Shown here one piece after another: positions 1-64,000 of a stretch of DNA of 64,000 bases; positions within the stretch are counted from its first letter, which is position 1; each line of letters begins with the position of its first letter. Origin of the DNA: Rhododendron vialii (Eukaryota; Streptophyta; Magnoliopsida; Ericales; Ericaceae); assembly GCF_030253575.1 (NCBI RefSeq), contig NC_080569.1, forward strand, positions 4,403,501-4,467,500, given 5' to 3'. The notes beneath the pieces were generated by a model, which did not search any database, was not told where the DNA came from, and saw only the letters and a program-made list of their open reading frames with translations. The position numbers were made by a program, and so were the translations under genes.

Positions 1-665
1 AATTTTCTTTGTCCCTAACATTTCTGTTCTACTATAGTCTTGAAATTATGATATGTAAGCATTTACGAAGCTTCTTTGAGAATATTTCAGGTGCTATCAA
101 TTCTTATGATGCTAATCCCACTACTCGTTGATGGTCGATTTCGTTCCTCAGAAGTGCATGTTAGCTGATCGAAAACTCCCTGGGATAAAAAAAAAAAATT
201 CTGGAGGATTGGAGTGGGGCACTTGCCCCGGTGGACGGTCCGGCCCTGCTGCGAAGGAATAAATTTTGTGTGCGTCTGGGGAAAGAGAAGAGAAAATCTT
301 CTTTACAGGAATGCACTCAATTGTGACCGTTCAAAAATATTTTCGACAGTTAAGATACTAATGAATTTTTTGGGAAAAAAATTAATTGTTATCAATCATA
401 ATTAAAAATAAATCTCAACTATTAATTATGTTAACAAACGATTGAGATTACGTCACTCTATGAGCAACTTCGGTGAAAAACTATCTCCCGGGAAAATGCA
501 TGTAGCAGTTGAAAGGTCGCACGCAAAACGAAAACCATACCGCCTCCACCTCGATCCTAGACCCTCCCCCTACGAATGCAGTACCGTTTCTCTACTCTAT
601 ACACTGATGGAGTAAGAGAGAGAAGTTGTAGTACGCTCCAGTATTCATCAGAGAGAACAGTACCA
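1..665. other. Upstream region of the BARD1 homolog
   Basis: No gene is supported here. The stretch is AT-rich, with a short poly-A run near 187-198. A possible 3' splice site (TTTCAG) near 90 is followed by a 13-codon frame ending in TGA, which could be the last exon of a gene beginning left of the window, but it is too short to call. The last ~120 bases before the ATG at 666 are pyrimidine- and GA-rich and probably hold the BARD1 5' UTR and core promoter. No clear TATA box is seen. Confidence 0.4.
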
Positions 666-3600
666 ATGGCGGAATCTCCCAACAAGTTGCTCAACCCATC
701 AGGGCTGCTTCTCCATTTCCAGAAACTCGGTCTCGAGCTCAAATGCCCTCTCTGGTACTGCTACTTTTTCACCCCACTCTCTCTCCACACAACGATCTTC
801 TTCGTGTTACTATTGCAATTTGACGAATTGTGTATCTGAGTTGGTTTTTTTTCTCCGTTTTGTGAATTTCCCAGCCTAAACCTGCTTAACAGGCCTGTTT
901 TGCTCCCATGCGATCACGTCTTTTGCGGGTTCGCTTCCTACTCTCTCTCTCTCTAGAATTATACATTTCTTGTCAGGAACGCTAGTATTGTACGCTTCTT
1001 GTGCGGGGCGGTCGCGGGATTTTATAAGTTTAGGTTGCCAATGCATTATAAAAGTACGACTCCATAAAAATATAATTAAATCCTTTTCGATTATAATAAC
1101 GTCCCTATTTATTACACGAAAATAAAATTATTGCTAAAACTAAAAGCCTCAAAATACCGTGGTTTTCAAATTTTACTTTCTTTTAATTTTATTTTTCAAT
1201 CATTACTCAATATTTTTTTCCGATCATTATCCTATTTCTATAATTATTAATTTTATTTAAAATATCTAGTTACTTTTTTCTTCTATCATTATCTTCGCAC
1301 ACATCAAAACTAAAATATCCAAAGTTACCAAACCAACAAAGTACGTTACTTTTCCAAAACTCTTGGTATAATAAAAGTGTGAAAACGAGGGTAGGGTAGG
1401 GTGATCGCCGGCCGGCTCATCCGCCCCTCGATCCTTCCTTGCTTCTTGTTGAATTTTGACATGATTGTTCAGTTTATGCATAACGAGATCGTCAGAGGCT
1501 GTGTCCGAGTGTTCTGTGTGCAAACAACCGTACGCTGATCGAGGTATGAATTTTACTCTTTCGCATTGTTTCGGTCGATGGAAAACAGCTACGTAAGTGC
1601 TTAATTTCCCTCGGTTTGGTAGTAGCTTAATATCCAACTCTAAAGCTTAAGCTATTAGGTTGAGAGATCCCAACATTACATTATGTCATCACTCATCCCA
1701 TACACCAACCAATCCAATGTGTGATTGTATTCCTGGGCATCTCATCACGTACAGCCCTTTTGAAGTCTATCATGTATAGCCTCTTTTTTTAATCTATTAT
1801 TGGGCAACCTTTTTTTGGTTGGCTCTGGGTGTGGATTGTAATTTTTTAATTTGTGGGTGGAAGCCCCCTCTTATACCAAGTGAAAATTTTATATCCAAAT
1901 ATTAAGTTATTAGGTGCAGAGCTCAACATTATATTAAATGATATTTAACCAAAAAAAACATTATATTAAATGATCACCTATTCCATACCCAAACGAGGGA
2001 TACCCAAACAACGAGGGATTGTATTCCTTGACAAGTTTTCGTTTTGGTTCGCAAACTGTGTTACCTAGAAGGTGGATCCTACGCAATCAACAATAGTATT
2101 CTTGAAAGTAATTATACATCTCGCATGTTGATCACTGTTTCTACATTTTATTCCGTTATTACTCTGCTCTCTAAATTTTATGGTTTTTACGTTGGAAATT
2201 TGGATAAAAATTGGGGATCTATTGGCCCGCCAATTTTTTTTTTCCCGGAATGAATGTGTTCCGGATATGGGAAATTGCATTTGAAAATTTTGCAATATAC
2301 TGAAGCATTAACAAAGGTTCCAAATTTGTTCCAAAGCGTAATTCTTGGATATTTGCATTCCTGGCAACACAATACCAAAATGCATATATAATCACCAAAG
2401 ACCTCGAATGAGGATCAGAATTATCAGAATAATTGAAATTTGTATCAATGGATAAAGTTGCCATTATGTTTTGCTTGTCTTGAGGTCATTATTGCTTCAC
2501 ATTTGCTTTTAGGACACATTTAGAATCTATAGGAGAGAAAATTTTCAGTAAATCGAATTGGTTTATGCCAAGCCAGTGTGTAAAGAAATACCTCCACGTT
2601 GTTGCAGATGTAAGACCAGCACCCTACATGGAAAGTTTGGTTACCATCTATAAAAGCTCACATGCAACTTTCAGCAGTAAGCTCCTTCTGCCTGTTGTTT
2701 ATGACAGCCCATTTATACCTGTTGACGAATTTCTATATATGCATTTTTATTTTAGATACTGTATTATTGGCAATAGAGTCTGGAATTTTTGACACTCTGT
2801 ATTGCGGCAGATACTGGAAGGGTGACACAACAGTCCCCTCCTCCAATAAACACTTTTGTTGATAACGGATTGAAGGAGTTACCTGAAACACCTCAAGATG
2901 GAAATTCGAGCAACCGGTCATTGACAATGGCTGAACGACTTCAGGCTCTAATTAACCAATCTGTTGAAGGCAGGAGTAAGTTGACACAGAAATTTGAATC
3001 TGACAAATCAACTCCGCCAATCTCTAGTAAGGAGCAATGTGGAAAGTTTGAAGAGCCTGAAACAGAGGGAATGAATGTAAACCATGTCTTGAAGTCGTCA
3101 CCGGGACCTCCTTCCTTTGATTTCAGAGTCAGAGAAGATGACCCCGGTGATCCTGTCAGCAGCACTTTTGTAAGACAATACTTGTAACTGTTTTGAGATT
3201 GTATAAATAATTCAAATTAGTTATTTATATTTTATACCCAATAGGTAACACCCTGCCTTTAGTACTTCTTTACACTGTATTCATTAAATATGTGTATTAT
3301 ATTGCTTGACTATGTCAACGTTGGAATAGTGATTGGCAGTTCGTTATCTGGATCGAGGACTTGGTAACAGGAAGGAAAAGGAAAAGGAAAAGGAAAAGGA
3401 AATGGAAAAGTTGAAGGATTGAACCGCCTTTAGCCGTTAGATCCTTTTAACTTTTGTGCTACCTTTTCTTTGCTCAATTCCTTGATCCAAATATGACCTT
3501 ATAATTGTGCTCGTGATCATTTATTGTCGGGACTGGGGTTTCGCTATAAGCATACTTATTTGATGAATTGATGTAACCTATGTTGGTTTGGGGGTGGAGG

Positions 3601-6600
3601 TAGTGGTTTCACAAGAAGTTTGGAAAGGCAAATAAATGAGCATATCTGCTTTTGCATGCCAAAATTGGTTTAGCATCTGGAAATGAAAATTCATTGCAGT
3701 TGGTCCCTAGGAATTGGCCTTTTTCTGTAGCATTGAAAAATCATTGGAACCTAGTAAGAAGGACCTCGTACAACTTAGCTAACTGCAAATTTTTAATTGG
3801 AAACTTGGATACTGTTTCGTTGATTCACAGCCAAAGTTGGACGAGTTGAATCTTTGTGAGTTTGTGGGATAGAGGTAGCTGTTGGTGCCATTTTAGCAGT
3901 GACTGCTACTTGCTGTTGATGCCTTTGTGAGTTTGTGGGATAGAGGTAGCTGTTCAAAGATTCCACGCTAGGGTTTAGTTTAACTTCTACACTTCTATTA
4001 GTTTAGTAAGTAAAACCTCTGAATTGGACCGAATTGGCAGGAGATGCTGGAACCTCTAGGGCACCTTTTTGGCTGCATGGTTTCTTCTATTTCTCCTTTT
4101 GCTTTAAGTCAATTTAGTTTTTTAACGAAATTTGGATTATGCTTCCTAAACTGTTGTACATCAAGATGGAGCTTTGGAAGAGGTATCTGATATACATTTC
4201 GTATTCATCAAACGGATTTAGGTTGCTGAATTGAAGTGTGGATTGATATTTTCGCAGAGTACGCGAAAACATCCAGCTGAGACTATGGGATTAGTCGAGG
4301 ACAACTCTGATAAGAGAGGAGGCGAAACGAATAACAGTACTTCACCTGGAACCCCAGAAAGTGATGCCAGGGACAGCAAAAGACGAAAGAAATCAAACCA
4401 CGGGTCCTTTGATACGGAAATGAAAAGCAATGGTTGTACTCAACCAAATGTCCTTCAGTCTGAATTTGTAGCAACTTCAAAACTGGAATCTCAATTGGGA
4501 GAACTCTCCGGTGAAAGGCTGCCTAAAATATTGGATTCAAGGGATAAAAAAAGGAGTCGATGTGCTTTTTGCCAGACTGCTGACTTGACAGACGTGAGTT
4601 TCCATCTCAGTACGTTCTTGCTTCTTCATTCCTTCACTGATAAAATATACTTCTCCGACTTATGATTGTAAGCATTGCTCCTCAATTTACTATGTCGTAT
4701 ATCTGTTTGGTATTTTCAGATAACTGGGCCTATGTTACATTACGACAAGGGGAAGGAGGTGAAAGGACACAGAGCAACAAAAGCCAATGTTATACATGTT
4801 CACAAGACATGCATTGAATGGTGTGTTGTCTATGGGATTTTGTCGAGTCTTTGAAAGTAATACTGGTTTCAAGATGTGTTCAGAAACAGACAATTTCATC
4901 TATGATGATGTTGTGAAGACAGATTTATCTGACAAAAATTGGACTGATATTCATTGTTGTCAGAAGCAAAATCGAATATGAATTTGTTGTTTTCCTTTCA
5001 TGGCTGGTGGGGCTTCAAATTTTCAGTTTGTTGCTGATTTGGGCATCTAGTAAATGATTTTCCCCCTCCTTTGCCCTGTCTATCCTTTTTTATGACCCTT
5101 TACTGGTTCTTCCTGGTTCTAGGGTTTAAATTAGTTAGAACTTGTTGTAATAGTGTTTTTGAAAGCTATTTTTAAATGCTTTGGGGTAAAATGTTCGAAG
5201 GTATTTTTAATCGTGTCATTGGGGACAAATTAGCAGTTTAAGTTGACCCTGACGGGCCTGACCTTGCATTGGCTATGAGAAATTATGCAGGAGATGTGAT
5301 TATCATGATGCTGTGATGAATTTTCAATTTTACATCACAGGTTGATGTATTGGACTTACAATTTTTTTGCCCCAATCACAGGACACCTCAAGTTTATTTT
5401 ATCGGTGAAACAATTAAAAAATTGAAGGAAGAGGTGGCAAGGGCTGCTAAGCTAAAATGCAGCAGGTGTGGGCTAAGAGGAGCACCTCTTGGTTGCTTTG
5501 AAAAGTCATGCCGCAAAAGTTATCATGTGCCTTGTGCGGTTAAAATTGATGATTGCAGATGGGACGTGGTGAGTAGTCTCTGTTTTACTGCAAGTTAAAC
5601 ACAAACACACCCCTCTTTGTCGAGTGACTTGAGCTTTATTTGTTGACGTTGCTCCTCTCACTCTCTTCAGGAGGACTTTCTGGTATTGTGCCCAAGTCAT
5701 TCCTTTGTCAAATTTCCTCGTGAAAAGGCCCAGTTGGGGAAGCATGCCAGTGAAAAGCAAAATTTTGTGGCAACTGAAATGTAGGGTGGTCATTTTCTAA
5801 GATTTATCCTTTGGTAGTTGTTTCTAGTTAATAAAAAATGGCTTGTGAAACAATTCATTATGTTTCACACTTACAATTATACATGGGAATGGTTATATGA
5901 GTCTGGCTTTCTACTTCATGGTAATTGTGAGACACCTGGCAATGTTATGATCACTCAATTATTTTCTGTATTCTTTGGTTAAAGTGTGAGGATTTAGCAA
6001 CAGATAAAACGTGCTCTCTTCCTTCCTTTCTTTCATTTTTTTGGTCTTTGCTATATATTCTGCAGGTCACTTATTTTCGCTAGAGTACACGTCCTCCCTT
6101 GTGTGTCCTCTATTGTAAAGGCAACTTTGTTTTTTGATACGTTCGCTTACATATATTTAGCAAAACACTGGATAAATACCATTGAATTCCTATTTTTCAG
6201 CAGCAAAGTGCTTGCTTCTGTTTTGTTAAGTTCTTTGTTTTATTTCCTGTTGGTCCGCCTCAAAAGTTTCTTCAGAATGTTTATACACATTTACCTATTT
6301 TCTTTCCTAAGATGTTTTCAGGTGGGTAAAGGCAATAACAAGATCTGATGTTTTACTGTTCGATAGGATTTCTAGACTGGAAATATTGTGCTATTAACAA
6401 TCTATTTAGCGCTGTTTTCCTTGATTTAGCTGCTACGACTTTATCCCAAAATTTGGTTTGCAGGAGATGTTTCTTTTGATATAGCTATGTAAACTGCGTC
6501 TTTTTTAATTGACAACTTGTGGTTGGATATCTGATAACTTCATTGGTGTGAATGCAGAACCTCTAAACAGTCCAACTTTTGGGGGGACAAGGGAATGAAG

Positions 6601-7959
6601 AAATGGGTTTTTTGTGGATCTGCTCTGTCTGCCGAAGAAAAGGTTTGTAGAATAGTTATCTGGTCTATATGTGTGCATTACACAGTATGGGTCCATTGGA
6701 TCAGACCACCGTATCCCCTTTTGTCACGGTATCAAAGTAGTTGACCATTAATAGTGTTGGCATGCGCGCTTCATTTACCAATTCTAGAGTAACCTAATTT
6801 TTCGTTCTGAATTCGGATGTGCAGTATCTTTTGGTCAAGTTTGCGGGCATTTGTGGTGCGACTGTGACCAAGTTCTGGAAACCAAATGTTACACATGTGG
6901 TTGCTGCAACAGATGCAAACGGTGCATGCAGTAGGACATTTAAAGTTCTCAAGGCAATTTTGCACGGAAGATGGATCCTTAAGACTGACTGTGAGCCCTA
7001 TAATCTTTTCCCCTGTGTATTTCACTTTGAATTGAAAATGTTAAATCTTTGTTGTATTTTGTGGTACAACATTATGGTCAACCTTGTGTTGTTTTTTGTG
7101 TACCGAAAACAAACTGTTAATTCATGACCATTTGGTTTCTGTGGGATTGCAGGGATAAAAGCATGCATGGAAGCTATGCATCCTGTGGATGAAGAACCTT
7201 ATGAAGTTAGTCTTGACAATCATGGCCATTGTGATGGGCCAAAAACTGGCAGACTAAGAGCCTTGGGTAATGTAAGTTCACACAGTTACCCAAAAAAAAA
7301 GTTCACACAGTTTTGGAAAGATTACGAATGCATATATCCAACAATCTGACATTTCTACATAATTGGTGGTGGTTGTTTTTTTTGCATGTGGCTCATCATA
7401 GTCTAACATGTAGATCACTCCCAGTCTGGAATATAGTTTGAGCCATATGATAAAATTGACGTGCCTGTGTGAGCTTCTGCTGTGTAGTTTTTGTGCAGTC
7501 CGCTACTTAGTGGATCTGCATCATCTTTGCTTGATCTTATAGATTTGAGTTTCTTCTTTGGCATTTATTTACATACATATTCAAGTTTATATGACAATCT
7601 TAACATTTGAACTTCTGCTGTAGGTACCAAAGCTCTTCAATGGCTTGGATTTTTATTTTAGCGGAGACTTTGAACCAGATTACAAGGAAGACCTCCTAGA
7701 TTTGGTTATTACTGCAGGAGGTACAGTAAATGAAATCAAGGAACAGTTATTGGCACCAAGTCATGAAGCCCAAGCAACTCCTTCAGTGTCTCTAGTTGTT
7801 TATAACAATGAATGCAGACAGGATGATGAAGGTTCCATTGTGTTCAAAAGACGAGGAGCGGCAGAAAATTTGGCCCATGAAATTGGGTCCAAGGTCATTG
7901 CGCACACATGGCTATTGGAGTCAATGGCTGCACACGAGTTGCAGCCTCTTGCTTTCTGA
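666..7959 (+). CDS. BARD1: BARD1 homolog (RING, extended PHD, two BRCT domains)
   Basis: Nuclear RING protein. In plants BARD1/ROW1 partners BRCA1 in recombination repair and represses WUSCHEL in the shoot meristem (family knowledge). I built 13 exons: 666-754, 875-928, 1473-1543, 2608-2676, 2811-3169, 4258-4593, 4720-4820, 5382-5568, 5671-5780, 6558-6642, 6825-6990, 7153-7271, 7624-7959. All junctions are GT-AG and all phases join into 693 codons with no stop. The RING runs from Cys27 to Cys64 and is split over exons 1-3 (CPLC, CDHVFC-GLC, CSVC), giving a full C3HC4 set. A low-complexity linker follows. The extended PHD spans about 316-432 (CAFC, VIHVHKTCIEW, LKCSRCG, CRKSYHVPC, LCPSH). BRCT1 is about 470-560 and BRCT2 about 583-693, each with its conserved Trp (GRWIL, HTWLLES). 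The ATG at 666 is the first in frame and gives the usual short N-terminus before the RING. Length is close to Arabidopsis BARD1 (about 714). The gene is tail-to-tail with the NPF gene. Exon edges are my inference; the identity is secure. Confidence 0.93.
3371..3408. repeat. GGAAAA short tandem repeat in BARD1 intron 5
   Basis: About five consecutive copies of a GGAAAA-type hexamer lie inside the 1.1 kb intron between BARD1 exons 5 and 6. A simple purine-rich microsatellite with no sign of function. Confidence 0.8.
3851..3954. repeat. Pair of ~31 bp direct repeats in BARD1 intron 5
   Basis: The segment starting CTTTGTGAGTTTGTGGG and ending TAGCTGTT occurs at about 3852-3882 and again at about 3923-3954, nearly identical. 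This is a small local duplication inside the intron with no coding effect. Confidence 0.75.
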
Positions 7960-8338
7960 TAAAGGATTCTACTATACATATTTTTTGGTTGTCATTAGTG
8001 TCTAATGACCAAGTTAAATATACACCGTTCTTACGATGGATTGTAAAGTCTAGACTGGGATTACCAATCTCATAGATGAATATTTCGGTTCGTTTTGTTT
8101 AGGGCCACCGAATATTTGTGCTACTTTCCATGGATTCAGAGTTACGTAAGATGGATTTTTGATCCATGTGCTACGATGATAGAACTGTTCCCATTTATCA
8201 GGAAAGATGGAACAATGGACCTTAAATCTTTTAACATCATCATTTGACATTTCTATGCCTTTTCTTTCATATACAATGGGCATTATTTCAATAATCTTTG
8301 TATTTGTTTCTAAGAAGCAAATGAAACATGCCGGAACC
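7960..8338. other. 3' intergenic space between convergent BARD1 and NPF genes
   Basis: The two genes converge, so this ~380 bp must hold both 3' UTRs and poly-A signals. It is AT-rich. I see no further gene or repeat. Confidence 0.6.
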
Positions 8339-11300
8339 TTATTTTGAGTGGTTTGGCGAACCTACAATGGCTTCTTGCAACTCTTTTCCGCGTTCGTTGT
8401 CCAGCTCTGCGTTATACACGAAGAACTTGGAAATAACCAGAAAGAAGAGAAGGTTGAGAAAGCTCAGCACAGCATAAAAAGCGTAGTAATAGTCCAGACG
8501 AGAGGCATTTAGGTTGTCCAGAACCCAACCCGGGTGGCCGTGTCTCTTTGTAAAATGAGCCACCATCGATAAAAGGAAGCTGCTGAGAAAATTCCCAACT
8601 CCCAAGCTGATGGCGAAATAGGCAGTGCCAAGGCTTTTCATTCCCTCCGGTGCCTGGTCGTAGAAGAATTCGAGCTTTGCGACGTCCAAAAAGTTGTCGG
8701 CCACCCCCATTAGTGCAAATTGAGGGAGGAGAATGAAGATGCTAAGAGGTACGATTTGGTGTTTTTCCGTAATGCCATGTGATTTTGCAACACTCAATCT
8801 CTTTCTCTCAGCTAAGCAAGAGACGACTGTGATGACGACGTGCAATACTAGGCCAATTCCCATTCTCTGCAGTAGTGAGATCCCTCTCGGGTTTTTCGTG
8901 TACTTTCGGATTGCAGGGACAAAGAGTCGGTCGTAGAGGACAATGCTGACCAACATGAAGATGGTTATGAACGCTGTGAGACAGCCAGGGGGGATTTCGA
9001 AATTGGGACCCATGCTCCTCACCAGTGTGGTGCCTTGCTTGATGTAAAGTGTGTTTATCTGTGCTCCCAGGGCACTGGGTATGAATGTTGCAATTAGAAT
9101 TGGAATCATTTTTATCATTTGCTTGGTTTCTTCAACTTGGGTTACTGGGCATAGGTTCCATGGTGTACTTGGTCCACTCTTTACGGCAGCTTTGTCAAGA
9201 AGTCTGCAGGAAGTGAGACAGATAGGTGATGAAACAAGTAGGAAAATTGCATTATGTTACACTTATTTGTCATTTCTTGCCATGAAATTTCTGGCAAAGG
9301 TGTCTTGTGTGGCATTATCATTACTCCAAGTGTGTATAGGTTTTTTTTTTGTGTGTGTTTGTAACTCAAGTGTCCAAGTTAGCTTACGTGCATCTCGACT
9401 AATTTCTGAGGGACCAATCCCACCGCCCACTTGCGGAGGTCCTAATAAAAGTAGACTGCCCCCAAATGTGTACAAGTTGAGGGACATACCTTAATGAAGG
9501 GGTGGAGTCAATTCTGAACTTTCCAGGTTTGGAGTACTCATCCAAGCTCAGCTCATAAAGCTCTTTTGGGTCATTTGGGACAACCTTTTCCCACTTCCTC
9601 ACCGTAGCCACCAAAACCCTAGCCATCTTAGTAAATGGACTCCCTGAAGGAGGTTTGTGTCTATAGTAAGGTGTGCCCAAAAGAAAGATCAGTATCGACA
9701 CGGCCAGCCCTACTGTTGGGAGGGTATAGCCCACAGTCCAGCCCACATTGTCCTGTATATATATGAGGAAAGTATTGGAGAAAAGGATGCCAAAGAAGAT
9801 GCTGAACATCCACCAATTGAAGAAGGAGAGCTTGTGGATCCTCTCCCTGGGCTCGAATTGGTCGAATTGGTCCGCGCCCATGGTCGAGATGTTGGGCTTG
9901 GTTCCGCCGGTTCCGACAGCTATTATGTACAACGCACAGTAGAAGATGCCCACTTGAAACGGCGAGGCCCGTTTGTCGCAGTCGTAGTCTTGTACCTCAT
10001 GGCTGCATGATGGAGGTCTCAGGGCTGGCAGCGAAACTGCAAGAGTCACTAAGCACATTCCCTGGTTTACGGTAGGAGAAGCATATAGTTGGCGTTACAC
10101 AAACAGAAAAGAATAGCGAAAAAACGATGATAGTATATGATTGAGTTGCGAGTCTATCACTCTAAACAAAGAATGTGTCACATAAATGGTGAATGAGTAT
10201 ATATACCACAAGGTAAATGCCTGAGGCGATGATGAAAGTCCAGTAACGGCCGAGATGAGCGTCGGCGACGTAGGCACCCAGAAGCGGCATCATCCAAACA
10301 GTCCCCACCCAGTTTGTGACATTGTTTGCTGATTTCACAGTGCCCTCGTGCAGTTTCCTTGTCAAGTACAGCACCAGATTTGATGCAATCCCATAATATG
10401 CCATCCTTTCAAACAATTCATATGCTACCCCAATAAAAGGAAAAAAAGAAGCAGCAGAAAAGATAAAATGGTGAATAGGGGGTGATATATATAGCAATCT
10501 GGTTGATAAAATCTGAGGAAATTAGAAAGCTGGAGCTGGGATTTGATAGGGTTGCAACTTGCAAGTTAATGATTATGGTGTCCTTGTTCGTTTCGGGGTT
10601 TCAAAAGTCAAAATCCTTAGGCATGGTCTTTAATAATTTTTTTTTTCTCTCTCCACTCATTACTTTCAAAAAATTTCCTAAAAACCTAAACGGAACACGG
10701 CTCTTCTGTGGAGGATACAAGTTGAAGGAAAGAAACACTACACGTGAAAAACCATATGTTAGACCATTAAAGGACACCGGTACAGAACAGATCACAATGA
10801 ATCTCATAGACCGATGGAGGCACAACAGGCAGCTATGCTGTTCATATGAGACCCATTGCAGGTCCAATAACGTGATCCAACCCGTTCATTTCATTCGGCT
10901 TTGTTGAGATTGTAGTGCTCGAAAACTTAGATTGATCGGACATCAGTGCCAAGTGAACAAAACACATTAGGTTTTTTGGAAAAAAATCAACAGCTTCTAT
11001 GATTTTGAGAATAAACTAAAAAACAGGCGTGTTACATTCATGTTGGTACTAATGCCCGATCAACATATTTTTTTACAAGCATAACCGAATTGACGAGATG
11101 ATCAACATGAACGATTTGGAACATGTTTTTAGGGCTGGGATGGGACCCATATGACAGGCACAACAGCGTCCAGTCCAAGGCCAGTAGCATGTGGACTCAT
11201 AAAAAATGAATAGTAGCATGTGGACTCATAAAAAATGAATGGCTGTGAGTTCTGTCGTACATTTGGATACATTCCATAGTTAAAAAAATAAAAGTATTTT

Positions 11301-12450
11301 TTTTAATCGAAGGTGGTGTATTGTGAGAGAATGACTTGTCTTGTAAAACACGAAATAAGTACTTAAAAAAATAAGAAATTTAGCGGAACGGGACGTCAAG
11401 AATTAAGCATTTGAGATCAAACTTCTACAGAGGAGACAAGTTAGGAAAGAAACACTCCATGTGAAAAACCATTTGTTTAGGCCATTAAAGACACCGGTAC
11501 AGAACAGATCACAATGAATCTCATAGACCGATGGAGGCACAACAGGCTGCTATGCTGCTCATATGAGCCCCATTGCGGGTCCAATAACGTGATCCAATCC
11601 GTTCATTTCATTCGGTATTGTCGAGTTTGTAGTGCTCGAAAACTTAGGATTATCAGACATCAGTACCAAGTGAACAAAACGCATTTGTTATTTTGGAAAA
11701 AAAAAAAAAAAATCAACTGCTTCTATGATTTTGAGAATGAACTAAAAAACAAGCGTGTTTCATTCATGTTGGTTCCGATGCCTGATCAACATTTTTTTTT
11801 TACAAGCATAACCTATTTGACGAGATGATCAAAATGAACGATTTGGAACATGTTTTTAGGGCTGGGACGGGACCCATATGACAGGCACAACAGGGTCCAG
11901 TCCAAGGCCAGTAGCATGTGGACTTCATAAAAAATAAATGGCTGTGAATTCTGTGGTTCATATTGATACATTCCGTAGTTATTTTCTCTGTTTCTAAACT
12001 TGCAGTTAGCACCACAAGCTCGGCATAGAGGCACATGGATTTTCGGCACAGAGAATCATGTCTCCACAACTATTGGTTCTTAACATCCATTACAGACCTC
12101 GGATACAGATAATGAGCAAATTTACGAATAACGGACTGCGAAAACTCGAACGGATTCGAAAACAACCCCAAATCCAGCAACTAAGAAATTTTAGAATTGG
12201 GAGCTAGAAAAGTTCCCAGAATACCAAATATGGACCAGCCACTTTGGATTAAGGGAATTTTTCTTTTCAAACTCTTGAGTCCAGAGAGAGAGAGAGAGAA
12301 GGGTAGTAGTAATAGTATACCAACAATGAAGGAGCAAGCTTTCCATCTCCCAGTTTTTGATCTTAGGACAGGTCTGCCCTTTAGATCCAGTGTCCCATCC
12401 TCTGTGTAATCCACAGCACCTTTCTCCTCCTCCTCTACTCTTGTCACCAT
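8339..12450 (-). CDS. NRT1/PTR family (NPF) transporter, NPF5.2/5.3-like
   Basis: Proton-coupled oligopeptide/nitrate-type carrier of the major facilitator superfamily, a membrane protein with 12 predicted helices. Exons in gene order: 12450-12321, 10424-10207, 10061-9490, 9203-8339. All are GT-AG and give 594 codons in frame, normal for NPF. The ExxER proton-coupling motif is present (ELFER, residues 46-50). Other family signatures are the N-terminal YTEDGTLDLKGRP, NNVTNWVGTVWMMPLLGAY, GTGGTKPN, GADQFD, SFFNWWMFS and FFYDQAPEGMKSLGTA. These resemble the PTR3 (NPF5.2/NPF5.3) group more than nitrate-specific members; subgroup assignment is from memory of the family, and the substrate (di/tripeptide, nitrate or other) cannot be read from the sequence. 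The start is ATG at 12450; an in-frame GTG 24 bases further upstream was not chosen. Intron 1 (about 1.9 kb) is swollen by a tandem duplication. A MITE begins about 130 bp upstream of the ATG. Confidence 0.92.
10708..11983. repeat. Tandem duplication (~570 bp copies) in NPF intron 1
   Basis: Two diverged direct copies, about 10708-11285 and 11421-11983, share long blocks such as CACCGGTACAGAACAGATC, CGATGGAGGCACAACAGG and GACAGGCACAACAG. Copy 1 also carries a ~30 bp repeat of its own near 11182-11240. The spacer between them (about 11290-11400) is half of a Tourist-like MITE ending AGCGGAACGGGAC, the same family as the element at 20242. No long frame is conserved, so this is non-coding. Confidence 0.85.
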
Positions 12451-12578
12451 TTTTGGTTTGGATAGAGAAGCCACTGACCAAGAGTCCTTCAGTTGCTCAT
12501 CACTTTGAGCTACATGTATAGGCTTTTATAGACGTACGTACCACGAAGTGGGTGGTTGGGTTCATCGGTTAAAACTTA

Positions 12579-12987
12579 GGCTCCGTTTGTTTCGAAATTA
12601 AACATTTTTTCCAAAATTATTTTACCCACTTTACGGTGTTGGGTTAAAAGGCCGGTAGACACAATGCTCGTAAGTCATTTTTGCAACTTCTGCGTTGCGC
12701 CATCGCTTAGCCCCTCGTCCCCGTGACTCCGTCGACCCCACACCAGCTATCAAGCCATATTCCCTCATTTCCTCTACTCCCACCTGGTCTTTGACTTGGT
12801 CTTACCTCTGTTTTTTTTTTTTTTTGGAGGGGGGCGGTGGCGGCGTCCTACCTCTGTTCTGAAACATATTTTTCATGGTTAACCAAACACCAGAAAATAA
12901 CTTGTAAAAAGATTTCTTTCTGCGAAATCATTTTACATGAAAAATATTTTCCATTTTAAAATGTTTTACTTCGAAACATACGGAGCC
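12579..12987. mobile_element. MITE, PIF/Harbinger (Tourist-like), in the NPF promoter
   Basis: Terminal inverted repeats begin GGCTCCGTTTGTTTCGAA and end TTCGAAACATACGGAGCC, flanked on both sides by TTA, the 3 bp TWA target duplication typical of PIF/Harbinger elements. It is 409 bp and non-coding. Its inner edge is about 130 bp upstream of the NPF start codon, so it lies in the promoter or 5' UTR region. The interior near 12811-12840 holds a T/G-rich run. Confidence 0.8.
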
Positions 12988-14939
12988 TTAATTCTTCTGA
13001 TCAAGGCTTAGGTTCAAGTATTTAGAGCTATTTGAATAATTGTTCAGTGCCCCCAGGCACCACGTGGTGGTGCCCCAAACTCTTCTCTGCCACACATTTG
13101 TGTGGGCTTCACATACTTTGTAGCTGTTTGAATAATTTTTCGAGCTGTTTAGTGCTCCTCGTACGCAGTGAAACTTTAACTTCGGCCCCGACAAGATGTT
13201 GTAGAGTCTCATGCAAATGGCTATGTAGTGCTGAGAGCAATACTATCTAGCATATACGTGTAGAGTAACTTGTTTATATATTCATTTTAAGCTTGAACAA
13301 AAAATATATATAGCATCCAGTAATTATAAGCATATCATAAAGCAAAAAGAATTTCACGCTCTAGATTTTGTTTGGAGCGTATTTATAAAGATCTTTTCGG
13401 TATGTACAAGCATTCACCTCACAAATGAGTCGTTATGGACAAAAGTTGAGAGAGTGTTCTACTTCTTCTTATCCTTCAAAGAAGTAACTATAGTTGAGTA
13501 TAATAGATTAGAAGTAACCAATAATAGGTTGGTCAACATAGTTGAATTCAAAGAAATGAAACAAAAAGAAATAGGGTGTCCACCTCTTCGTTCTAACCTC
13601 ATCATATGAATCACGGATTTAGAAACCTATCACCTCATCTTTCAAACCTCCATTTTTTTTTTTTGGTCGACGGTCAGAGTGTTTGGGCCAGCTCACCCGC
13701 TCGACTAATCCCCTTTCTGGTCCGATTAAAGACAGATCATCCATGCTGGAACTAAGGGATTCCCAGGAATTTTTTTTCTTGAGACCTGGTCCCAAGAATT
13801 ATACCCTGATTATTCGTGTAAGGAGCAAGCCCGCCAACACAACCGGACTAACCCGGGCTAACCTCCTACACATGTGCATCAATGCATTTAGATCTTTTCA
13901 TCCCGTTTTGTCACTTTCGTTTTCCTCTAGAACTTCTTCCTCAAAAGTCGTAGATCCAGCATTGCAAAAGACAGAGAGAGAAAATGAACTGTTTGGCAAG
14001 ATCCATTTTTCCTTTCTAGATGGGGGTCTGTCCACACTTAGCTTAATTCATGGGCTGTAAAATTTGTCAAATATCTTGTCCATTTCTCTCCCTCTTTTCC
14101 TCCCTAGTGGCCCTGGCTCCCCAGAATATCTCTATCTAAGATTCCTTCTTTATTGAAACTATGGTAAGAACTAGCCAAAAAAGTAACTTCAGCCTTGAAA
14201 TTTCAGCTTCAATTATTGGAGATAATTGTGCAACTAATTTGCATAGGTACGAACTAGCTAGTCGACACAAACGGATTGGTTGAGTGGGATCTTGACATCG
14301 GATTAGGGGCTTACTTTCCCCGGTACGTAAGTTGGAATCGCACCGGCATCATAATACGCACGTACGTACCCTAGGGACAAACTGAAGGTTGGCCGGCCTA
14401 GTACTTAACTTTGCAGCTTCATAACTAATTAGTTAAGATGTGAGTAAGTTGGTATAGATACCCGATTATCAAACAAGTACAAGCTAGTTATACGGAGTAG
14501 CAACTAAATGAACTGAAACTGCATGTCGACAGAAGATTCTGTTCTGGGAATACTAGCATGTAATGTGCAAATAAGGTATGTATTTCGATTTAATTTGTCG
14601 TGAATGATGATGCTGTAGATTATGGAAAATGGTGAAGACAGCTTGCTGAAAATCCACAATGACATAAAGGCTGGATTTATTATTTTGACATTTATTGTAT
14701 AAGCTGGATTCCAACCCTCAAAAATTCAATTAGTATGTGTATCATATACTCTCTCCGTCCCTCCCTTTTCTTATGACCGAATATATTAGTTGGAAAGTCC
14801 CTTAGTAAGTACTATCTATTCTTATAGTTAGTATATTTCTCCGTTGTACGATTGATTGCTTTGCATAGTTTTTGCTGATAATTTTACTTAGTGATTCGCG
14901 TTCATTCTGTTAGGGTTTTTTAAGGATTGTTAGAGAACC
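12988..14939. other. Gene-free region with repeat debris
   Basis: No gene is recognised. At 13038-13075 there is a CACGTGGTG-containing piece resembling the ends of the foldback elements at 21030 and 37236. At about 13650-13865 a T-run is followed by GGGCCAGCTCACCCGC and CTCGACTAATCCCC, which recalls a reverse-oriented tRNA-derived (Au-type) SINE; this is weak evidence. At about 14750-14850 a fragment starting CTCTCCGTCCCTCCC looks like one end of a Stowaway MITE. Confidence 0.45.
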
Positions 14940-17035
14940 CTGATTTTTCAATTAGTATCAGAGCGGCCTGCTCCTTCTGTTAGAATTTATTTTTCTAGAG
15001 CAGATCCATCATGAGTATGAACATGAATCACATGTCTAGAAATTTTTCTATACTTGATGGTGATAATTTTGATTATTGGAAATCTAGAATCAAGGCTATA
15101 ATGAGATCAGCCGGTGAAAAAATTTGGGACTCGTGTGTTGTGGGTTACACTCGACCCATGAAAATTGTAGGCGATAAGCTGGTTCAAAAAACTCAGTCTG
15201 AGTTATCAATCACAGAAAAACCTTTACTTCAGGCTAATAACCGTGCACTTGATATTTTATTTCCTGCTGTTGATATAAATGAGCACATGAAAATAGCTAA
15301 CTGTGAAATTGCAAAAGAGGCCTGGGATATTCTGGTAACTTGCCATGAGGAGACAGACGTTAAGCAGTCTAAGCTGCAAAGGCTTACTACGGAGTTTGAG
15401 ACCATCAGAATGCTGGAGGAAGAGGCCTTCAATCAATTCTACTCCAAGCCCATCGCCATCATCAATAGCTGCGAGAACTTGGGTGAGCAAATTCCTTCTT
15501 TTCGTATTATTAAGAAAATTTTGCACTCTTTACCTCCTAGATTTAAAATTCAAGTTACTATGCTAGAGGGTAAGAAAAATTTAAAAGAAAAATCTATTCA
15601 AGAAATAGTTGGGATTCTCCAAACTTACGAGGCTAACTTATTGCAATCTGAACTTGTTAAACCCAAAGTAAAACCTTCGGAGACTCCGATTGCTTTTAAG
15701 TACTAAAAAAATATAAGAAATGTTCAGATAGTGATAGTGATGTCGATCTTGAGGAGATGAAAGCATTTTTCAAATAATTTAAAAATCGTACGAAAAAGAA
15801 AAATGATAAAGGAAAAGGAGAATTTTCTGGAAAAAATAAAAAAGGAGAGAAAAGGACCACCTGAGGAACGGGGATCACAATGCTTCGAGTGCTATGGTTT
15901 TGGTTATTACGCCCAAGAATGTACTAACAAAATGAAAAAGAAGGCCCTCGTCACTAAAACGTGGGATGATAGCGATTCCGATGAATCGAATGAAGAACAA
16001 GGGGTCGACGAAAAAGATAAAGTAAACTTTTTGACTTTTGGAGTAACTTTAAATTCACATGGTCATTCCGAATCGAGTGGTTCTGAAACAGATGATAGTG
16101 ATGCGGATAGTTGTGATGACATAGATGAGGTCAGAGAGAAGTATAATAAACTCCATGTTTTTAGTAAAAAATTGATAGAAGCGAGTGAAAACTTTCTGAT
16201 AAGATTAAGAAGTTAGAGAATACTTTGAATGAACGCACTCAAGAGAGTGATGAGAGAAATAAAGAAATTGAGCTCCTTCTTAAGAAAAACAAAGCTTTGA
16301 TTGCTAGAGGCAAATCTAAGGATAAATCAGAGGATGACACACAGACAGGGACCAAGGTGTTAGATCATATTTTGTCCATCCAATGGCGATCTAGCGATCG
16401 TTCAGGGCTTGGTTATCATGCAACATCGACTCCATCAATAGGGAGAAATGAAAGTAAACATCAAGGTAAGAAGACTAATGCGAATGACATGCAGAACATG
16501 ATTAATTCTCCTACGACAAAGAAGCAAATGGCAACAGAGGTAAGCGGACATCCCAAGCGCAAGGAGGTAAAACCTAAGGTTATTAATACCGATAAGTCTC
16601 ACGTTTTTACTCCTGTTGTTAATAAATTTGTTCCTACTTGTCATTATTGTGGTATGACTGGCCATATTAGACCGCATTGTAGGAAGATGCATGAGTCATA
16701 CACTTCACATGCACATGTAGCTTGTCCTTATGGTCATAATTATTTTGTGCCCACTTGTCATCACTGTGGAATTAGAGGCCATATTCGTCCATACTGCTTT
16801 GCCCTACACTTCACATGCACATGTAGCTTGTCCTTATGTTCATAATTATTTTGTACCCACTTGTCATCACTGTGGAATTAGAGGCCATATTCGTCCATAC
16901 TGCTTTGCTCTTTATGGCTACCATAGGACTCCTCCCTGCTACGATAACATGAATAGCCATAGAGAATATTTTCAAGAGCCTAAATGTAGGATGCCGTCGC
17001 ATGCTGAAAGCAAAACCTCCTTTGAAAAATAAAGC
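14940..17035 (+). mobile_element. Ty1/copia fossil: primer-binding site and gag region only
   Basis: A putative LTR end (TTTTTCA) is followed at about 14954 by AGTATCAGAGCGG, matching the initiator-Met tRNA primer site that plant copia elements use. A copia gag region starts at ATG 15011 (FSILDGDNFDYWKSRI, the UBN2-type opening). Further downstream are nucleocapsid-type zinc-knuckle motifs, including a CHYCG/CHHCG type that is repeated near 16630-16920. No protease, integrase or reverse transcriptase follows, and no 3' LTR was found. The element is broken in several places and truncated, so it is an old copy. Confidence 0.8.
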
Positions 17036-17344
17036 CCACTTTAGTCCCCATTTTCTTATCAATGGTCCCATAAACCCATTGATAAGTAGGCCTTGCAATT
17101 AGGGTACAAAATTAAAGGGGTGGCATGGCATGCGTGTAACAAAAGGACCATAAATAGATCCTATAGTACAGCGAAAATCTATCTTAACAAGGACTCTAGG
17201 GACCCCTCATTGCCCTACCTTGGAAAAGAGTAACAATAAAAAAGATATCCTAATTAATCTTGACTTTTTCAGTTGTGGGCATGTCTACTTCAAGGCCAAA
17301 TTATGAAAACAGGACTAGAAAAGAGCTATGAACAAATCTCTCAA

Positions 17345-18175
17345 CAATCAAACCATGAATCAAAATTTAAAATATAATTCGAAAAGCACCCTAAACTCAG
17401 CTTTTGTAGAATAAAATTTCAAACTTTTCTCTTAGGAATATCTAGAAAACTACGGAGCATTGGCAATTCTAACTGCATGTCGTATTCGTGTTGGACGCTT
17501 TAGGGACAAAAGATATGCCGGAGACACGGGAGGACAAATATGGGACGCGTGACATGGATTGTCCAATAAATTTAATTGATTGTAAGCAGGTGATATACCA
17601 GGAACACGCATGTCTCAATTTGGACACGAATGGAAACATGATAAGGATGAATATGTAATATTGAATGCTTATTTCCAGGGTATGATATTCCAAAAGTATG
17701 AAGAAAAGAGTATGAATAAGTGAATTATGACCAAATAAAACCCTCGTTAAACTTGTCCTATTTGAGGAGAAAAAAATAAGAATTGTGAAGATATTGTTAG
17801 TTTTGGTTATTTTTGTATGGTTTTTTCATATAAATATTAACTCAACATCTATCACAATGTACATATATAATTTTTGTCGTGTCCCCTGCCAAATCACCGT
17901 CACTATTTATTTAGATTATAGCTTTAGACGCTGCTGCATTGAATAAATTTTGGAGGGATTTTAGCAAAAGGAGATCAACATGTTTACTGTAAACTATGTA
18001 ATTATGATTAACAGATTAAGTTGCAGTAAATGCTTGTATGGTTTACTGCCAAAAACTAAAATCAACTTTTAGATTACTCAAAATTTAAAATATAATTTGA
18101 AAAGCACCCTAAACCTAGCTCTTGTAGAATCAGATTTCAGACCTTTTTAGCTCCTAGGAATATCTAGAATCCCAA
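17345..18175. repeat. Dispersed direct repeat pair (~110 bp each)
   Basis: Segments at about 17345-17455 and 18065-18175 share AAAATTTAAAATATAATT, GAAAAGCACCCTAAAC and TAGGAATATCTAGAA in the same order and orientation. They are either ends of one decayed element or two copies of a repeat. I cannot assign a family. Confidence 0.65.
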
Positions 18176-18849
18176 AATTTGTTGATACGAATTTTTGAGA
18201 AACACTCACAATAGCTTTTTAAATCCAAATCTCAAATTTTGCACCTACAATTTTCCCGTTGTGACGAACATTCTCAATTTAGTAGCTCAACATGGCTGAG
18301 ACCAAATTTCAAAGTCTTAATTGTATTGGCAATTTCGTATGACAAAACACATAATTTATATTGAGTTGTAATTTTATTATTTTTAATAGACTAGTGAGTC
18401 TGTATTGGATTAAAGTGAAAGGAATCTTTATTTGTAATTCCGAATGAGCGTATTGGATAAAAAAAAGAGATCGATTGCCGCTAGAAATGGAAAGATAGAG
18501 GAAGGTGGATCATTTGCTGGGTGACTAACAAATTCACGAGATTGACTTTCCAATTCATCTGCACATTTAGTGGCAGCCTCTCAATTTACGTTGGAGAAAG
18601 ATTGCATGCAGGACTTCTCTCATATAAAAGGTAAAGGGTTATGCTCTAAAAGGGCGTGAAGATATTGACAAAAAGAAAAACAGTAGGGTTGCCCCTTTTG
18701 TTGCATCGACAGCCGTGTGAAACAGGAGATGGTGAAGAGTAACCATTGTTGAGCCACCTCTTTTGAGGGATATTGATTTGAAGTGGTTCGGTACGTACTT
18801 TGAGTCTTGGAGTACAATGAGATCTTCGATCATTGATATACAATGACAA

Positions 18850-19165
18850 CTCCAAGAAGTTTATGCATCTTTCATTCAACTATTTGAGAATCATCTTCCG
18901 GTGGATTTCTGGAAGTATTTTGGAAGGCTTGTGGATTCAAGGCAGCGGCGGTCAATCACTGAGTGCGGTGTACATGTGACTCAGCAGGTAGTACTTAGAA
19001 TGTTCTGAGGATTTATACCGTTTGGATAGGTATATCTGTAATTGCACAATGATTATAGTGATTTGATTCATTCCCGTGGTTTTTACCCATTCTGGGTTTT
19101 TCTATGTACATAAAAGTTGATACATTTTGCATTTTGTTCAAATTAAGTAGTTCTCAAAGAATTTC
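18850..19165 (+). mobile_element. Probable Ty1/copia LTR remnant
   Basis: The stretch near 19070-19125 (CCCGTGGTTTTTACCC, then TCTGGGTTTTTCTATG) resembles the R-U5 part of plant copia LTRs, where a CCCGTGG/GGGTTTTCC pattern is common. Ends and target duplications could not be found, so the boundaries are approximate. It may be an old solo LTR. Confidence 0.4.
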
Positions 19166-20241
19166 ATAAAAAGTGTAATGATGATTTCTGCATAAGCTGA
19201 TAAAAAAAAAAAAAAAGATTTCTGCAAAAGGGCAATTATGAAAAGTGATAGTAATTATTTAAGTGTGAAGATGAAAAGTGATGTCTCCATAAAATGTTAA
19301 ATTACGAAGTTGGACACTTAAAAAAGGTCATGATATGAGTAAGATTGTTTGGTTCATTACGGCTAATAGCTTTTTTATCGGGACCATAATTTGATCAAAA
19401 AGTCTTAAACTTGACTCGATAAAATACCATGCAAACTTCTAGTTTGACACGTCATAAATTCAATAAAGCTCATTCGAGATCGGTTTAGATGATTAAAAAA
19501 AAAAAATTGAATGTGTTATAAAACCTATTTGTTGGTTCTAATTCGAGCTTGAAAAAAACAAACAAATACTCAACTTTGTGTATATATATGGGGATGAACC
19601 TCACCTTAGGATTAAGGATCGAGAAGACAATATTTAGGACTTAATTTTCATGAGGTAGCGTCTCAAAACTCTTTCCATTACACATTAATTTGTACGAAAG
19701 TCCAATGAACTGTGTTGCTTACAATCAAAATAGTACTACATACTACCAAAAATAATTAATGTTGAGTGTATCCCGAGTCTTCTTTCTTTTCTCTCCCGAG
19801 TAGTACTATCGAATGGTACTACCAAAAATAACCTTGGCATTCTTATTTTGGGTCTAATCATTGAAGATGCTTTTCACAAGAAAATTTCGCAAAACTACAA
19901 AAGAGACAAGTTGTGTTAGCATTAATTATAGATGCAAATTGAGTAAACGAATTCTGCTTGGAATATTATCAAGGGGGGAAGAATTGAAGTATACTACAAG
20001 GACCATTAACTAGGCTAGGCTCCACATGCATGCAAAGAGGTACACACATATCTCATCTATGGTTAATGTCGTCAAGCATGTCAACTCTGAATGGTCTTTT
20101 TCTTGTCTTTCGTTTGCTTGAGACCAATATTGGTATATGTCTCAAACCTGATCGATCACACTAAAAACCGAAAACGATAACGAGAATGTCAAACACCACA
20201 TGCTCTAAAGTCTAAATTGTGGTACGTACGACTTGGATTAA

Positions 20242-20582
20242 GGCCCCGTTCCGTTAAAGTTCCTCCTCCTTCCGTCCCAATTTAAATGACTCAAACAGTT
20301 TTTCGTGCAATTTCAAATATTAAAATGATAATTTGTAGAAATTTTTTTTTGATTTGAAAAATGCACGAAAAACCGTAGGAGTCATTTAAATTGGGACAGA
20401 AAGAGTATTTTTTAAGTACTTATTTTCTATTTTACGAGACAGACAATTCTTTCACAATACATTACCTTTAATTCAAGAAATAAGCTACTTTTTAGAAAAG
20501 GTGATGTATTATGAGAGATGGACCTGTCTTGTAAAGCAGGAATAAATACTTACAAAATAAGAACCTCTAGCGGGACAGAGCC
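20242..20582. mobile_element. Tourist-like MITE interrupted by a nested Stowaway-like MITE
   Basis: Outer element: starts GGCCCCGTTCCGTTAAAG and ends AGCGGGACAGAGCC, flanked by TAA on both sides (PIF/Harbinger-type duplication). Inner element: about 20264-20407, with CTCCTTCCGTCCCAATTTAA at the left and its complement AATTGGGACAGAAAGAG at the right, and long inverted arms through the interior, as in Stowaway MITEs. Half copies of the outer family occur at 11290-11400 and 39443-39540, which shows what the uninterrupted arm looks like. Confidence 0.8.
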
Positions 20583-21029
20583 TAATTTCCCTTAGCGGAG
20601 CGGAGCCTAACTTCCATATTTATAGTTAGAATGTAAGCCTTTCAAGTGGTAAACATTAATGCTTTGGTGATCATCTAACCACATTTTAGATACCATATGA
20701 CATGCCACCACTGTATTGGTAGAGCACACTTCCTCACTTGACGTGAGTTGTACGGATTCCCTTCTCGTTTGTGGAATGTACAATGTCCTAAAGCAAAAGT
20801 TATGCACACTCGGGGCAAATTCACAAATATATGGACTAATCAGTATTTTCGAATTGTTGGTAATTTAGTCCAAAAATACCCACTATTTAAAACAACTCAT
20901 TTTCCTTATGGACTAAATTGCATTTTTGGTATTTTTAATAAAAACAAGTGGTGTTTTGACATTAGTCTGAAAAAAAAAAAAAAAAAAAAAGAAGCGTGAA
21001 CTCACCCTTTTGGATCCAGCATTAGTTTA

Positions 21030-21290
21030 GTCTGATTTTGGAGAAAGTTTTGAGTGCCGAGTGGGTACCACGTGGTGCCTGCTCAACGCATCATGGCCGT
21101 CCATTTCCGTTTTGGACAGCTCGAATTTGGAGAGAGAGAAAGAGGAGAGAGAGTGGTGCGGTGAGAGAAGAGTGGAGAGAGAGTGTTTCAATCTGGGCCA
21201 TCCACCACACTTTTGGACGACCAGGATGGACTGCTCGGACACCACGTGAGCACAGCCTCATGGTACCCGCCCGGTACCCAAAAATTTCTC
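21030..21290. repeat. Foldback (MITE-like) element, copy 1
   Basis: Contains GGGTACCACGTGGTGCC at the left and CACCACGTGAGCAC then GGTACCCGCCCGGTACC at the right, with a purine-rich GAGAGA centre. The same arrangement recurs at 37236-37445. The ends are partly inverted, which suggests a MITE, but no clear target duplication was found. Confidence 0.65.
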
Positions 21291-22743
21291 CTGATTATGG
21301 CAGTGACAGTGAATGATTTCCTTTGTGAAAGCGCGTGTGTGCACATATCAAAATAAAAATGTATACACACTGACACAGATACGTACCTACCTACCTCTGC
21401 AAACATGAACAAAACACATTTCACATGATAGTGTAATAAACAAATTGAAGTCGGTGAAAAGAAAAGCTTCTCAACTCATATAAAACAGTTACGTTTACCT
21501 TCTAGCCTGAATTTCCTAATAGTGACTACAGCTTTGATACAACAAAAGGATTCATCAAATCAAACACTTAAGTGAAGGTTTGCGGGAGAAGATAACATGA
21601 CCACCCACGAGGCGCCTACGAAAGCAAAAATAGCTATGCCTGCTAAACAGCATCTGTACCTCGATGGGGAGAGCTCTTATTCTTGCTACAGTTTACACAG
21701 CCCTTTCTGATAAATCATCACTCCCATGATCATCCAAAATCGATAACGGCAAAACAGAAACCTACGTATCCTTCAAACCTCGCATTAGACATACCGTATC
21801 CTGTTTCAACAGGAAACAGTCCAGCCACAGTCCACAATCCGCATGGAAGATCAGGCTGACCATTGCCTCAACCGAGAATTCCACTTCCACCTCAAATTCC
21901 TTCCCACGCCACAATTCCAATCTATCATTTTCTTTAGAGTTCCACTTTCGGACAGTAGTATCTGTCTCCTGTGCAAAAGGCAAGTTCAGGCAAACAAAAG
22001 GTTATGCCTCGTAATGAGAAGTGTCGGGCTACCACTACAATTGCTACCGCTACCACTACTGCTAGTGTCATCCACCACCAAAAATTACAACTATTCACTA
22101 AGCAGTGTTGGTGATCAGGTTACGTATAGAGGTCCATGGACAACATCTCCCAGATACTTGCTTAATGCCAATTTGTTAACTAAACCAAATCTATAACACA
22201 AAAAGCAGCATGGCTCAGAAACTGCTATAATCAAGCATGAACTTCTACACCTATAGAAAAAGTTCACAAATCTATGCTAATAAAATCCACAAAACAACTA
22301 TAACTACTACCATGAATACGCAAAGCACTGATGAAAAATAATTTGCAACTCTAGCTTTAACAGTAACAACAGGGAAAAGCATTTAAAGATGAAGAGGGAC
22401 AAAGAGAGAGGGCAAAAGCATTTAGTGACAAATAGCTAACAGATCCAACTAGAAGCAAACCAAAGTGTGACACACAAATTAACAGGCAATGATCAAGGAA
22501 GTGTTAAATATTAGTACTACAGTCAACACTAAATTTACGCTGGCGAAATAGCTACTGCCAACTACTACTAAAAGTCAAGCGCGCAACCAGTCCAAGTATC
22601 TACTTTCATCTGCAGATGAACTCCCAGGAACCCATAGGGCACCATTTTACGAGGGATTTCTGTAGAAGTACCTCAAGCCATGTTTAATCAGCATTTCTTG
22701 AGCCGCCTGCAAAATGACGAACATTACCCCAACAATCAGCTTA
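21291..22743. other. 3' flank of the hnRNP-like gene
   Basis: No protein gene is recognised. The part nearest 22743 is presumably the 3' UTR of the minus-strand hnRNP-like gene. The rest is AT-rich with a few CA- and CTAC-rich patches. Confidence 0.5.
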
Positions 22744-25295
22744 TCAAGAGTCTGATCTCCAAGCCGCATTTGAATACCCTGAAGGCCCATTGCTGTTTCC
22801 ATACCCACTACCTTTGTACCCACCACCTGTTGTTCCTTGTTGCTCTAGCACACTATTGCTGCCACCAGAGTTGCGGTTAGGGACACCCCCAGCACGGCCA
22901 CCAGCAGTCCCATGCCCAACAGAATCAAAATAAGAACCTTCACTTCTACCATAATTACTATACCCATAAGCAGCAGCTCCACCAGGAGAAAGACCCATAG
23001 CACTCCAAGGAACTGTAGCCCCATAACCAGCATTAACACTATAAGCTAAAGCATTATATCCAGGAATCTGGTTACTCCAAGGGATTTTCATGGCATCGGG
23101 TGCCAAACTTACATAACCAGTACTGGGGGTATTGGGATTTCCATATGCCCCTGTAGGGCCAGTGAAGCCGCTATTAGCATTCCCATAACCAACATACCCA
23201 CTGTAGCCAATAACACTATTTGCTGCTCCATATCCGTAATTTGGCCCTCCGTAACTAGGATATGGTGGATAAGAGCCACCAGCAGTTTGTGGCTGCAAGA
23301 ACCTATTGGCACTAGTACCGTAGGGTTGATAGCCTCCTGCACGGTCACCACCACCTGGATTTGCCTCTTTAGGAAGGGCAGGTTTCACCTCAACAAGTTT
23401 GTTACTCAGTTCATGGAAGTTTTTGTGGAGAACTCTATCAACAGCTTCTTCCATGTCAAAGGTGATAAATCCAAAACCACGAGGCCGTTTAGTGTTCTGA
23501 TCGTACATTATTACTACGTCTGTCACAGTACCGTAAGTTTCAAAATACTGACGAAACTCTTCTTCTGTAAGCACGGAGGGCAAACCTCCAACAAATATCT
23601 TTTTGGTTCTGTGATTTACTGTACTGCCAGAGCTTCGGCCAGCATTTGAATTTCCAGGTGTAAAGGATGTGCGCTGTTCTTCTCTTGATAAAGCTCTCTT
23701 AGCCTCCACCTGCAAGAAAAAACAAATACACAGATAAGCTGTTATTAACTCACAACTTAAACCAGTTAACAAGTTATATGCCACAACGCATTTAAAGGTA
23801 GGCCTTACGGGGTAAACTTCATAAAACAATTCATGGAGAGAAAGTTACTGCTACAAACAATCATATTTTATCTGCTTGACATTTTCTCAACTAGTCCACA
23901 AGAATGGAGAAACTCAAAGCACAGAAGCATAAACCAATAAAACTACCACATGAAAGAAAACATGCGAACATCAAGCCATATCACATTAAGAAAACAATGA
24001 TCAAATCGCATGCAGGCCTCACTTGGATCAACTGTCTATAGGTTTTTATCTAAGCAGCTTTCAAAACAAAAAACTAGTAAACAAGCGGCAAACCAAAAAA
24101 CTAGTCAGTAAAAAAGCTAATCCAAAGTCCATACAAACCCATCACTTGCTCATAACATAAAGGCGTCCATCATCAAGTATGCTGAGTTCCCAACCACAAA
24201 CTGTAGCAAGCTCAAAAAATAGAACCATTTGTATGTTACAAATAGGGAACGGCCAAATTCATAAGCTCTTCATTTGATAAACACTAGCAATGAATAACCA
24301 CCAGACAACTTTTTCTTTAAAAAAAAATGCAAAACAACGCAGGCATAAACAAAACGAAAACCACTGCAACCAAGGTGGTGAGGTGTGTGCGTGAGCGCGT
24401 GTGTATTTACTTCATCTGTTCATCATATCAGGCCTTCCAGGATGCAACCTCAAAGATGCATCCATTTTTTCTTGTAACCGGAAAAAAAAGGTCCATGTCC
24501 CTTTTTTTTTTTCCTTTTCCTGGTAATATTTAACAAGAGACTGAATATATTGCATCATTAACTCAATATCTAGATTCTCACATAGTAACAGCCAAAAACC
24601 ATTGAAGATATATTTGTGAACTAAGACAAACAGAGCGAACTGTGAATTGAACGGGGACTCTCACACTTCTGCCATCAAAATAGATAATATATTTGTAGAG
24701 AAAGACGGCTACAAACCCATTGATGATTATGACACAAGCAAATACCCATACCCCAAATCAACGAGAAATCACCAAATATGGCTGAAAAAAGACCAAAAGA
24801 ACGAACCCATCACTATATTTGTCGAAAAAGACGGCTACAAGGTATGGAATTGAATGGGGGGATGTCTCACCGTTCTGCCATCAATAATGTGCTTTTGTTG
24901 AAGCAAATACCCATAACCCATTGATGATTAACACATAAAAGCAAATACCCATAACCCAAATCAACGAGAAAACACCAAATATGACTGAAAAAAGACGAAC
25001 AGAGAAAAACCCATCAACATACGCATCCAAAAAGACGGCTACAATGCGCGGAACTGAATGGGGGATGTTCTCACCGTTCTGCCATCGATAATGTGCTTTC
25101 CTTGAAGAACGGCGTCGAGGACGGAAGGGTCGGAGAAGACGAGGAAGCCGAAGCCGCGTGGCCGGCCCGTGATCTTATCACGCATGATTACGATCTCAGT
25201 GACGTCTCCGTAGTTAGCGAAGTGTTCTCTGAGGGTTTCCTCCGTTGTTTCCCAAGCTATCCCTCCTATGAACAGCTTTCCCTCGTCCGAATCCA

Positions 25296-25296
<1 letters not shown>
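22744..25296 (-). CDS. hnRNP-like RNA-binding protein with two RRMs and a Gly/Tyr-rich tail
   Basis: Probable nuclear or nucleocytoplasmic mRNA-binding protein of the plant hnRNP A/B-like (RNP1, Musashi-like) family, which acts in mRNA processing, stability or translation. Two exons: 25296-25075 and 23709-22744, joined by a GT-AG intron into 395 codons. RRM1 is about residues 7-80 with RNP2 LFIGGI and RNP1 RGFGFLVF. RRM2 is about 112-187 with KIFVGGL and RGFGFITF. The tail from about 195 to 395 is a Gly/Tyr/Asn/Ser-rich low-complexity domain (repeated YG, GYG, SYGG), typical of proteins that form condensates. The start is ATG 25296, and the opening MDSDEGKLFIGG is the family hallmark. A CT microsatellite (25303-25329) lies at once upstream, in the 5' UTR. 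The intron contains two extra copies of the exon 1 end plus splice donor. Confidence 0.93.
24650..25110 (-). repeat. Tandem copies of the exon 1/5' splice-site junction inside the hnRNP intron
   Basis: About 205 bp units recur at about 24655, 24862 and 25070 (the true junction). Each ends in AAAGACGGCTACAA then GAATGGGGG, followed by a copy of the splice junction and part of exon 1 (TTCTGCCATC, ATAATGTGCTTT). Read on the minus strand, the middle copy keeps an intact donor context (GGCAGAACG then GTGAGA) at about 24869-24871; the outer copy is more decayed. Confidence 0.8.

Positions 25297-25302
<6 letters not shown>

Positions 25303-25329
<27 letters not shown>
25303..25329. repeat. CT/GA microsatellite in the hnRNP 5' UTR
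   Basis: About 13 CT dinucleotides directly upstream of the minus-strand ATG at 25296. GA/CT runs are common in plant 5' UTRs and core promoters. Confidence 0.9.
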
Positions 25330-25332
<3 letters not shown>

Positions 25333-25635
25333 AAGTGAATGGCTAGGGTTTGGGTCGGACCACCGTCGCCGAGTGGCAGTGGGGGGGAATTTTATTGTAC
25401 GGCTCCGTGAAAGGAAAGATGCGAATTGAAGGCAGAATTTCGGCGTCGTTTTAAGTTAAGTTGTCGAATCAAGATTTGACTCAAAACAGTTTAGCTGGTC
25501 GGAGAATTGGGGAGTGATTTTTCAGGGTTCGTGCCGTTGGTTGATGACTTCCCTCGTCCCACAACTGATTTGGGTTTTGATTATTGGGGTTAGATTGCAA
25601 AAATATGTAATTTCTTATCGAGTTGTGCTATAAGT

Positions 25636-25972
25636 ACCGATCGGCCGGGGCCGCGCCGGGCAGTCTCCGGCCACCAGACGGCCGATTCGAGCCGTCCAAA
25701 AATTCTATAAAAAAAAACCGAAGGGCCCTTTGCGGGAATCAACGGCATCCGAGGTGTGTAGAGTACTTGATCTGAGCACCCATTTTTTGTGTATATACTA
25801 TACACGAAAAAGGGGTGCTCGGATCAAGCCCTCTACACATCTCGGATGCCGTTGATTCTTGTGCAAAACCCCTCGATTTTTTTTTAAAAATTTTTGGACG
25901 GCTCGGATCGGCCGTCCGGTGGCCGCAGAGGGCCCGGCGCGGCCGGTCGGTACGAAATTCCTCCCCGGCCGT
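25636..25972. repeat. Long near-perfect palindrome (foldback/MITE-like)
   Basis: Two arms of about 160 bp meet near 25800. The left arm runs GTACCGATCGGCCGGGGC, CCGAAGGGCCC, AACGGCATCCGAGGTGTG. The right arm is its complement (CACATCTCGGATGCCGTT, GGACGGCTCGG, GGCGCGGCCGGTCGGTAC). The centre is GTGTATATACTATACAC. It is far more GC-rich than its surroundings. No frame spans it and no clear target duplication is seen. It is best explained as a foldback DNA element; its ends share GGACGGC-type blocks with the elements at 21030 and 37236. Confidence 0.8.
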
Positions 25973-26639
25973 TGGTACCTATATCATTTCTGTTTCTTAT
26001 CAATCTCCTAGTTGCGGTATGGATGACCTGTTTTTGACCGAAGAGGTGATTAATCAAGGTGCGTAAAAATTGACTCGGACAATTGATCTGGATTTGATTA
26101 TCGAACAATTGATCTAGATTTGATTATTGGGTTAGGCAAAAAAAAGAAGGGAAAATGACGACTCATGACGTGTTTTGATAATTCATATCCGTCAAGGACA
26201 TTTTCAGCATATCTTTGGCGGCTATTAATTATCAAAACACGTCACGTCATTTTCCCCAAGAAAATTTTGTGAATCTCCTAGTCGTAGTATGAATAGCTTA
26301 TTTTTTATCGAATAAAAATGAAATTAGTCGAAGTGCACAAAACCTAGCCCGGACATTATTGGCTGTGAAAAAAACCTTGGCAACTTCAACCTTTATGAGA
26401 AATATATTGGAGTAAAATAGTAGTACAAATTTTGAGCGATAATTAGAAATTTTGATTATCCTGCCGGAGTCAAAAATTTTGGGCTGTTTAACAAATTTTT
26501 TTTTGTGATCACAGATGTATGGAATTATTATCATTAGGTACAAAAAAATAAAAAGCATTTTTCATTAAGGTAAGATAAAATATTTAATTACCACTAGATC
26601 TACTTTTTACAAAATACATATACCATTAATGGAAGTGCC

Positions 26640-27145
26640 ATCCTACGACACCCTAGAGTTTTAAGTTACAAAGGGTTTTAAAATTGGAATTTTAAGGTTT
26701 AGGATACCCTAGGGTTTAGGATACCCTAGGGTTTAAGTTTAGGCACTTTCTTAGAGTCATAAGGTTTAGGTTTATGCATTTTCATAAGGGTTTTAGGGTA
26801 AACTTTCCTATCATAAGGTTTTAGTGATTTAGACACTTTCATAGGATACCTTAGGTTTAGGCATTTTCATAAGATACCCTATGTTTTAGGCACTTTTATA
26901 GGGTACCCTAGGATTTGGGCACTTTCATAATGGTTTTAATGTGCACATTCCTATCATAGGATTTTAGTGATTTAAACATTTTTATAGGATACCTTAAGGT
27001 TTAGGCATTTTCATAAAATACCCTACGGTTTAGGCATTTTTATAGGGTACCCTAAGATTTGGGCACTTTCATAGGGTATCCTAGAGTTTAGGCACTTTTA
27101 GGGTTTAGGATTTTAGAGACTTTCATAGGGTTTTGGAATTTCATT
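26640..27145. repeat. Telomere-like degenerate minisatellite
   Basis: About 15 imperfect units of roughly 33 bp built from ACCCTAGGGTTTAGG and GCACTTTCATAGGGT. The plant telomere heptamer TTTAGGG and its complement occur inside many units. This is an interstitial, degenerate repeat and not a true telomere, since genes lie on both sides. Confidence 0.85.
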
Positions 27146-27263
27146 AATTGGAGGTGACCTGGTAGGAAAATACTTTTTATTTTTCTGTACCTAGTGGTAA
27201 AAAATGTATAGCAATTTAATTGTGTGATATTTTTTTGTAGAAATATTTATGGACACATCGCAC

Positions 27264-28014
27264 TAGGGATGGCAATCTCGGCCGACCCATTTAAACCCGC
27301 CCCGTTCTCCGCCCTGAAAATCCTCGAACTTCGGGAATTCGTTTGGAGATTGGGTAGGGTATAGGGAATTTTTAAAAAAAAATTCAAGGATTGGGTAGGA
27401 GACAGGGATAGGTCTGTCCCCGCCCCGAACCCTACCCGTCTCCATTCCCCGTTCGTTACCTGCCCCGCCCCATCCCCAAATCTCCGAAATATATATATTT
27501 ATATATAAAAATAAATAAATATATACTATAGTAGGAAATGGAGGTGCTATTATGTGCCGCAAATACAGGTGCATGCCAATGTGTGTTGTAGAATTATGCT
27601 GAAATTTTTTAGTGATAAATATGGCTGTTCCTGATACCTTACTTTATTTTATTTTGTTGGCTTTTCTGATTCTGTTTGTGGAGCTTTGTTGACTCCCAAC
27701 TTTCTGGCCAACCGACAACCGTTACTAGTACTGTTTTCTCAGCCCTTTTCCCTGAAAAAAAATACAAAACAATTCAAGTCCTTTCGGCTTTCACATGCTA
27801 GTATATGCTGTTAGGTGCTGAAATTGTGAAATACAGGTGTCCGAATTCTAAATCCCCAAATTCCCGTTTTGGATCCCCGTTCCCCGTTTGGGTTGGGAAT
27901 GGAGGAAAAAAACAAATCCCCATTGGGGATCGGGTTGGGGATGGGGATAGGGATAGGGTAGGGGGTAATGGGTAAGGGGTGGACGTAGTACTCCCGTCCC
28001 CATTGCCATCCCTA
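27264..28014. mobile_element. Non-autonomous hAT-like element (751 bp)
   Basis: Ends are TAGGGATGGCAAT and ATTGCCATCCCTA, a perfect inverted repeat of the hAT type. The flanking 8 bp are CATCGCAC (27256-27263) and CGTCGTAC (28015-28022), which match at six of eight positions and differ only by transitions, as expected for an old 8 bp target duplication. The subterminal parts are C-rich at the left (CCCCGCCC) and G-rich at the right (GGGGATGGGGATAGGG). No transposase is encoded. Confidence 0.82.
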
Positions 28015-28139
28015 CGTCGTACCAATTTAAGATCAGACGATCCGTTTAGTCATGTTCAAATGTTAGCTCCGTGCCTATTGTTATATATAAAGAGAAATGA
28101 AGTGAGATGAGATCCTAATGATAGAGATAATTTTAAGAT

Positions 28140-28249
28140 CCAAAATATAAGCGAGTCCAAACCCCAATAGTAACATGACAATTTCCTAAATTCACCAAAA
28201 TATAAGCGAGTCCAAACCCCAATAGTAACATGACAATTTCCTAAATTCA
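28140..28249. repeat. 55 bp perfect tandem duplication
   Basis: The unit beginning CCAAAATATAAGCGAG and ending CCTAAATTCA occurs twice head to tail (28140-28194 and 28195-28249) without an evident difference, so the duplication is recent. It is intergenic. Confidence 0.9.
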
Positions 28250-29150
28250 TTTAAATATATATACCTCTCTTCTAATTAATTATCTGGTCTAGTGCAATTT
28301 TAAATTTTCTTGCACGCTCTTAATTAAAATATCCGGAGTTAATTGTAGGCGAAGACAATGTACTTTAATTAATCATTTTTTTCATAATAGGGGTTCTTTC
28401 TTAGTTTGTCTTTTACTGTATTTTGAGAACGCACAAATACAAGAGCGTGCAAAAGTCACTATTGGTCTGAAAGTACAAGAAAAATATTTAAAAAAAAACA
28501 AATACAAAAGCCGGGAAAAAATAGTAACGGTAGTGAAAAACCCACGAGTCCACTCAAGACTAAGTTTTGGAAGAATTAGATCTGACTCAAGCGAAAGCAT
28601 CAACTCGCCGTTGCTGTCATTACTGGCGGACTCCACAACCGTTTTTGAACTGCCATAACGGGCCCCAATATTCTCGAGCTCTGAATTTTTTTTTTTTTTG
28701 CCACACGATAGAATATTAGTATGTTAGTTAAATTATATTGCGAAGGAGCCGACCTCTACTCTGTGCTCGAACCGACGACCTCACCCTGGGATTCAAACCC
28801 AAAGGAAAAGATCACTTATTAGCCGAAGCCCAAGCTCTCTGCGAGCTCCCAATTTTAACCCAACTGCCAAAAAGAATACCAAACCCCACAAAAACAATCT
28901 GACGGCCTGTGGGCTCACACTCTAACGGTCCAGATACCTTTTTTATTACTCCTATCATTATTCTCTTTCAAAGAATTTCCTTTATAATAAATAAAAGAAA
29001 AGAAAAAGATAAAGTAGGACTCACATTTCTAACGGTCACTTCCCCTTCTTCAATCAAACAAAAACCCTAGAACTCCATACCCACCATTCTCTTACTCCAG
29101 AGTTTCCCCTTTCTCCTCCTCCCTTTTCCTTCTCTCTCTAAGATCCTACG

Positions 29151-29194
<44 letters not shown>

Positions 29195-29287
29195 GATGAG
29201 GACCCTTTAAGATCCAGGAATCTTGATCATCATTGGGTTGAAGAAAAAAAAAACCTTCAATCCAAGAGCAAGATCAGTGTAACTGCA
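28250..29287. other. Upstream region and 5' UTR of the JASON homolog
   Basis: No gene. At 28680-28850 a T-run is followed by GGATTCAAACCC and CGAACCGACGACC, a tRNA-like B-box pattern on the minus strand that hints at a SINE scrap (weak). The last ~250 bases are pyrimidine-rich, with a CT microsatellite at 29152-29191, and form the likely core promoter and 5' UTR. A short upstream reading frame (ATG AGG ACC CTT TAA) starts at 29195 in the leader. Confidence 0.55.
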
Positions 29288-31112
29288 ATGGGTTGTTTTC
29301 TCGCGTGCTTCGGTTCTTCGAAAGAACGTCGGAAACCCAGAAGTCAGATCAAGAACAAGGTCCTCCCTCGGCACCAAGTAAGTCTAGATTTTGATTTCCA
29401 TCGCTTATAATTTCTAATTTCTCTTGCCATCTGTTTGGCTGCCAAGAAACCGAAAGAAAGTTTTGTTTTTTCCTTCTGGGTTAGCGTTGAAAAGATCGAC
29501 GGATCAATGCATCGTCCTTGACGGCCAGTTATGGCTGATTTCTGCAAAAAAAAATTCCCTTTCTCTGAGTCTTTTTCCTCGGCAGCCAACGAAGCTTCGA
29601 AGGGTTTTCTGCATCTTTTTTGTGTATCCAATATTAAGCTAAATCAAAATTAAATTCTTGAAATTGTAGCAAAGACATGAAATCCAGAGGCCTCTGCAGT
29701 CCACTCTCTATATAGAACAGGAAATCTCTGCAAAACCCGCCAACCTGATTTCAGAAGTGCCGTAAGTAATCAACTTTGTTGGATTTAATTCGATCAATTC
29801 CTTCCTAATTTCCCCCTTTTTTTCTTTCCAGAAAGAAAGAAAGAAATTTTTTTTTCTTATTTTTATTTAGTAATGGTGAAAATTCCTGCATTTTGATCCC
29901 AGATATAAGCTTGAGGAGCAACTGAGCTTGAGTACTAGAAAGAAAGTTACTTTTGATACAAATGTGAAGGCATATGAGCCTGTTTCAGTCCATGAAAGCA
30001 CTGAATCCTTACCGGATAATGATAAGGACGTTGAAAAGCAAAAGGGGGATAGTTCAGGAAAATCAGGCTTATCCTACTCACAATCTGAAGATGATTCCAC
30101 CAATTCAAGCGTTCAGTCTTACCCTCCGAATCACAGGTATCAGAATTGCAGAGACAGCGATGATGAAGCCGATGAGTTCGAGTGTGAGGAAAGTGATTGG
30201 GATGATGAAGATGAGGAACTAGAAGATTATGGTGACTATGATGGTGATTATGATGAGGATGAGGACAGCCAAATTTGTGTTCCAACTAAGTCAGTGGAGT
30301 CGAGACCAGAAATGTTGTCAGCTCAGGCGTTTATGGAGGAAGAAGAAGTGAAAAAAACTGGATCTAACAGAAATGCGCGAGACAGAAGTGTATATGTTCA
30401 CCCAGTGTTGAACCCGGTAGAGAACCTTGCTCAATGGAAAGCTGTGAAATCGAAAGGGCCACCGCAACCTTTGAATCCCCAGAAGGAGAATCTGAAATTG
30501 GAGCAAGAAGCACCTCGTATTTCATTTAGCTCTGAGCCGATTTTAAAGCACCCATCATTCAGCTTCAAGTCCAAATCCGACCAACCCAAGAGAGAAAACC
30601 AAGAAATAGCAGTTGATGCTAGCCTTTCGAATTGGTTAGTCACCTCGGAAACCACTCCAACCAAGAAAACTAGGCCCAGTGGGCTTGAACCTATTTCTCA
30701 AGAACAAAGCATTTCTCAGGGATCAAATTCGGTGGTGAGCCTTGACGATAGACCGATTTTAGGTGCGTTGACCATGGAAGAGATCAAACAGTTTTCAGCA
30801 TCAAATTCACCAAGAAGGTCGCCAAGTCGAAGCCCAGATGAGATGGCTATAATTGGTACCGTTGGGACATATTGGAAACAGAAAGACGGAGGCAATGATT
30901 CTGGCTCATTCTCTTCCTATAAAGGCATACCAAACACAACTAGCAAGTACAGAGAGGTATTTGTGAAGTGAAGTTTCATGTGGTCTATAAGTGATTTTGG
31001 CTACTAATACGGTGTTATTGGTGTGTAGGATAAGAAAGTGAATTGGCACTCGACCCCATTTGAGACAAGGTTGGAGAGAGCTTTGAATAGACGACGACCT
31101 GCCGATGCTTAA
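29288..31112 (+). CDS. JASON: JASON homolog
   Basis: In Arabidopsis JASON keeps the two spindles apart at male meiosis II through the organelle band, and its loss gives unreduced (2n) pollen (family knowledge). Four exons: 29288-29377, 29670-29761, 29903-30956, 31029-31112, all GT-AG, 439 codons. The start MGCFLACFG fits the family and puts Gly2-Cys3 in place for N-myristoylation and palmitoylation, hence membrane attachment. A strongly acidic stretch lies at about residues 144-183 (Asp/Glu-rich with Tyr). The conserved motif WKAVKSK follows, then a Ser/Pro-rich region with RRSPSRSPDE, then IGTVGTYWKQ. The C-terminal block VNWHSTPFETRLERAL ends the protein as in other family members. An in-frame GTG further upstream was not used because ATG 29288 gives the conserved N-terminus. 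Confidence 0.92.
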
Positions 31113-32710
31113 TTTTGCACATCTTCCCTGTGTTGCTTGTGACATGGTTTCGGGAGTGTTTTGTTTTCCTTGATTTTTTGTTTTGTGTATGGTTGTCTGT
31201 TTCTGCAAAACTGTTTGTTTGTTTGTTGTAATAATTCATTGTGTTGATTTGATGGTCAATATATCTAATTTATTTACCTTCGTTTCGTTTCTTCACATTG
31301 TTCTTGAGACCCTATAGAAAGAAGCTTTTTGCTTACCTCTGAAAGAGATCTCACGCTACTGAACTCCATTCAGAGGCAGAGAAACTGTCTTCTCTCTCAG
31401 GTTTCATTCTGCCTTTTAAGCTATCTTTTGTTTGATGTTGCCTTGATCGTTTTTGTTTTCGGTTTGCCTAGTTATGCATCATTCATGTTCAATGACCCCG
31501 GGTGGTGGGTGCAGCATTCTCTGATATCAAAATCTGGTGGAAACAACTTGAAAAAATAGCATTGCTTGTGAGCTTCTTTCCCTCAGTTGTACCTCTAGCT
31601 AACAATTCACTTCAAAGTCTTTACTCTGTGAGTATACATGTGAAGTTGATCGAGAGCAGCTATACACAATTGGTCGAGTCACGTGGTTTTGGAAGTGTGA
31701 TTACATTGGTTTGATATGTTGACACTTTCAAAACCACGTGACTCGACAGTTGACTATTGATGTTCAATCAATCAAAATCAAAGTTAATTTTGACCTTGAG
31801 AGTTCATAATTTTCTAATAGTAGATTCATTCACACCCCTCTTTTAAATTTGGTAATTGTTGTCATGTGGTTAGGAGACAGATAAAGTGATCTCAAAAGCG
31901 TTTCTTCACGAGGAAAAGGATGATCATCCAGTTAGCCAATTTGTGGGCCCTTTTTGGACTCATTTTGATGATCCAAACCGTTCACACTTTAAAACTTATC
32001 GATAACATCAATCAGGTTGATTAGACACCGGTTGATCAAATTTCGGAATGCATTTGTCTTGAGATAAATAGGTTAAATGGGTTTTGATTCGGTGTTATAA
32101 TCTTATTATGTCGTAATCTTGTCTGATCAACTTGATTTTTGGTGCGACTAATGTTCTCAAAAAGCTTTAAAATATGAATAGTTTGAATTATCAAAGTATG
32201 CCTTAGGATGGCCCACTAACGGGCCAACTGGAGGGTCTAATCGATTTTCATGGACACAAAACAAGAATAGCCTTGAGAAAAAATGTCAATTTCGGACTTA
32301 AGTGGCCTTATAAGCTGACTCCACTAAACTAATGTCTTCACAAACTTCCAATCTCGTTTATTTCCTTAGTCTACTTAAGAGTTATATTTATCAATTAGTT
32401 TTCACACCAAAGAGGTTGTGGAGTCAACGGGGAATTATCCGGGCCCAATGACTGTTGAACTCGTGCTTAAACTCGTGTTTTGGGTTCTGATCACGGAGAA
32501 AATACTCTCCAGGCCCATTGACTGTTGAAAATGGGAGGATTGGCTGTCTATCAAAGAATCGAGATCTTGGGGTAAAACAACTTACGGACAATTGGGGAGG
32601 AAATCAAACCAAACAACGGAAAATGAGAAAAATATTTTACCTCAAAACAAACGAAGCCTTAATCAACTCATACCATCATCTCACCATCATCATCTCCTTC
32701 TGCTGTGTGC
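31113..32710. other. Spacer between JASON and the receptor-kinase array
   Basis: The first ~200 bases are probably the JASON 3' UTR. From about 31642 to 32330 the sequence is a diverged copy of 37902-39085. A 26 bp inverted repeat (31673-31698 against 31722-31747) forms a hairpin containing CACGTGG/CCACGTG (G-box-like). The rest is AT-rich promoter sequence of kinase A. A frame at 31329-31559 has no recognisable relative. Confidence 0.55.
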
Positions 32711-32718
32711 TATATAAT
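32711..32718 (+). promoter_or_regulatory. TATA box of kinase gene A
   Basis: TATATAAT lies 43-50 bp before the ATG at 32761. The equivalent position carries TATAATA in B (42662) and TATAAAA in C and D, so the core promoter is conserved across the array. Confidence 0.65.
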
Positions 32719-32760
32719 ACAGACAAAGGCCCCAATCATTTGTCCCAACAAAAACCAGCT

Positions 32761-35700
32761 ATGACTACAATTAAAGAGCCCTGCGTTCTTCTTTTCTTCA
32801 CTCTCTTTCTCTCACTACATCCATTTGAAGTCAAATCATCACCAACAACACAAGCAGAAGCTCTTGTCAACTGGAAGAACACCCTTGCCGCATCTCCTTC
32901 TTCTCTAAATTCTTGGTCTCTAAGCAATCTCAAAAACCTCTGCAACTGGACAGGAATCCTCTGCACCACCACCGGTTCTGTCTCCAGCATAAACCTCACC
33001 AATGCAAACCTCACCGGAACCATCGAAAGCTTTGACTTCACTCCCTTCCCAAACCTCACCGTTTTCAACCTCAACAACAACAATCTCAATGGGTCAATTC
33101 CACCCAATATTGGTAACCTCTCAAGTCTCCAATTCTTGGACTTGAGCAACAACAATTTTGTCGAAGTGATTCCATTGGAGATCGGATTGTTGTTGGAGCT
33201 AGAGTACATTAGTCTCTTCAACAACAATCTAAATGGGTCAGTCCCATATCAAGTTACCAATCTCCACAAGGTATGGCACTTAGACTTTGGAGCAAACTAT
33301 TTAGAAACACCTGATTGGTCCAATTTTTCGGGTATGGAGTCTCTGTCATACCTTAGCTTTTATCTGAATGAATTCACTTTGGGATTCCCTGAGTTTATAC
33401 CCAAATGTTTGAGTTTGAAGTACCTTGACTTGTCGTTCAACCTATTCAATGGCCAAATCCCTGATTCGGTTTTCTCCCAGTTGGGAAATCTTGAATATCT
33501 CAATCTTACTGCTAATTCATTTTCAGGGCCACTGTCATTGAACTTTTCCAAGCTTTCTATGCTCAAAGCTCTTCGCTTGGGAAATAACCAATTCAGTGGT
33601 CAAATTCCTGAGTTCATTGGTTCACTTTCTGGTCTTCAAATCATTGAACTTTATAACAACTCATTTGAAGGCCCAATTCCATCTTCCATGGGCCAACTTG
33701 GGAATCTTCAACTTCTTGATCTTAGAATGAATGCCTTGAATTCCTCAATCCCTTCGGAGCTTGGTTCTTGTACTAACCTTACCACCTTAGCTCTGGCCTT
33801 GAATTCGCTTACAGGAGATTTGCCTTTGTCCTTGTCAAACCTGAAGAGGATATCTAACTTGGCTTTATCCGATAACTTCTTTTTCAGTGAAATTTCACCT
33901 TATCTCTTTGCCAACTGGACCCAGCTGATAAATTTGTACCTTGAAAACAATTCCTTCACTGGTAACATTTCATCTGAAATCGGGCAATTGACACAGCTCA
34001 ATTACCTTTTCCTTTACAGCAACCAGTTCTCTGGCTCTATCCCACTGGAGATTGGAGACTTGACAGATTTGATCGAATTAGACCTTTCAATAAATCAACT
34101 CTCAGGTCCAATTCCTCATAGTATTGGGAATCTCAAAAATCTCACACTGTTACAGCTCTTTTCCAACAATCTCAGTGGATCTATTCCTCCAGAGATTGGA
34201 AATCTAATTTCATTGCAAGTTCTTAGTCTTGACACCAACGAACTGACTGGCGAATTGCCGAACAACCTCTCCAGCCTTAATAATCTTCAGACACTCTCCT
34301 TGTATGCCAACAAACTATCAGGTACTATCCCTAGTGACTTGGGGAAGAATAGTCCTTCTTTGGCCAATGTTAGCTTTTCTGAGAACAACTTTTCGGGTGA
34401 GCTACCACCCGGGTTATGTAACGGTCTTGCTCTCCAGGAATTGACAGTAAACAGAAACAGTTTCAATGGGTCGTTGCCCAAATGTTTGAAGAACTGCTCT
34501 GAACTAACTAGAGTCCGTCTTGAATGGAACCAGTTTTCTGGAAACATTTCTGAGGCGTTTGGAGTCTACCCGAATCTTTACTTCATCACTCTGATGGGTA
34601 ATCTATTTTCTGGTGGGCTCTCTCCACAGTGGGGAGAATGTACAAATCTCAGAAACATGCAGTTTGATGGGAATAGAATTTCTGGTGAAATACCGGTTCA
34701 GTTAGGCAACTTGACCCGGTTAGGCATCCTTAGCCTGAGCTCGAACGAATTGACCGGTGAAATTCCCCCCGAGTTGGGGAATTTAAGCGGCCTGCTCAAC
34801 CTCAATCTGAGCAACAACCGTTTAACGGGAGAGATTCCGCCGACTTTGGCTTACTTAACAGACCTTCAGCTTCTTGATTTATCGAAAAACGAGTTGAATG
34901 GGACTGTTCCAAATGAGATTGGAAGCTGTCAGAGCTTATTGAGCTTGAACTTGGGAAGTAACTATTTATCTGGAAGTATCCCAACAGAGCTAGGCAACTT
35001 GATTGCACTGCAGTATCTTTTGGACCTCAGTAGCAATTCATTGTTAGGAACAATTCCCCCTACCCTGGGATATCTTATCTCATTGGAGAATCTCAATTTA
35101 TCACACAACAATCTCTCGGGTACTATTCCTTCGGCCTTAACCAGCATGGTTAGTTTACGGTCCATTGATTTCTCCCACAATGAGTTGTCCGGTCCGGTTC
35201 CCTCGGGTAAAATTTTCCAAAATGCATCGGGAGCTTACCTTGGAAATTCAGGATTGTGTGGAAATGTAGAAGGATTATCCCCTTGTAATGCAAATTCCAC
35301 AAGTGGGATGTCGAAGAGGTTCGACAAAAAGGTTCTGATTGGCGTCATTTTCCCTGTTATCGGCTTCTTAGTTTTGGTTGCTGTCATTGTTGGATGCCTC
35401 ATCCTTCGTAGGCCATCGAAGCAACATGATGAACAGATCGAAGCAACACTCATGTGGGAAAGAGAAGGAAAATTCACTTTTGGAGATATTGCAAAAGCCA
35501 CGGAGGACTTCAACGAGACGTACTGCATTGGGAAAGGAGGGTTCGGAACCGTTTACAAAGCGGTGTTGCCAATGGGTCAAGCAGTGGCAGTAAAAAGGCT
35601 CAATGTGACGGACTCAAATGACATTCCATTGTTGAATCGTTGGAGTTTTGAGAATGAGATTCGAACTCTAACAGAAGTTAGGCACCGAAATATCATCAAG

Positions 35701-36881
35701 CTCTATGGGTATTGTTCCATGAAAGGGTACTTGTACTTGGTTTATGAGTACATAGAGAGGGGCAGCTTGGGAAAAGTACTGTACAGTGATGATGGGGCAG
35801 TAGAACTAGGGTGGGGTACAAGGTTGAGCATTGTTCAAGGAGTGGCTCATGCTCTTGCTTATTTGCACCATGATTGCTCTCCTCCTATAGTCCATCGGGA
35901 CGTATCAATGAATAACATTCTGCTCGAATCAGAGCTAAAGCCACGACTATCAGATTTTGGAACCGCGAGATTGTTGAGCCCTGATTCCTCTAACTGGACC
36001 TCGGTTGCTGGTCCTTACGGATATATGGCTCCAGGTAAGCTTAAATCGAGTTTATGCTTCTTGTCTTTAGTCTGTTCAATTTAATATCTAGGCAGCACAA
36101 ACATTTTTGTTTTTTTGCACTGATTTGGACTGAATGAATGCAGATAAATATGCACATCTCTATTTATAAAACTGCCATGCAATTGTTCATTTATAATGCT
36201 TTGTTTGGATCTATGATATCCGCAGTGGGAAAAAAAAGATGGGGGTAGATTTGATGTGTATGACTAACTTTTGGCATATCTTCTTTTTTACCTCCATAAT
36301 TATAATTCTGTTTACAAATTCAAGATCCAAACGCAACATACCTTCTATGAGCAAGAGTTTTTTTAATTCTCGTTTTGGTTTCCTTTGCACTATCAAATTG
36401 CACAGAGCTGCAGTCGGCACTTGCTATGGTAGTCATAGAGAAATGCGGTGTTTATACTTTTCCTGAGCACAAAATTTTGATTAATATGTTGGTTTCACTT
36501 GGTTATTGTGCAGAGCTGGCACTTTCTATGCGAGTCACAGAGAAATGCGATGTTTACAGCTTTGGAGTGGTTGCTCTGGAAGTACTGATGGGAAGACATC
36601 CAACCGAACTCTTGACTACTCTATCATCATCATTGTCATCTAATTACGAGGACTTATTATTGAAGGACGTGCTAGACCAACGCCTCCCCCCTCCGTCAAG
36701 TGAAATGACAGCGGGAGTGGTGTTTGTTGTTTCGGTGGCCTTAGCATGCACACAAGCAGCGCCAGAGACGCGGCCCACTATGCAATTCGTCGCACAGGAA
36801 CTTTCTGCACGAACTCGGGCATGCTTGTCTGAACCATTGGACACTCTAAAAATGAGCAAGATACCAAGCCCTCGGAAGTAG
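32761..36881 (+). CDS. LRR receptor-like kinase, MIK2-like, copy A
   Basis: Cell-surface receptor kinase resembling MDIS1-interacting receptor-like kinase 2 (peptide sensing, immunity and pollen-tube guidance in Arabidopsis). Two exons, 32761-36034 and 36514-36881, 1,213 codons. In order: signal peptide (about 1-25), LRR N-terminal cap ([10 protein letters not shown]), roughly 30 LRRs of ~24 residues to about 830, transmembrane helix about 856-881, kinase about 910-1190. Kinase motifs present: [34 protein letters not shown], and APE completed across the intron. Odd points: the P+1 loop reads AGPYGY where copies B-D have AGSYGY (Pro codon 36013-36015; RD receptor kinases need Ser/Thr there), and about a dozen juxtamembrane residues present in the other copies are missing before WEREGKFTF. 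An open frame extends upstream of 32761, but the chosen ATG matches the other copies and gives a signal peptide. Catalysis is probably impaired; ligand binding could persist. Confidence 0.88.
36402..36467 (+). other. Decayed duplicate of exon 2 start in the intron of A
   Basis: GAGCTGCAGTCGGCACTTGC and GAGAAATGCGGTGTTTATAC mirror the start of the real exon 2 at 36514 (GAGCTGGCACTTTC, GAGAAATGCGATGTTTACAG), complete with a CACAG acceptor-like end before it. The same relic sits at the same place in copies B, C and D. Confidence 0.75.
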
Positions 36882-37235
36882 AGTGACAACTTCAAAAGGA
36901 AATATACACGATGTTAGTTGGAAAATGAGGGTGTTAGGAAACATTCTTAGGAATGGTCTTTTTCAAGGGACTCTGTATATTCGCCCCCCTTCCCTACACA
37001 AAAATTATGGCTCCGTCTCTGATCTTTTCAAATATGTGCAATGTAGTTGAATAACAGTGGTTTGTCTAATAGTTGTTAGACATATTTTGTCTTGGGTGAA
37101 ATATTATTTCCTGTTCTTGCTCAGAGAGAAGTTTGCATTCTGGGTTTTGCAATTTAAAGCCGAGTTTGACCACGTGGGCGTTTTGGTAGTTGACTCACAA
37201 ATTGATCCCAACCAATTTCTCAATAAGAGAAAATT
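36882..37235. other. 3' flank of kinase A
   Basis: Starts with a ~70 bp block shared with the 3' flanks of the other copies (GAAAATGAGGGTGTTAGG, ACATTCTTAGG) and then diverges. No gene seen. Confidence 0.5.
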
Positions 37236-37445
37236 TTCAGTGCCGGGTGGGTACCAAGTGGTGCCCGCTCGCCGCATCTGGGCAGTCCATTTCGGTTTTG
37301 GACGATTCGGATTTGAAGAGAGAAAGAGGAGATCTAGAGAGTGGTGGGGGAGAGGAGAGAGAGGGTTTCAATCTAGGCCGTCCATCACACTTTTGGACGA
37401 TCCGAATGGGTTGCTCAGGCACCAAGGGGGACCTCAGTGTGAACC
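37236..37445. repeat. Foldback (MITE-like) element, copy 2
   Basis: Same layout as 21030-21290: GTGGGTACCAAGTGGTGCCC at the left, a GAGAGAAAGAGGAG centre, CTTTTGGACGATCCG and CAGGCACCAAGG at the right. The two copies are clearly diverged. Confidence 0.65.
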
Positions 37446-37901
37446 ATATTTTTTGTATTGAGCAATGAGTCCATTTTCACCATTGTTATCCCTTGCTTGC
37501 AAACCCATGTTCTTCCGGATCCGACTATGATGCCCTAGTTTGGTATGGGGCATTCATACCCTCATTTTCCCTTAAATCACTTTTTTTTTAGTCTCACCAT
37601 TGGTTTGATCCCTCTCATAGTAAGTGTAGCTATATACTTTGATAACTGATGGTACACGTTGTGGTAAGTGTGGTCATATATTGTGGTAAGTATGATCATA
37701 GTAAATGGTATGTAAAGCCAGTTTGTGTGGTAACTAAAATTGTAGTACTTTTTTTGCTGGAAAATCATAAAATTGCCTTGTTTTGTGAGTGGTTTTGATC
37801 TGATGACCGAGATTTATCCATTTTTCATATTTACGGCTGCGATTTATTCATTTTTTAAATAAATAAATCGTTCATTGGTTAGATTTGACGTTGATCATTT
37901 C

Positions 37902-39085
37902 AAAGTGAAGTTGATCGAGCAGCTATACACAATTGATCGAATTACATTGGTTTGATATGCTGACACTTTCAAAACCACATGACTCGACCATTGACTATTG
38001 ATATTCAATCAAGTTAATTTTGATATTAAGAGTTCAGAATTTTCTAATATTAGATTCATTCACATCCTTCTTTTAAATTTAATTGGTAATCGTCGTCATG
38101 CGGTTAGGAGACATTTGGGAGACAGATAAGTGATCTCGAAAGCTTTTTTTCCACGAGGAAAAGGATCCTTTCCGGTCCATGAAAATGGACTAGACCATCC
38201 AGTTAGCCAGTTTATAGGCTTTTTTTCGGATTTGTCTTGATGATCCAAACCGTTCACACTTCAAAACTTGTCGCCAATGTCAATCACGTCGAAAACCAGG
38301 TTGATTGGATACCGGTTGATGAAATTTCCAAATGCATTTGTCTTGAGATAAATAGGTTAAATGAATTCTGATTCGGTGTTATAATCTTATTATGCTGTAA
38401 TATTGTCCGATCTACTTGAATTTTGGTGTGACTAATGCACTCGAAAAAGCTCTAAAATACGAACAGCTTGAAATTGAATCATCAAAGTATGCCTTAAGGG
38501 TGACCCGCTAACAGGCCAACTGGAGGGTCTAATCAATTTTCATTGACACAAACCAAGAATATTTTAGTTTTGAAAGTGTGATTACTATGCACAAACATAG
38601 CCGCGACAAATTACTGTTGGCTGCAGTGAATTACTCTTGGCTGCTAAGTTTTGAAAACGTGATTGCTATGCACGATGCTCTTGTGTTTTACATGTCTCTT
38701 GGCCGTGAAGAATTACTTTTGGGCACAAATAATTACACTTGGCCGCACCGAATTACTCTTGGCGGCAAAGTTTAGAATTACTCTTGGCCGTAAAGAATTA
38801 CTCTTGGCCGCAACGAATTACTCTTGGCTATGAGTAATTCTTTGCGGGCCACAACAAATTACTTTTGGCCACGAAGAACTACTTATGGCCGCAAATAATT
38901 ACACGAGGAAAAATGTCAATTTTGGACTTGAGTGGCCTAATAAGCTAAGTGGAGCCGCCTCACCTTGTATGACTCCACTCAACCAATGGCTTCACAAACT
39001 TCCAATCTCGTTTATTTCCTTAGTTTAGAGTTATATTAATCAATTAGTTTTCACACCAAAGATGTTGTGAAGCAACAGGGAATTA
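37902..39085. repeat. Segmental duplicate of the A-upstream region
   Basis: Blocks such as CAGCTATACACAATTG, GAGACAGATAA, TTGTCTTGAGATAAATAGG and CAAACTTCCAATCTCG match 31642-32440 in the same order. The copy here lacks the left arm of the hairpin seen at 31673 and carries an extra ~345 bp (about 38560-38905) made mostly of a minisatellite. Confidence 0.8.
38605..38912. repeat. ~21 bp minisatellite (GAATTACTCTTGGCCGC)
   Basis: About a dozen degenerate units of GAATTACTCTTGGCCGCAA, best conserved between 38745 and 38835. It is absent from the homologous region upstream of A, so it arose or was inserted after the duplication. Confidence 0.8.
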
Positions 39086-39442
39086 TCCTTTTTTATGGCT
39101 TCCGGAATTATCAGAAAATATTAATATGAGAAAAATAATTTCCACACGAAAGATGCTTATGCAGTTGACAGGGAATGACAACTTTGTTTATTGAAATACA
39201 AGAGTCAACTCTTGGAGAATCACAAATGGAGTGGAGTGCAGTTGATACCTCCTTTATACTCCCATGCACATGAGCAAGGTTCGATTCCCGTAAGCACACA
39301 TCCCCCTCCCAAAGTCCCCTACTCTAAACCGTAAGCACACATCCCCCTCTCTAAGTCCCCTACTCTAGAGTAGATTAGGATTAATAAATAGCAAAAAAAA
39401 AAAAAAACTCTCGGAGAACCGAGAAGTTTTTGGGTGTCGAAA

Positions 39443-39540
39443 CTAAGGACTCGTTCCGCTAAGGTTCGTATTTTTTAAGGACTTATTTTTCCTTTTTTCG
39501 AGACAGGTCATTCTCTTACAATACACCTTTAAAAGTATAT
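39443..39540. mobile_element. Half of a Tourist-like MITE
   Basis: GGACTCGTTCCGCTAAGG, then TATTTTTTAAGGACTT and CGAGACAGGTCATTCTC match the left arm of the element at 20242. The right arm is missing. Confidence 0.6.
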
Positions 39541-40560
39541 AGGGTATATTTCAATAGATGGGGGTACATATAAGGGTATTTATGGATTATATTCCGACAC
39601 GGTTATGATTACGGTTCGATTCGGTTTTCGGTTCGGTTATCATATAAAATCGAAACTAGAACCTAACAGCCGATTTTTTAAAATCAATAACCAAAACCAC
39701 GGTTAAAATTTGGTTCGGTACGATTTGGTTAATCAACGGTTCGAACGCGATTGCCATCCTGCTATAGATATTTAAATTACTTGCCTCAGACTTTCTGTTA
39801 GTATGATAATGCTCAGAAGAGTAATTTATAAATCCGAATTGAACAAAAAACTCTTCTGTAAGTGGTTTTTGAAAAACTCTTCAAAATGATCTGCTGCTGC
39901 TCTCAACTCTCGCACACTAAATCTTTGCTCTTGTGGATTTTAGTAGTTTGGAATGTGTTTCAAAGACTCTTTCTTACTTGTGATCGCATTTCCGTTCACA
40001 CACCCGCATGTGAATTAAGTGATCCTTGTCAAATACAATAAAGCATAATGCAATGGAAACTCCCAAACAGAACCATTTGTTTGGAAAGAGGGAAGTGGGC
40101 TTGTTAATTTGTTTCCTCTTCCTCTCTCTTCAAATTCTCCCTCCGGCCACATTCTCTTCACTTTCTTCTCTCTTCTACGGTTGAACTCCAAAGTTAGTGA
40201 CAGAATCAGACCGGTCACTATATAAATCAAAATTCAATCTTTTATATACTTATCTATGTCCGACTCCGATCAAACTGGTTTCTACTGTGCGAGATCTCCA
40301 AAATGAACATTTCAGATTGATGCTATCAATATACGGTGGAGCCCACAAGTGCCGGTGGCAAAAACTGTGGGTTTTCCAATGCGACAAAATTTAAACCCAG
40401 GTAGTTGAAAAGAGAGAATTAATCCTAACTAGATCTTCTCCTCACAAAGTGCAAACCATAATCGAGCGATTCCACTTCCACATTCCTTGCAAAAATTTTG
40501 TTTCCATATTTTCCACAACAAAGTGGGTTTGCGCTTAATCAACTAATACCATCATCATCA

Positions 40561-42593
40561 TGTTTACACCCATTTTTGGCCAAAAATCAGGAAATGGATT
40601 TACGGGTTAAAAGGTAGCCTCGAGGGTCGAGGCCCTAGCCTTGAAAGACCTTACGACCAGTTGCCCACGAATTATGGCCGGTTATTAAGAAATGATGGGC
40701 CTTCCATATAGGCCTAAATCAGTCAAAGGCCTAAGGCTTGAATCAGTCCACCAGGCCTGAGTATTTCGTCCAGGCCTAACCCAAATTCCTAGAAGTAACG
40801 AAGGCCTAAGAAATGGGCCCAAATTGGTAGAAGCCTTGGTTTTCTCACCAGGCTTGGGCTCAGAAGGCTTACATTGGGCAAAGGCCCATGATTTACCAAC
40901 AAGTTTAGGCCCAATTGATGAAAGGCCCACTGCTTTAAGAGCATCATTAAAGTCTTTAAGGAGCAATTAGGGGGCCTTAAGCTGCTCACAAGTAGCTCAA
41001 AAGGCCTTAAGCTGCTCACAAGCAGCTCACAATGAGTTCAAAGGCCTTAAGCTGCTCACAAGCAGCTCACAAGTAGCTTAAAGGCCTTAAGCTGCTCACA
41101 AGCGGCTCAAAGGCCTAGAATGTTCTTGTTTGGCAGATCTAGGTAAGCTGCTTACAAGCAGCTCAAGATCTGAGTCTTTACTATCCTTTAGCATGAAGCA
41201 AGGCTTGGGACACGTGGCAACCATGTATGGAGACATCCCAAGCAGCTCACAAGCAGCTTAGGCCTGGACAAGCAGCTCAAAGGCCTATATCTAACATCAT
41301 ATAAGCTGCTCACAAGCAGCTCAACCAAGCCTGCGTTTTTGGCCTTGGTGGGCCCAAATATCCCTTTTTTATAAACATCCATGCTCATAAGCAGCTTAAA
41401 GGCCTCAAGCTGCTCACAAGCAGCTCAAAGGCCTAGAATATTCTTGCTAGACAGATCTGGGTAAGCTGCTCACAAGCAGCTCAAGGTCTGAACTGGTGGG
41501 ACCCCATTCTTCAGCATGAAGCAAGGCCAGAGACAGGTGGCGCACATGCAGCCCTTGGAGCTGTTGGTGAATGATTCATGCAGACCTAAGCAAGCTGCTC
41601 ACAAGCAGCTCATCCAGGTCTGGTTAATCCTTTGTTTCTGGATCCTTCTTCCGTGAAAGATGAACCTCAGAGGATTTAAGGGCCCACAAGGGATGCAAGG
41701 ACCAATAAAATGGTGGGAAGGCCTGAAGAAGCCTTGGTCTTCAGCATTGGTGGGCCCAAAAGACGTCCAGTCAAGCAGTAGCTGCTCACAAGCAGCTCAA
41801 AAGCCTGGATGCTGAAGTTCCTTTTACTCTTTTACAAAGTTTTATGCAGAAAAGAAGGGCTTTTCAGGCCTTTACCATTTCCCGGGAGTAAAGGGCAAGT
41901 TTTTATCAAAGAATAGCCTCTCATTGGAGCATTTTGAAGCAGCTCAAAAGGGACACTTGGCAGCCATGCATGAAGGCCTGTGGAAGCAGCTTGAACAGCT
42001 CAAGACCTGGAACATCTGCCTATAAATACCAGAGTTGAAGGCTTTGGCAAAGGTCCCCGACCATCAAGCCCACGGCTTATGCATATTTATTTTTCCTTTA
42101 TCTTTTATCTTTAGGTCCACGACCATCAAAGCCCATGGCTTATCCAAATTTCATTTCATTTATCTTTTAACTATTTTTATCTTTCGGTCCCCGACCAAAC
42201 AAGCCCACGGCTTATCGTTCAATTACCTTTACTTTCTAAAATAGTTTGTACTCAATCTAGCCAAGCCTAGATTTTATTTCATTTCCTTGTAATCAGATTT
42301 TGTTAAACCGTTAATAAAGTCCATTTATTTCTGTTTTAGGCCTTGCTCTACCTTTCTGTCCATTTTTCACACAATTAGGAAATTTTAAGTCCTTAGCCCG
42401 CAAAGGCAAACCACGAACCTCCTCACGGTCTCCACCCTTAGGCCGTGCACTTTCGTTCGATTAGAAGTCAGATTGAGGCTTCCAGGCCTTGATACATACT
42501 TGGGCAGCAATCCTGCCCTGACACGCCCGCATCAGGCCTAGAACTGCACTACTCGCTGTTCCTAGTCCAATTGTTACTTTTCGAAAACAATCA
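40561..42593 (+). mobile_element. Solo LTR of a retrotransposon (2,033 bp) in the promoter of pseudogene B
   Basis: Begins TGTTTACACCC and ends AAAACAATCA (TG...CA), flanked on both sides by CATCA (40556-40560 and 42594-42598), a 5 bp target duplication. Inside are a TATA box (CTATAAATACC, about 42020) and an AATAAA near 42312, in the order expected for U3-R-U5. The sequences just outside (GGGTTTGCGCTTAATCAACT and the (CAT)n run) continue across the insertion, as in copies C and D. No internal coding region is present, so it is the solo-LTR product of recombination. Its large size suggests a Ty3/gypsy-type parent, but the family is not proven. Confidence 0.82.
40970..41830. repeat. Palindromic minisatellite GCTGCTCACAAGCAGCTC inside the solo LTR
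   Basis: More than a dozen copies of AAGCTGCTCACAAGCAGCTC, often followed by AAAGGCCT, at irregular spacing. Each unit is itself a near-palindrome (GCTGCTnnnnAGCAGC), so each can form a small hairpin. Confidence 0.88.
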
Positions 42594-42661
42594 CATCATC
42601 ATCTGTGGGTTTGTACTTAATCAACTCATACCATCATCATCATCATCTCCCTCTGCTCTGC

Positions 42662-42668
42662 TATAATA
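42662..42668 (+). promoter_or_regulatory. TATA box of pseudogene B
   Basis: TATAATA about 45 bp before the former ATG (42710), in the same context as in the other copies (CTCTGCTATAA). The solo LTR ends about 70 bp upstream, so upstream promoter elements have been pushed 2 kb away. Confidence 0.55.
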
Positions 42669-42709
42669 CAGAAAGAGTCCCCATTCTTTTGTCCCATCAA
42701 AAACCAGAT

Positions 42710-45700
42710 ATGACGACCATTAAATAACCCTGCATTCTTCTTTTCTTCGCTCTCTTTCTCTCACTACATCCATTTGAAGTCAAATCATCACCAACAACAC
42801 AAGCAGAAGCTCTAGTCAACTGGAAGAACACCCTTGCATCTCCTTCTTCTTTAAATTCTTGGTCTCTAAGCAATCTCAAAAACCTCTGCAACTGGACCGG
42901 AATCCTCTGTGCCACCACCAGATCTGTCTCCAGCATAAATCTAACCAATGCAAACCTCACTGGAACCATCGAAAGCTTTGACTTCGCTCCCTTCCCAAAC
43001 CTCACCATTTTCGACCTCAACAACAACAATCTCATTGGGTCAATTCCACCAAATATTGGTAACCTCTCAAGTCTCCAATTCTTGGACTTGAGCAACAACA
43101 ATTTTGTCGAAGTGATTCCGTTGGAGATTGGATTGTTGTCGGAGCTAGAGTACATTAGTCTCTTCAACAACGATCTAAATGGGTCAGTCCCATATCAAGT
43201 TACCAATCTCCAAAAGGTATGGCACTTAGACTTTGGAAAGAACTATTTAGAAACTCCAGATTGGTCCAATTTTTCGGGTATGGAGTCTCTGTCACACCTT
43301 AGCTTTTATCTGAATGAATTCACTTTGGGATTCCCTGAGTTTATACCCAAATGTTTTGAGTTTGAAGTACCTTGACTTGTCGTTCAACCTATTCGCTGGC
43401 CAAATCCCAGATTCAGTGTTCACCCGGTTGGGAAATCTTGAATATCTCAATCTTACTAGTAATTCATTTTCAGGGCCATTGTCATTGAACTTTTCCAAGC
43501 TTTCTATGCTCAAAGCTCTTCGCTTGGGAAATAACCAATTCAGTGGTCAAATTCCTGAGTTCATTGGTTCACTTTCTGGTCTTCAAATCATTGAACTTTA
43601 TAACAACTCATTTGAAGGCCCAATTCCTTCTTCCATAGGCCAACTTGGGAATCTTCAACATCTTGATCTTAGCATGAATGCCTTGAATTCCTCAATCCCT
43701 TCTGAGCTTGGTTCTTGTTCTAACCTAACCTACTTAGCTCTGGCCTTGAATTCACTTACCGGAGATTTACCTTTGGCCTTGTCAAACCTGAAGAGGATAT
43801 CTGAATTGGGTTTATCCGCTAACTTTTTCTCCGGTGAGATTTCACCTTGTTTCTTCACCAACTGGACCCAACTGATATCTTTGCAACTTCAAAACAATTC
43901 CTTCACTGGTAACATTTCATCTGAAATTGGGCAATTGACACAGCTCAATTACCTTTTCCTTTATGACAACCAATTCTATGGCTCTATCCCACTGGAGGTT
44001 GGAGACTTGACAGGTTTGACCGAATTAGACCTTTCAACGAATCAACTCTCTGGTCCAATTCCTCATAGTATTGGGAATCTCAAAAATCTCACACTGTTGC
44101 AGCTCTTTTCCAACAATCTCAGTGGACCGATTCCTCCAGAGATTGGAAATCTAATATCATTGCAAGTTCTTGATCTTAACACCAACGAACTGACTGGGGA
44201 ATTGCCTAACAACCTCTCCAGCCTCAATAATCTTCAGAGACTCTTCTTGTATGTTAACAAACTATCAGGTACCATCCCCAGTGACTTGGGGAAGAATAGT
44301 CCTTTGGCCAATGTTAGCTTTTCTGAGAACAACTTTTCGGGTGAGCTACCACCCGGGCTATGTAACGGTCTTGCTCTCCAGGAATTGACAATAAACGTAA
44401 ATGGTTTCAATGGGTCATTGCCCGAATGCTTGAAGAACTGCTCAGAACTAACTAGAGTCCGTCTTGAATGGAATCAGTTTTCTGGAAACATTTCTGAGGC
44501 GTTTGGAGTCTACCCGAATCTTTACTTCATCACTCTGATGGGTAATCTATTTTCAGGTGAGCTCTCTCCACAGTGGGGAGAATGTACCAATCTCACAAAC
44601 ATGCAGTTTGATGGGAATAGAATTTCTGGTGAAATACCGGTTCAGTTAGGCAACTTGACCAGTTAGGCATCCTAAGCCGGAGCTCGAACGAATTGACTGG
44701 TGAAATTCCCACTGAGTTGGGGAATTTAGGCCATCTGTTGAACCTCAATCTGAGCAACAACCATTTAACGGGAGAGATTCCTCCGAGTTTCGGTAACTTA
44801 ACAGACCTTCAGCTTCTTGATTTATCGAAAAACAAGTTGAATGGGACTGTTACAAATGAGCTTGGAAGCTGTGAGAGCTTATTGAGCTTGAACTTGGGAA
44901 GTAACTATTTATCTGGAAGTATCCCATCAGAGCTAGGCAACTTGATTGCACTGCAGTATCTTTTGGACCTCAGTAGCAATTCATTGTCAGGAACAATTCC
45001 CCCTAGCCTGGGATATCTTATCTCATTGGAGAATCTCAATTTATCACACAACAATCTCTCAGGTACTATTCCTTCGGCCTTAACCGGCATGGTTAGTTTA
45101 CGGTCAATTGATTTCTCCTACAATGAGTTGTCCGGTCCAATTCCCTCAGGTAACATTTTCCAAAACGCATCGGGAGCTTACCTTGGAAATTCAGGATTGT
45201 GTGGAAATGCAGAAGGATTATCCCCTTGTAATGCATATTCCACAAGTGGGACGTCAAAGAGGTTCGACAAAAAGGTTCTGATTGGCGTCATTGTCCCTGT
45301 TATCGGCGTCTTAGTTTTGGTTGCTGTCATTGTTGGATGCCTCATCCTTCGTAGGCCATCGAAGCAACGCGTCGAAAGCACCAAAATGGACGAAAGTTTT
45401 GAGTCACTCATTTGGGAAAGAGAAGGAAAATTCACTTTTGGAGATATTGCAAAAGCCACGGAGGACTTCAACGAGACATACTGCATTGGGGAAGGAGGGT
45501 TCGGAACCGTTTACAAAGCGGTGTTGCCAACGGGTCAACCAGTGGCAGTAAAAAGGCTCCATGTGACAGACTCAAATGACATTCCATTGGTGAATCGTCG
45601 GAGTTTCGAGAATGAGATTCGAACTCTAACAGAAGTTAGGCACCGGAATATCATCAAGCTCTATGGGTTTTGTTCCATGAAAGAGCACTTGTACTTGGTT

Positions 45701-46691
45701 TATGAGTACATAGAGAGGGGCAGCTTGGGAAAACTATTGTACAGTGATGATGGGGCAGTAGAACTAGGGCGAGGTACAAGGGTGAGGATTGTTCAAGGTG
45801 TGGCTCACGCTCTTGCTTACTTGCACCATGATTGCTCTCCTCCTATAGTCCACCGCGACGTATCTATGAATAACATTCTGCTCGAGTCACAGCTCGAGCC
45901 ACGACTATCAGATTTTGGAACTGCGCGATTGTTGAGCCCTGATTCGTCTAACTGGACCTCGGTTGCTGGTTCTTATGGGTACATGGCTCCAGGTAAGCTT
46001 AAGTCGAGTTTACGCATCTTTTCCTCAGTCTCTTCAATTTAATTTCTAGGCATCCCAAACTTGTTAGTTTTTTGTACTAATTTGGACTGAATGAATGCAC
46101 CTAAATATTCACATCTCTAGTCATAAAACTCTGTGTGTGTGTGTGTGTGTAATTATAATTCTATCTACAAATTCAAGATCCAAATGCAACATCCCCTTCT
46201 ATGAGCAAGAATATTTTTATTCTTGTTTAGGTTTCCTTTTCTCTAACAAATTGCACAAAGCTGCAGCTTGCACTTGCTATGCTAGTCATAGAGAAATATG
46301 ATGTCTATACTTTTATTGAGCAGAAAATTTTGATAAAATGTTGGTTTCGCTTGGTTGTTGTGCAGAGCTGGCACTTTCTATGCGAGCCACAGAGAAATGT
46401 GATGTTTACAGCTTCGGAGTGGTTGCCCTAGAAGTACTGATGGGAAGACATCCAGCAGAACTCTTGACTACTATATCATCATCATTGTCATCTAATTACG
46501 AGGACCTATTATTGAAGGACATGCTAGACCAACGTCTCCCCCCTCCGTCAGGCGAAATGGCAGAGGGAGTGGTGTTTGTAGTTTCGGTGGCCTTAGCATG
46601 CACACAAGCAGCGCCAGAGACACGGCCCACTATGCGATTCGTCACACAGGAACTTTTAGCACGAACTCAGGCATCAGGCATGCTTGTCTGA
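42710..46691 (+). pseudogene. LRR receptor-like kinase pseudogene, copy B
   Basis: Aligns throughout with A, C and D: first part 42710-45992, second part 46366-46691, same intron position. It cannot make the full protein. Codon 6 is TAA (42725-42727) where A has a Glu codon. An extra T in the run at 43353-43356 shifts the frame in the LRR region, and a missing A near 44662 shifts it again and gives a stop at 44664-44666. A short duplication near 46670 alters the C-terminus (SGMLV). The kinase part is still open and keeps [25 protein letters not shown] and AGSYGYMAP, so decay is recent. The 5' half is A-like, but the LRR part near 44690-44800 ([16 protein letters not shown]-like) is C-like, which suggests a mosaic. 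A truncated product from a downstream start cannot be excluded. Confidence 0.88.
46255..46315 (+). other. Decayed duplicate of exon 2 start in the intron of B
   Basis: AAGCTGCAGCTTGCACTTGC and GAGAAATATGATGTCTATAC, the counterpart of the relic in A. A (GT)n run lies earlier in the same intron (46131-46150). Confidence 0.7.
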
Positions 46692-48127
46692 ACCATTGGA
46701 CACTATAAAAATGAGCAAGATAGCAAGCCCTCAGAAGTAGGAGGGACAACTTGAAAAGGAAATGTACATCATGTTAGGTGGAAAATGAGGGTGTTAGGTA
46801 ACATTCTTAGGGATTTGCAGTCGGATTACTGTCCTTCCACAGTCCAATGACTTCCCTTCCAAACCTGTAATTGATCCATTGGAATCAAATTTCCACCGGA
46901 TTGATTTGGCTTGATCATGAGCAACTTATTATAGCCTTGATAACAAATGTGTACTCTGCAACCGTTAAATCCCACGGCTTTCGGCTTCCTCTGAACATCC
47001 AGACCGACTTTCTACCAATTGAATTTAACGGCTAAAAATATTAAACATTATCATTTTTTTCTAGATTTAGCTCCAAATGTTAGCCAATGGCTCTGTGGAT
47101 CTTGAAGGGAGGAAAATGAATATCAAACTCCAAATAATATATCAAACAGACATAACAAACCCAAGTTAGGGAGCATGAAAATGCATATTTACGCACCTAT
47201 CGATAATGCAAAATGGGAACTCCCAAGCAGCTGCACTTGTTTGGAGTCTTTGGACAGAAGGAAGTGGCATTTTCTCTCTCTCCACTTCTACACTCCTTTT
47301 TGGTTTCCTTCACTTAAACCACTAAACATCAACTCATTAAACGTAGGTTGTGGAAATCGGAGCACTAATCCTAAAGCTGCTCCTCGCAAAATGCAAACCA
47401 TTATCGTGTGATTCCACCTCTACACTCCTTGTTGGATTCCCTCATTTATATTTATGGAGGTCCAATAATTCGTGGCCTAAAAGATTTATCTTTGGATCGG
47501 ACCTAATTTATTTTGTTTTGTTATTTTTCATTTACTCCGACTTTGTATGATGAGTGCAGACAATATCAAAGAAAAATAAAACTATACAGTAGTAAAGAAA
47601 AAGTAAAAAAATTTAGTGCATTTTCTGAACTCATGGGGTTCGATTGAACCCCTGAAACCTAACCGCAGCTGCCCCTGCTACACACTCTTGGCACATGTTC
47701 TCCAAGTGCTTTCTTTGCAGTTGTTGACGATATTTGGGTCAGTTTTGCTCTCTGTTTTTGGTGAGGTCTTTCCTCTTTGGTTGTAATCTCTTTGTAAATC
47801 CGTTTGTAAAACTTCGTTGATAGTGAAATCGACGTACCTTTAATTTAGAGGGAACCAAGTAAAGATTGATATGTGTCTTGTTTCATTGTGAAATCGGCGT
47901 ACCTTTAATTTAGAGGGAACATAGTAAAGATTGATATGTGTCTCGTTTCATTTGCGCAATTGATATTTATTCGCTTCATTGTTATTATCACTATATTTCT
48001 TCCATGATTTGAACTAGTGGGAAGTCAGCCTATTTTTCCAACACTCCCGTATGATAAACGTTTCCACAACAAAGTGGGTTTGCGCTTAATCAACTCATAC
48101 CATCATCATCATCTCCCTCTTCTCTGC
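46692..48127. other. Spacer between B and C
   Basis: No gene. After a short shared 3' flank the sequence to about 47170 is unique. From 47200 it is homologous to the regions upstream of B and D. A 65 bp tandem duplication (47823-47887 and 47888-47951, starting GTGAAATCG and ending TTTCATT) lies about 230-360 bp before the ATG of C. Confidence 0.6.
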
Positions 48128-48134
48128 TATAAAA
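48128..48134 (+). promoter_or_regulatory. TATA box of kinase gene C
   Basis: TATAAAA 48-54 bp before ATG 48182, in the same CTCTGCTATAAAAC context as in D. Confidence 0.7.
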
Positions 48135-48181
48135 CAAAGTCCCATTCTCTTTTTCCCATGAAAACTTCACCAAAACCAGCT

Positions 48182-51100
48182 ATGACTACAATTCAAAAAC
48201 CTTGCATTCTTGTTTCCTTCACTCTCTTTCTCTTACTGCATCCATTTGGAGCCAAACTATCATCAACAACACAAGCAGAATCTCTGCTTAAATGGAAGAA
48301 CAGCCTTTCATGTCCATCTTCTCTAAATTCTTGGTCTCTGAACAATCTCAAAAACCTCTGCAACTGGACTGGAATCATCTGCACCACCACCGGTTCTGTC
48401 TCCAGCATAAACCTCGCCAATACAAGCATATACGGAACCCTCAAAACCTTTGACTTCACTTCCTTCCCAAATCTCACTGTTTTTAACCTCAGCAAAAACA
48501 GTCTCTTTGGGTCCATTCCACCCAATATTGGTAACCTCTCAAGTCTCCAACTCCTGGACTTGAGCGACAACTTTTTTGTCGAATCGATTCCACCGGAGAT
48601 TGGAATGTTGTCGGAGCTCCAGTACATTAGTCTCTTCGACAACATACTAAATGGATCAGTTCCATATCAAGTTACCAACCTACAAAACATACGGTACTTA
48701 GACTTCAGATCGAACCAGTTAGAAACACCAGATTGGTCCAAATTTACAGGTATGGAATCTTTGTCATACCTTAGCTTTTCAATCAATAAATTCACAATGG
48801 GATTCCCTGAGTTCATTCCAAAATGTTTGAACTTGAAGTACCTTGACTTGTCGTCAAACCTATTCACTGGCCAAATCCCTGAATCAGTTTTCACCCATTT
48901 GGGAAATCTTGAATCTCTCAATCTTAGTACTAATTCATTTTCAGGGCCATTGTCATTGAACTTTTCCAAGCTTTCTATGCTTAAAGCTCTTCGCTTGGGA
49001 AATAACCAATTCACTGGTCAAATTCCTGAGATCATTGGTTCAATTTCTGGTCTTCAAATCATTGAACTTAATTTTAACTCATTTGAAGGCCAAATTCCTT
49101 CTTCCATAGGCCAACTTGGGAATCTTCAACATCTTGATCTTAGCATGAATGGCTTGAAATCCACAATCCCTCCTGAGCTTGGTTCTTGTTCTAACCTCAC
49201 ATACTTAGCTCTGGCCTTGAATTCACTTACCGGAGAATTGCCTTTGGCCTTGTCAAACCTGAAGAGGATATCTGAATTGGGTTTATCCGCTAACCTTTTC
49301 TCCGGTGAAATTTCGCCTTATTTCTTCACCAGCTGGACCCAACTGATATCTTTGCAGCTTCAAAACAATTCCTTCACTGGTAACATTTCATCTGAAATCG
49401 GGCAATTGACACAGCTCAATTACCTTTTCCTTTACAAGAACCAGTTCTCTGGCTCTATCCCACTGGAGATCGGAGGCTTGAAAGGTTTGATCAAATTAGA
49501 CCTTTCAAGAAATAAACTCTTTGGTCCAATTCCTCATAGTATTAGGAATCTCAAAGATCTCACTGTGTTGCAGCTCTATTCGAACAATCTCAGTGGACCA
49601 ATTCCTCCAGAGATTAGAAATCTAATTTCATTAGAAATTCTTGATCTTAACACCAACCAATTGACTGGGGAATTGCCTAATAACCTCTCAAGACTTAATA
49701 AACTTCAGAGACTCTCCTTGTTTGCTAACAAACTATCCAGTACCATGCCCAATGACTTGGGAAAGAATAGTCCTTCTTTGGTCAATGTTAGCTTTTCTGA
49801 GAACAACTTTTTGGGTGAGCTACCACCCGGGTTATGCAACGGTCTTGCTCTCCAGGAATTGACCGCTTACAAAAATGGTTTCAATGGGTCGTTGCCCGAA
49901 TGCTTGAAGAAATGCTCTGGACTAACTAGAATCCGTCTTGAAGGGAACCAGTTTTCTGGAAACATTTCTGAGGCATTTGGAGTCTACCCGAATCTTTACA
50001 TCATCACTCTGATGGGTAATCTATTTTCGGGTGAGCTCTCCCCACAATGGGGAGAATGTACCAAACTCACAAACGTGCAGTTTGATGGGAATAGAATTTC
50101 TGGTGAAATACCGGTTCAGTTGGGAAAATTGACCAGATTAGGCATCCTAAGCCGGAGCTCGAACGAATTGACTGGTGAAATTCCCACTGAGTTGGGGAAT
50201 TTAGGCCATCTGTTGAACCTCAATCTGAGCAACAACCGTTTAACGGGAGAGATTCCTCCAAGTTTGGGTCAATTAACAGACCTTCAGGTTCTTGATTTAT
50301 CGAAAAACAGGTTCAATGGGACTGTTCCAAATGAGCTTGGAAGCTGTGAGAGATTATTGAGCTTGAACTTGGGAAATAACTCTTTATCTGGAAGTATCCC
50401 ATCAGAGCTAGGCAAATTGTTTTATTTGCAGATACTTTTGAACCTAAGTAGCAATTCAATAGCTGGAACTATTCCAGCTAGCTTGGGAGCTCTTACCTTA
50501 CTGGAGAATCTCAATTTATCAAACAATAATCTCTCAGGAACCATTCCTTCAGCCTTTACCGGCATGGTTAGTTTACAGTCCATTGATTTCTCCTACAATG
50601 AGTTGTCCGGTCCTATTCCCGTGGGTAACAATTTCCAAAATGCAAAGGGAGCATACCTTGGAAATTCAGGATTGTGTGGGAATGCAGAAGGATTATCCCC
50701 CTGTAATTCAAATTCCACAAGTGGGAAGTCAAAGAGGTTCGACAAAAAGGTTCTGATTGGCGTCATTGTCCCGGTTATCACCATCTTAGTTTTGGTTGCC
50801 CTCATTGTTGGATTCCTCATCTTTCTTAGGCCGTCGAAGCAACACGATGAACAGTCCGAAAGTACCAAAATGGAAGAAAGTTTCGAGTCACTCATTTGGG
50901 AAAGAGAAGGGAAATTCACTTTTGGAGATATTGCAAAAGCCACGGAGGACTTCAACGAGACGTACTGCATTGGGAAAGGAGGGTTCGGAACCGTTTACAA
51001 AGCGGTGTTGCCAATGGGTCAACCAGTGGCAGTAAAAAGGCTCAATGCGACGGACTCAAATGACATTCCATTGGTGAATCGTCGGAGTTTTGAGAATGAG

Positions 51101-52274
51101 ATTCGAACTCTAACAGAAGTTAGGCACCGGAATATCATCAAGCTCTATGGGTTTTGTTCCATGAAAGGGCACTTGTACTTGGTTTACGAGTACATAGAGA
51201 GGGGCAGCTTGGGAAAAGTATTGTACAGTGATGATGGAGCAGTAGAACTAGGGTGGGGTACAAGGGTGAGGATTATTCAAGGAGTGGCTCATGCTCTTGC
51301 TTACTTGCACCATGATTGCTCTCCTCCTATAGTCCACCGTGACGTATCGATGAATGACATTCTTCTCGAGTCAGAGCTACAGCCACGACTATCAGATTTT
51401 GGAACCGCCAGATTGTTGAACCCTGATTCATCTAACTGGACCTCGGTTGCTGGTTCTTATGGGTACATGGCTCCAGGTAAGCTTAAGTCGAGTTTACGCA
51501 TCTTTTCCTTAATCTCTAATTTTTTTATCTAGGCAGCACGAACTCGTTAGTTTCTTGCACTGATTTGGACTGAATGAATGCAGATAAATATGCCCATCTC
51601 TAGTCATAAAACTGCCATGCAATTGTTCATTTCTAAGGTTTTGTTTAGATCTAAGATATCCGGAAAAAAAAAGAAGAAAAGATGGGGGTAAATTTGATGT
51701 GTATGACTTGCGTTTGCCATATCTTCTTTTTTACCTCCACAATTATAATTCTGTCTACAAATTCAATATCCAAACGCAAAATACCTTTCCATGAGCAAGA
51801 ATTTTTTTTATTCTCGTTTAGGTTTCCTTTGCTCTATCAAATTGCATAGAGCTGCAGCTGGCACTTGCTATGCTGGTCATAGAGAAATGCGATGTCTATA
51901 CTTTGATTCAGCTGAAAATTTTGATTAATATGTTGGTTTCACTTGGTTGTTGTTAAGAGCTGGCACTTTCTATGCGAGTCACAGAGAAATGCGATGTTTA
52001 CAGCTTCGGGGTGGTTGCTCTAGAAGTACTGATGGGAAGACATCCAACAGAACTCTTGACTACTCTATCAGCATCGTTGTCATCTGATTATGAGGACTTA
52101 TTATTGAAGGGCGTGATAGACCAACGCCTCCCCCCTCCGTCAGGCGAAATGGCTGTGGGAGTGGTGTTTGTAGTTTCGGTGGCCTTAGCATGCACACAAG
52201 CAGCGCCAGAGACACGGCCCACTATGCGATTCGTTGCACAGGAACTTTCTGCACGAACTCAGGCATGCTTGTAA
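48182..52274 (+). CDS. LRR receptor-like kinase, MIK2-like, copy C
   Basis: Same architecture as A: signal peptide, LRR cap ([10 protein letters not shown]), about 30 LRRs, one transmembrane helix, kinase. Exons 48182-51476 and 51958-52274, 1,203 codons, open throughout. Two features suggest altered function. The catalytic loop is HRDVSMND: the invariant Asn of HRDxxxxN, which helps bind Mg2+, is Asp (codon 51356-51358). The intron ends in TTAAG, not CAG or TAG as in A, B and D, a weak acceptor that may lower correct splicing; if it fails, the C-lobe of the kinase is lost. The LRR region has LSRSS where A and D have LSLSS, shared with B. An in-frame ATG at 48158 would add eight residues before the start chosen by homology. 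A solo LTR lies ~90 bp past the stop. Confidence 0.87.
51846..51902 (+). other. Decayed duplicate of exon 2 start in the intron of C
   Basis: GAGCTGCAGCTGGCACTTGC and GAGAAATGCGATGTCTATAC, about 110 bp before the real exon 2. It is preceded by TTGCATAG, itself a possible acceptor. Confidence 0.72.
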
Positions 52275-52362
52275 GAACCATTGGACGCTATAAAAATGAG
52301 CAAGATAGCAAGCTCTCGGAAGTAGCAGTGACTTCTTGAAAAGGAAATGTACATGATGTTAG

Positions 52363-52974
52363 TGTTGGATCCTATCCAAAATATTTAATGGATATTAATT
52401 GTAATTATTGGTGAATGGTTTTAATCCAAGAGGTGTGTCTATTTAGGTTAAATGAATAGACGTGAACATTGGAATTAAGCACAGTGTCTATTTAAGTTAA
52501 ATGAATAGACATGACCAGGCCCAAAAAGTGTGACCATTGGGATGGAATGTATAGGCATGGCTATTATAAATAGACATGACTATTGGATTTAATCAAAGAG
52601 GTGTAATTTTTGGCCAACAGTCACTATCCATGCCTATAAAAAGGCAAAGGGTTCTCCCAATTCTGGAGGGACATAATCAAAACCATTCTAATTGTTATTT
52701 CTCTTTAGAATTATCTCCTACATTTGATCTTGGCAAGCTCGCAAAATCCGAAGGTATTCCGGTCTCTCTTCGTTAGTGCCTGACGCAGTTAGACAACAGT
52801 TTGAGACTGAGCTTCATTTTATCTTGGAGGCGGCTTCTCTGTAACTCGGTGCACACCGAATTCTCTCGAATTGGTGGGGGCGAATATCGTCTTAAGAACA
52901 GCGACATTGTAACGTGACTCGAAGCATCTTTGTTTATCCTCTTTCATCAACTACGACGAGTTTTGCACCTAACA
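52363..52974 (+). mobile_element. Solo LTR (612 bp) downstream of kinase C
   Basis: Begins TGTTGGATCC and ends CACCTAACA (TG...CA), flanked by GTTAG at 52358-52362 and 52975-52979. Removing it and one GTTAG restores the sequence seen after A and B (GATGTTAG then GTGCAAAATGAGGG-like). A TATA-like CTATAAAAAGGC lies near 52635. It is probably the solo LTR of a Ty1/copia element, judged by size. No internal region remains. Confidence 0.85.
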
Positions 52975-53140
52975 GTTAGGTGCAAAATGAGGGTGTTAGG
53001 AAACATTCTTAGGGATGGTCTTGTCAAAAATATGCAATGTGGTTGAAAACCAATGTTTTGTCTAATAATAGTTAAAGAAGTTATGAAGTGCGACCTTGCA
53101 CCTCTTATATTTTTATCTAACAACTAAATCCTGTTCACTG

Positions 53141-53326
53141 TCATAAGATCACTATCAATCTTCGTTTTCGATTAGCCTCAAGTTGCTGTGAAACATCTTT
53201 GGCATATATTTTGTGAAGAAACTTCCAATATTTGGAAAGCTCATTATCACGACCCCGAACAGCGTTGGCATAAACGGGAAGAGGAGTGAACCCAATTGTC
53301 ATCAGCCCATTTCGGGCGAGTTCCTT
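53141..53326 (-). pseudogene. Unrecognised coding-like fragment, 61 codons, duplicated with the kinase array
   Basis: On the minus strand an open stretch reads KELARNGLMTIGFTPLPV, continues through RGRDNELSKYWKFLHKIYAK and ends at TGA 53141. It looks like real protein sequence, with mixed hydrophobic and charged composition. A diverged counterpart lies at about 60995-61160 downstream of D with many replacements and an internal stop. I do not recognise the family. No start codon or clear splice acceptor was found, so it is probably the last-exon remnant of a neighbouring gene carried along in the duplication. Confidence 0.4.
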
Positions 53327-53329
53327 GTG

Positions 53330-53940
53330 ATTATTATTGCATGGTGCGCGTACGTAAAATGACTTTGGCCGAAGGGGAGAGAGACTACATTGGGTTCCTC
53401 ACTAGCAATGATCATGAAATGGGTTTTAGGCAGATGATACTTCATGGTGCGTGTAGTCTGTTGAATTTGTAGTTGAGAATAGCTGAGACATTAATTTCTT
53501 TTCAATTTGAAAATAGAAGTCGCCGGCCAAACCAAACACCGAATCAAAGAGAAGAGAAATCCAGAGAAAATTTCATTTACTAATCACATACAGATTACAA
53601 AAAACTCTCACCGAGGAGGAGCGTCCCATACAGGAGCTCGAACTCAACTCCCGCTCTCTGATTCTCTCTCACCCTCGCACAGCGTATCACTCCCGAGCAG
53701 CTGTCATTCCACTGTGAATAGCTCTGTTTTTGCCACACATAACCACCAATTCGATATCACATTATATAGACACAAGGAGAGGAGCTTCCATTCCAAACGG
53801 ATGGATACGGCACACAAGCCAATCCACCTTCAATGCTCCTGCAACCTGTTGAACCAGAGGTGTAGCTGTTGGCCTTCTGGAAGGCCTCATGGGGCGTGAG
53901 ACTAACAAGTGGGGTGGACCCAACCACAATGCACATAGTT
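53330..53940. other. Spacer downstream of C, unassigned
   Basis: No gene recognised. The part from about 53520 to 53925 has no counterpart downstream of D and so is probably an insertion, but its ends are not clear. The frame at 53507-53899 is not convincing. Confidence 0.4.
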
Positions 53941-54379
53941 GAGCCCGGTTTGATAATAGTGATAGATGGTTGGAATTCGTAAGGAGATGGAATTAGGATT
54001 GGGATTGGTAATGAGAAGAGATTGGTAAGAAGATGGAATTAGTGATGAGTATATTTGTTTGAGATGAGATTAGATTAGATGATGGAATTATTAATATTAT
54101 GTTTGTTTCACATAGGATAGGATTGAATTGATAGTATACATTTTCATTTTTGCCCTTCACATGAGATAGAATTGATAAGGAGATGGGATTGGTGAAGGCT
54201 ATTTTCGTATTTGTGCATTGGCAAGGATGAGATTGGATTGTTAATACCAAGTGGGAGAGGCCCTTTTCAATCCCCCTAATACCCACCTTGTTAGTCCTTA
54301 GGACTAATAATTCCAACCCATTTTGGGTTATCAAACACAGTACTAATAGAGACTCCCTGGAGGTTTATCAAACGGGCTC
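53941..54379. mobile_element. MITE with GAGCCCG...CGGGCTC inverted ends, absent downstream of D
   Basis: Left end GAGCCCGGTTTGATAA, right end TTATCAAACGGGCTC, an almost perfect inverted repeat. The flanks (GCACATAGTT on the left, AGAGACTCC on the right) are contiguous downstream of D (61539-61565), so the 439 bp were inserted into the C unit or lost from the D unit. The interior is rich in AGATGGAATT and GGGATTGG blocks. Confidence 0.75.
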
Positions 54380-54424
54380 TTAAATAGAGACTCCGTTGCC
54401 GTATATTGACCGGTTGGAGAGAGA

Positions 54425-54590
54425 GAATCTTGGACGTTGAAGTTCCAAAGCTCCTCATAGCATTCAACGGAAAACAAATCTATATATTCTGGTAAAAAGA
54501 CCAAGAGATTGCATGTGTATCAGCTTCAGTTACTCTCACTGTAGCTGTGATGTAACTCCAGCATTTTCTCTTTCTTCATTTTCTACACCG
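54425..54590 (-). pseudogene. Relic of the MYB-CC gene 3' end
   Basis: GAGAATCTTGGACGTTGAAG, AGCTCCTCATAGCATTCAA and ACCAAGAGATTG match the 3' UTR of the MYB-CC exon at 61600-61690, and GCATTTTCTCTTTCTTCATT matches its coding part near 61875. The stretch between them is deleted, so no protein remains. It marks the MYB-CC tail as part of the duplicated unit. Confidence 0.75.
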
Positions 54591-54736
54591 TAATTTTAAA
54601 TATGATGAAATTCTTATTGCTCTTTCGCCTTTTTGAAAACATCTTCATTCCGTTCGATTTATTGCTTGGAATACATAATGCAAAATGGAAACTCCCAAGC
54701 AGCCCCACCTGTGTGGACAGAAGGAAGTGGGCTTGG

Positions 54737-54737
<1 letters not shown>

Positions 54738-54795
<58 letters not shown>
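54738..54795. repeat. CT microsatellite (~28 units)
   Basis: A pure CT run of nearly 58 bases upstream of D. The matching place upstream of C has only a short CTCTCTCTCC, so it has expanded here. Confidence 0.95.
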
Positions 54796-54798
<3 letters not shown>

Positions 54799-55578
54799 CT
54801 AATCCTAAAGCTGCTCCTCGCAAAGTGAAAACCATTATCGTGTGATTCCACTTCTACGCTCCTTGTTGGTTTTTCTCCTTATTTTCCGGTCTTGCTATTG
54901 TCAACCCACTGGGGCTGACGATAAACACATTAAAACAAGGAAAACACGTATTCTTGTGCACTTTTTACACCCTTTAATATATATTCACATACTTAATATT
55001 ATCAGCCCAGTGGGCTAATTTTAGAATTTTTCATATGTTATGGAGGTCCTATAATTTGTGACCCAAAAGATTTATTTTTGGATTGGGCCTAATTTATATT
55101 GTTTTGTTTGAGCTATAATGATCTACTCACTCACAAACTTAAGTGATTTTCATTTACTCCGACTTTGTATGATGAGTGCAGACAATATCAAAGAAAAATC
55201 AAACTATAAAAAAAAAATTATAAAATTTTACTGCATTTCCCAAGCCCATGGGGTTCGCTTGAACCCCTGAAACCTTACCACAGCCGCCCCTACTACACAC
55301 TCTTGGCACATGTTCTGTTATAGCTTCCCTTGGAAGCCAAAAGAAGACTTTCTAGGCTATTGGGAGACCTATCATCAGATGTTGGAAAATGAAGAAAAAC
55401 GTGGAAAGGGAAAAGCTCTAAGTGCAACCATTTCTTTGCTCTAACCTCCGGCAAGTTGTTGACTATATTTGCGGCAGTTTTGCCCTCTGTTTCTGAGCAC
55501 CTTATTTCAGCTGCATCAAAGGGTTTGGTTCATCTTTTTTTTTTGGTGAGGTCTTTCCTATTCCGTTGTAATTTGTTA

Positions 55579-55884
55579 CTCCCTCCGTCCCTTTTTTAGA
55601 GTGCAGTATTCCATTTTAAGCTGTCCCTTAATAAGTGTCCATTTTGTAAAGTTAGTGAGTAAAAGTTGGTGAATTTTTCATTTTGCCCCTAAAAGTATAT
55701 TTCATTTTGCCCCTAAAAGTATATTCCATTTTGAAAAGTTAGTGAGTAAAAATCTAATTATGACGTTTTAATAAAGGGTAAAGAGATACAGTGGAGGTAA
55801 AAGTTGATGTGAAATGTATAATGATGATGTCTTTTTAATAAGTTAGAATTACGAAGCATGACACTTAAAAATGGACGGAGGGAG
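55579..55884. mobile_element. Stowaway MITE (306 bp)
   Basis: Ends CTCCCTCCGTCCC and GGACGGAGGGAG, flanked by TA on both sides, the Tc1/mariner-type duplication. The matching region upstream of C (about 47780) lacks it, which fixes the insertion as later than the C-D duplication. Confidence 0.9.
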
Positions 55885-55989
55885 TAGAATATATGTTCGG
55901 GTGTTTGTGAGATTCTTATATCTCTTTGTAAATCTGTTTGTAAAACTTCGTTGATAGTGAAATCGGCACACCTTCAATTTAGGGGGCAT

Positions 55990-56430
55990 GGAGCATGGAT
56001 GTTAAAATCCTACGATACGGAATACGTATCTTACAATTCGTATCGTCTCCTTCCAAAATCGATAAGTATCCCACCCCGTATATTTTTTGTATAGAAATCC
56101 TACGATACTATGACATATCTTGCCATATAAAGAATTTAGAGAAAATCAAAACTCAAAGCTCAAATGGAAGAAAGAACATGTTTCGAACATGTGTTGCATG
56201 ACTCAGGCACCAGAAAGACTCACCGTGATGGACCTTACTTGGGAGACTTGAAATTTTTCATCCTAATAAAAACCAATTTTCCATATATGTCCAACAGTTT
56301 TTTAGATTGTAATTAAGTGTAACTATTATTTTATAGCATATTTGCATTTGTTAACGTATCATACGACACACGATACACGATACGTATCCCAATACGATCC
56401 ATAAAATGAAATAAACGTCGTTTCGAATGT
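55990..56430. mobile_element. Insert with CGATACG-rich inverted ends
   Basis: ATCCTACGATACGGAATACG on the left and CGATACGTATCCCAATACG on the right are roughly inverted, and the ~440 bp are missing upstream of C. It is probably a small DNA element. The exact ends and any target duplication are not resolved. Confidence 0.45.
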
Positions 56431-56665
56431 CGTTTGCGCAATTGATATTTTATTCGCTGAATTATTACTGTTATATTTCTTCCTCGTGATTTATACTAGT
56501 GGGAACTGGGAAGTTTCTTTGCAAAAAAAAAAATTACTAGTGGGAAGTCGGTCAATTTTTCCAACCCTCCATTCGAAAAACGTTTCCACAACAAAGTGGG
56601 TTTCCACTTAACCAACTCACACACCCATCATCATCATCATCTCCCTATGCTCTGCTCAGCTCTGC

Positions 56666-56672
56666 TATAAAA
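56666..56672 (+). promoter_or_regulatory. TATA box of kinase gene D
   Basis: TATAAAA 48-54 bp before ATG 56720. A short upstream ATG (ATG AGA ACT TAA, 56696) lies in the leader; in C the matching ATG is in frame with the protein. Confidence 0.7.
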
Positions 56673-56719
56673 CAGAGTCCCATTCTTTTTGTCCCATGAG
56701 AACTTAACCAAAACCAGCA

Positions 56720-59700
56720 ATGGCTACAATTCAAAAGCCATGCATTATTGTTTCCTTCACTCTCTTTCTCTTACTACATCCATTTGAAGCCAAACCATCG
56801 TGGACAACACAAGCGCAATCTCTGGTCAAATGGAAGACCACCCTTTCATCTCCACCTTCTCTAAATTCTTGGTCTCTAAACAATCTCAAAAACCTCTGCA
56901 ACTGGACTGGAATCCTCTGCACCAGTAACGGTTCTGTCTCCAGTATAAACCTCGCCAATTCAAACGTCAACGGAACCCTCGAAAACTTTGACTTCACCTC
57001 CTTCCCAAATCTCGCTGTTTTCAACCTCAGCAACAACAGTCTCTTTGGGTCAATTCCACCCAATATTGGTAACCTCTCTAGTCTCCAACTCCTGGACTTG
57101 AGCAACAACTTTTTTGTCGAAGTGATTCCATTGGAGATCGGCTTGTTGTCGGAGCTAGAGTACATTAGTCTCTTCAACAACGATCTAAATGGGAGAGTCC
57201 CATATCAAGTTACCAATCTCCAAAAGGTATGGCACTTGGACTTTGGAGCGAACTATTTAGAAACACCAGATTGGTCCAAATTTACAGGTATGGAATCTTT
57301 GTCATACCTTAGCTTTTATTTCAATGACTTCACTTCGGGATTCCCAGAGTTCATTCCAAAATGTTTGAACTTGAAGTACCTTGACTTGTCGTCGAACCTA
57401 TTCACAGCCCAAATCCCTGAACCAATTTTCACCCATTTGAAAAATCTTGAATCTCTCAATCTTTATTCTAATTCATTTTCAGGACCATTGTCATTGAACT
57501 TTTCCCATCTTTCTATGCTTAAATCTCTTCGCTTGGGAAATAACCAATTCAGTGGTCAAATTACTGAGGTCATTGGTTCACTTTCCGGTCTTCAAATCAT
57601 TGAACTTAATAACAACTCATTTGAAGGCCCAATTCCTTCTTCCATAGGCCAACTTGGGAATCTTCAACGTCTTGATCTTAGCATGAATGGCTTGAATTCC
57701 TCAATCCCTTCTGAGCTTGGTTCTTGTTCTAACCTCACCTACTTAGCTCTGGCCTTGAATTCGCTTACCGGAGATTTACCTTTGGCCTTGTCAAACCTGA
57801 AGAGGATATCTGAATTGGGTTTATCCGATAACTTTTTCTCCGGTGAGATTTCGCCTTATTTCTTCACCAACTGGACCCTACTGATATCTTTGCAGCTTCA
57901 AAACAATTCCTTCACTGGTAACATTTCATCTAAAATCGGGCAATTGACACAGCTCAATTACCTTTTCCTTTACGACAACCAGTTCTCTGGCTCTATCCCA
58001 CTGGAGATTGGAGACTTGAGAGGTTTGATCAAATTAGACCTTTCAGGAAATCAACTCTTGGGTCCAATTCCTCATAGTATTGGGAATCTCAAAAATCTCA
58101 CTGTGTTGCAGCTCATTTCCAACAATCTCAGTGGACCAATTCCTCCAGAGATTGGAAATCTAATTTCATTAGAAATTCTTGATCTTAACACCAACCAATT
58201 GACTGGGCAATTTCCTAACAACCTCTCTAGACTAAATAATCTTCAGAGACTCTCCTTGTTTGCTAACAAACTATCCGGGACTATCCCCAAGGACTTGGGG
58301 AAGAATTGTCGTTCTTTGCTCAATGTTAGCATTTCTGAGAACAACTTTTCGGGTGAGCTACCACCTGGGTTATGCAACCGTCTTGCTCTCCAGGAATTGA
58401 CAGCACACAAAAACGGTTTCAGTGGGCCGTTGCCCGAGTGCTTGAAGAAGTGCTCTGGACTAACTAGAGTCCGTCTTGAAGGGAACCAGTTTTCTGGAAA
58501 CATTTCCGAGGCATTTGGAGTCTACCCGAATCTTTACTTCATCACTCTGATGGGTAATCTATTTTCGGGTGAGCTCTCCCCACAATGGGGAGAATGTACC
58601 AAACTCACAAACGTGCAGTTTGATGGGAATAGAATTTCTGGTGAAATACCGGTTCAGTTAGGAAAATTGACCAGATTAGGCATCCTAAGCCTGAGCTCGA
58701 ACGAATTGACTGGTGAAATTCCCACTGAGTTGGGGAATTTAGGCCATCTGTTGAACCTCAATCTGAGCAACAACCGTTTAACGGGAGAGATTCCTCCGAG
58801 TTTGGGTCACTTAACAGACCTTCAGCATCTTGATTTGTCGAAAAACAAGTTGAATGGGACTGTTCCAAATGAGCTTGGAAGCTGTGAGAGATTATTGAGC
58901 TTGAACTTGGGAAATAACTCTTTATCAGGAAGTATCCCAGCAGAGCTAGGCAAATTGTCTTCATTGCAGATACTTTTGAACCTAAGTAGCAATTCAATAT
59001 CAGGAACTATTCCGGCTAGCTTGGGAGCTCTTACCTCACTGGAGAATCTCAATTTATCAAACAACAATCTCTCAGGGACCATTCCTTCGGCCTTAACCGG
59101 CATGATTAGTTTACAGTCCATTGATTTCTCCTACAATGAGTTGTCCGGCCCTATTCCCTTGGGTAGCAATTTCCAAAACGCAAAGGGAGCATACCTTGGA
59201 AATTCAGGATTGTGTGGAAATGCAGAAGGATTATCCCCTTGTAATGCAACATCAACAAGTGGGAGGAAGTCAAAGAGGTTCGACAAAAAGGTTCTGATTG
59301 GCGTCATTGTCCCGGTTATCGGCATCTTAGTTTTGGTTTCTGTCATTGTTGGATGCCTCATCTTTCTTAGGGGATCGAAGCAACATGATGAACAGACCGA
59401 AAGTACCAAAATGGACCAAAGTTTCGACTCACTCATTTGGGAAAGAGACGGGAAATTCACTTTCGGAGATATTGCAAAAGCCACGGAGGACTTCAACGAG
59501 ACGTATTGCATTGGGAAAGGAGGGTTCGGAACCGTTTACAAAGCGGTGTTGCCAATGGGTCAACCAGTGGCAGTAAAAAGGCTCAATGTGACAGACTCAA
59601 ATGACATTCCATTGGTGAATCGTCAGAGTTTTGAGAATGAGATTCGAACTCTAACAGAAGTTAGGCACCGGAATATCATCAAGCTTTACGGGTTCTGTTC

Positions 59701-60828
59701 CATGAAAGGGCACTTGTACTTGGTTTATGAATACATAGAGAGAGGCAGCTTGGGAAAACTATTGTACAGTGATGATGGGGCAGTAGATCTAGGGTGGGGT
59801 ACAAGGGTGAGCATTGTTCAAGGAGTGGCTCATGCTCTTGCTTACTTGCACCATGATTGCTCTCCTCCTATAGTCCACCGCGACGTATCGATGGATAACA
59901 TTCTGCTCGTGTCAGAGCTCGAGCCACGACTATCAGATTTTGGAACTGCGAGATTGTTGAGCCCTGATTCGTCTAACTGGACCTCGGTTGCTGGTTCTTA
60001 TGGGTACATGGCTCCAGGTAAGCTTAAGTCGAGTTTATGCATCTTTTCCTTTGTCTCTTCCGATTTAGTATCTAGGCAGCACAAACTTGTTAGTTTTTGC
60101 ACTGATTTGGACTGAATGAATGCAGCTAAATATGCACATCTCTAGTCGTAAAACTGCCATGCAATTGTTCATTTCTAAGGCTTTGTCTAGATCTAAGATT
60201 TCCGCAGTGGGAAAAAAAAGAAGATGGGGGGTAGATTTGATGTGTATGACTAACTTTTGCCATATCTTCTTTTTTACCTCCATAATTATAATATTCTGTC
60301 TACAAATTCAAGATCCAAACGCAACATACCCATCTATGAGCAAAAAATATATATATTCTTGCTTAGGTTTCCTTTGCTCCATCAAATTGCACAGAGCTGC
60401 AACTGGCACTTGCTATGCTGGTCATAGAGAAATGTGATGTCTATACTTAAATTGAGCAGAAAATTTTGATTAATATGTTGGTTTCACTTGATTGTTGTGT
60501 AGAGCTGGCACTTTCTATGCGAGCCACAGAGAAATGCGATGTTTACAGCTTCGGGGTGGTTGCTCTGGAAGTACTGATGGGAAGACATCCAGCAGAACTC
60601 CTGACTACTCTATCATCATCATTGTCATCTAATTACGAGGACTTATTATTGAAGGACGTGATAGACCAACGCCTCCCCCCTCCGTCAGGGGAAATGGCTG
60701 AGGGAGTGGTGTTTGTAGTTTCGGTGGCCTTAGCATGCACGCAAGCAGCGCCAGAGACACGACCCACTATGCGATTCGTCGCACAGGAACTTTCTGCACG
60801 AACTCAGGCATGCTTGTCTGAAGTCTGA
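56720..60828 (+). CDS. LRR receptor-like kinase, MIK2-like, copy D (only copy with all canonical kinase motifs)
   Basis: Exons 56720-60017 and 60503-60828, GT-AG with a TAG acceptor, 1,207 codons. Signal peptide, LRR cap ([10 protein letters not shown]), about 30 LRRs, transmembrane helix about residues 856-882, kinase about 915-1195. Motifs are complete: [27 protein letters not shown] with the catalytic Asn kept, [24 protein letters not shown] and the C-lobe Arg in PETRPTM. It is therefore the best candidate in the array for an active RD-type receptor kinase. The N-terminus and most of the LRRs are C-like, but about 57117-57265 is closer to A/B ([20 protein letters not shown]), which suggests gene conversion. 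By analogy with MIK2 it may sense secreted peptides at the plasma membrane; the ligand is unknown. Confidence 0.92.
60391..60450 (+). other. Decayed duplicate of exon 2 start in the intron of D
   Basis: GAGCTGCAACTGGCACTTGC and GAGAAATGTGATGTCTATAC, preceded by TTGCACAG. Same relative place as in A, B and C. Confidence 0.72.
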
Positions 60829-61729
60829 ACAATTGGACACTATATAAATGAGCAAGATAGCAAGCCCTCAGAAGTAGCAGTGACAACTTCAAAAGGAATT
60901 GTACTTGATGTCAGTTGGAAAATGAGGGCGTTAGGAAACATTCATGGTCTTGTCAAATTTATGCTAGGTAAATCCTCCTTTTAGATCACTACCAATCTTC
61001 CTTTTAGATTGGCCTCAAGTTGTTATGAAACATCTTTAGCATATGTTTTGGGAAGAAACGTCCAGTATTTGTAAAGTTCATTATCACGACCCTGAACCGC
61101 GTTGGTATAAATAGGAAGAGCGGTGAACCGAATTGTCATCAGCCCGTTTTGGGGGAGTTCTTGTGACGATTATTTGCATGGTGTGCACGCAAAAACGAAC
61201 ATACACATGTAGAATGCCGAATGGGAGAGAGATTATATAGGGTTCTTCAATAGCAATGGTCATGAAATGTGCTGCGATAAAGTTGGTTAGTTTTTTTTTT
61301 TTTTTTTAATAATAGAATGCTTAGTTCATGAGTATACCCACAGGGACCCCAACTGCTTCTGTTTCCAGTAGTCCAGAATTCGCAGATGAGAATATGTACT
61401 GATAACTGATTGAGACATTGCGTTTTCAATTTGAGAATAAAAGTTGCCATACAACATTCCAAAGCAATGGATTTATTTCCTTAAGGCACTTAGTATTACT
61501 CTGGTTCAATACAGGAGGGAGGAAAAATTAGGAATAATGCACATAGTTGAGAACTTAGAGACTCCATCGCCGTCACGGGTTGGGGAGAGAGAGAGAGATA
61601 GAGAATCTTGGACATTGAAGTTCCAAAGCTCCTCATAGCATTCAATTGAAAATCTATATATCCTACTGAAAAGACCAAGAGATTGAATGCATACCGGTTA
61701 CTCTCACCTCAGTCCTATGATCATTTCTT
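60829..61729. other. 3' flank of D and 3' UTR of the MYB-CC gene
   Basis: The left part matches the region after C. About 60995-61160 (minus strand) is the decayed counterpart of the 53141-53326 fragment (GLMTIRFTALPIYTNAVQ). A T-run lies at 61290-61307. The right part, from about 61560, is probably the 3' UTR of the minus-strand MYB-CC gene, which also left a relic at 54425-54590. Confidence 0.55.
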
Positions 61730-62068
61730 TTAATCCGCTTTCCCTCGCTTTGCGGGTCGGTAACTTGACCCAACATCTTTTCCAAGATCCTCATAAGCCT
61801 CGTTTTCTGGAGCCTTTTGCTTCTCTCCAAACTTCCTGGAAATCCGCACTGAAGCTGTCATGTCAATAACTCCATCATTTTCTCTTTCTTCATTTTCAAC
61901 CCGTGAACTTTCCAACTCATTTTCGTCAAGGGAACTTGGGATTGCATGCCTTCTCTGAGGAGAGAGGTTTTCAAGGGAGGACGTTGAGGCACCTTTGCAT
62001 TGATTCTCAAACATCATCTGGAGATATTTCCCTTGCTCTTCTATTCGTAGCTGTAGATTTCTTTGAAT
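61730..62068 (-). CDS. MYB-CC (PHR1-like) transcription factor, last exon only
   Basis: 112 codons plus stop. The exon opens IQRNLQLRIEEQGKYLQMMF, the second half of the MYB-CC coiled coil (the LHEQLE motif lies on the exon before it in this family). A Ser/Glu-rich tail follows, ending RPAKRGKAD. The exon begins after a good acceptor (TTTTTGGCAG, 62069-62078), and the family has an intron at this point. Family members bind P1BS-type sites in phosphate-starvation and related responses. The MYB domain and first half of the coiled coil must lie to the right, but only about 80 bp upstream of this exon a copia element begins and runs off the window, so the gene is either interrupted in an intron or a left-over tail. 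A relic of the same tail after copy C favours a gene end caught up in duplications. Confidence 0.75.
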   Translation of the reverse strand: MQRNLQLRIEEQGKYLQMMFENQCKGASTSSLENLSPQRRHAIPSSLDENELESSRVENEERENDGVIDMTASVRISRKFGEKQKAPENEAYEDLGKDVGSSYRPAKRGKAD

Positions 62069-62152
62069 CTGCCAAAAATAAAGTTACTTATGTATCAGTC
62101 GTTGAATACTAGTAGGTGGAAGTGTCCCGCAAAAAAAAAAACTAGTAGGTGG

Positions 62153-62549
62153 TGTAGTGCTAAACCAGAGTCAAACCAAGCAAACACAAACACACAACAC
62201 AGAGAAACACAAGGATTTACGTGGTTCCCCAATAATCGGGTACATCCACGGAGGGGCAGCGGATTCACTATATTTACTGGAGGAGGATTACAACAATCAC
62301 TCAGACTCACACAGTATTGCCTCACAATCTACTCGTGTATCACTCTCTTCTCTCTGATTTCTAATACAACACTCTGAACCAAAGGTCTCCATTTATAGCC
62401 AGATGAGACCCTGTTCATTTGCCACGGTAGTCTCCCTTCATTTTCCACAAAGGAGGCTGAAGGATACTGGAGGATATCAGTCAAAGATTTGGGAGGCTCC
62501 TTGTCTGCTGAGCAAATGCAGGCATGGGTTGGAGCCACAAAAGTCAACA
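62153..62549 (-). repeat. 3' LTR of the copia element (397 bp)
   Basis: On the minus strand it starts TGTTGACTTTTGTGG and ends AGCACTACA. A TATA box (CTATAAATGG) lies about 150 bp in, followed by the CCGATTATTGGGGAACCACG type R-U5 seen in plant copia LTRs. The target duplication cannot be confirmed because the other end is not in view. Confidence 0.8.
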
Positions 62550-64000
62550 ATCTCCACCTTGGCGACAATCATTGAATCAACACTGCCCTCTGCGCCCTTA
62601 GGCGCGCACTGCTCGAGAGATGTTGATCAAGTCCAAGCAATGTTGGAACTTGATCCCTGCAACCACTTTGGTGAGCATATCCGCAGGGTTATCTGCAGTC
62701 GGAATCTTCTGAAGAAGAACATCCCCTTCCTCTACAATCTCCCTGATGAAATGAAACCGAACATCGATATGCTTGGTGCGGGAATGGTAAACCTGGTTTT
62801 TCGCCAAACAGATGGCACTCTGACTGTCACAAAAAACCTCCACGTTTTCTTGAACAATTCCCAAGTCCTCAATCAAACCATGTACCCAAATAGCTTCCTT
62901 GAAAGCCTCTGTCACTGCCATATACTCTGCCTCTGTAGTAGACAAAGCCACCGTTGACTGTAACGTTGACCTCAAACTGATTGGCCCTCCAGCAAGTGTA
63001 AACACATACCCTGTAGTCGACCGTCGCTTATCTAGGTCACCAGCATAATCGGAATCCACGTAACCAACCAAATGCTGACCAAGTTTTCTGTTTCTCTCGT
63101 ACTTCAATCCAACATCCACAGTACCCTGAAAATACCGTAGAATCCATTTCACAGCCTGCCAGTGCTCTTTCCCTGGATTGTGCATGTATCGACTGACCAT
63201 GCTAACTGCTTGTGAAATGTCCGGCCTCGTACAAACCATAGCATACATCAAAGCTCCCACAGCATTGGCATAAGGAACCTGAGCCATTTGCTTCCGTTCG
63301 TCTTCCTTCTGCGGCGACATCGATGCACTAAGTTTAAAATGAGCGGCCAAAGGTGTACTGACAGGTTTGGCTTTCCTGTCAATCCCAAATCTCTGCAACA
63401 CTCGCTTCAGATACTGCGTCTGAGTCAAACAAACTGTGCCTTTCGCCTTGTCCCGCTGAATTTCCATGCCGAGTATTTTCTTTGCCTCCCCGAGATCCTT
63501 CATGTCAAACTCCTTACTGAGTTGAGCCTTCAGTCTGTCAATCTCCACCTTGCTCTTACATGCAATCAGCATGTCATCTACATATAAGAGCAAATAGACA
63601 AATGATCCATCCGGGAGTTTGCAGAAGTAAACACAATGGTCAAAGTGACTTCTTGTGTACCCCTGCTCCATCATAAACCGATCGAAGCGCTTGTACCACT
63701 GTCTCGGCGACTGTTTCAACCCATATAGCGACTTCTTCAGTTTACAAGCCCAATTCTCCTTTCCTGCAATTCTGTAACCATCTGGTTGAGCCATATAGAT
63801 CTCCTCATCCAGATCTCTGTGTAGAAAAGCGGTCTTGACATCGAGTTGGGCTAACTCAAGGTCAAACTGTGCTACCAATGCAAGCAAGATCCTGATCGAC
63901 GAATGTTTGACGACAGGGGAGAACACCTCGTTGTAGTCGATCCCCTCTGTCTGTGCGTAACCCTTGGCTACCAATCTTGCTTTGAACCTGACTTTCTCAG
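62153..64000 (-). mobile_element. Ty1/copia retrotransposon, 3' part (RT, RNase H, 3' LTR)
   Basis: Minus-strand element that continues past the right edge. The pol frame from 62598 to the window end is uninterrupted and carries the copia reverse transcriptase (AQLDVKTAFLHRDLDEEIYM, YVDDM) and RNase H (STTGYVFTLAGG, CDSQSAICLAKN, SRTKHIDVRFHF, NPADMLTK), a TNT1/Tork-like set. A polypurine tract (CAAGGTGGAGATTG on the minus strand) joins it to the LTR. The part in view looks whole, so it is probably young. The integrase, gag and 5' LTR are outside the window. Confidence 0.92.

Follow-up and report, generated by a model that had tools for sequence, protein, structure and literature searches.

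Four copies of an LRR receptor kinase, named A to D, stand in tandem on the + strand of the window, i.e., the whole analysed stretch of 64,000 nucleotides, on contig C13 of a 532.6-Mb genome of 13 contigs. Our favoured reading, held with slightly better than even confidence, is a young array under birth and death and inter-copy exchange, in which D signals, B is dead and A and C have recently become impaired in their kinases. The array would have grown from one LRR receptor kinase, MIK2-like in its ectodomain, with D most likely the canonical signalling receptor. A and C would each have gained a single recent change at a conserved kinase position, Ser to Pro in the hinge of A and Asn to Asp in the metal site of C, phosphotransfer being most likely lowered; too little time would have passed since then for selection on the kinases to relax, and both receptors would be otherwise intact. 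Recency is judged here within the array only. On present evidence the array is ordinary and young, probably with two kinases of recently impaired function; recent wear or weakened signalling accounts for the data better than decoys of long standing.

Gene structure and the loss of copy B

The copies and their exons are located as follows:
32761-36881, + strand: copy A, whole gene
32761..36034, + strand: copy A exon 1, with signal peptide, LRR ectodomain, putative membrane span and first kinase part
36514..36881, + strand: copy A exon 2, with the remaining kinase and the stop
42710-46691, + strand: copy B, whole, pseudogene
42710..45992, + strand: copy B exon 1, pseudogene
46366..46691, + strand: copy B exon 2, with 7 nt inserted close to its end
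48182-52274, + strand: copy C, whole gene
48182..51476, + strand: copy C exon 1
51958..52274, + strand: copy C exon 2
56720-60828, + strand: copy D, whole gene
56720..60017, + strand: copy D exon 1
60503..60828, + strand: copy D exon 2

One gene structure is common to A-D, two exons with a phase-1 intron splitting the APE motif after CCA-G. A Pfam scan confined to exon 1 of A, C and D and exon 2 of D found LRRNT_2, LRR_1/LRR_8 and Pkinase in the three first exons, all above cut-off, and PK_Tyr_Ser-Thr in D exon 2; A, C and D thus hold the N-terminal LRR cap, LRR array and kinase domain of an LRR receptor kinase. A hydrophobic stretch between ectodomain and kinase, read from the translations, is the putative membrane span. 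In the juxtamembrane region, A has 24 bases fewer than C and D (8 codons in two gaps, 35436-35447), B 9 bases fewer. The genome search scored the best candidates only; among the matches listed, the best-scoring one outside the array was 50 % identical, and none outside A-D exceeded 58 % identity, no further close copy being among them.

The earlier note credited the copies with a shared promoter besides a shared intron position and architecture. The latter two are the same in A-D; the promoter claim needs correction, contiguous 5' homology extending over only about 95-185 bp. The proximal segments are:
32658..32760, + strand: proximal 5' segment common to the copies, in copy A (103 bp)
42605-42709, + strand: its equivalent in copy B
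48013-48181, + strand: its equivalent in copy C
56536-56719, + strand: its equivalent in copy D

Contiguous homology begins about 95-105 bp upstream of the ATG in A and B and about 170-185 bp upstream between C and D. In a comparison that took in flank pieces of at least 120 bp only, C and D had in common a separate piece farther upstream (47445-47701 and 55030-55316, 77 % identity) and one downstream piece. The upstream flank of A (31640-32440) is repeated downstream of A (37905-39088) at about 75-78 % identity, as if a former upstream flank of B had been displaced by about 3.3 kb of inserted sequence. Two irregular short-repeat arrays lie between A and B (38587-38909 and 40955-41491), their spacings including 20 and 30-40 bases. 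Frames at 62598-63974 (- strand) and 15011-15706 (+ strand) resemble, judged by their translations only, RT/RNase H and gag pieces of copia-type retroelements.

B had been called a pseudogene, and so it is: exon 1 meets a stop at codon 6 and is further damaged by a 1-nt insertion near 43354 and a 1-nt deletion after 44662, both of which break the frame, and exon 2 carries the 7-nt insertion. B probably died recently.

Kinase positions changed in A and C

The two altered codons are:
36013..36015, + strand: Pro codon CCT in copy A, at the hinge (P+1 loop) Ser/Thr position
51356..51358, + strand: Asp codon GAC in copy C, at the metal-binding catalytic-loop Asn position

Both replacements were found as announced, with Ser in B, C and D at the first position and Asn in A, B and D at the second. 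Each amounts to one transition, and a single-base assembly error may lie behind them. Each occurs in a single copy while the remaining three agree, which supports the proposed independent origin. A and C retain the Gly loop, beta3 Lys, alphaC Glu, HRD, DFG, alphaF Asp and alphaI Arg, and APE is present in the spliced models of A, C and D. The residue table was obtained by tblastn, a regular-expression motif scan having missed several paralogs; its rows for C and B show APK, ascribed to the match running beyond the exon end, and spliced C reads APE. D has every canonical kinase residue checked. That D alone is fully canonical is correct among the three intact genes, but not for the array, since the kinase of pseudogene B, as read, likewise has canonical residues at the positions checked. 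The changes were also described as disabling; this effect we infer, as both copies still have beta3 Lys, HRD Asp and DFG Asp.

Pseudokinases are defined by the loss of at least one of these three residues (PMC4718504, PMC9403797), and A and C, having all of them, fall outside this definition. The catalytic-loop Asn is given as one of six conserved residues and as required for catalysis (PMC4718504); under a looser, six-residue definition C would count as a pseudokinase. The pseudokinase BIR2 has lost the same Asn, replaced there by Val and in C by Asp (PMC4718504). BIR2 differs in its occluded nucleotide site and in DSG for DFG (PMC4718504), whereas C keeps Gly loop, Lys, HRD and DFG. For the hinge residue, substitution by Ala or an acidic residue is reported to abolish kinase function in other plant receptor kinases (PMC5441908). 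In vitro autophosphorylation of HAESA S861A was strongly reduced, and about 40 % of the T1 plants were wildtype in appearance (PMC4718614).

Among 25 paralogous kinases (L014-L038) the catalytic-loop Asn is kept in all, and the hinge residue is Thr in 24 and Ser in one; these 25 are the paralogs returned as loci, some with stops, and further listed matches lie outside the count. The HRD Asp is lost in one of them (L025) and the DFG Asp in two (L025 and L030), so that losing a catalytic residue is nothing exceptional in the family. At these loci elsewhere in the genome, L025 reads HRN and NFG and L030 reads NFG. It seems improbable that the changes matter little, a Pro hinge and an Asp metal ligand being tolerated by two nearly normal kinases. 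The other canonical motifs are intact in A and C, Mg binding by an Asp is conceivable in principle, and the kinase of A evolved at the background rate (omega 0.32 versus 0.31). However, both positions are invariant in kind in the 25 paralogs, and Ser or Thr is reported at the hinge of more than 99 % of RD receptor kinases (PMC4718614).

Genealogy and constraint of the two gene halves

The LRR and kinase halves of the array differ in history. Up to the juxtamembrane region, the grouping of A with B and of C with D is backed by 109 of 123 informative sites, from the kinase onward by only 4 of 19 (Fisher p=2.8e-9); this p value is somewhat flattering, because the boundary, set where the kinase domain begins, was chosen once 300-base bins had shown the switch. 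The stretch without this grouping is:
59456..60915, + strand (copy D coordinates): kinase part of exon 1, intron, exon 2 and 3' flank

Synonymous divergence in the ectodomain is 0.18-0.20 between the pairs and 0.12 within them; in the kinase it is 0.13-0.17 between and 0.13-0.16 within, and intron divergence is about equal in all pairs (0.11-0.15). The simplest reading, suggested by these values, is that the LRR halves split first and the kinase halves were homogenised later, by gene conversion or unequal crossing over, and that the changes of A and C, present in one copy each, came after this homogenisation. A literature search gave no paper uniting a receptor-like kinase tandem, gene conversion of kinase or LRR domains and purifying selection; for Rhododendron, none of the papers retrieved dealt with the array, judging by their titles.

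dN/dS was analysed within the array only, on four sequences which appear to exchange segments. The codon model used the tree ((A,B),(C,D)), thereby forcing on the kinase a tree which its informative sites do not support. Over the array the kinase had an omega of 0.31 and the ectodomain one of 0.55 (p=0.016 for the difference), and pairwise counts over the six pairs gave 0.18-0.26 and 0.40-0.54, respectively. The earlier note expected constrained LRRs and a relaxed kinase if the copies were decoys; the opposite order was found. Neutral evolution throughout, its expectation for plain decay, was contradicted for the array as a whole by pairwise counts and branch models, a rejection at array level as single branches are not all separated from 1 (D ectodomain p=0.10, C kinase p=0.066). 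What remains after both tests is very recent decay, or kinases working in a weakened or non-catalytic form.

On the terminal branches, kinase omega was 0.32 in A (p=0.0024 versus 1), 0.43 in C (p=0.066) and 0.16 in D (p=0.0005), and in branch models none of the four terminal kinase branches differed from the rest of the tree. A and C taken jointly had a kinase omega of 0.37 (p=0.0009 versus 1), and the remaining branches did not differ from them (p=0.39). A profile grid excluded omega of 0.7 and above for the kinase of A; for C, values above 0.15 and below 1.2 were compatible, with 1.0 inside the 95 % limit. Ectodomain omega tested against 1 was 0.56 in A (p=0.016), 0.61 in C (p=0.034) and 0.64 in D. 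Unique kinase changes, nonsynonymous to synonymous, numbered 6:10 in A, 9:10 in B, 7:7 in C and 2:9 in D, small counts for single branches. Compared directly with the ectodomain changes, those in the kinase differed in A only at p=0.04 and not in C (p=0.37). Simple binomial tests yielded p=0.001 for A and p=0.03 for C, the latter stronger than the model; the likelihood values were relied on, because the Poisson figures leave transition bias aside and take the synonymous count as free of error.

The terminal kinase branch of the dead copy B had an omega of 0.34-0.35 (p=0.020 versus 1), and its ectodomain had the lowest omega of all, 0.29 versus 0.60 for the rest (p=0.025; p=0.00007 versus 1), as the only terminal ectodomain branch differing from the rest of the tree. 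B may have exchanged some ectodomain segments with D, which is one possible reason; where A has many unique changes, B and D have few. Since a pseudogene appears as constrained as the other copies or more, averages over a branch largely reflect the period when the gene was still intact and are no proof of present function. Recent loss, as in B, could apply to A and C too: the measured constraint speaks against long-released kinases, not against recent loss. The constraint on the own branch of A implies that its change is either recent relative to the branch or tolerated.

Ligand-binding decoys, with ectodomains kept by selection and kinases released, thus appear very unlikely. The frames of A and C are open over more than 1,200 codons as the earlier note had it (1213 and 1203, with 1207 in D). 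That note took them to favour retained ectodomain function, but they speak no more for the ectodomain than for the kinase, because the kinase is the more constrained half and neutrality is rejected. Faster change at the predicted ligand-facing LRR positions would suit decoys, and for C kinase release is compatible with omega 0.43, next to an ectodomain that is separated from 1. A decoy reading found no support for the array, with kinase 0.31 versus ectodomain 0.55, nor for A, whose kinase differs from 1; a Leu-to-Arg change in the LRR core of C speaks against it as well.

The open frame of A together with its constrained kinase fits continued use and counts against impairment. A, perhaps also C, might be a working receptor with weak or no catalysis, e.g., one that activates a BAK1-type co-receptor allosterically, its fold being under selection; we regard this as possible but doubtful. 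Kinase-dead EFR is reported to signal still through activation of BAK1 (PMC11259431), HAESA with Ala for the hinge Ser partly complements (PMC4718614), and the branch of A itself shows a constrained kinase. The likeness to EFR would lie in receptor kinase signalling despite impaired catalysis, if A or C do so. EFR is a non-RD kinase, however, while all four copies are RD kinases reading HRD; a catalytic-Asp mutant of FLS2 showed a diminished response (PMC11259431), and the similar constraint on the branch of B deprives that of A of its force as proof of function.

Ectodomain and introns

Among solved ectodomains, GSO1 and MIK2 come closest and score equally: exon 1 of D matches the solved MIK2 ectodomain chains with an E of about 1e-145 (phmmer), GSO1 scoring about the same. 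The MIK2 alignment covers the N-terminal cap and the C-terminal half of the LRRs of D. MIK2-like serves here as a label for the array, drawn from this match and from general background, and a peptide ligand may be presumed. In Arabidopsis, MIK2 is the LRR receptor kinase for SCOOP peptides; PMC11331138 gives D246, N268, S292, H294 and H316 as its SCOOP pocket residues and describes MIK2 and SCOOPs as found only in Brassicales.

Predicted ligand-facing positions, defined as five per repeat in 28 repeats found by motif, exceeded the remaining ectodomain in dN by a factor of 1.4-2.9, and did so in all six pairs. Their omega was 0.92-1.72 on local synonymous differences (5-11 per pair) and 0.69-0.92 against the ectodomain-wide synonymous rate. 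Positive selection at these positions was not accepted, faster change being all that the ectodomain-wide values support; it would fit diverging ligand surfaces or lower constraint.

Tyrosine-kinase catalytic loops carry an Arg, and A differs from them in a catalytic loop HRDVSMNN without it. Such an Arg is mentioned in PMC4718504, and tyrosine kinases have a conserved Pro at the exact position changed in A (PMC4718614); the comparison is limited to hinge Pro and catalytic loop. Only with great reserve may A be viewed as a functioning RD kinase with a tyrosine-kinase hinge Pro, altered in specificity or signalling free of catalysis, and with an ectodomain diversifying at ligand-facing positions. 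If true, the tandem array would contain in A a naturally occurring switch made by one residue, with D left as ancestral control.

Tandem receptor-kinase arrays are a source of new plant receptors. The present one offers a natural set of close copies, canonical D, A with the hinge Pro, C with the metal-site Asp and dead B, which can be used to ask how much catalysis such a receptor needs.

Of the three intact copies, C is probably the likeliest to be failing and further toward decay, on account of an Arg in the LRR core and an AAG splice acceptor. The Arg replaces Leu at a core position of LRR 23 and is also present in B; no other LRR-core departures were found in A, B and C at five positions in each of the 28 repeats, which were defined by motif on D, so that D passes by construction. 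The intron of C ends in TTAAG, those of A and B in TGCAG and that of D in TGTAG, AAG being the weaker acceptor. In all four introns the beginning of exon 2 recurs as an exon-like repeat, with 34-39 of 41-45 aligned bases identical:
36406-36460: intronic exon-like repeat, copy A
46259-46307: intronic exon-like repeat, copy B
51850-51898: intronic exon-like repeat, copy C
60395-60443: intronic exon-like repeat, copy D

If the acceptor of C fails, the repeat just upstream would lead into a stop. The repeats of C and D both meet a stop, that of B is out of frame, and that of A reads open directly into exon 2.
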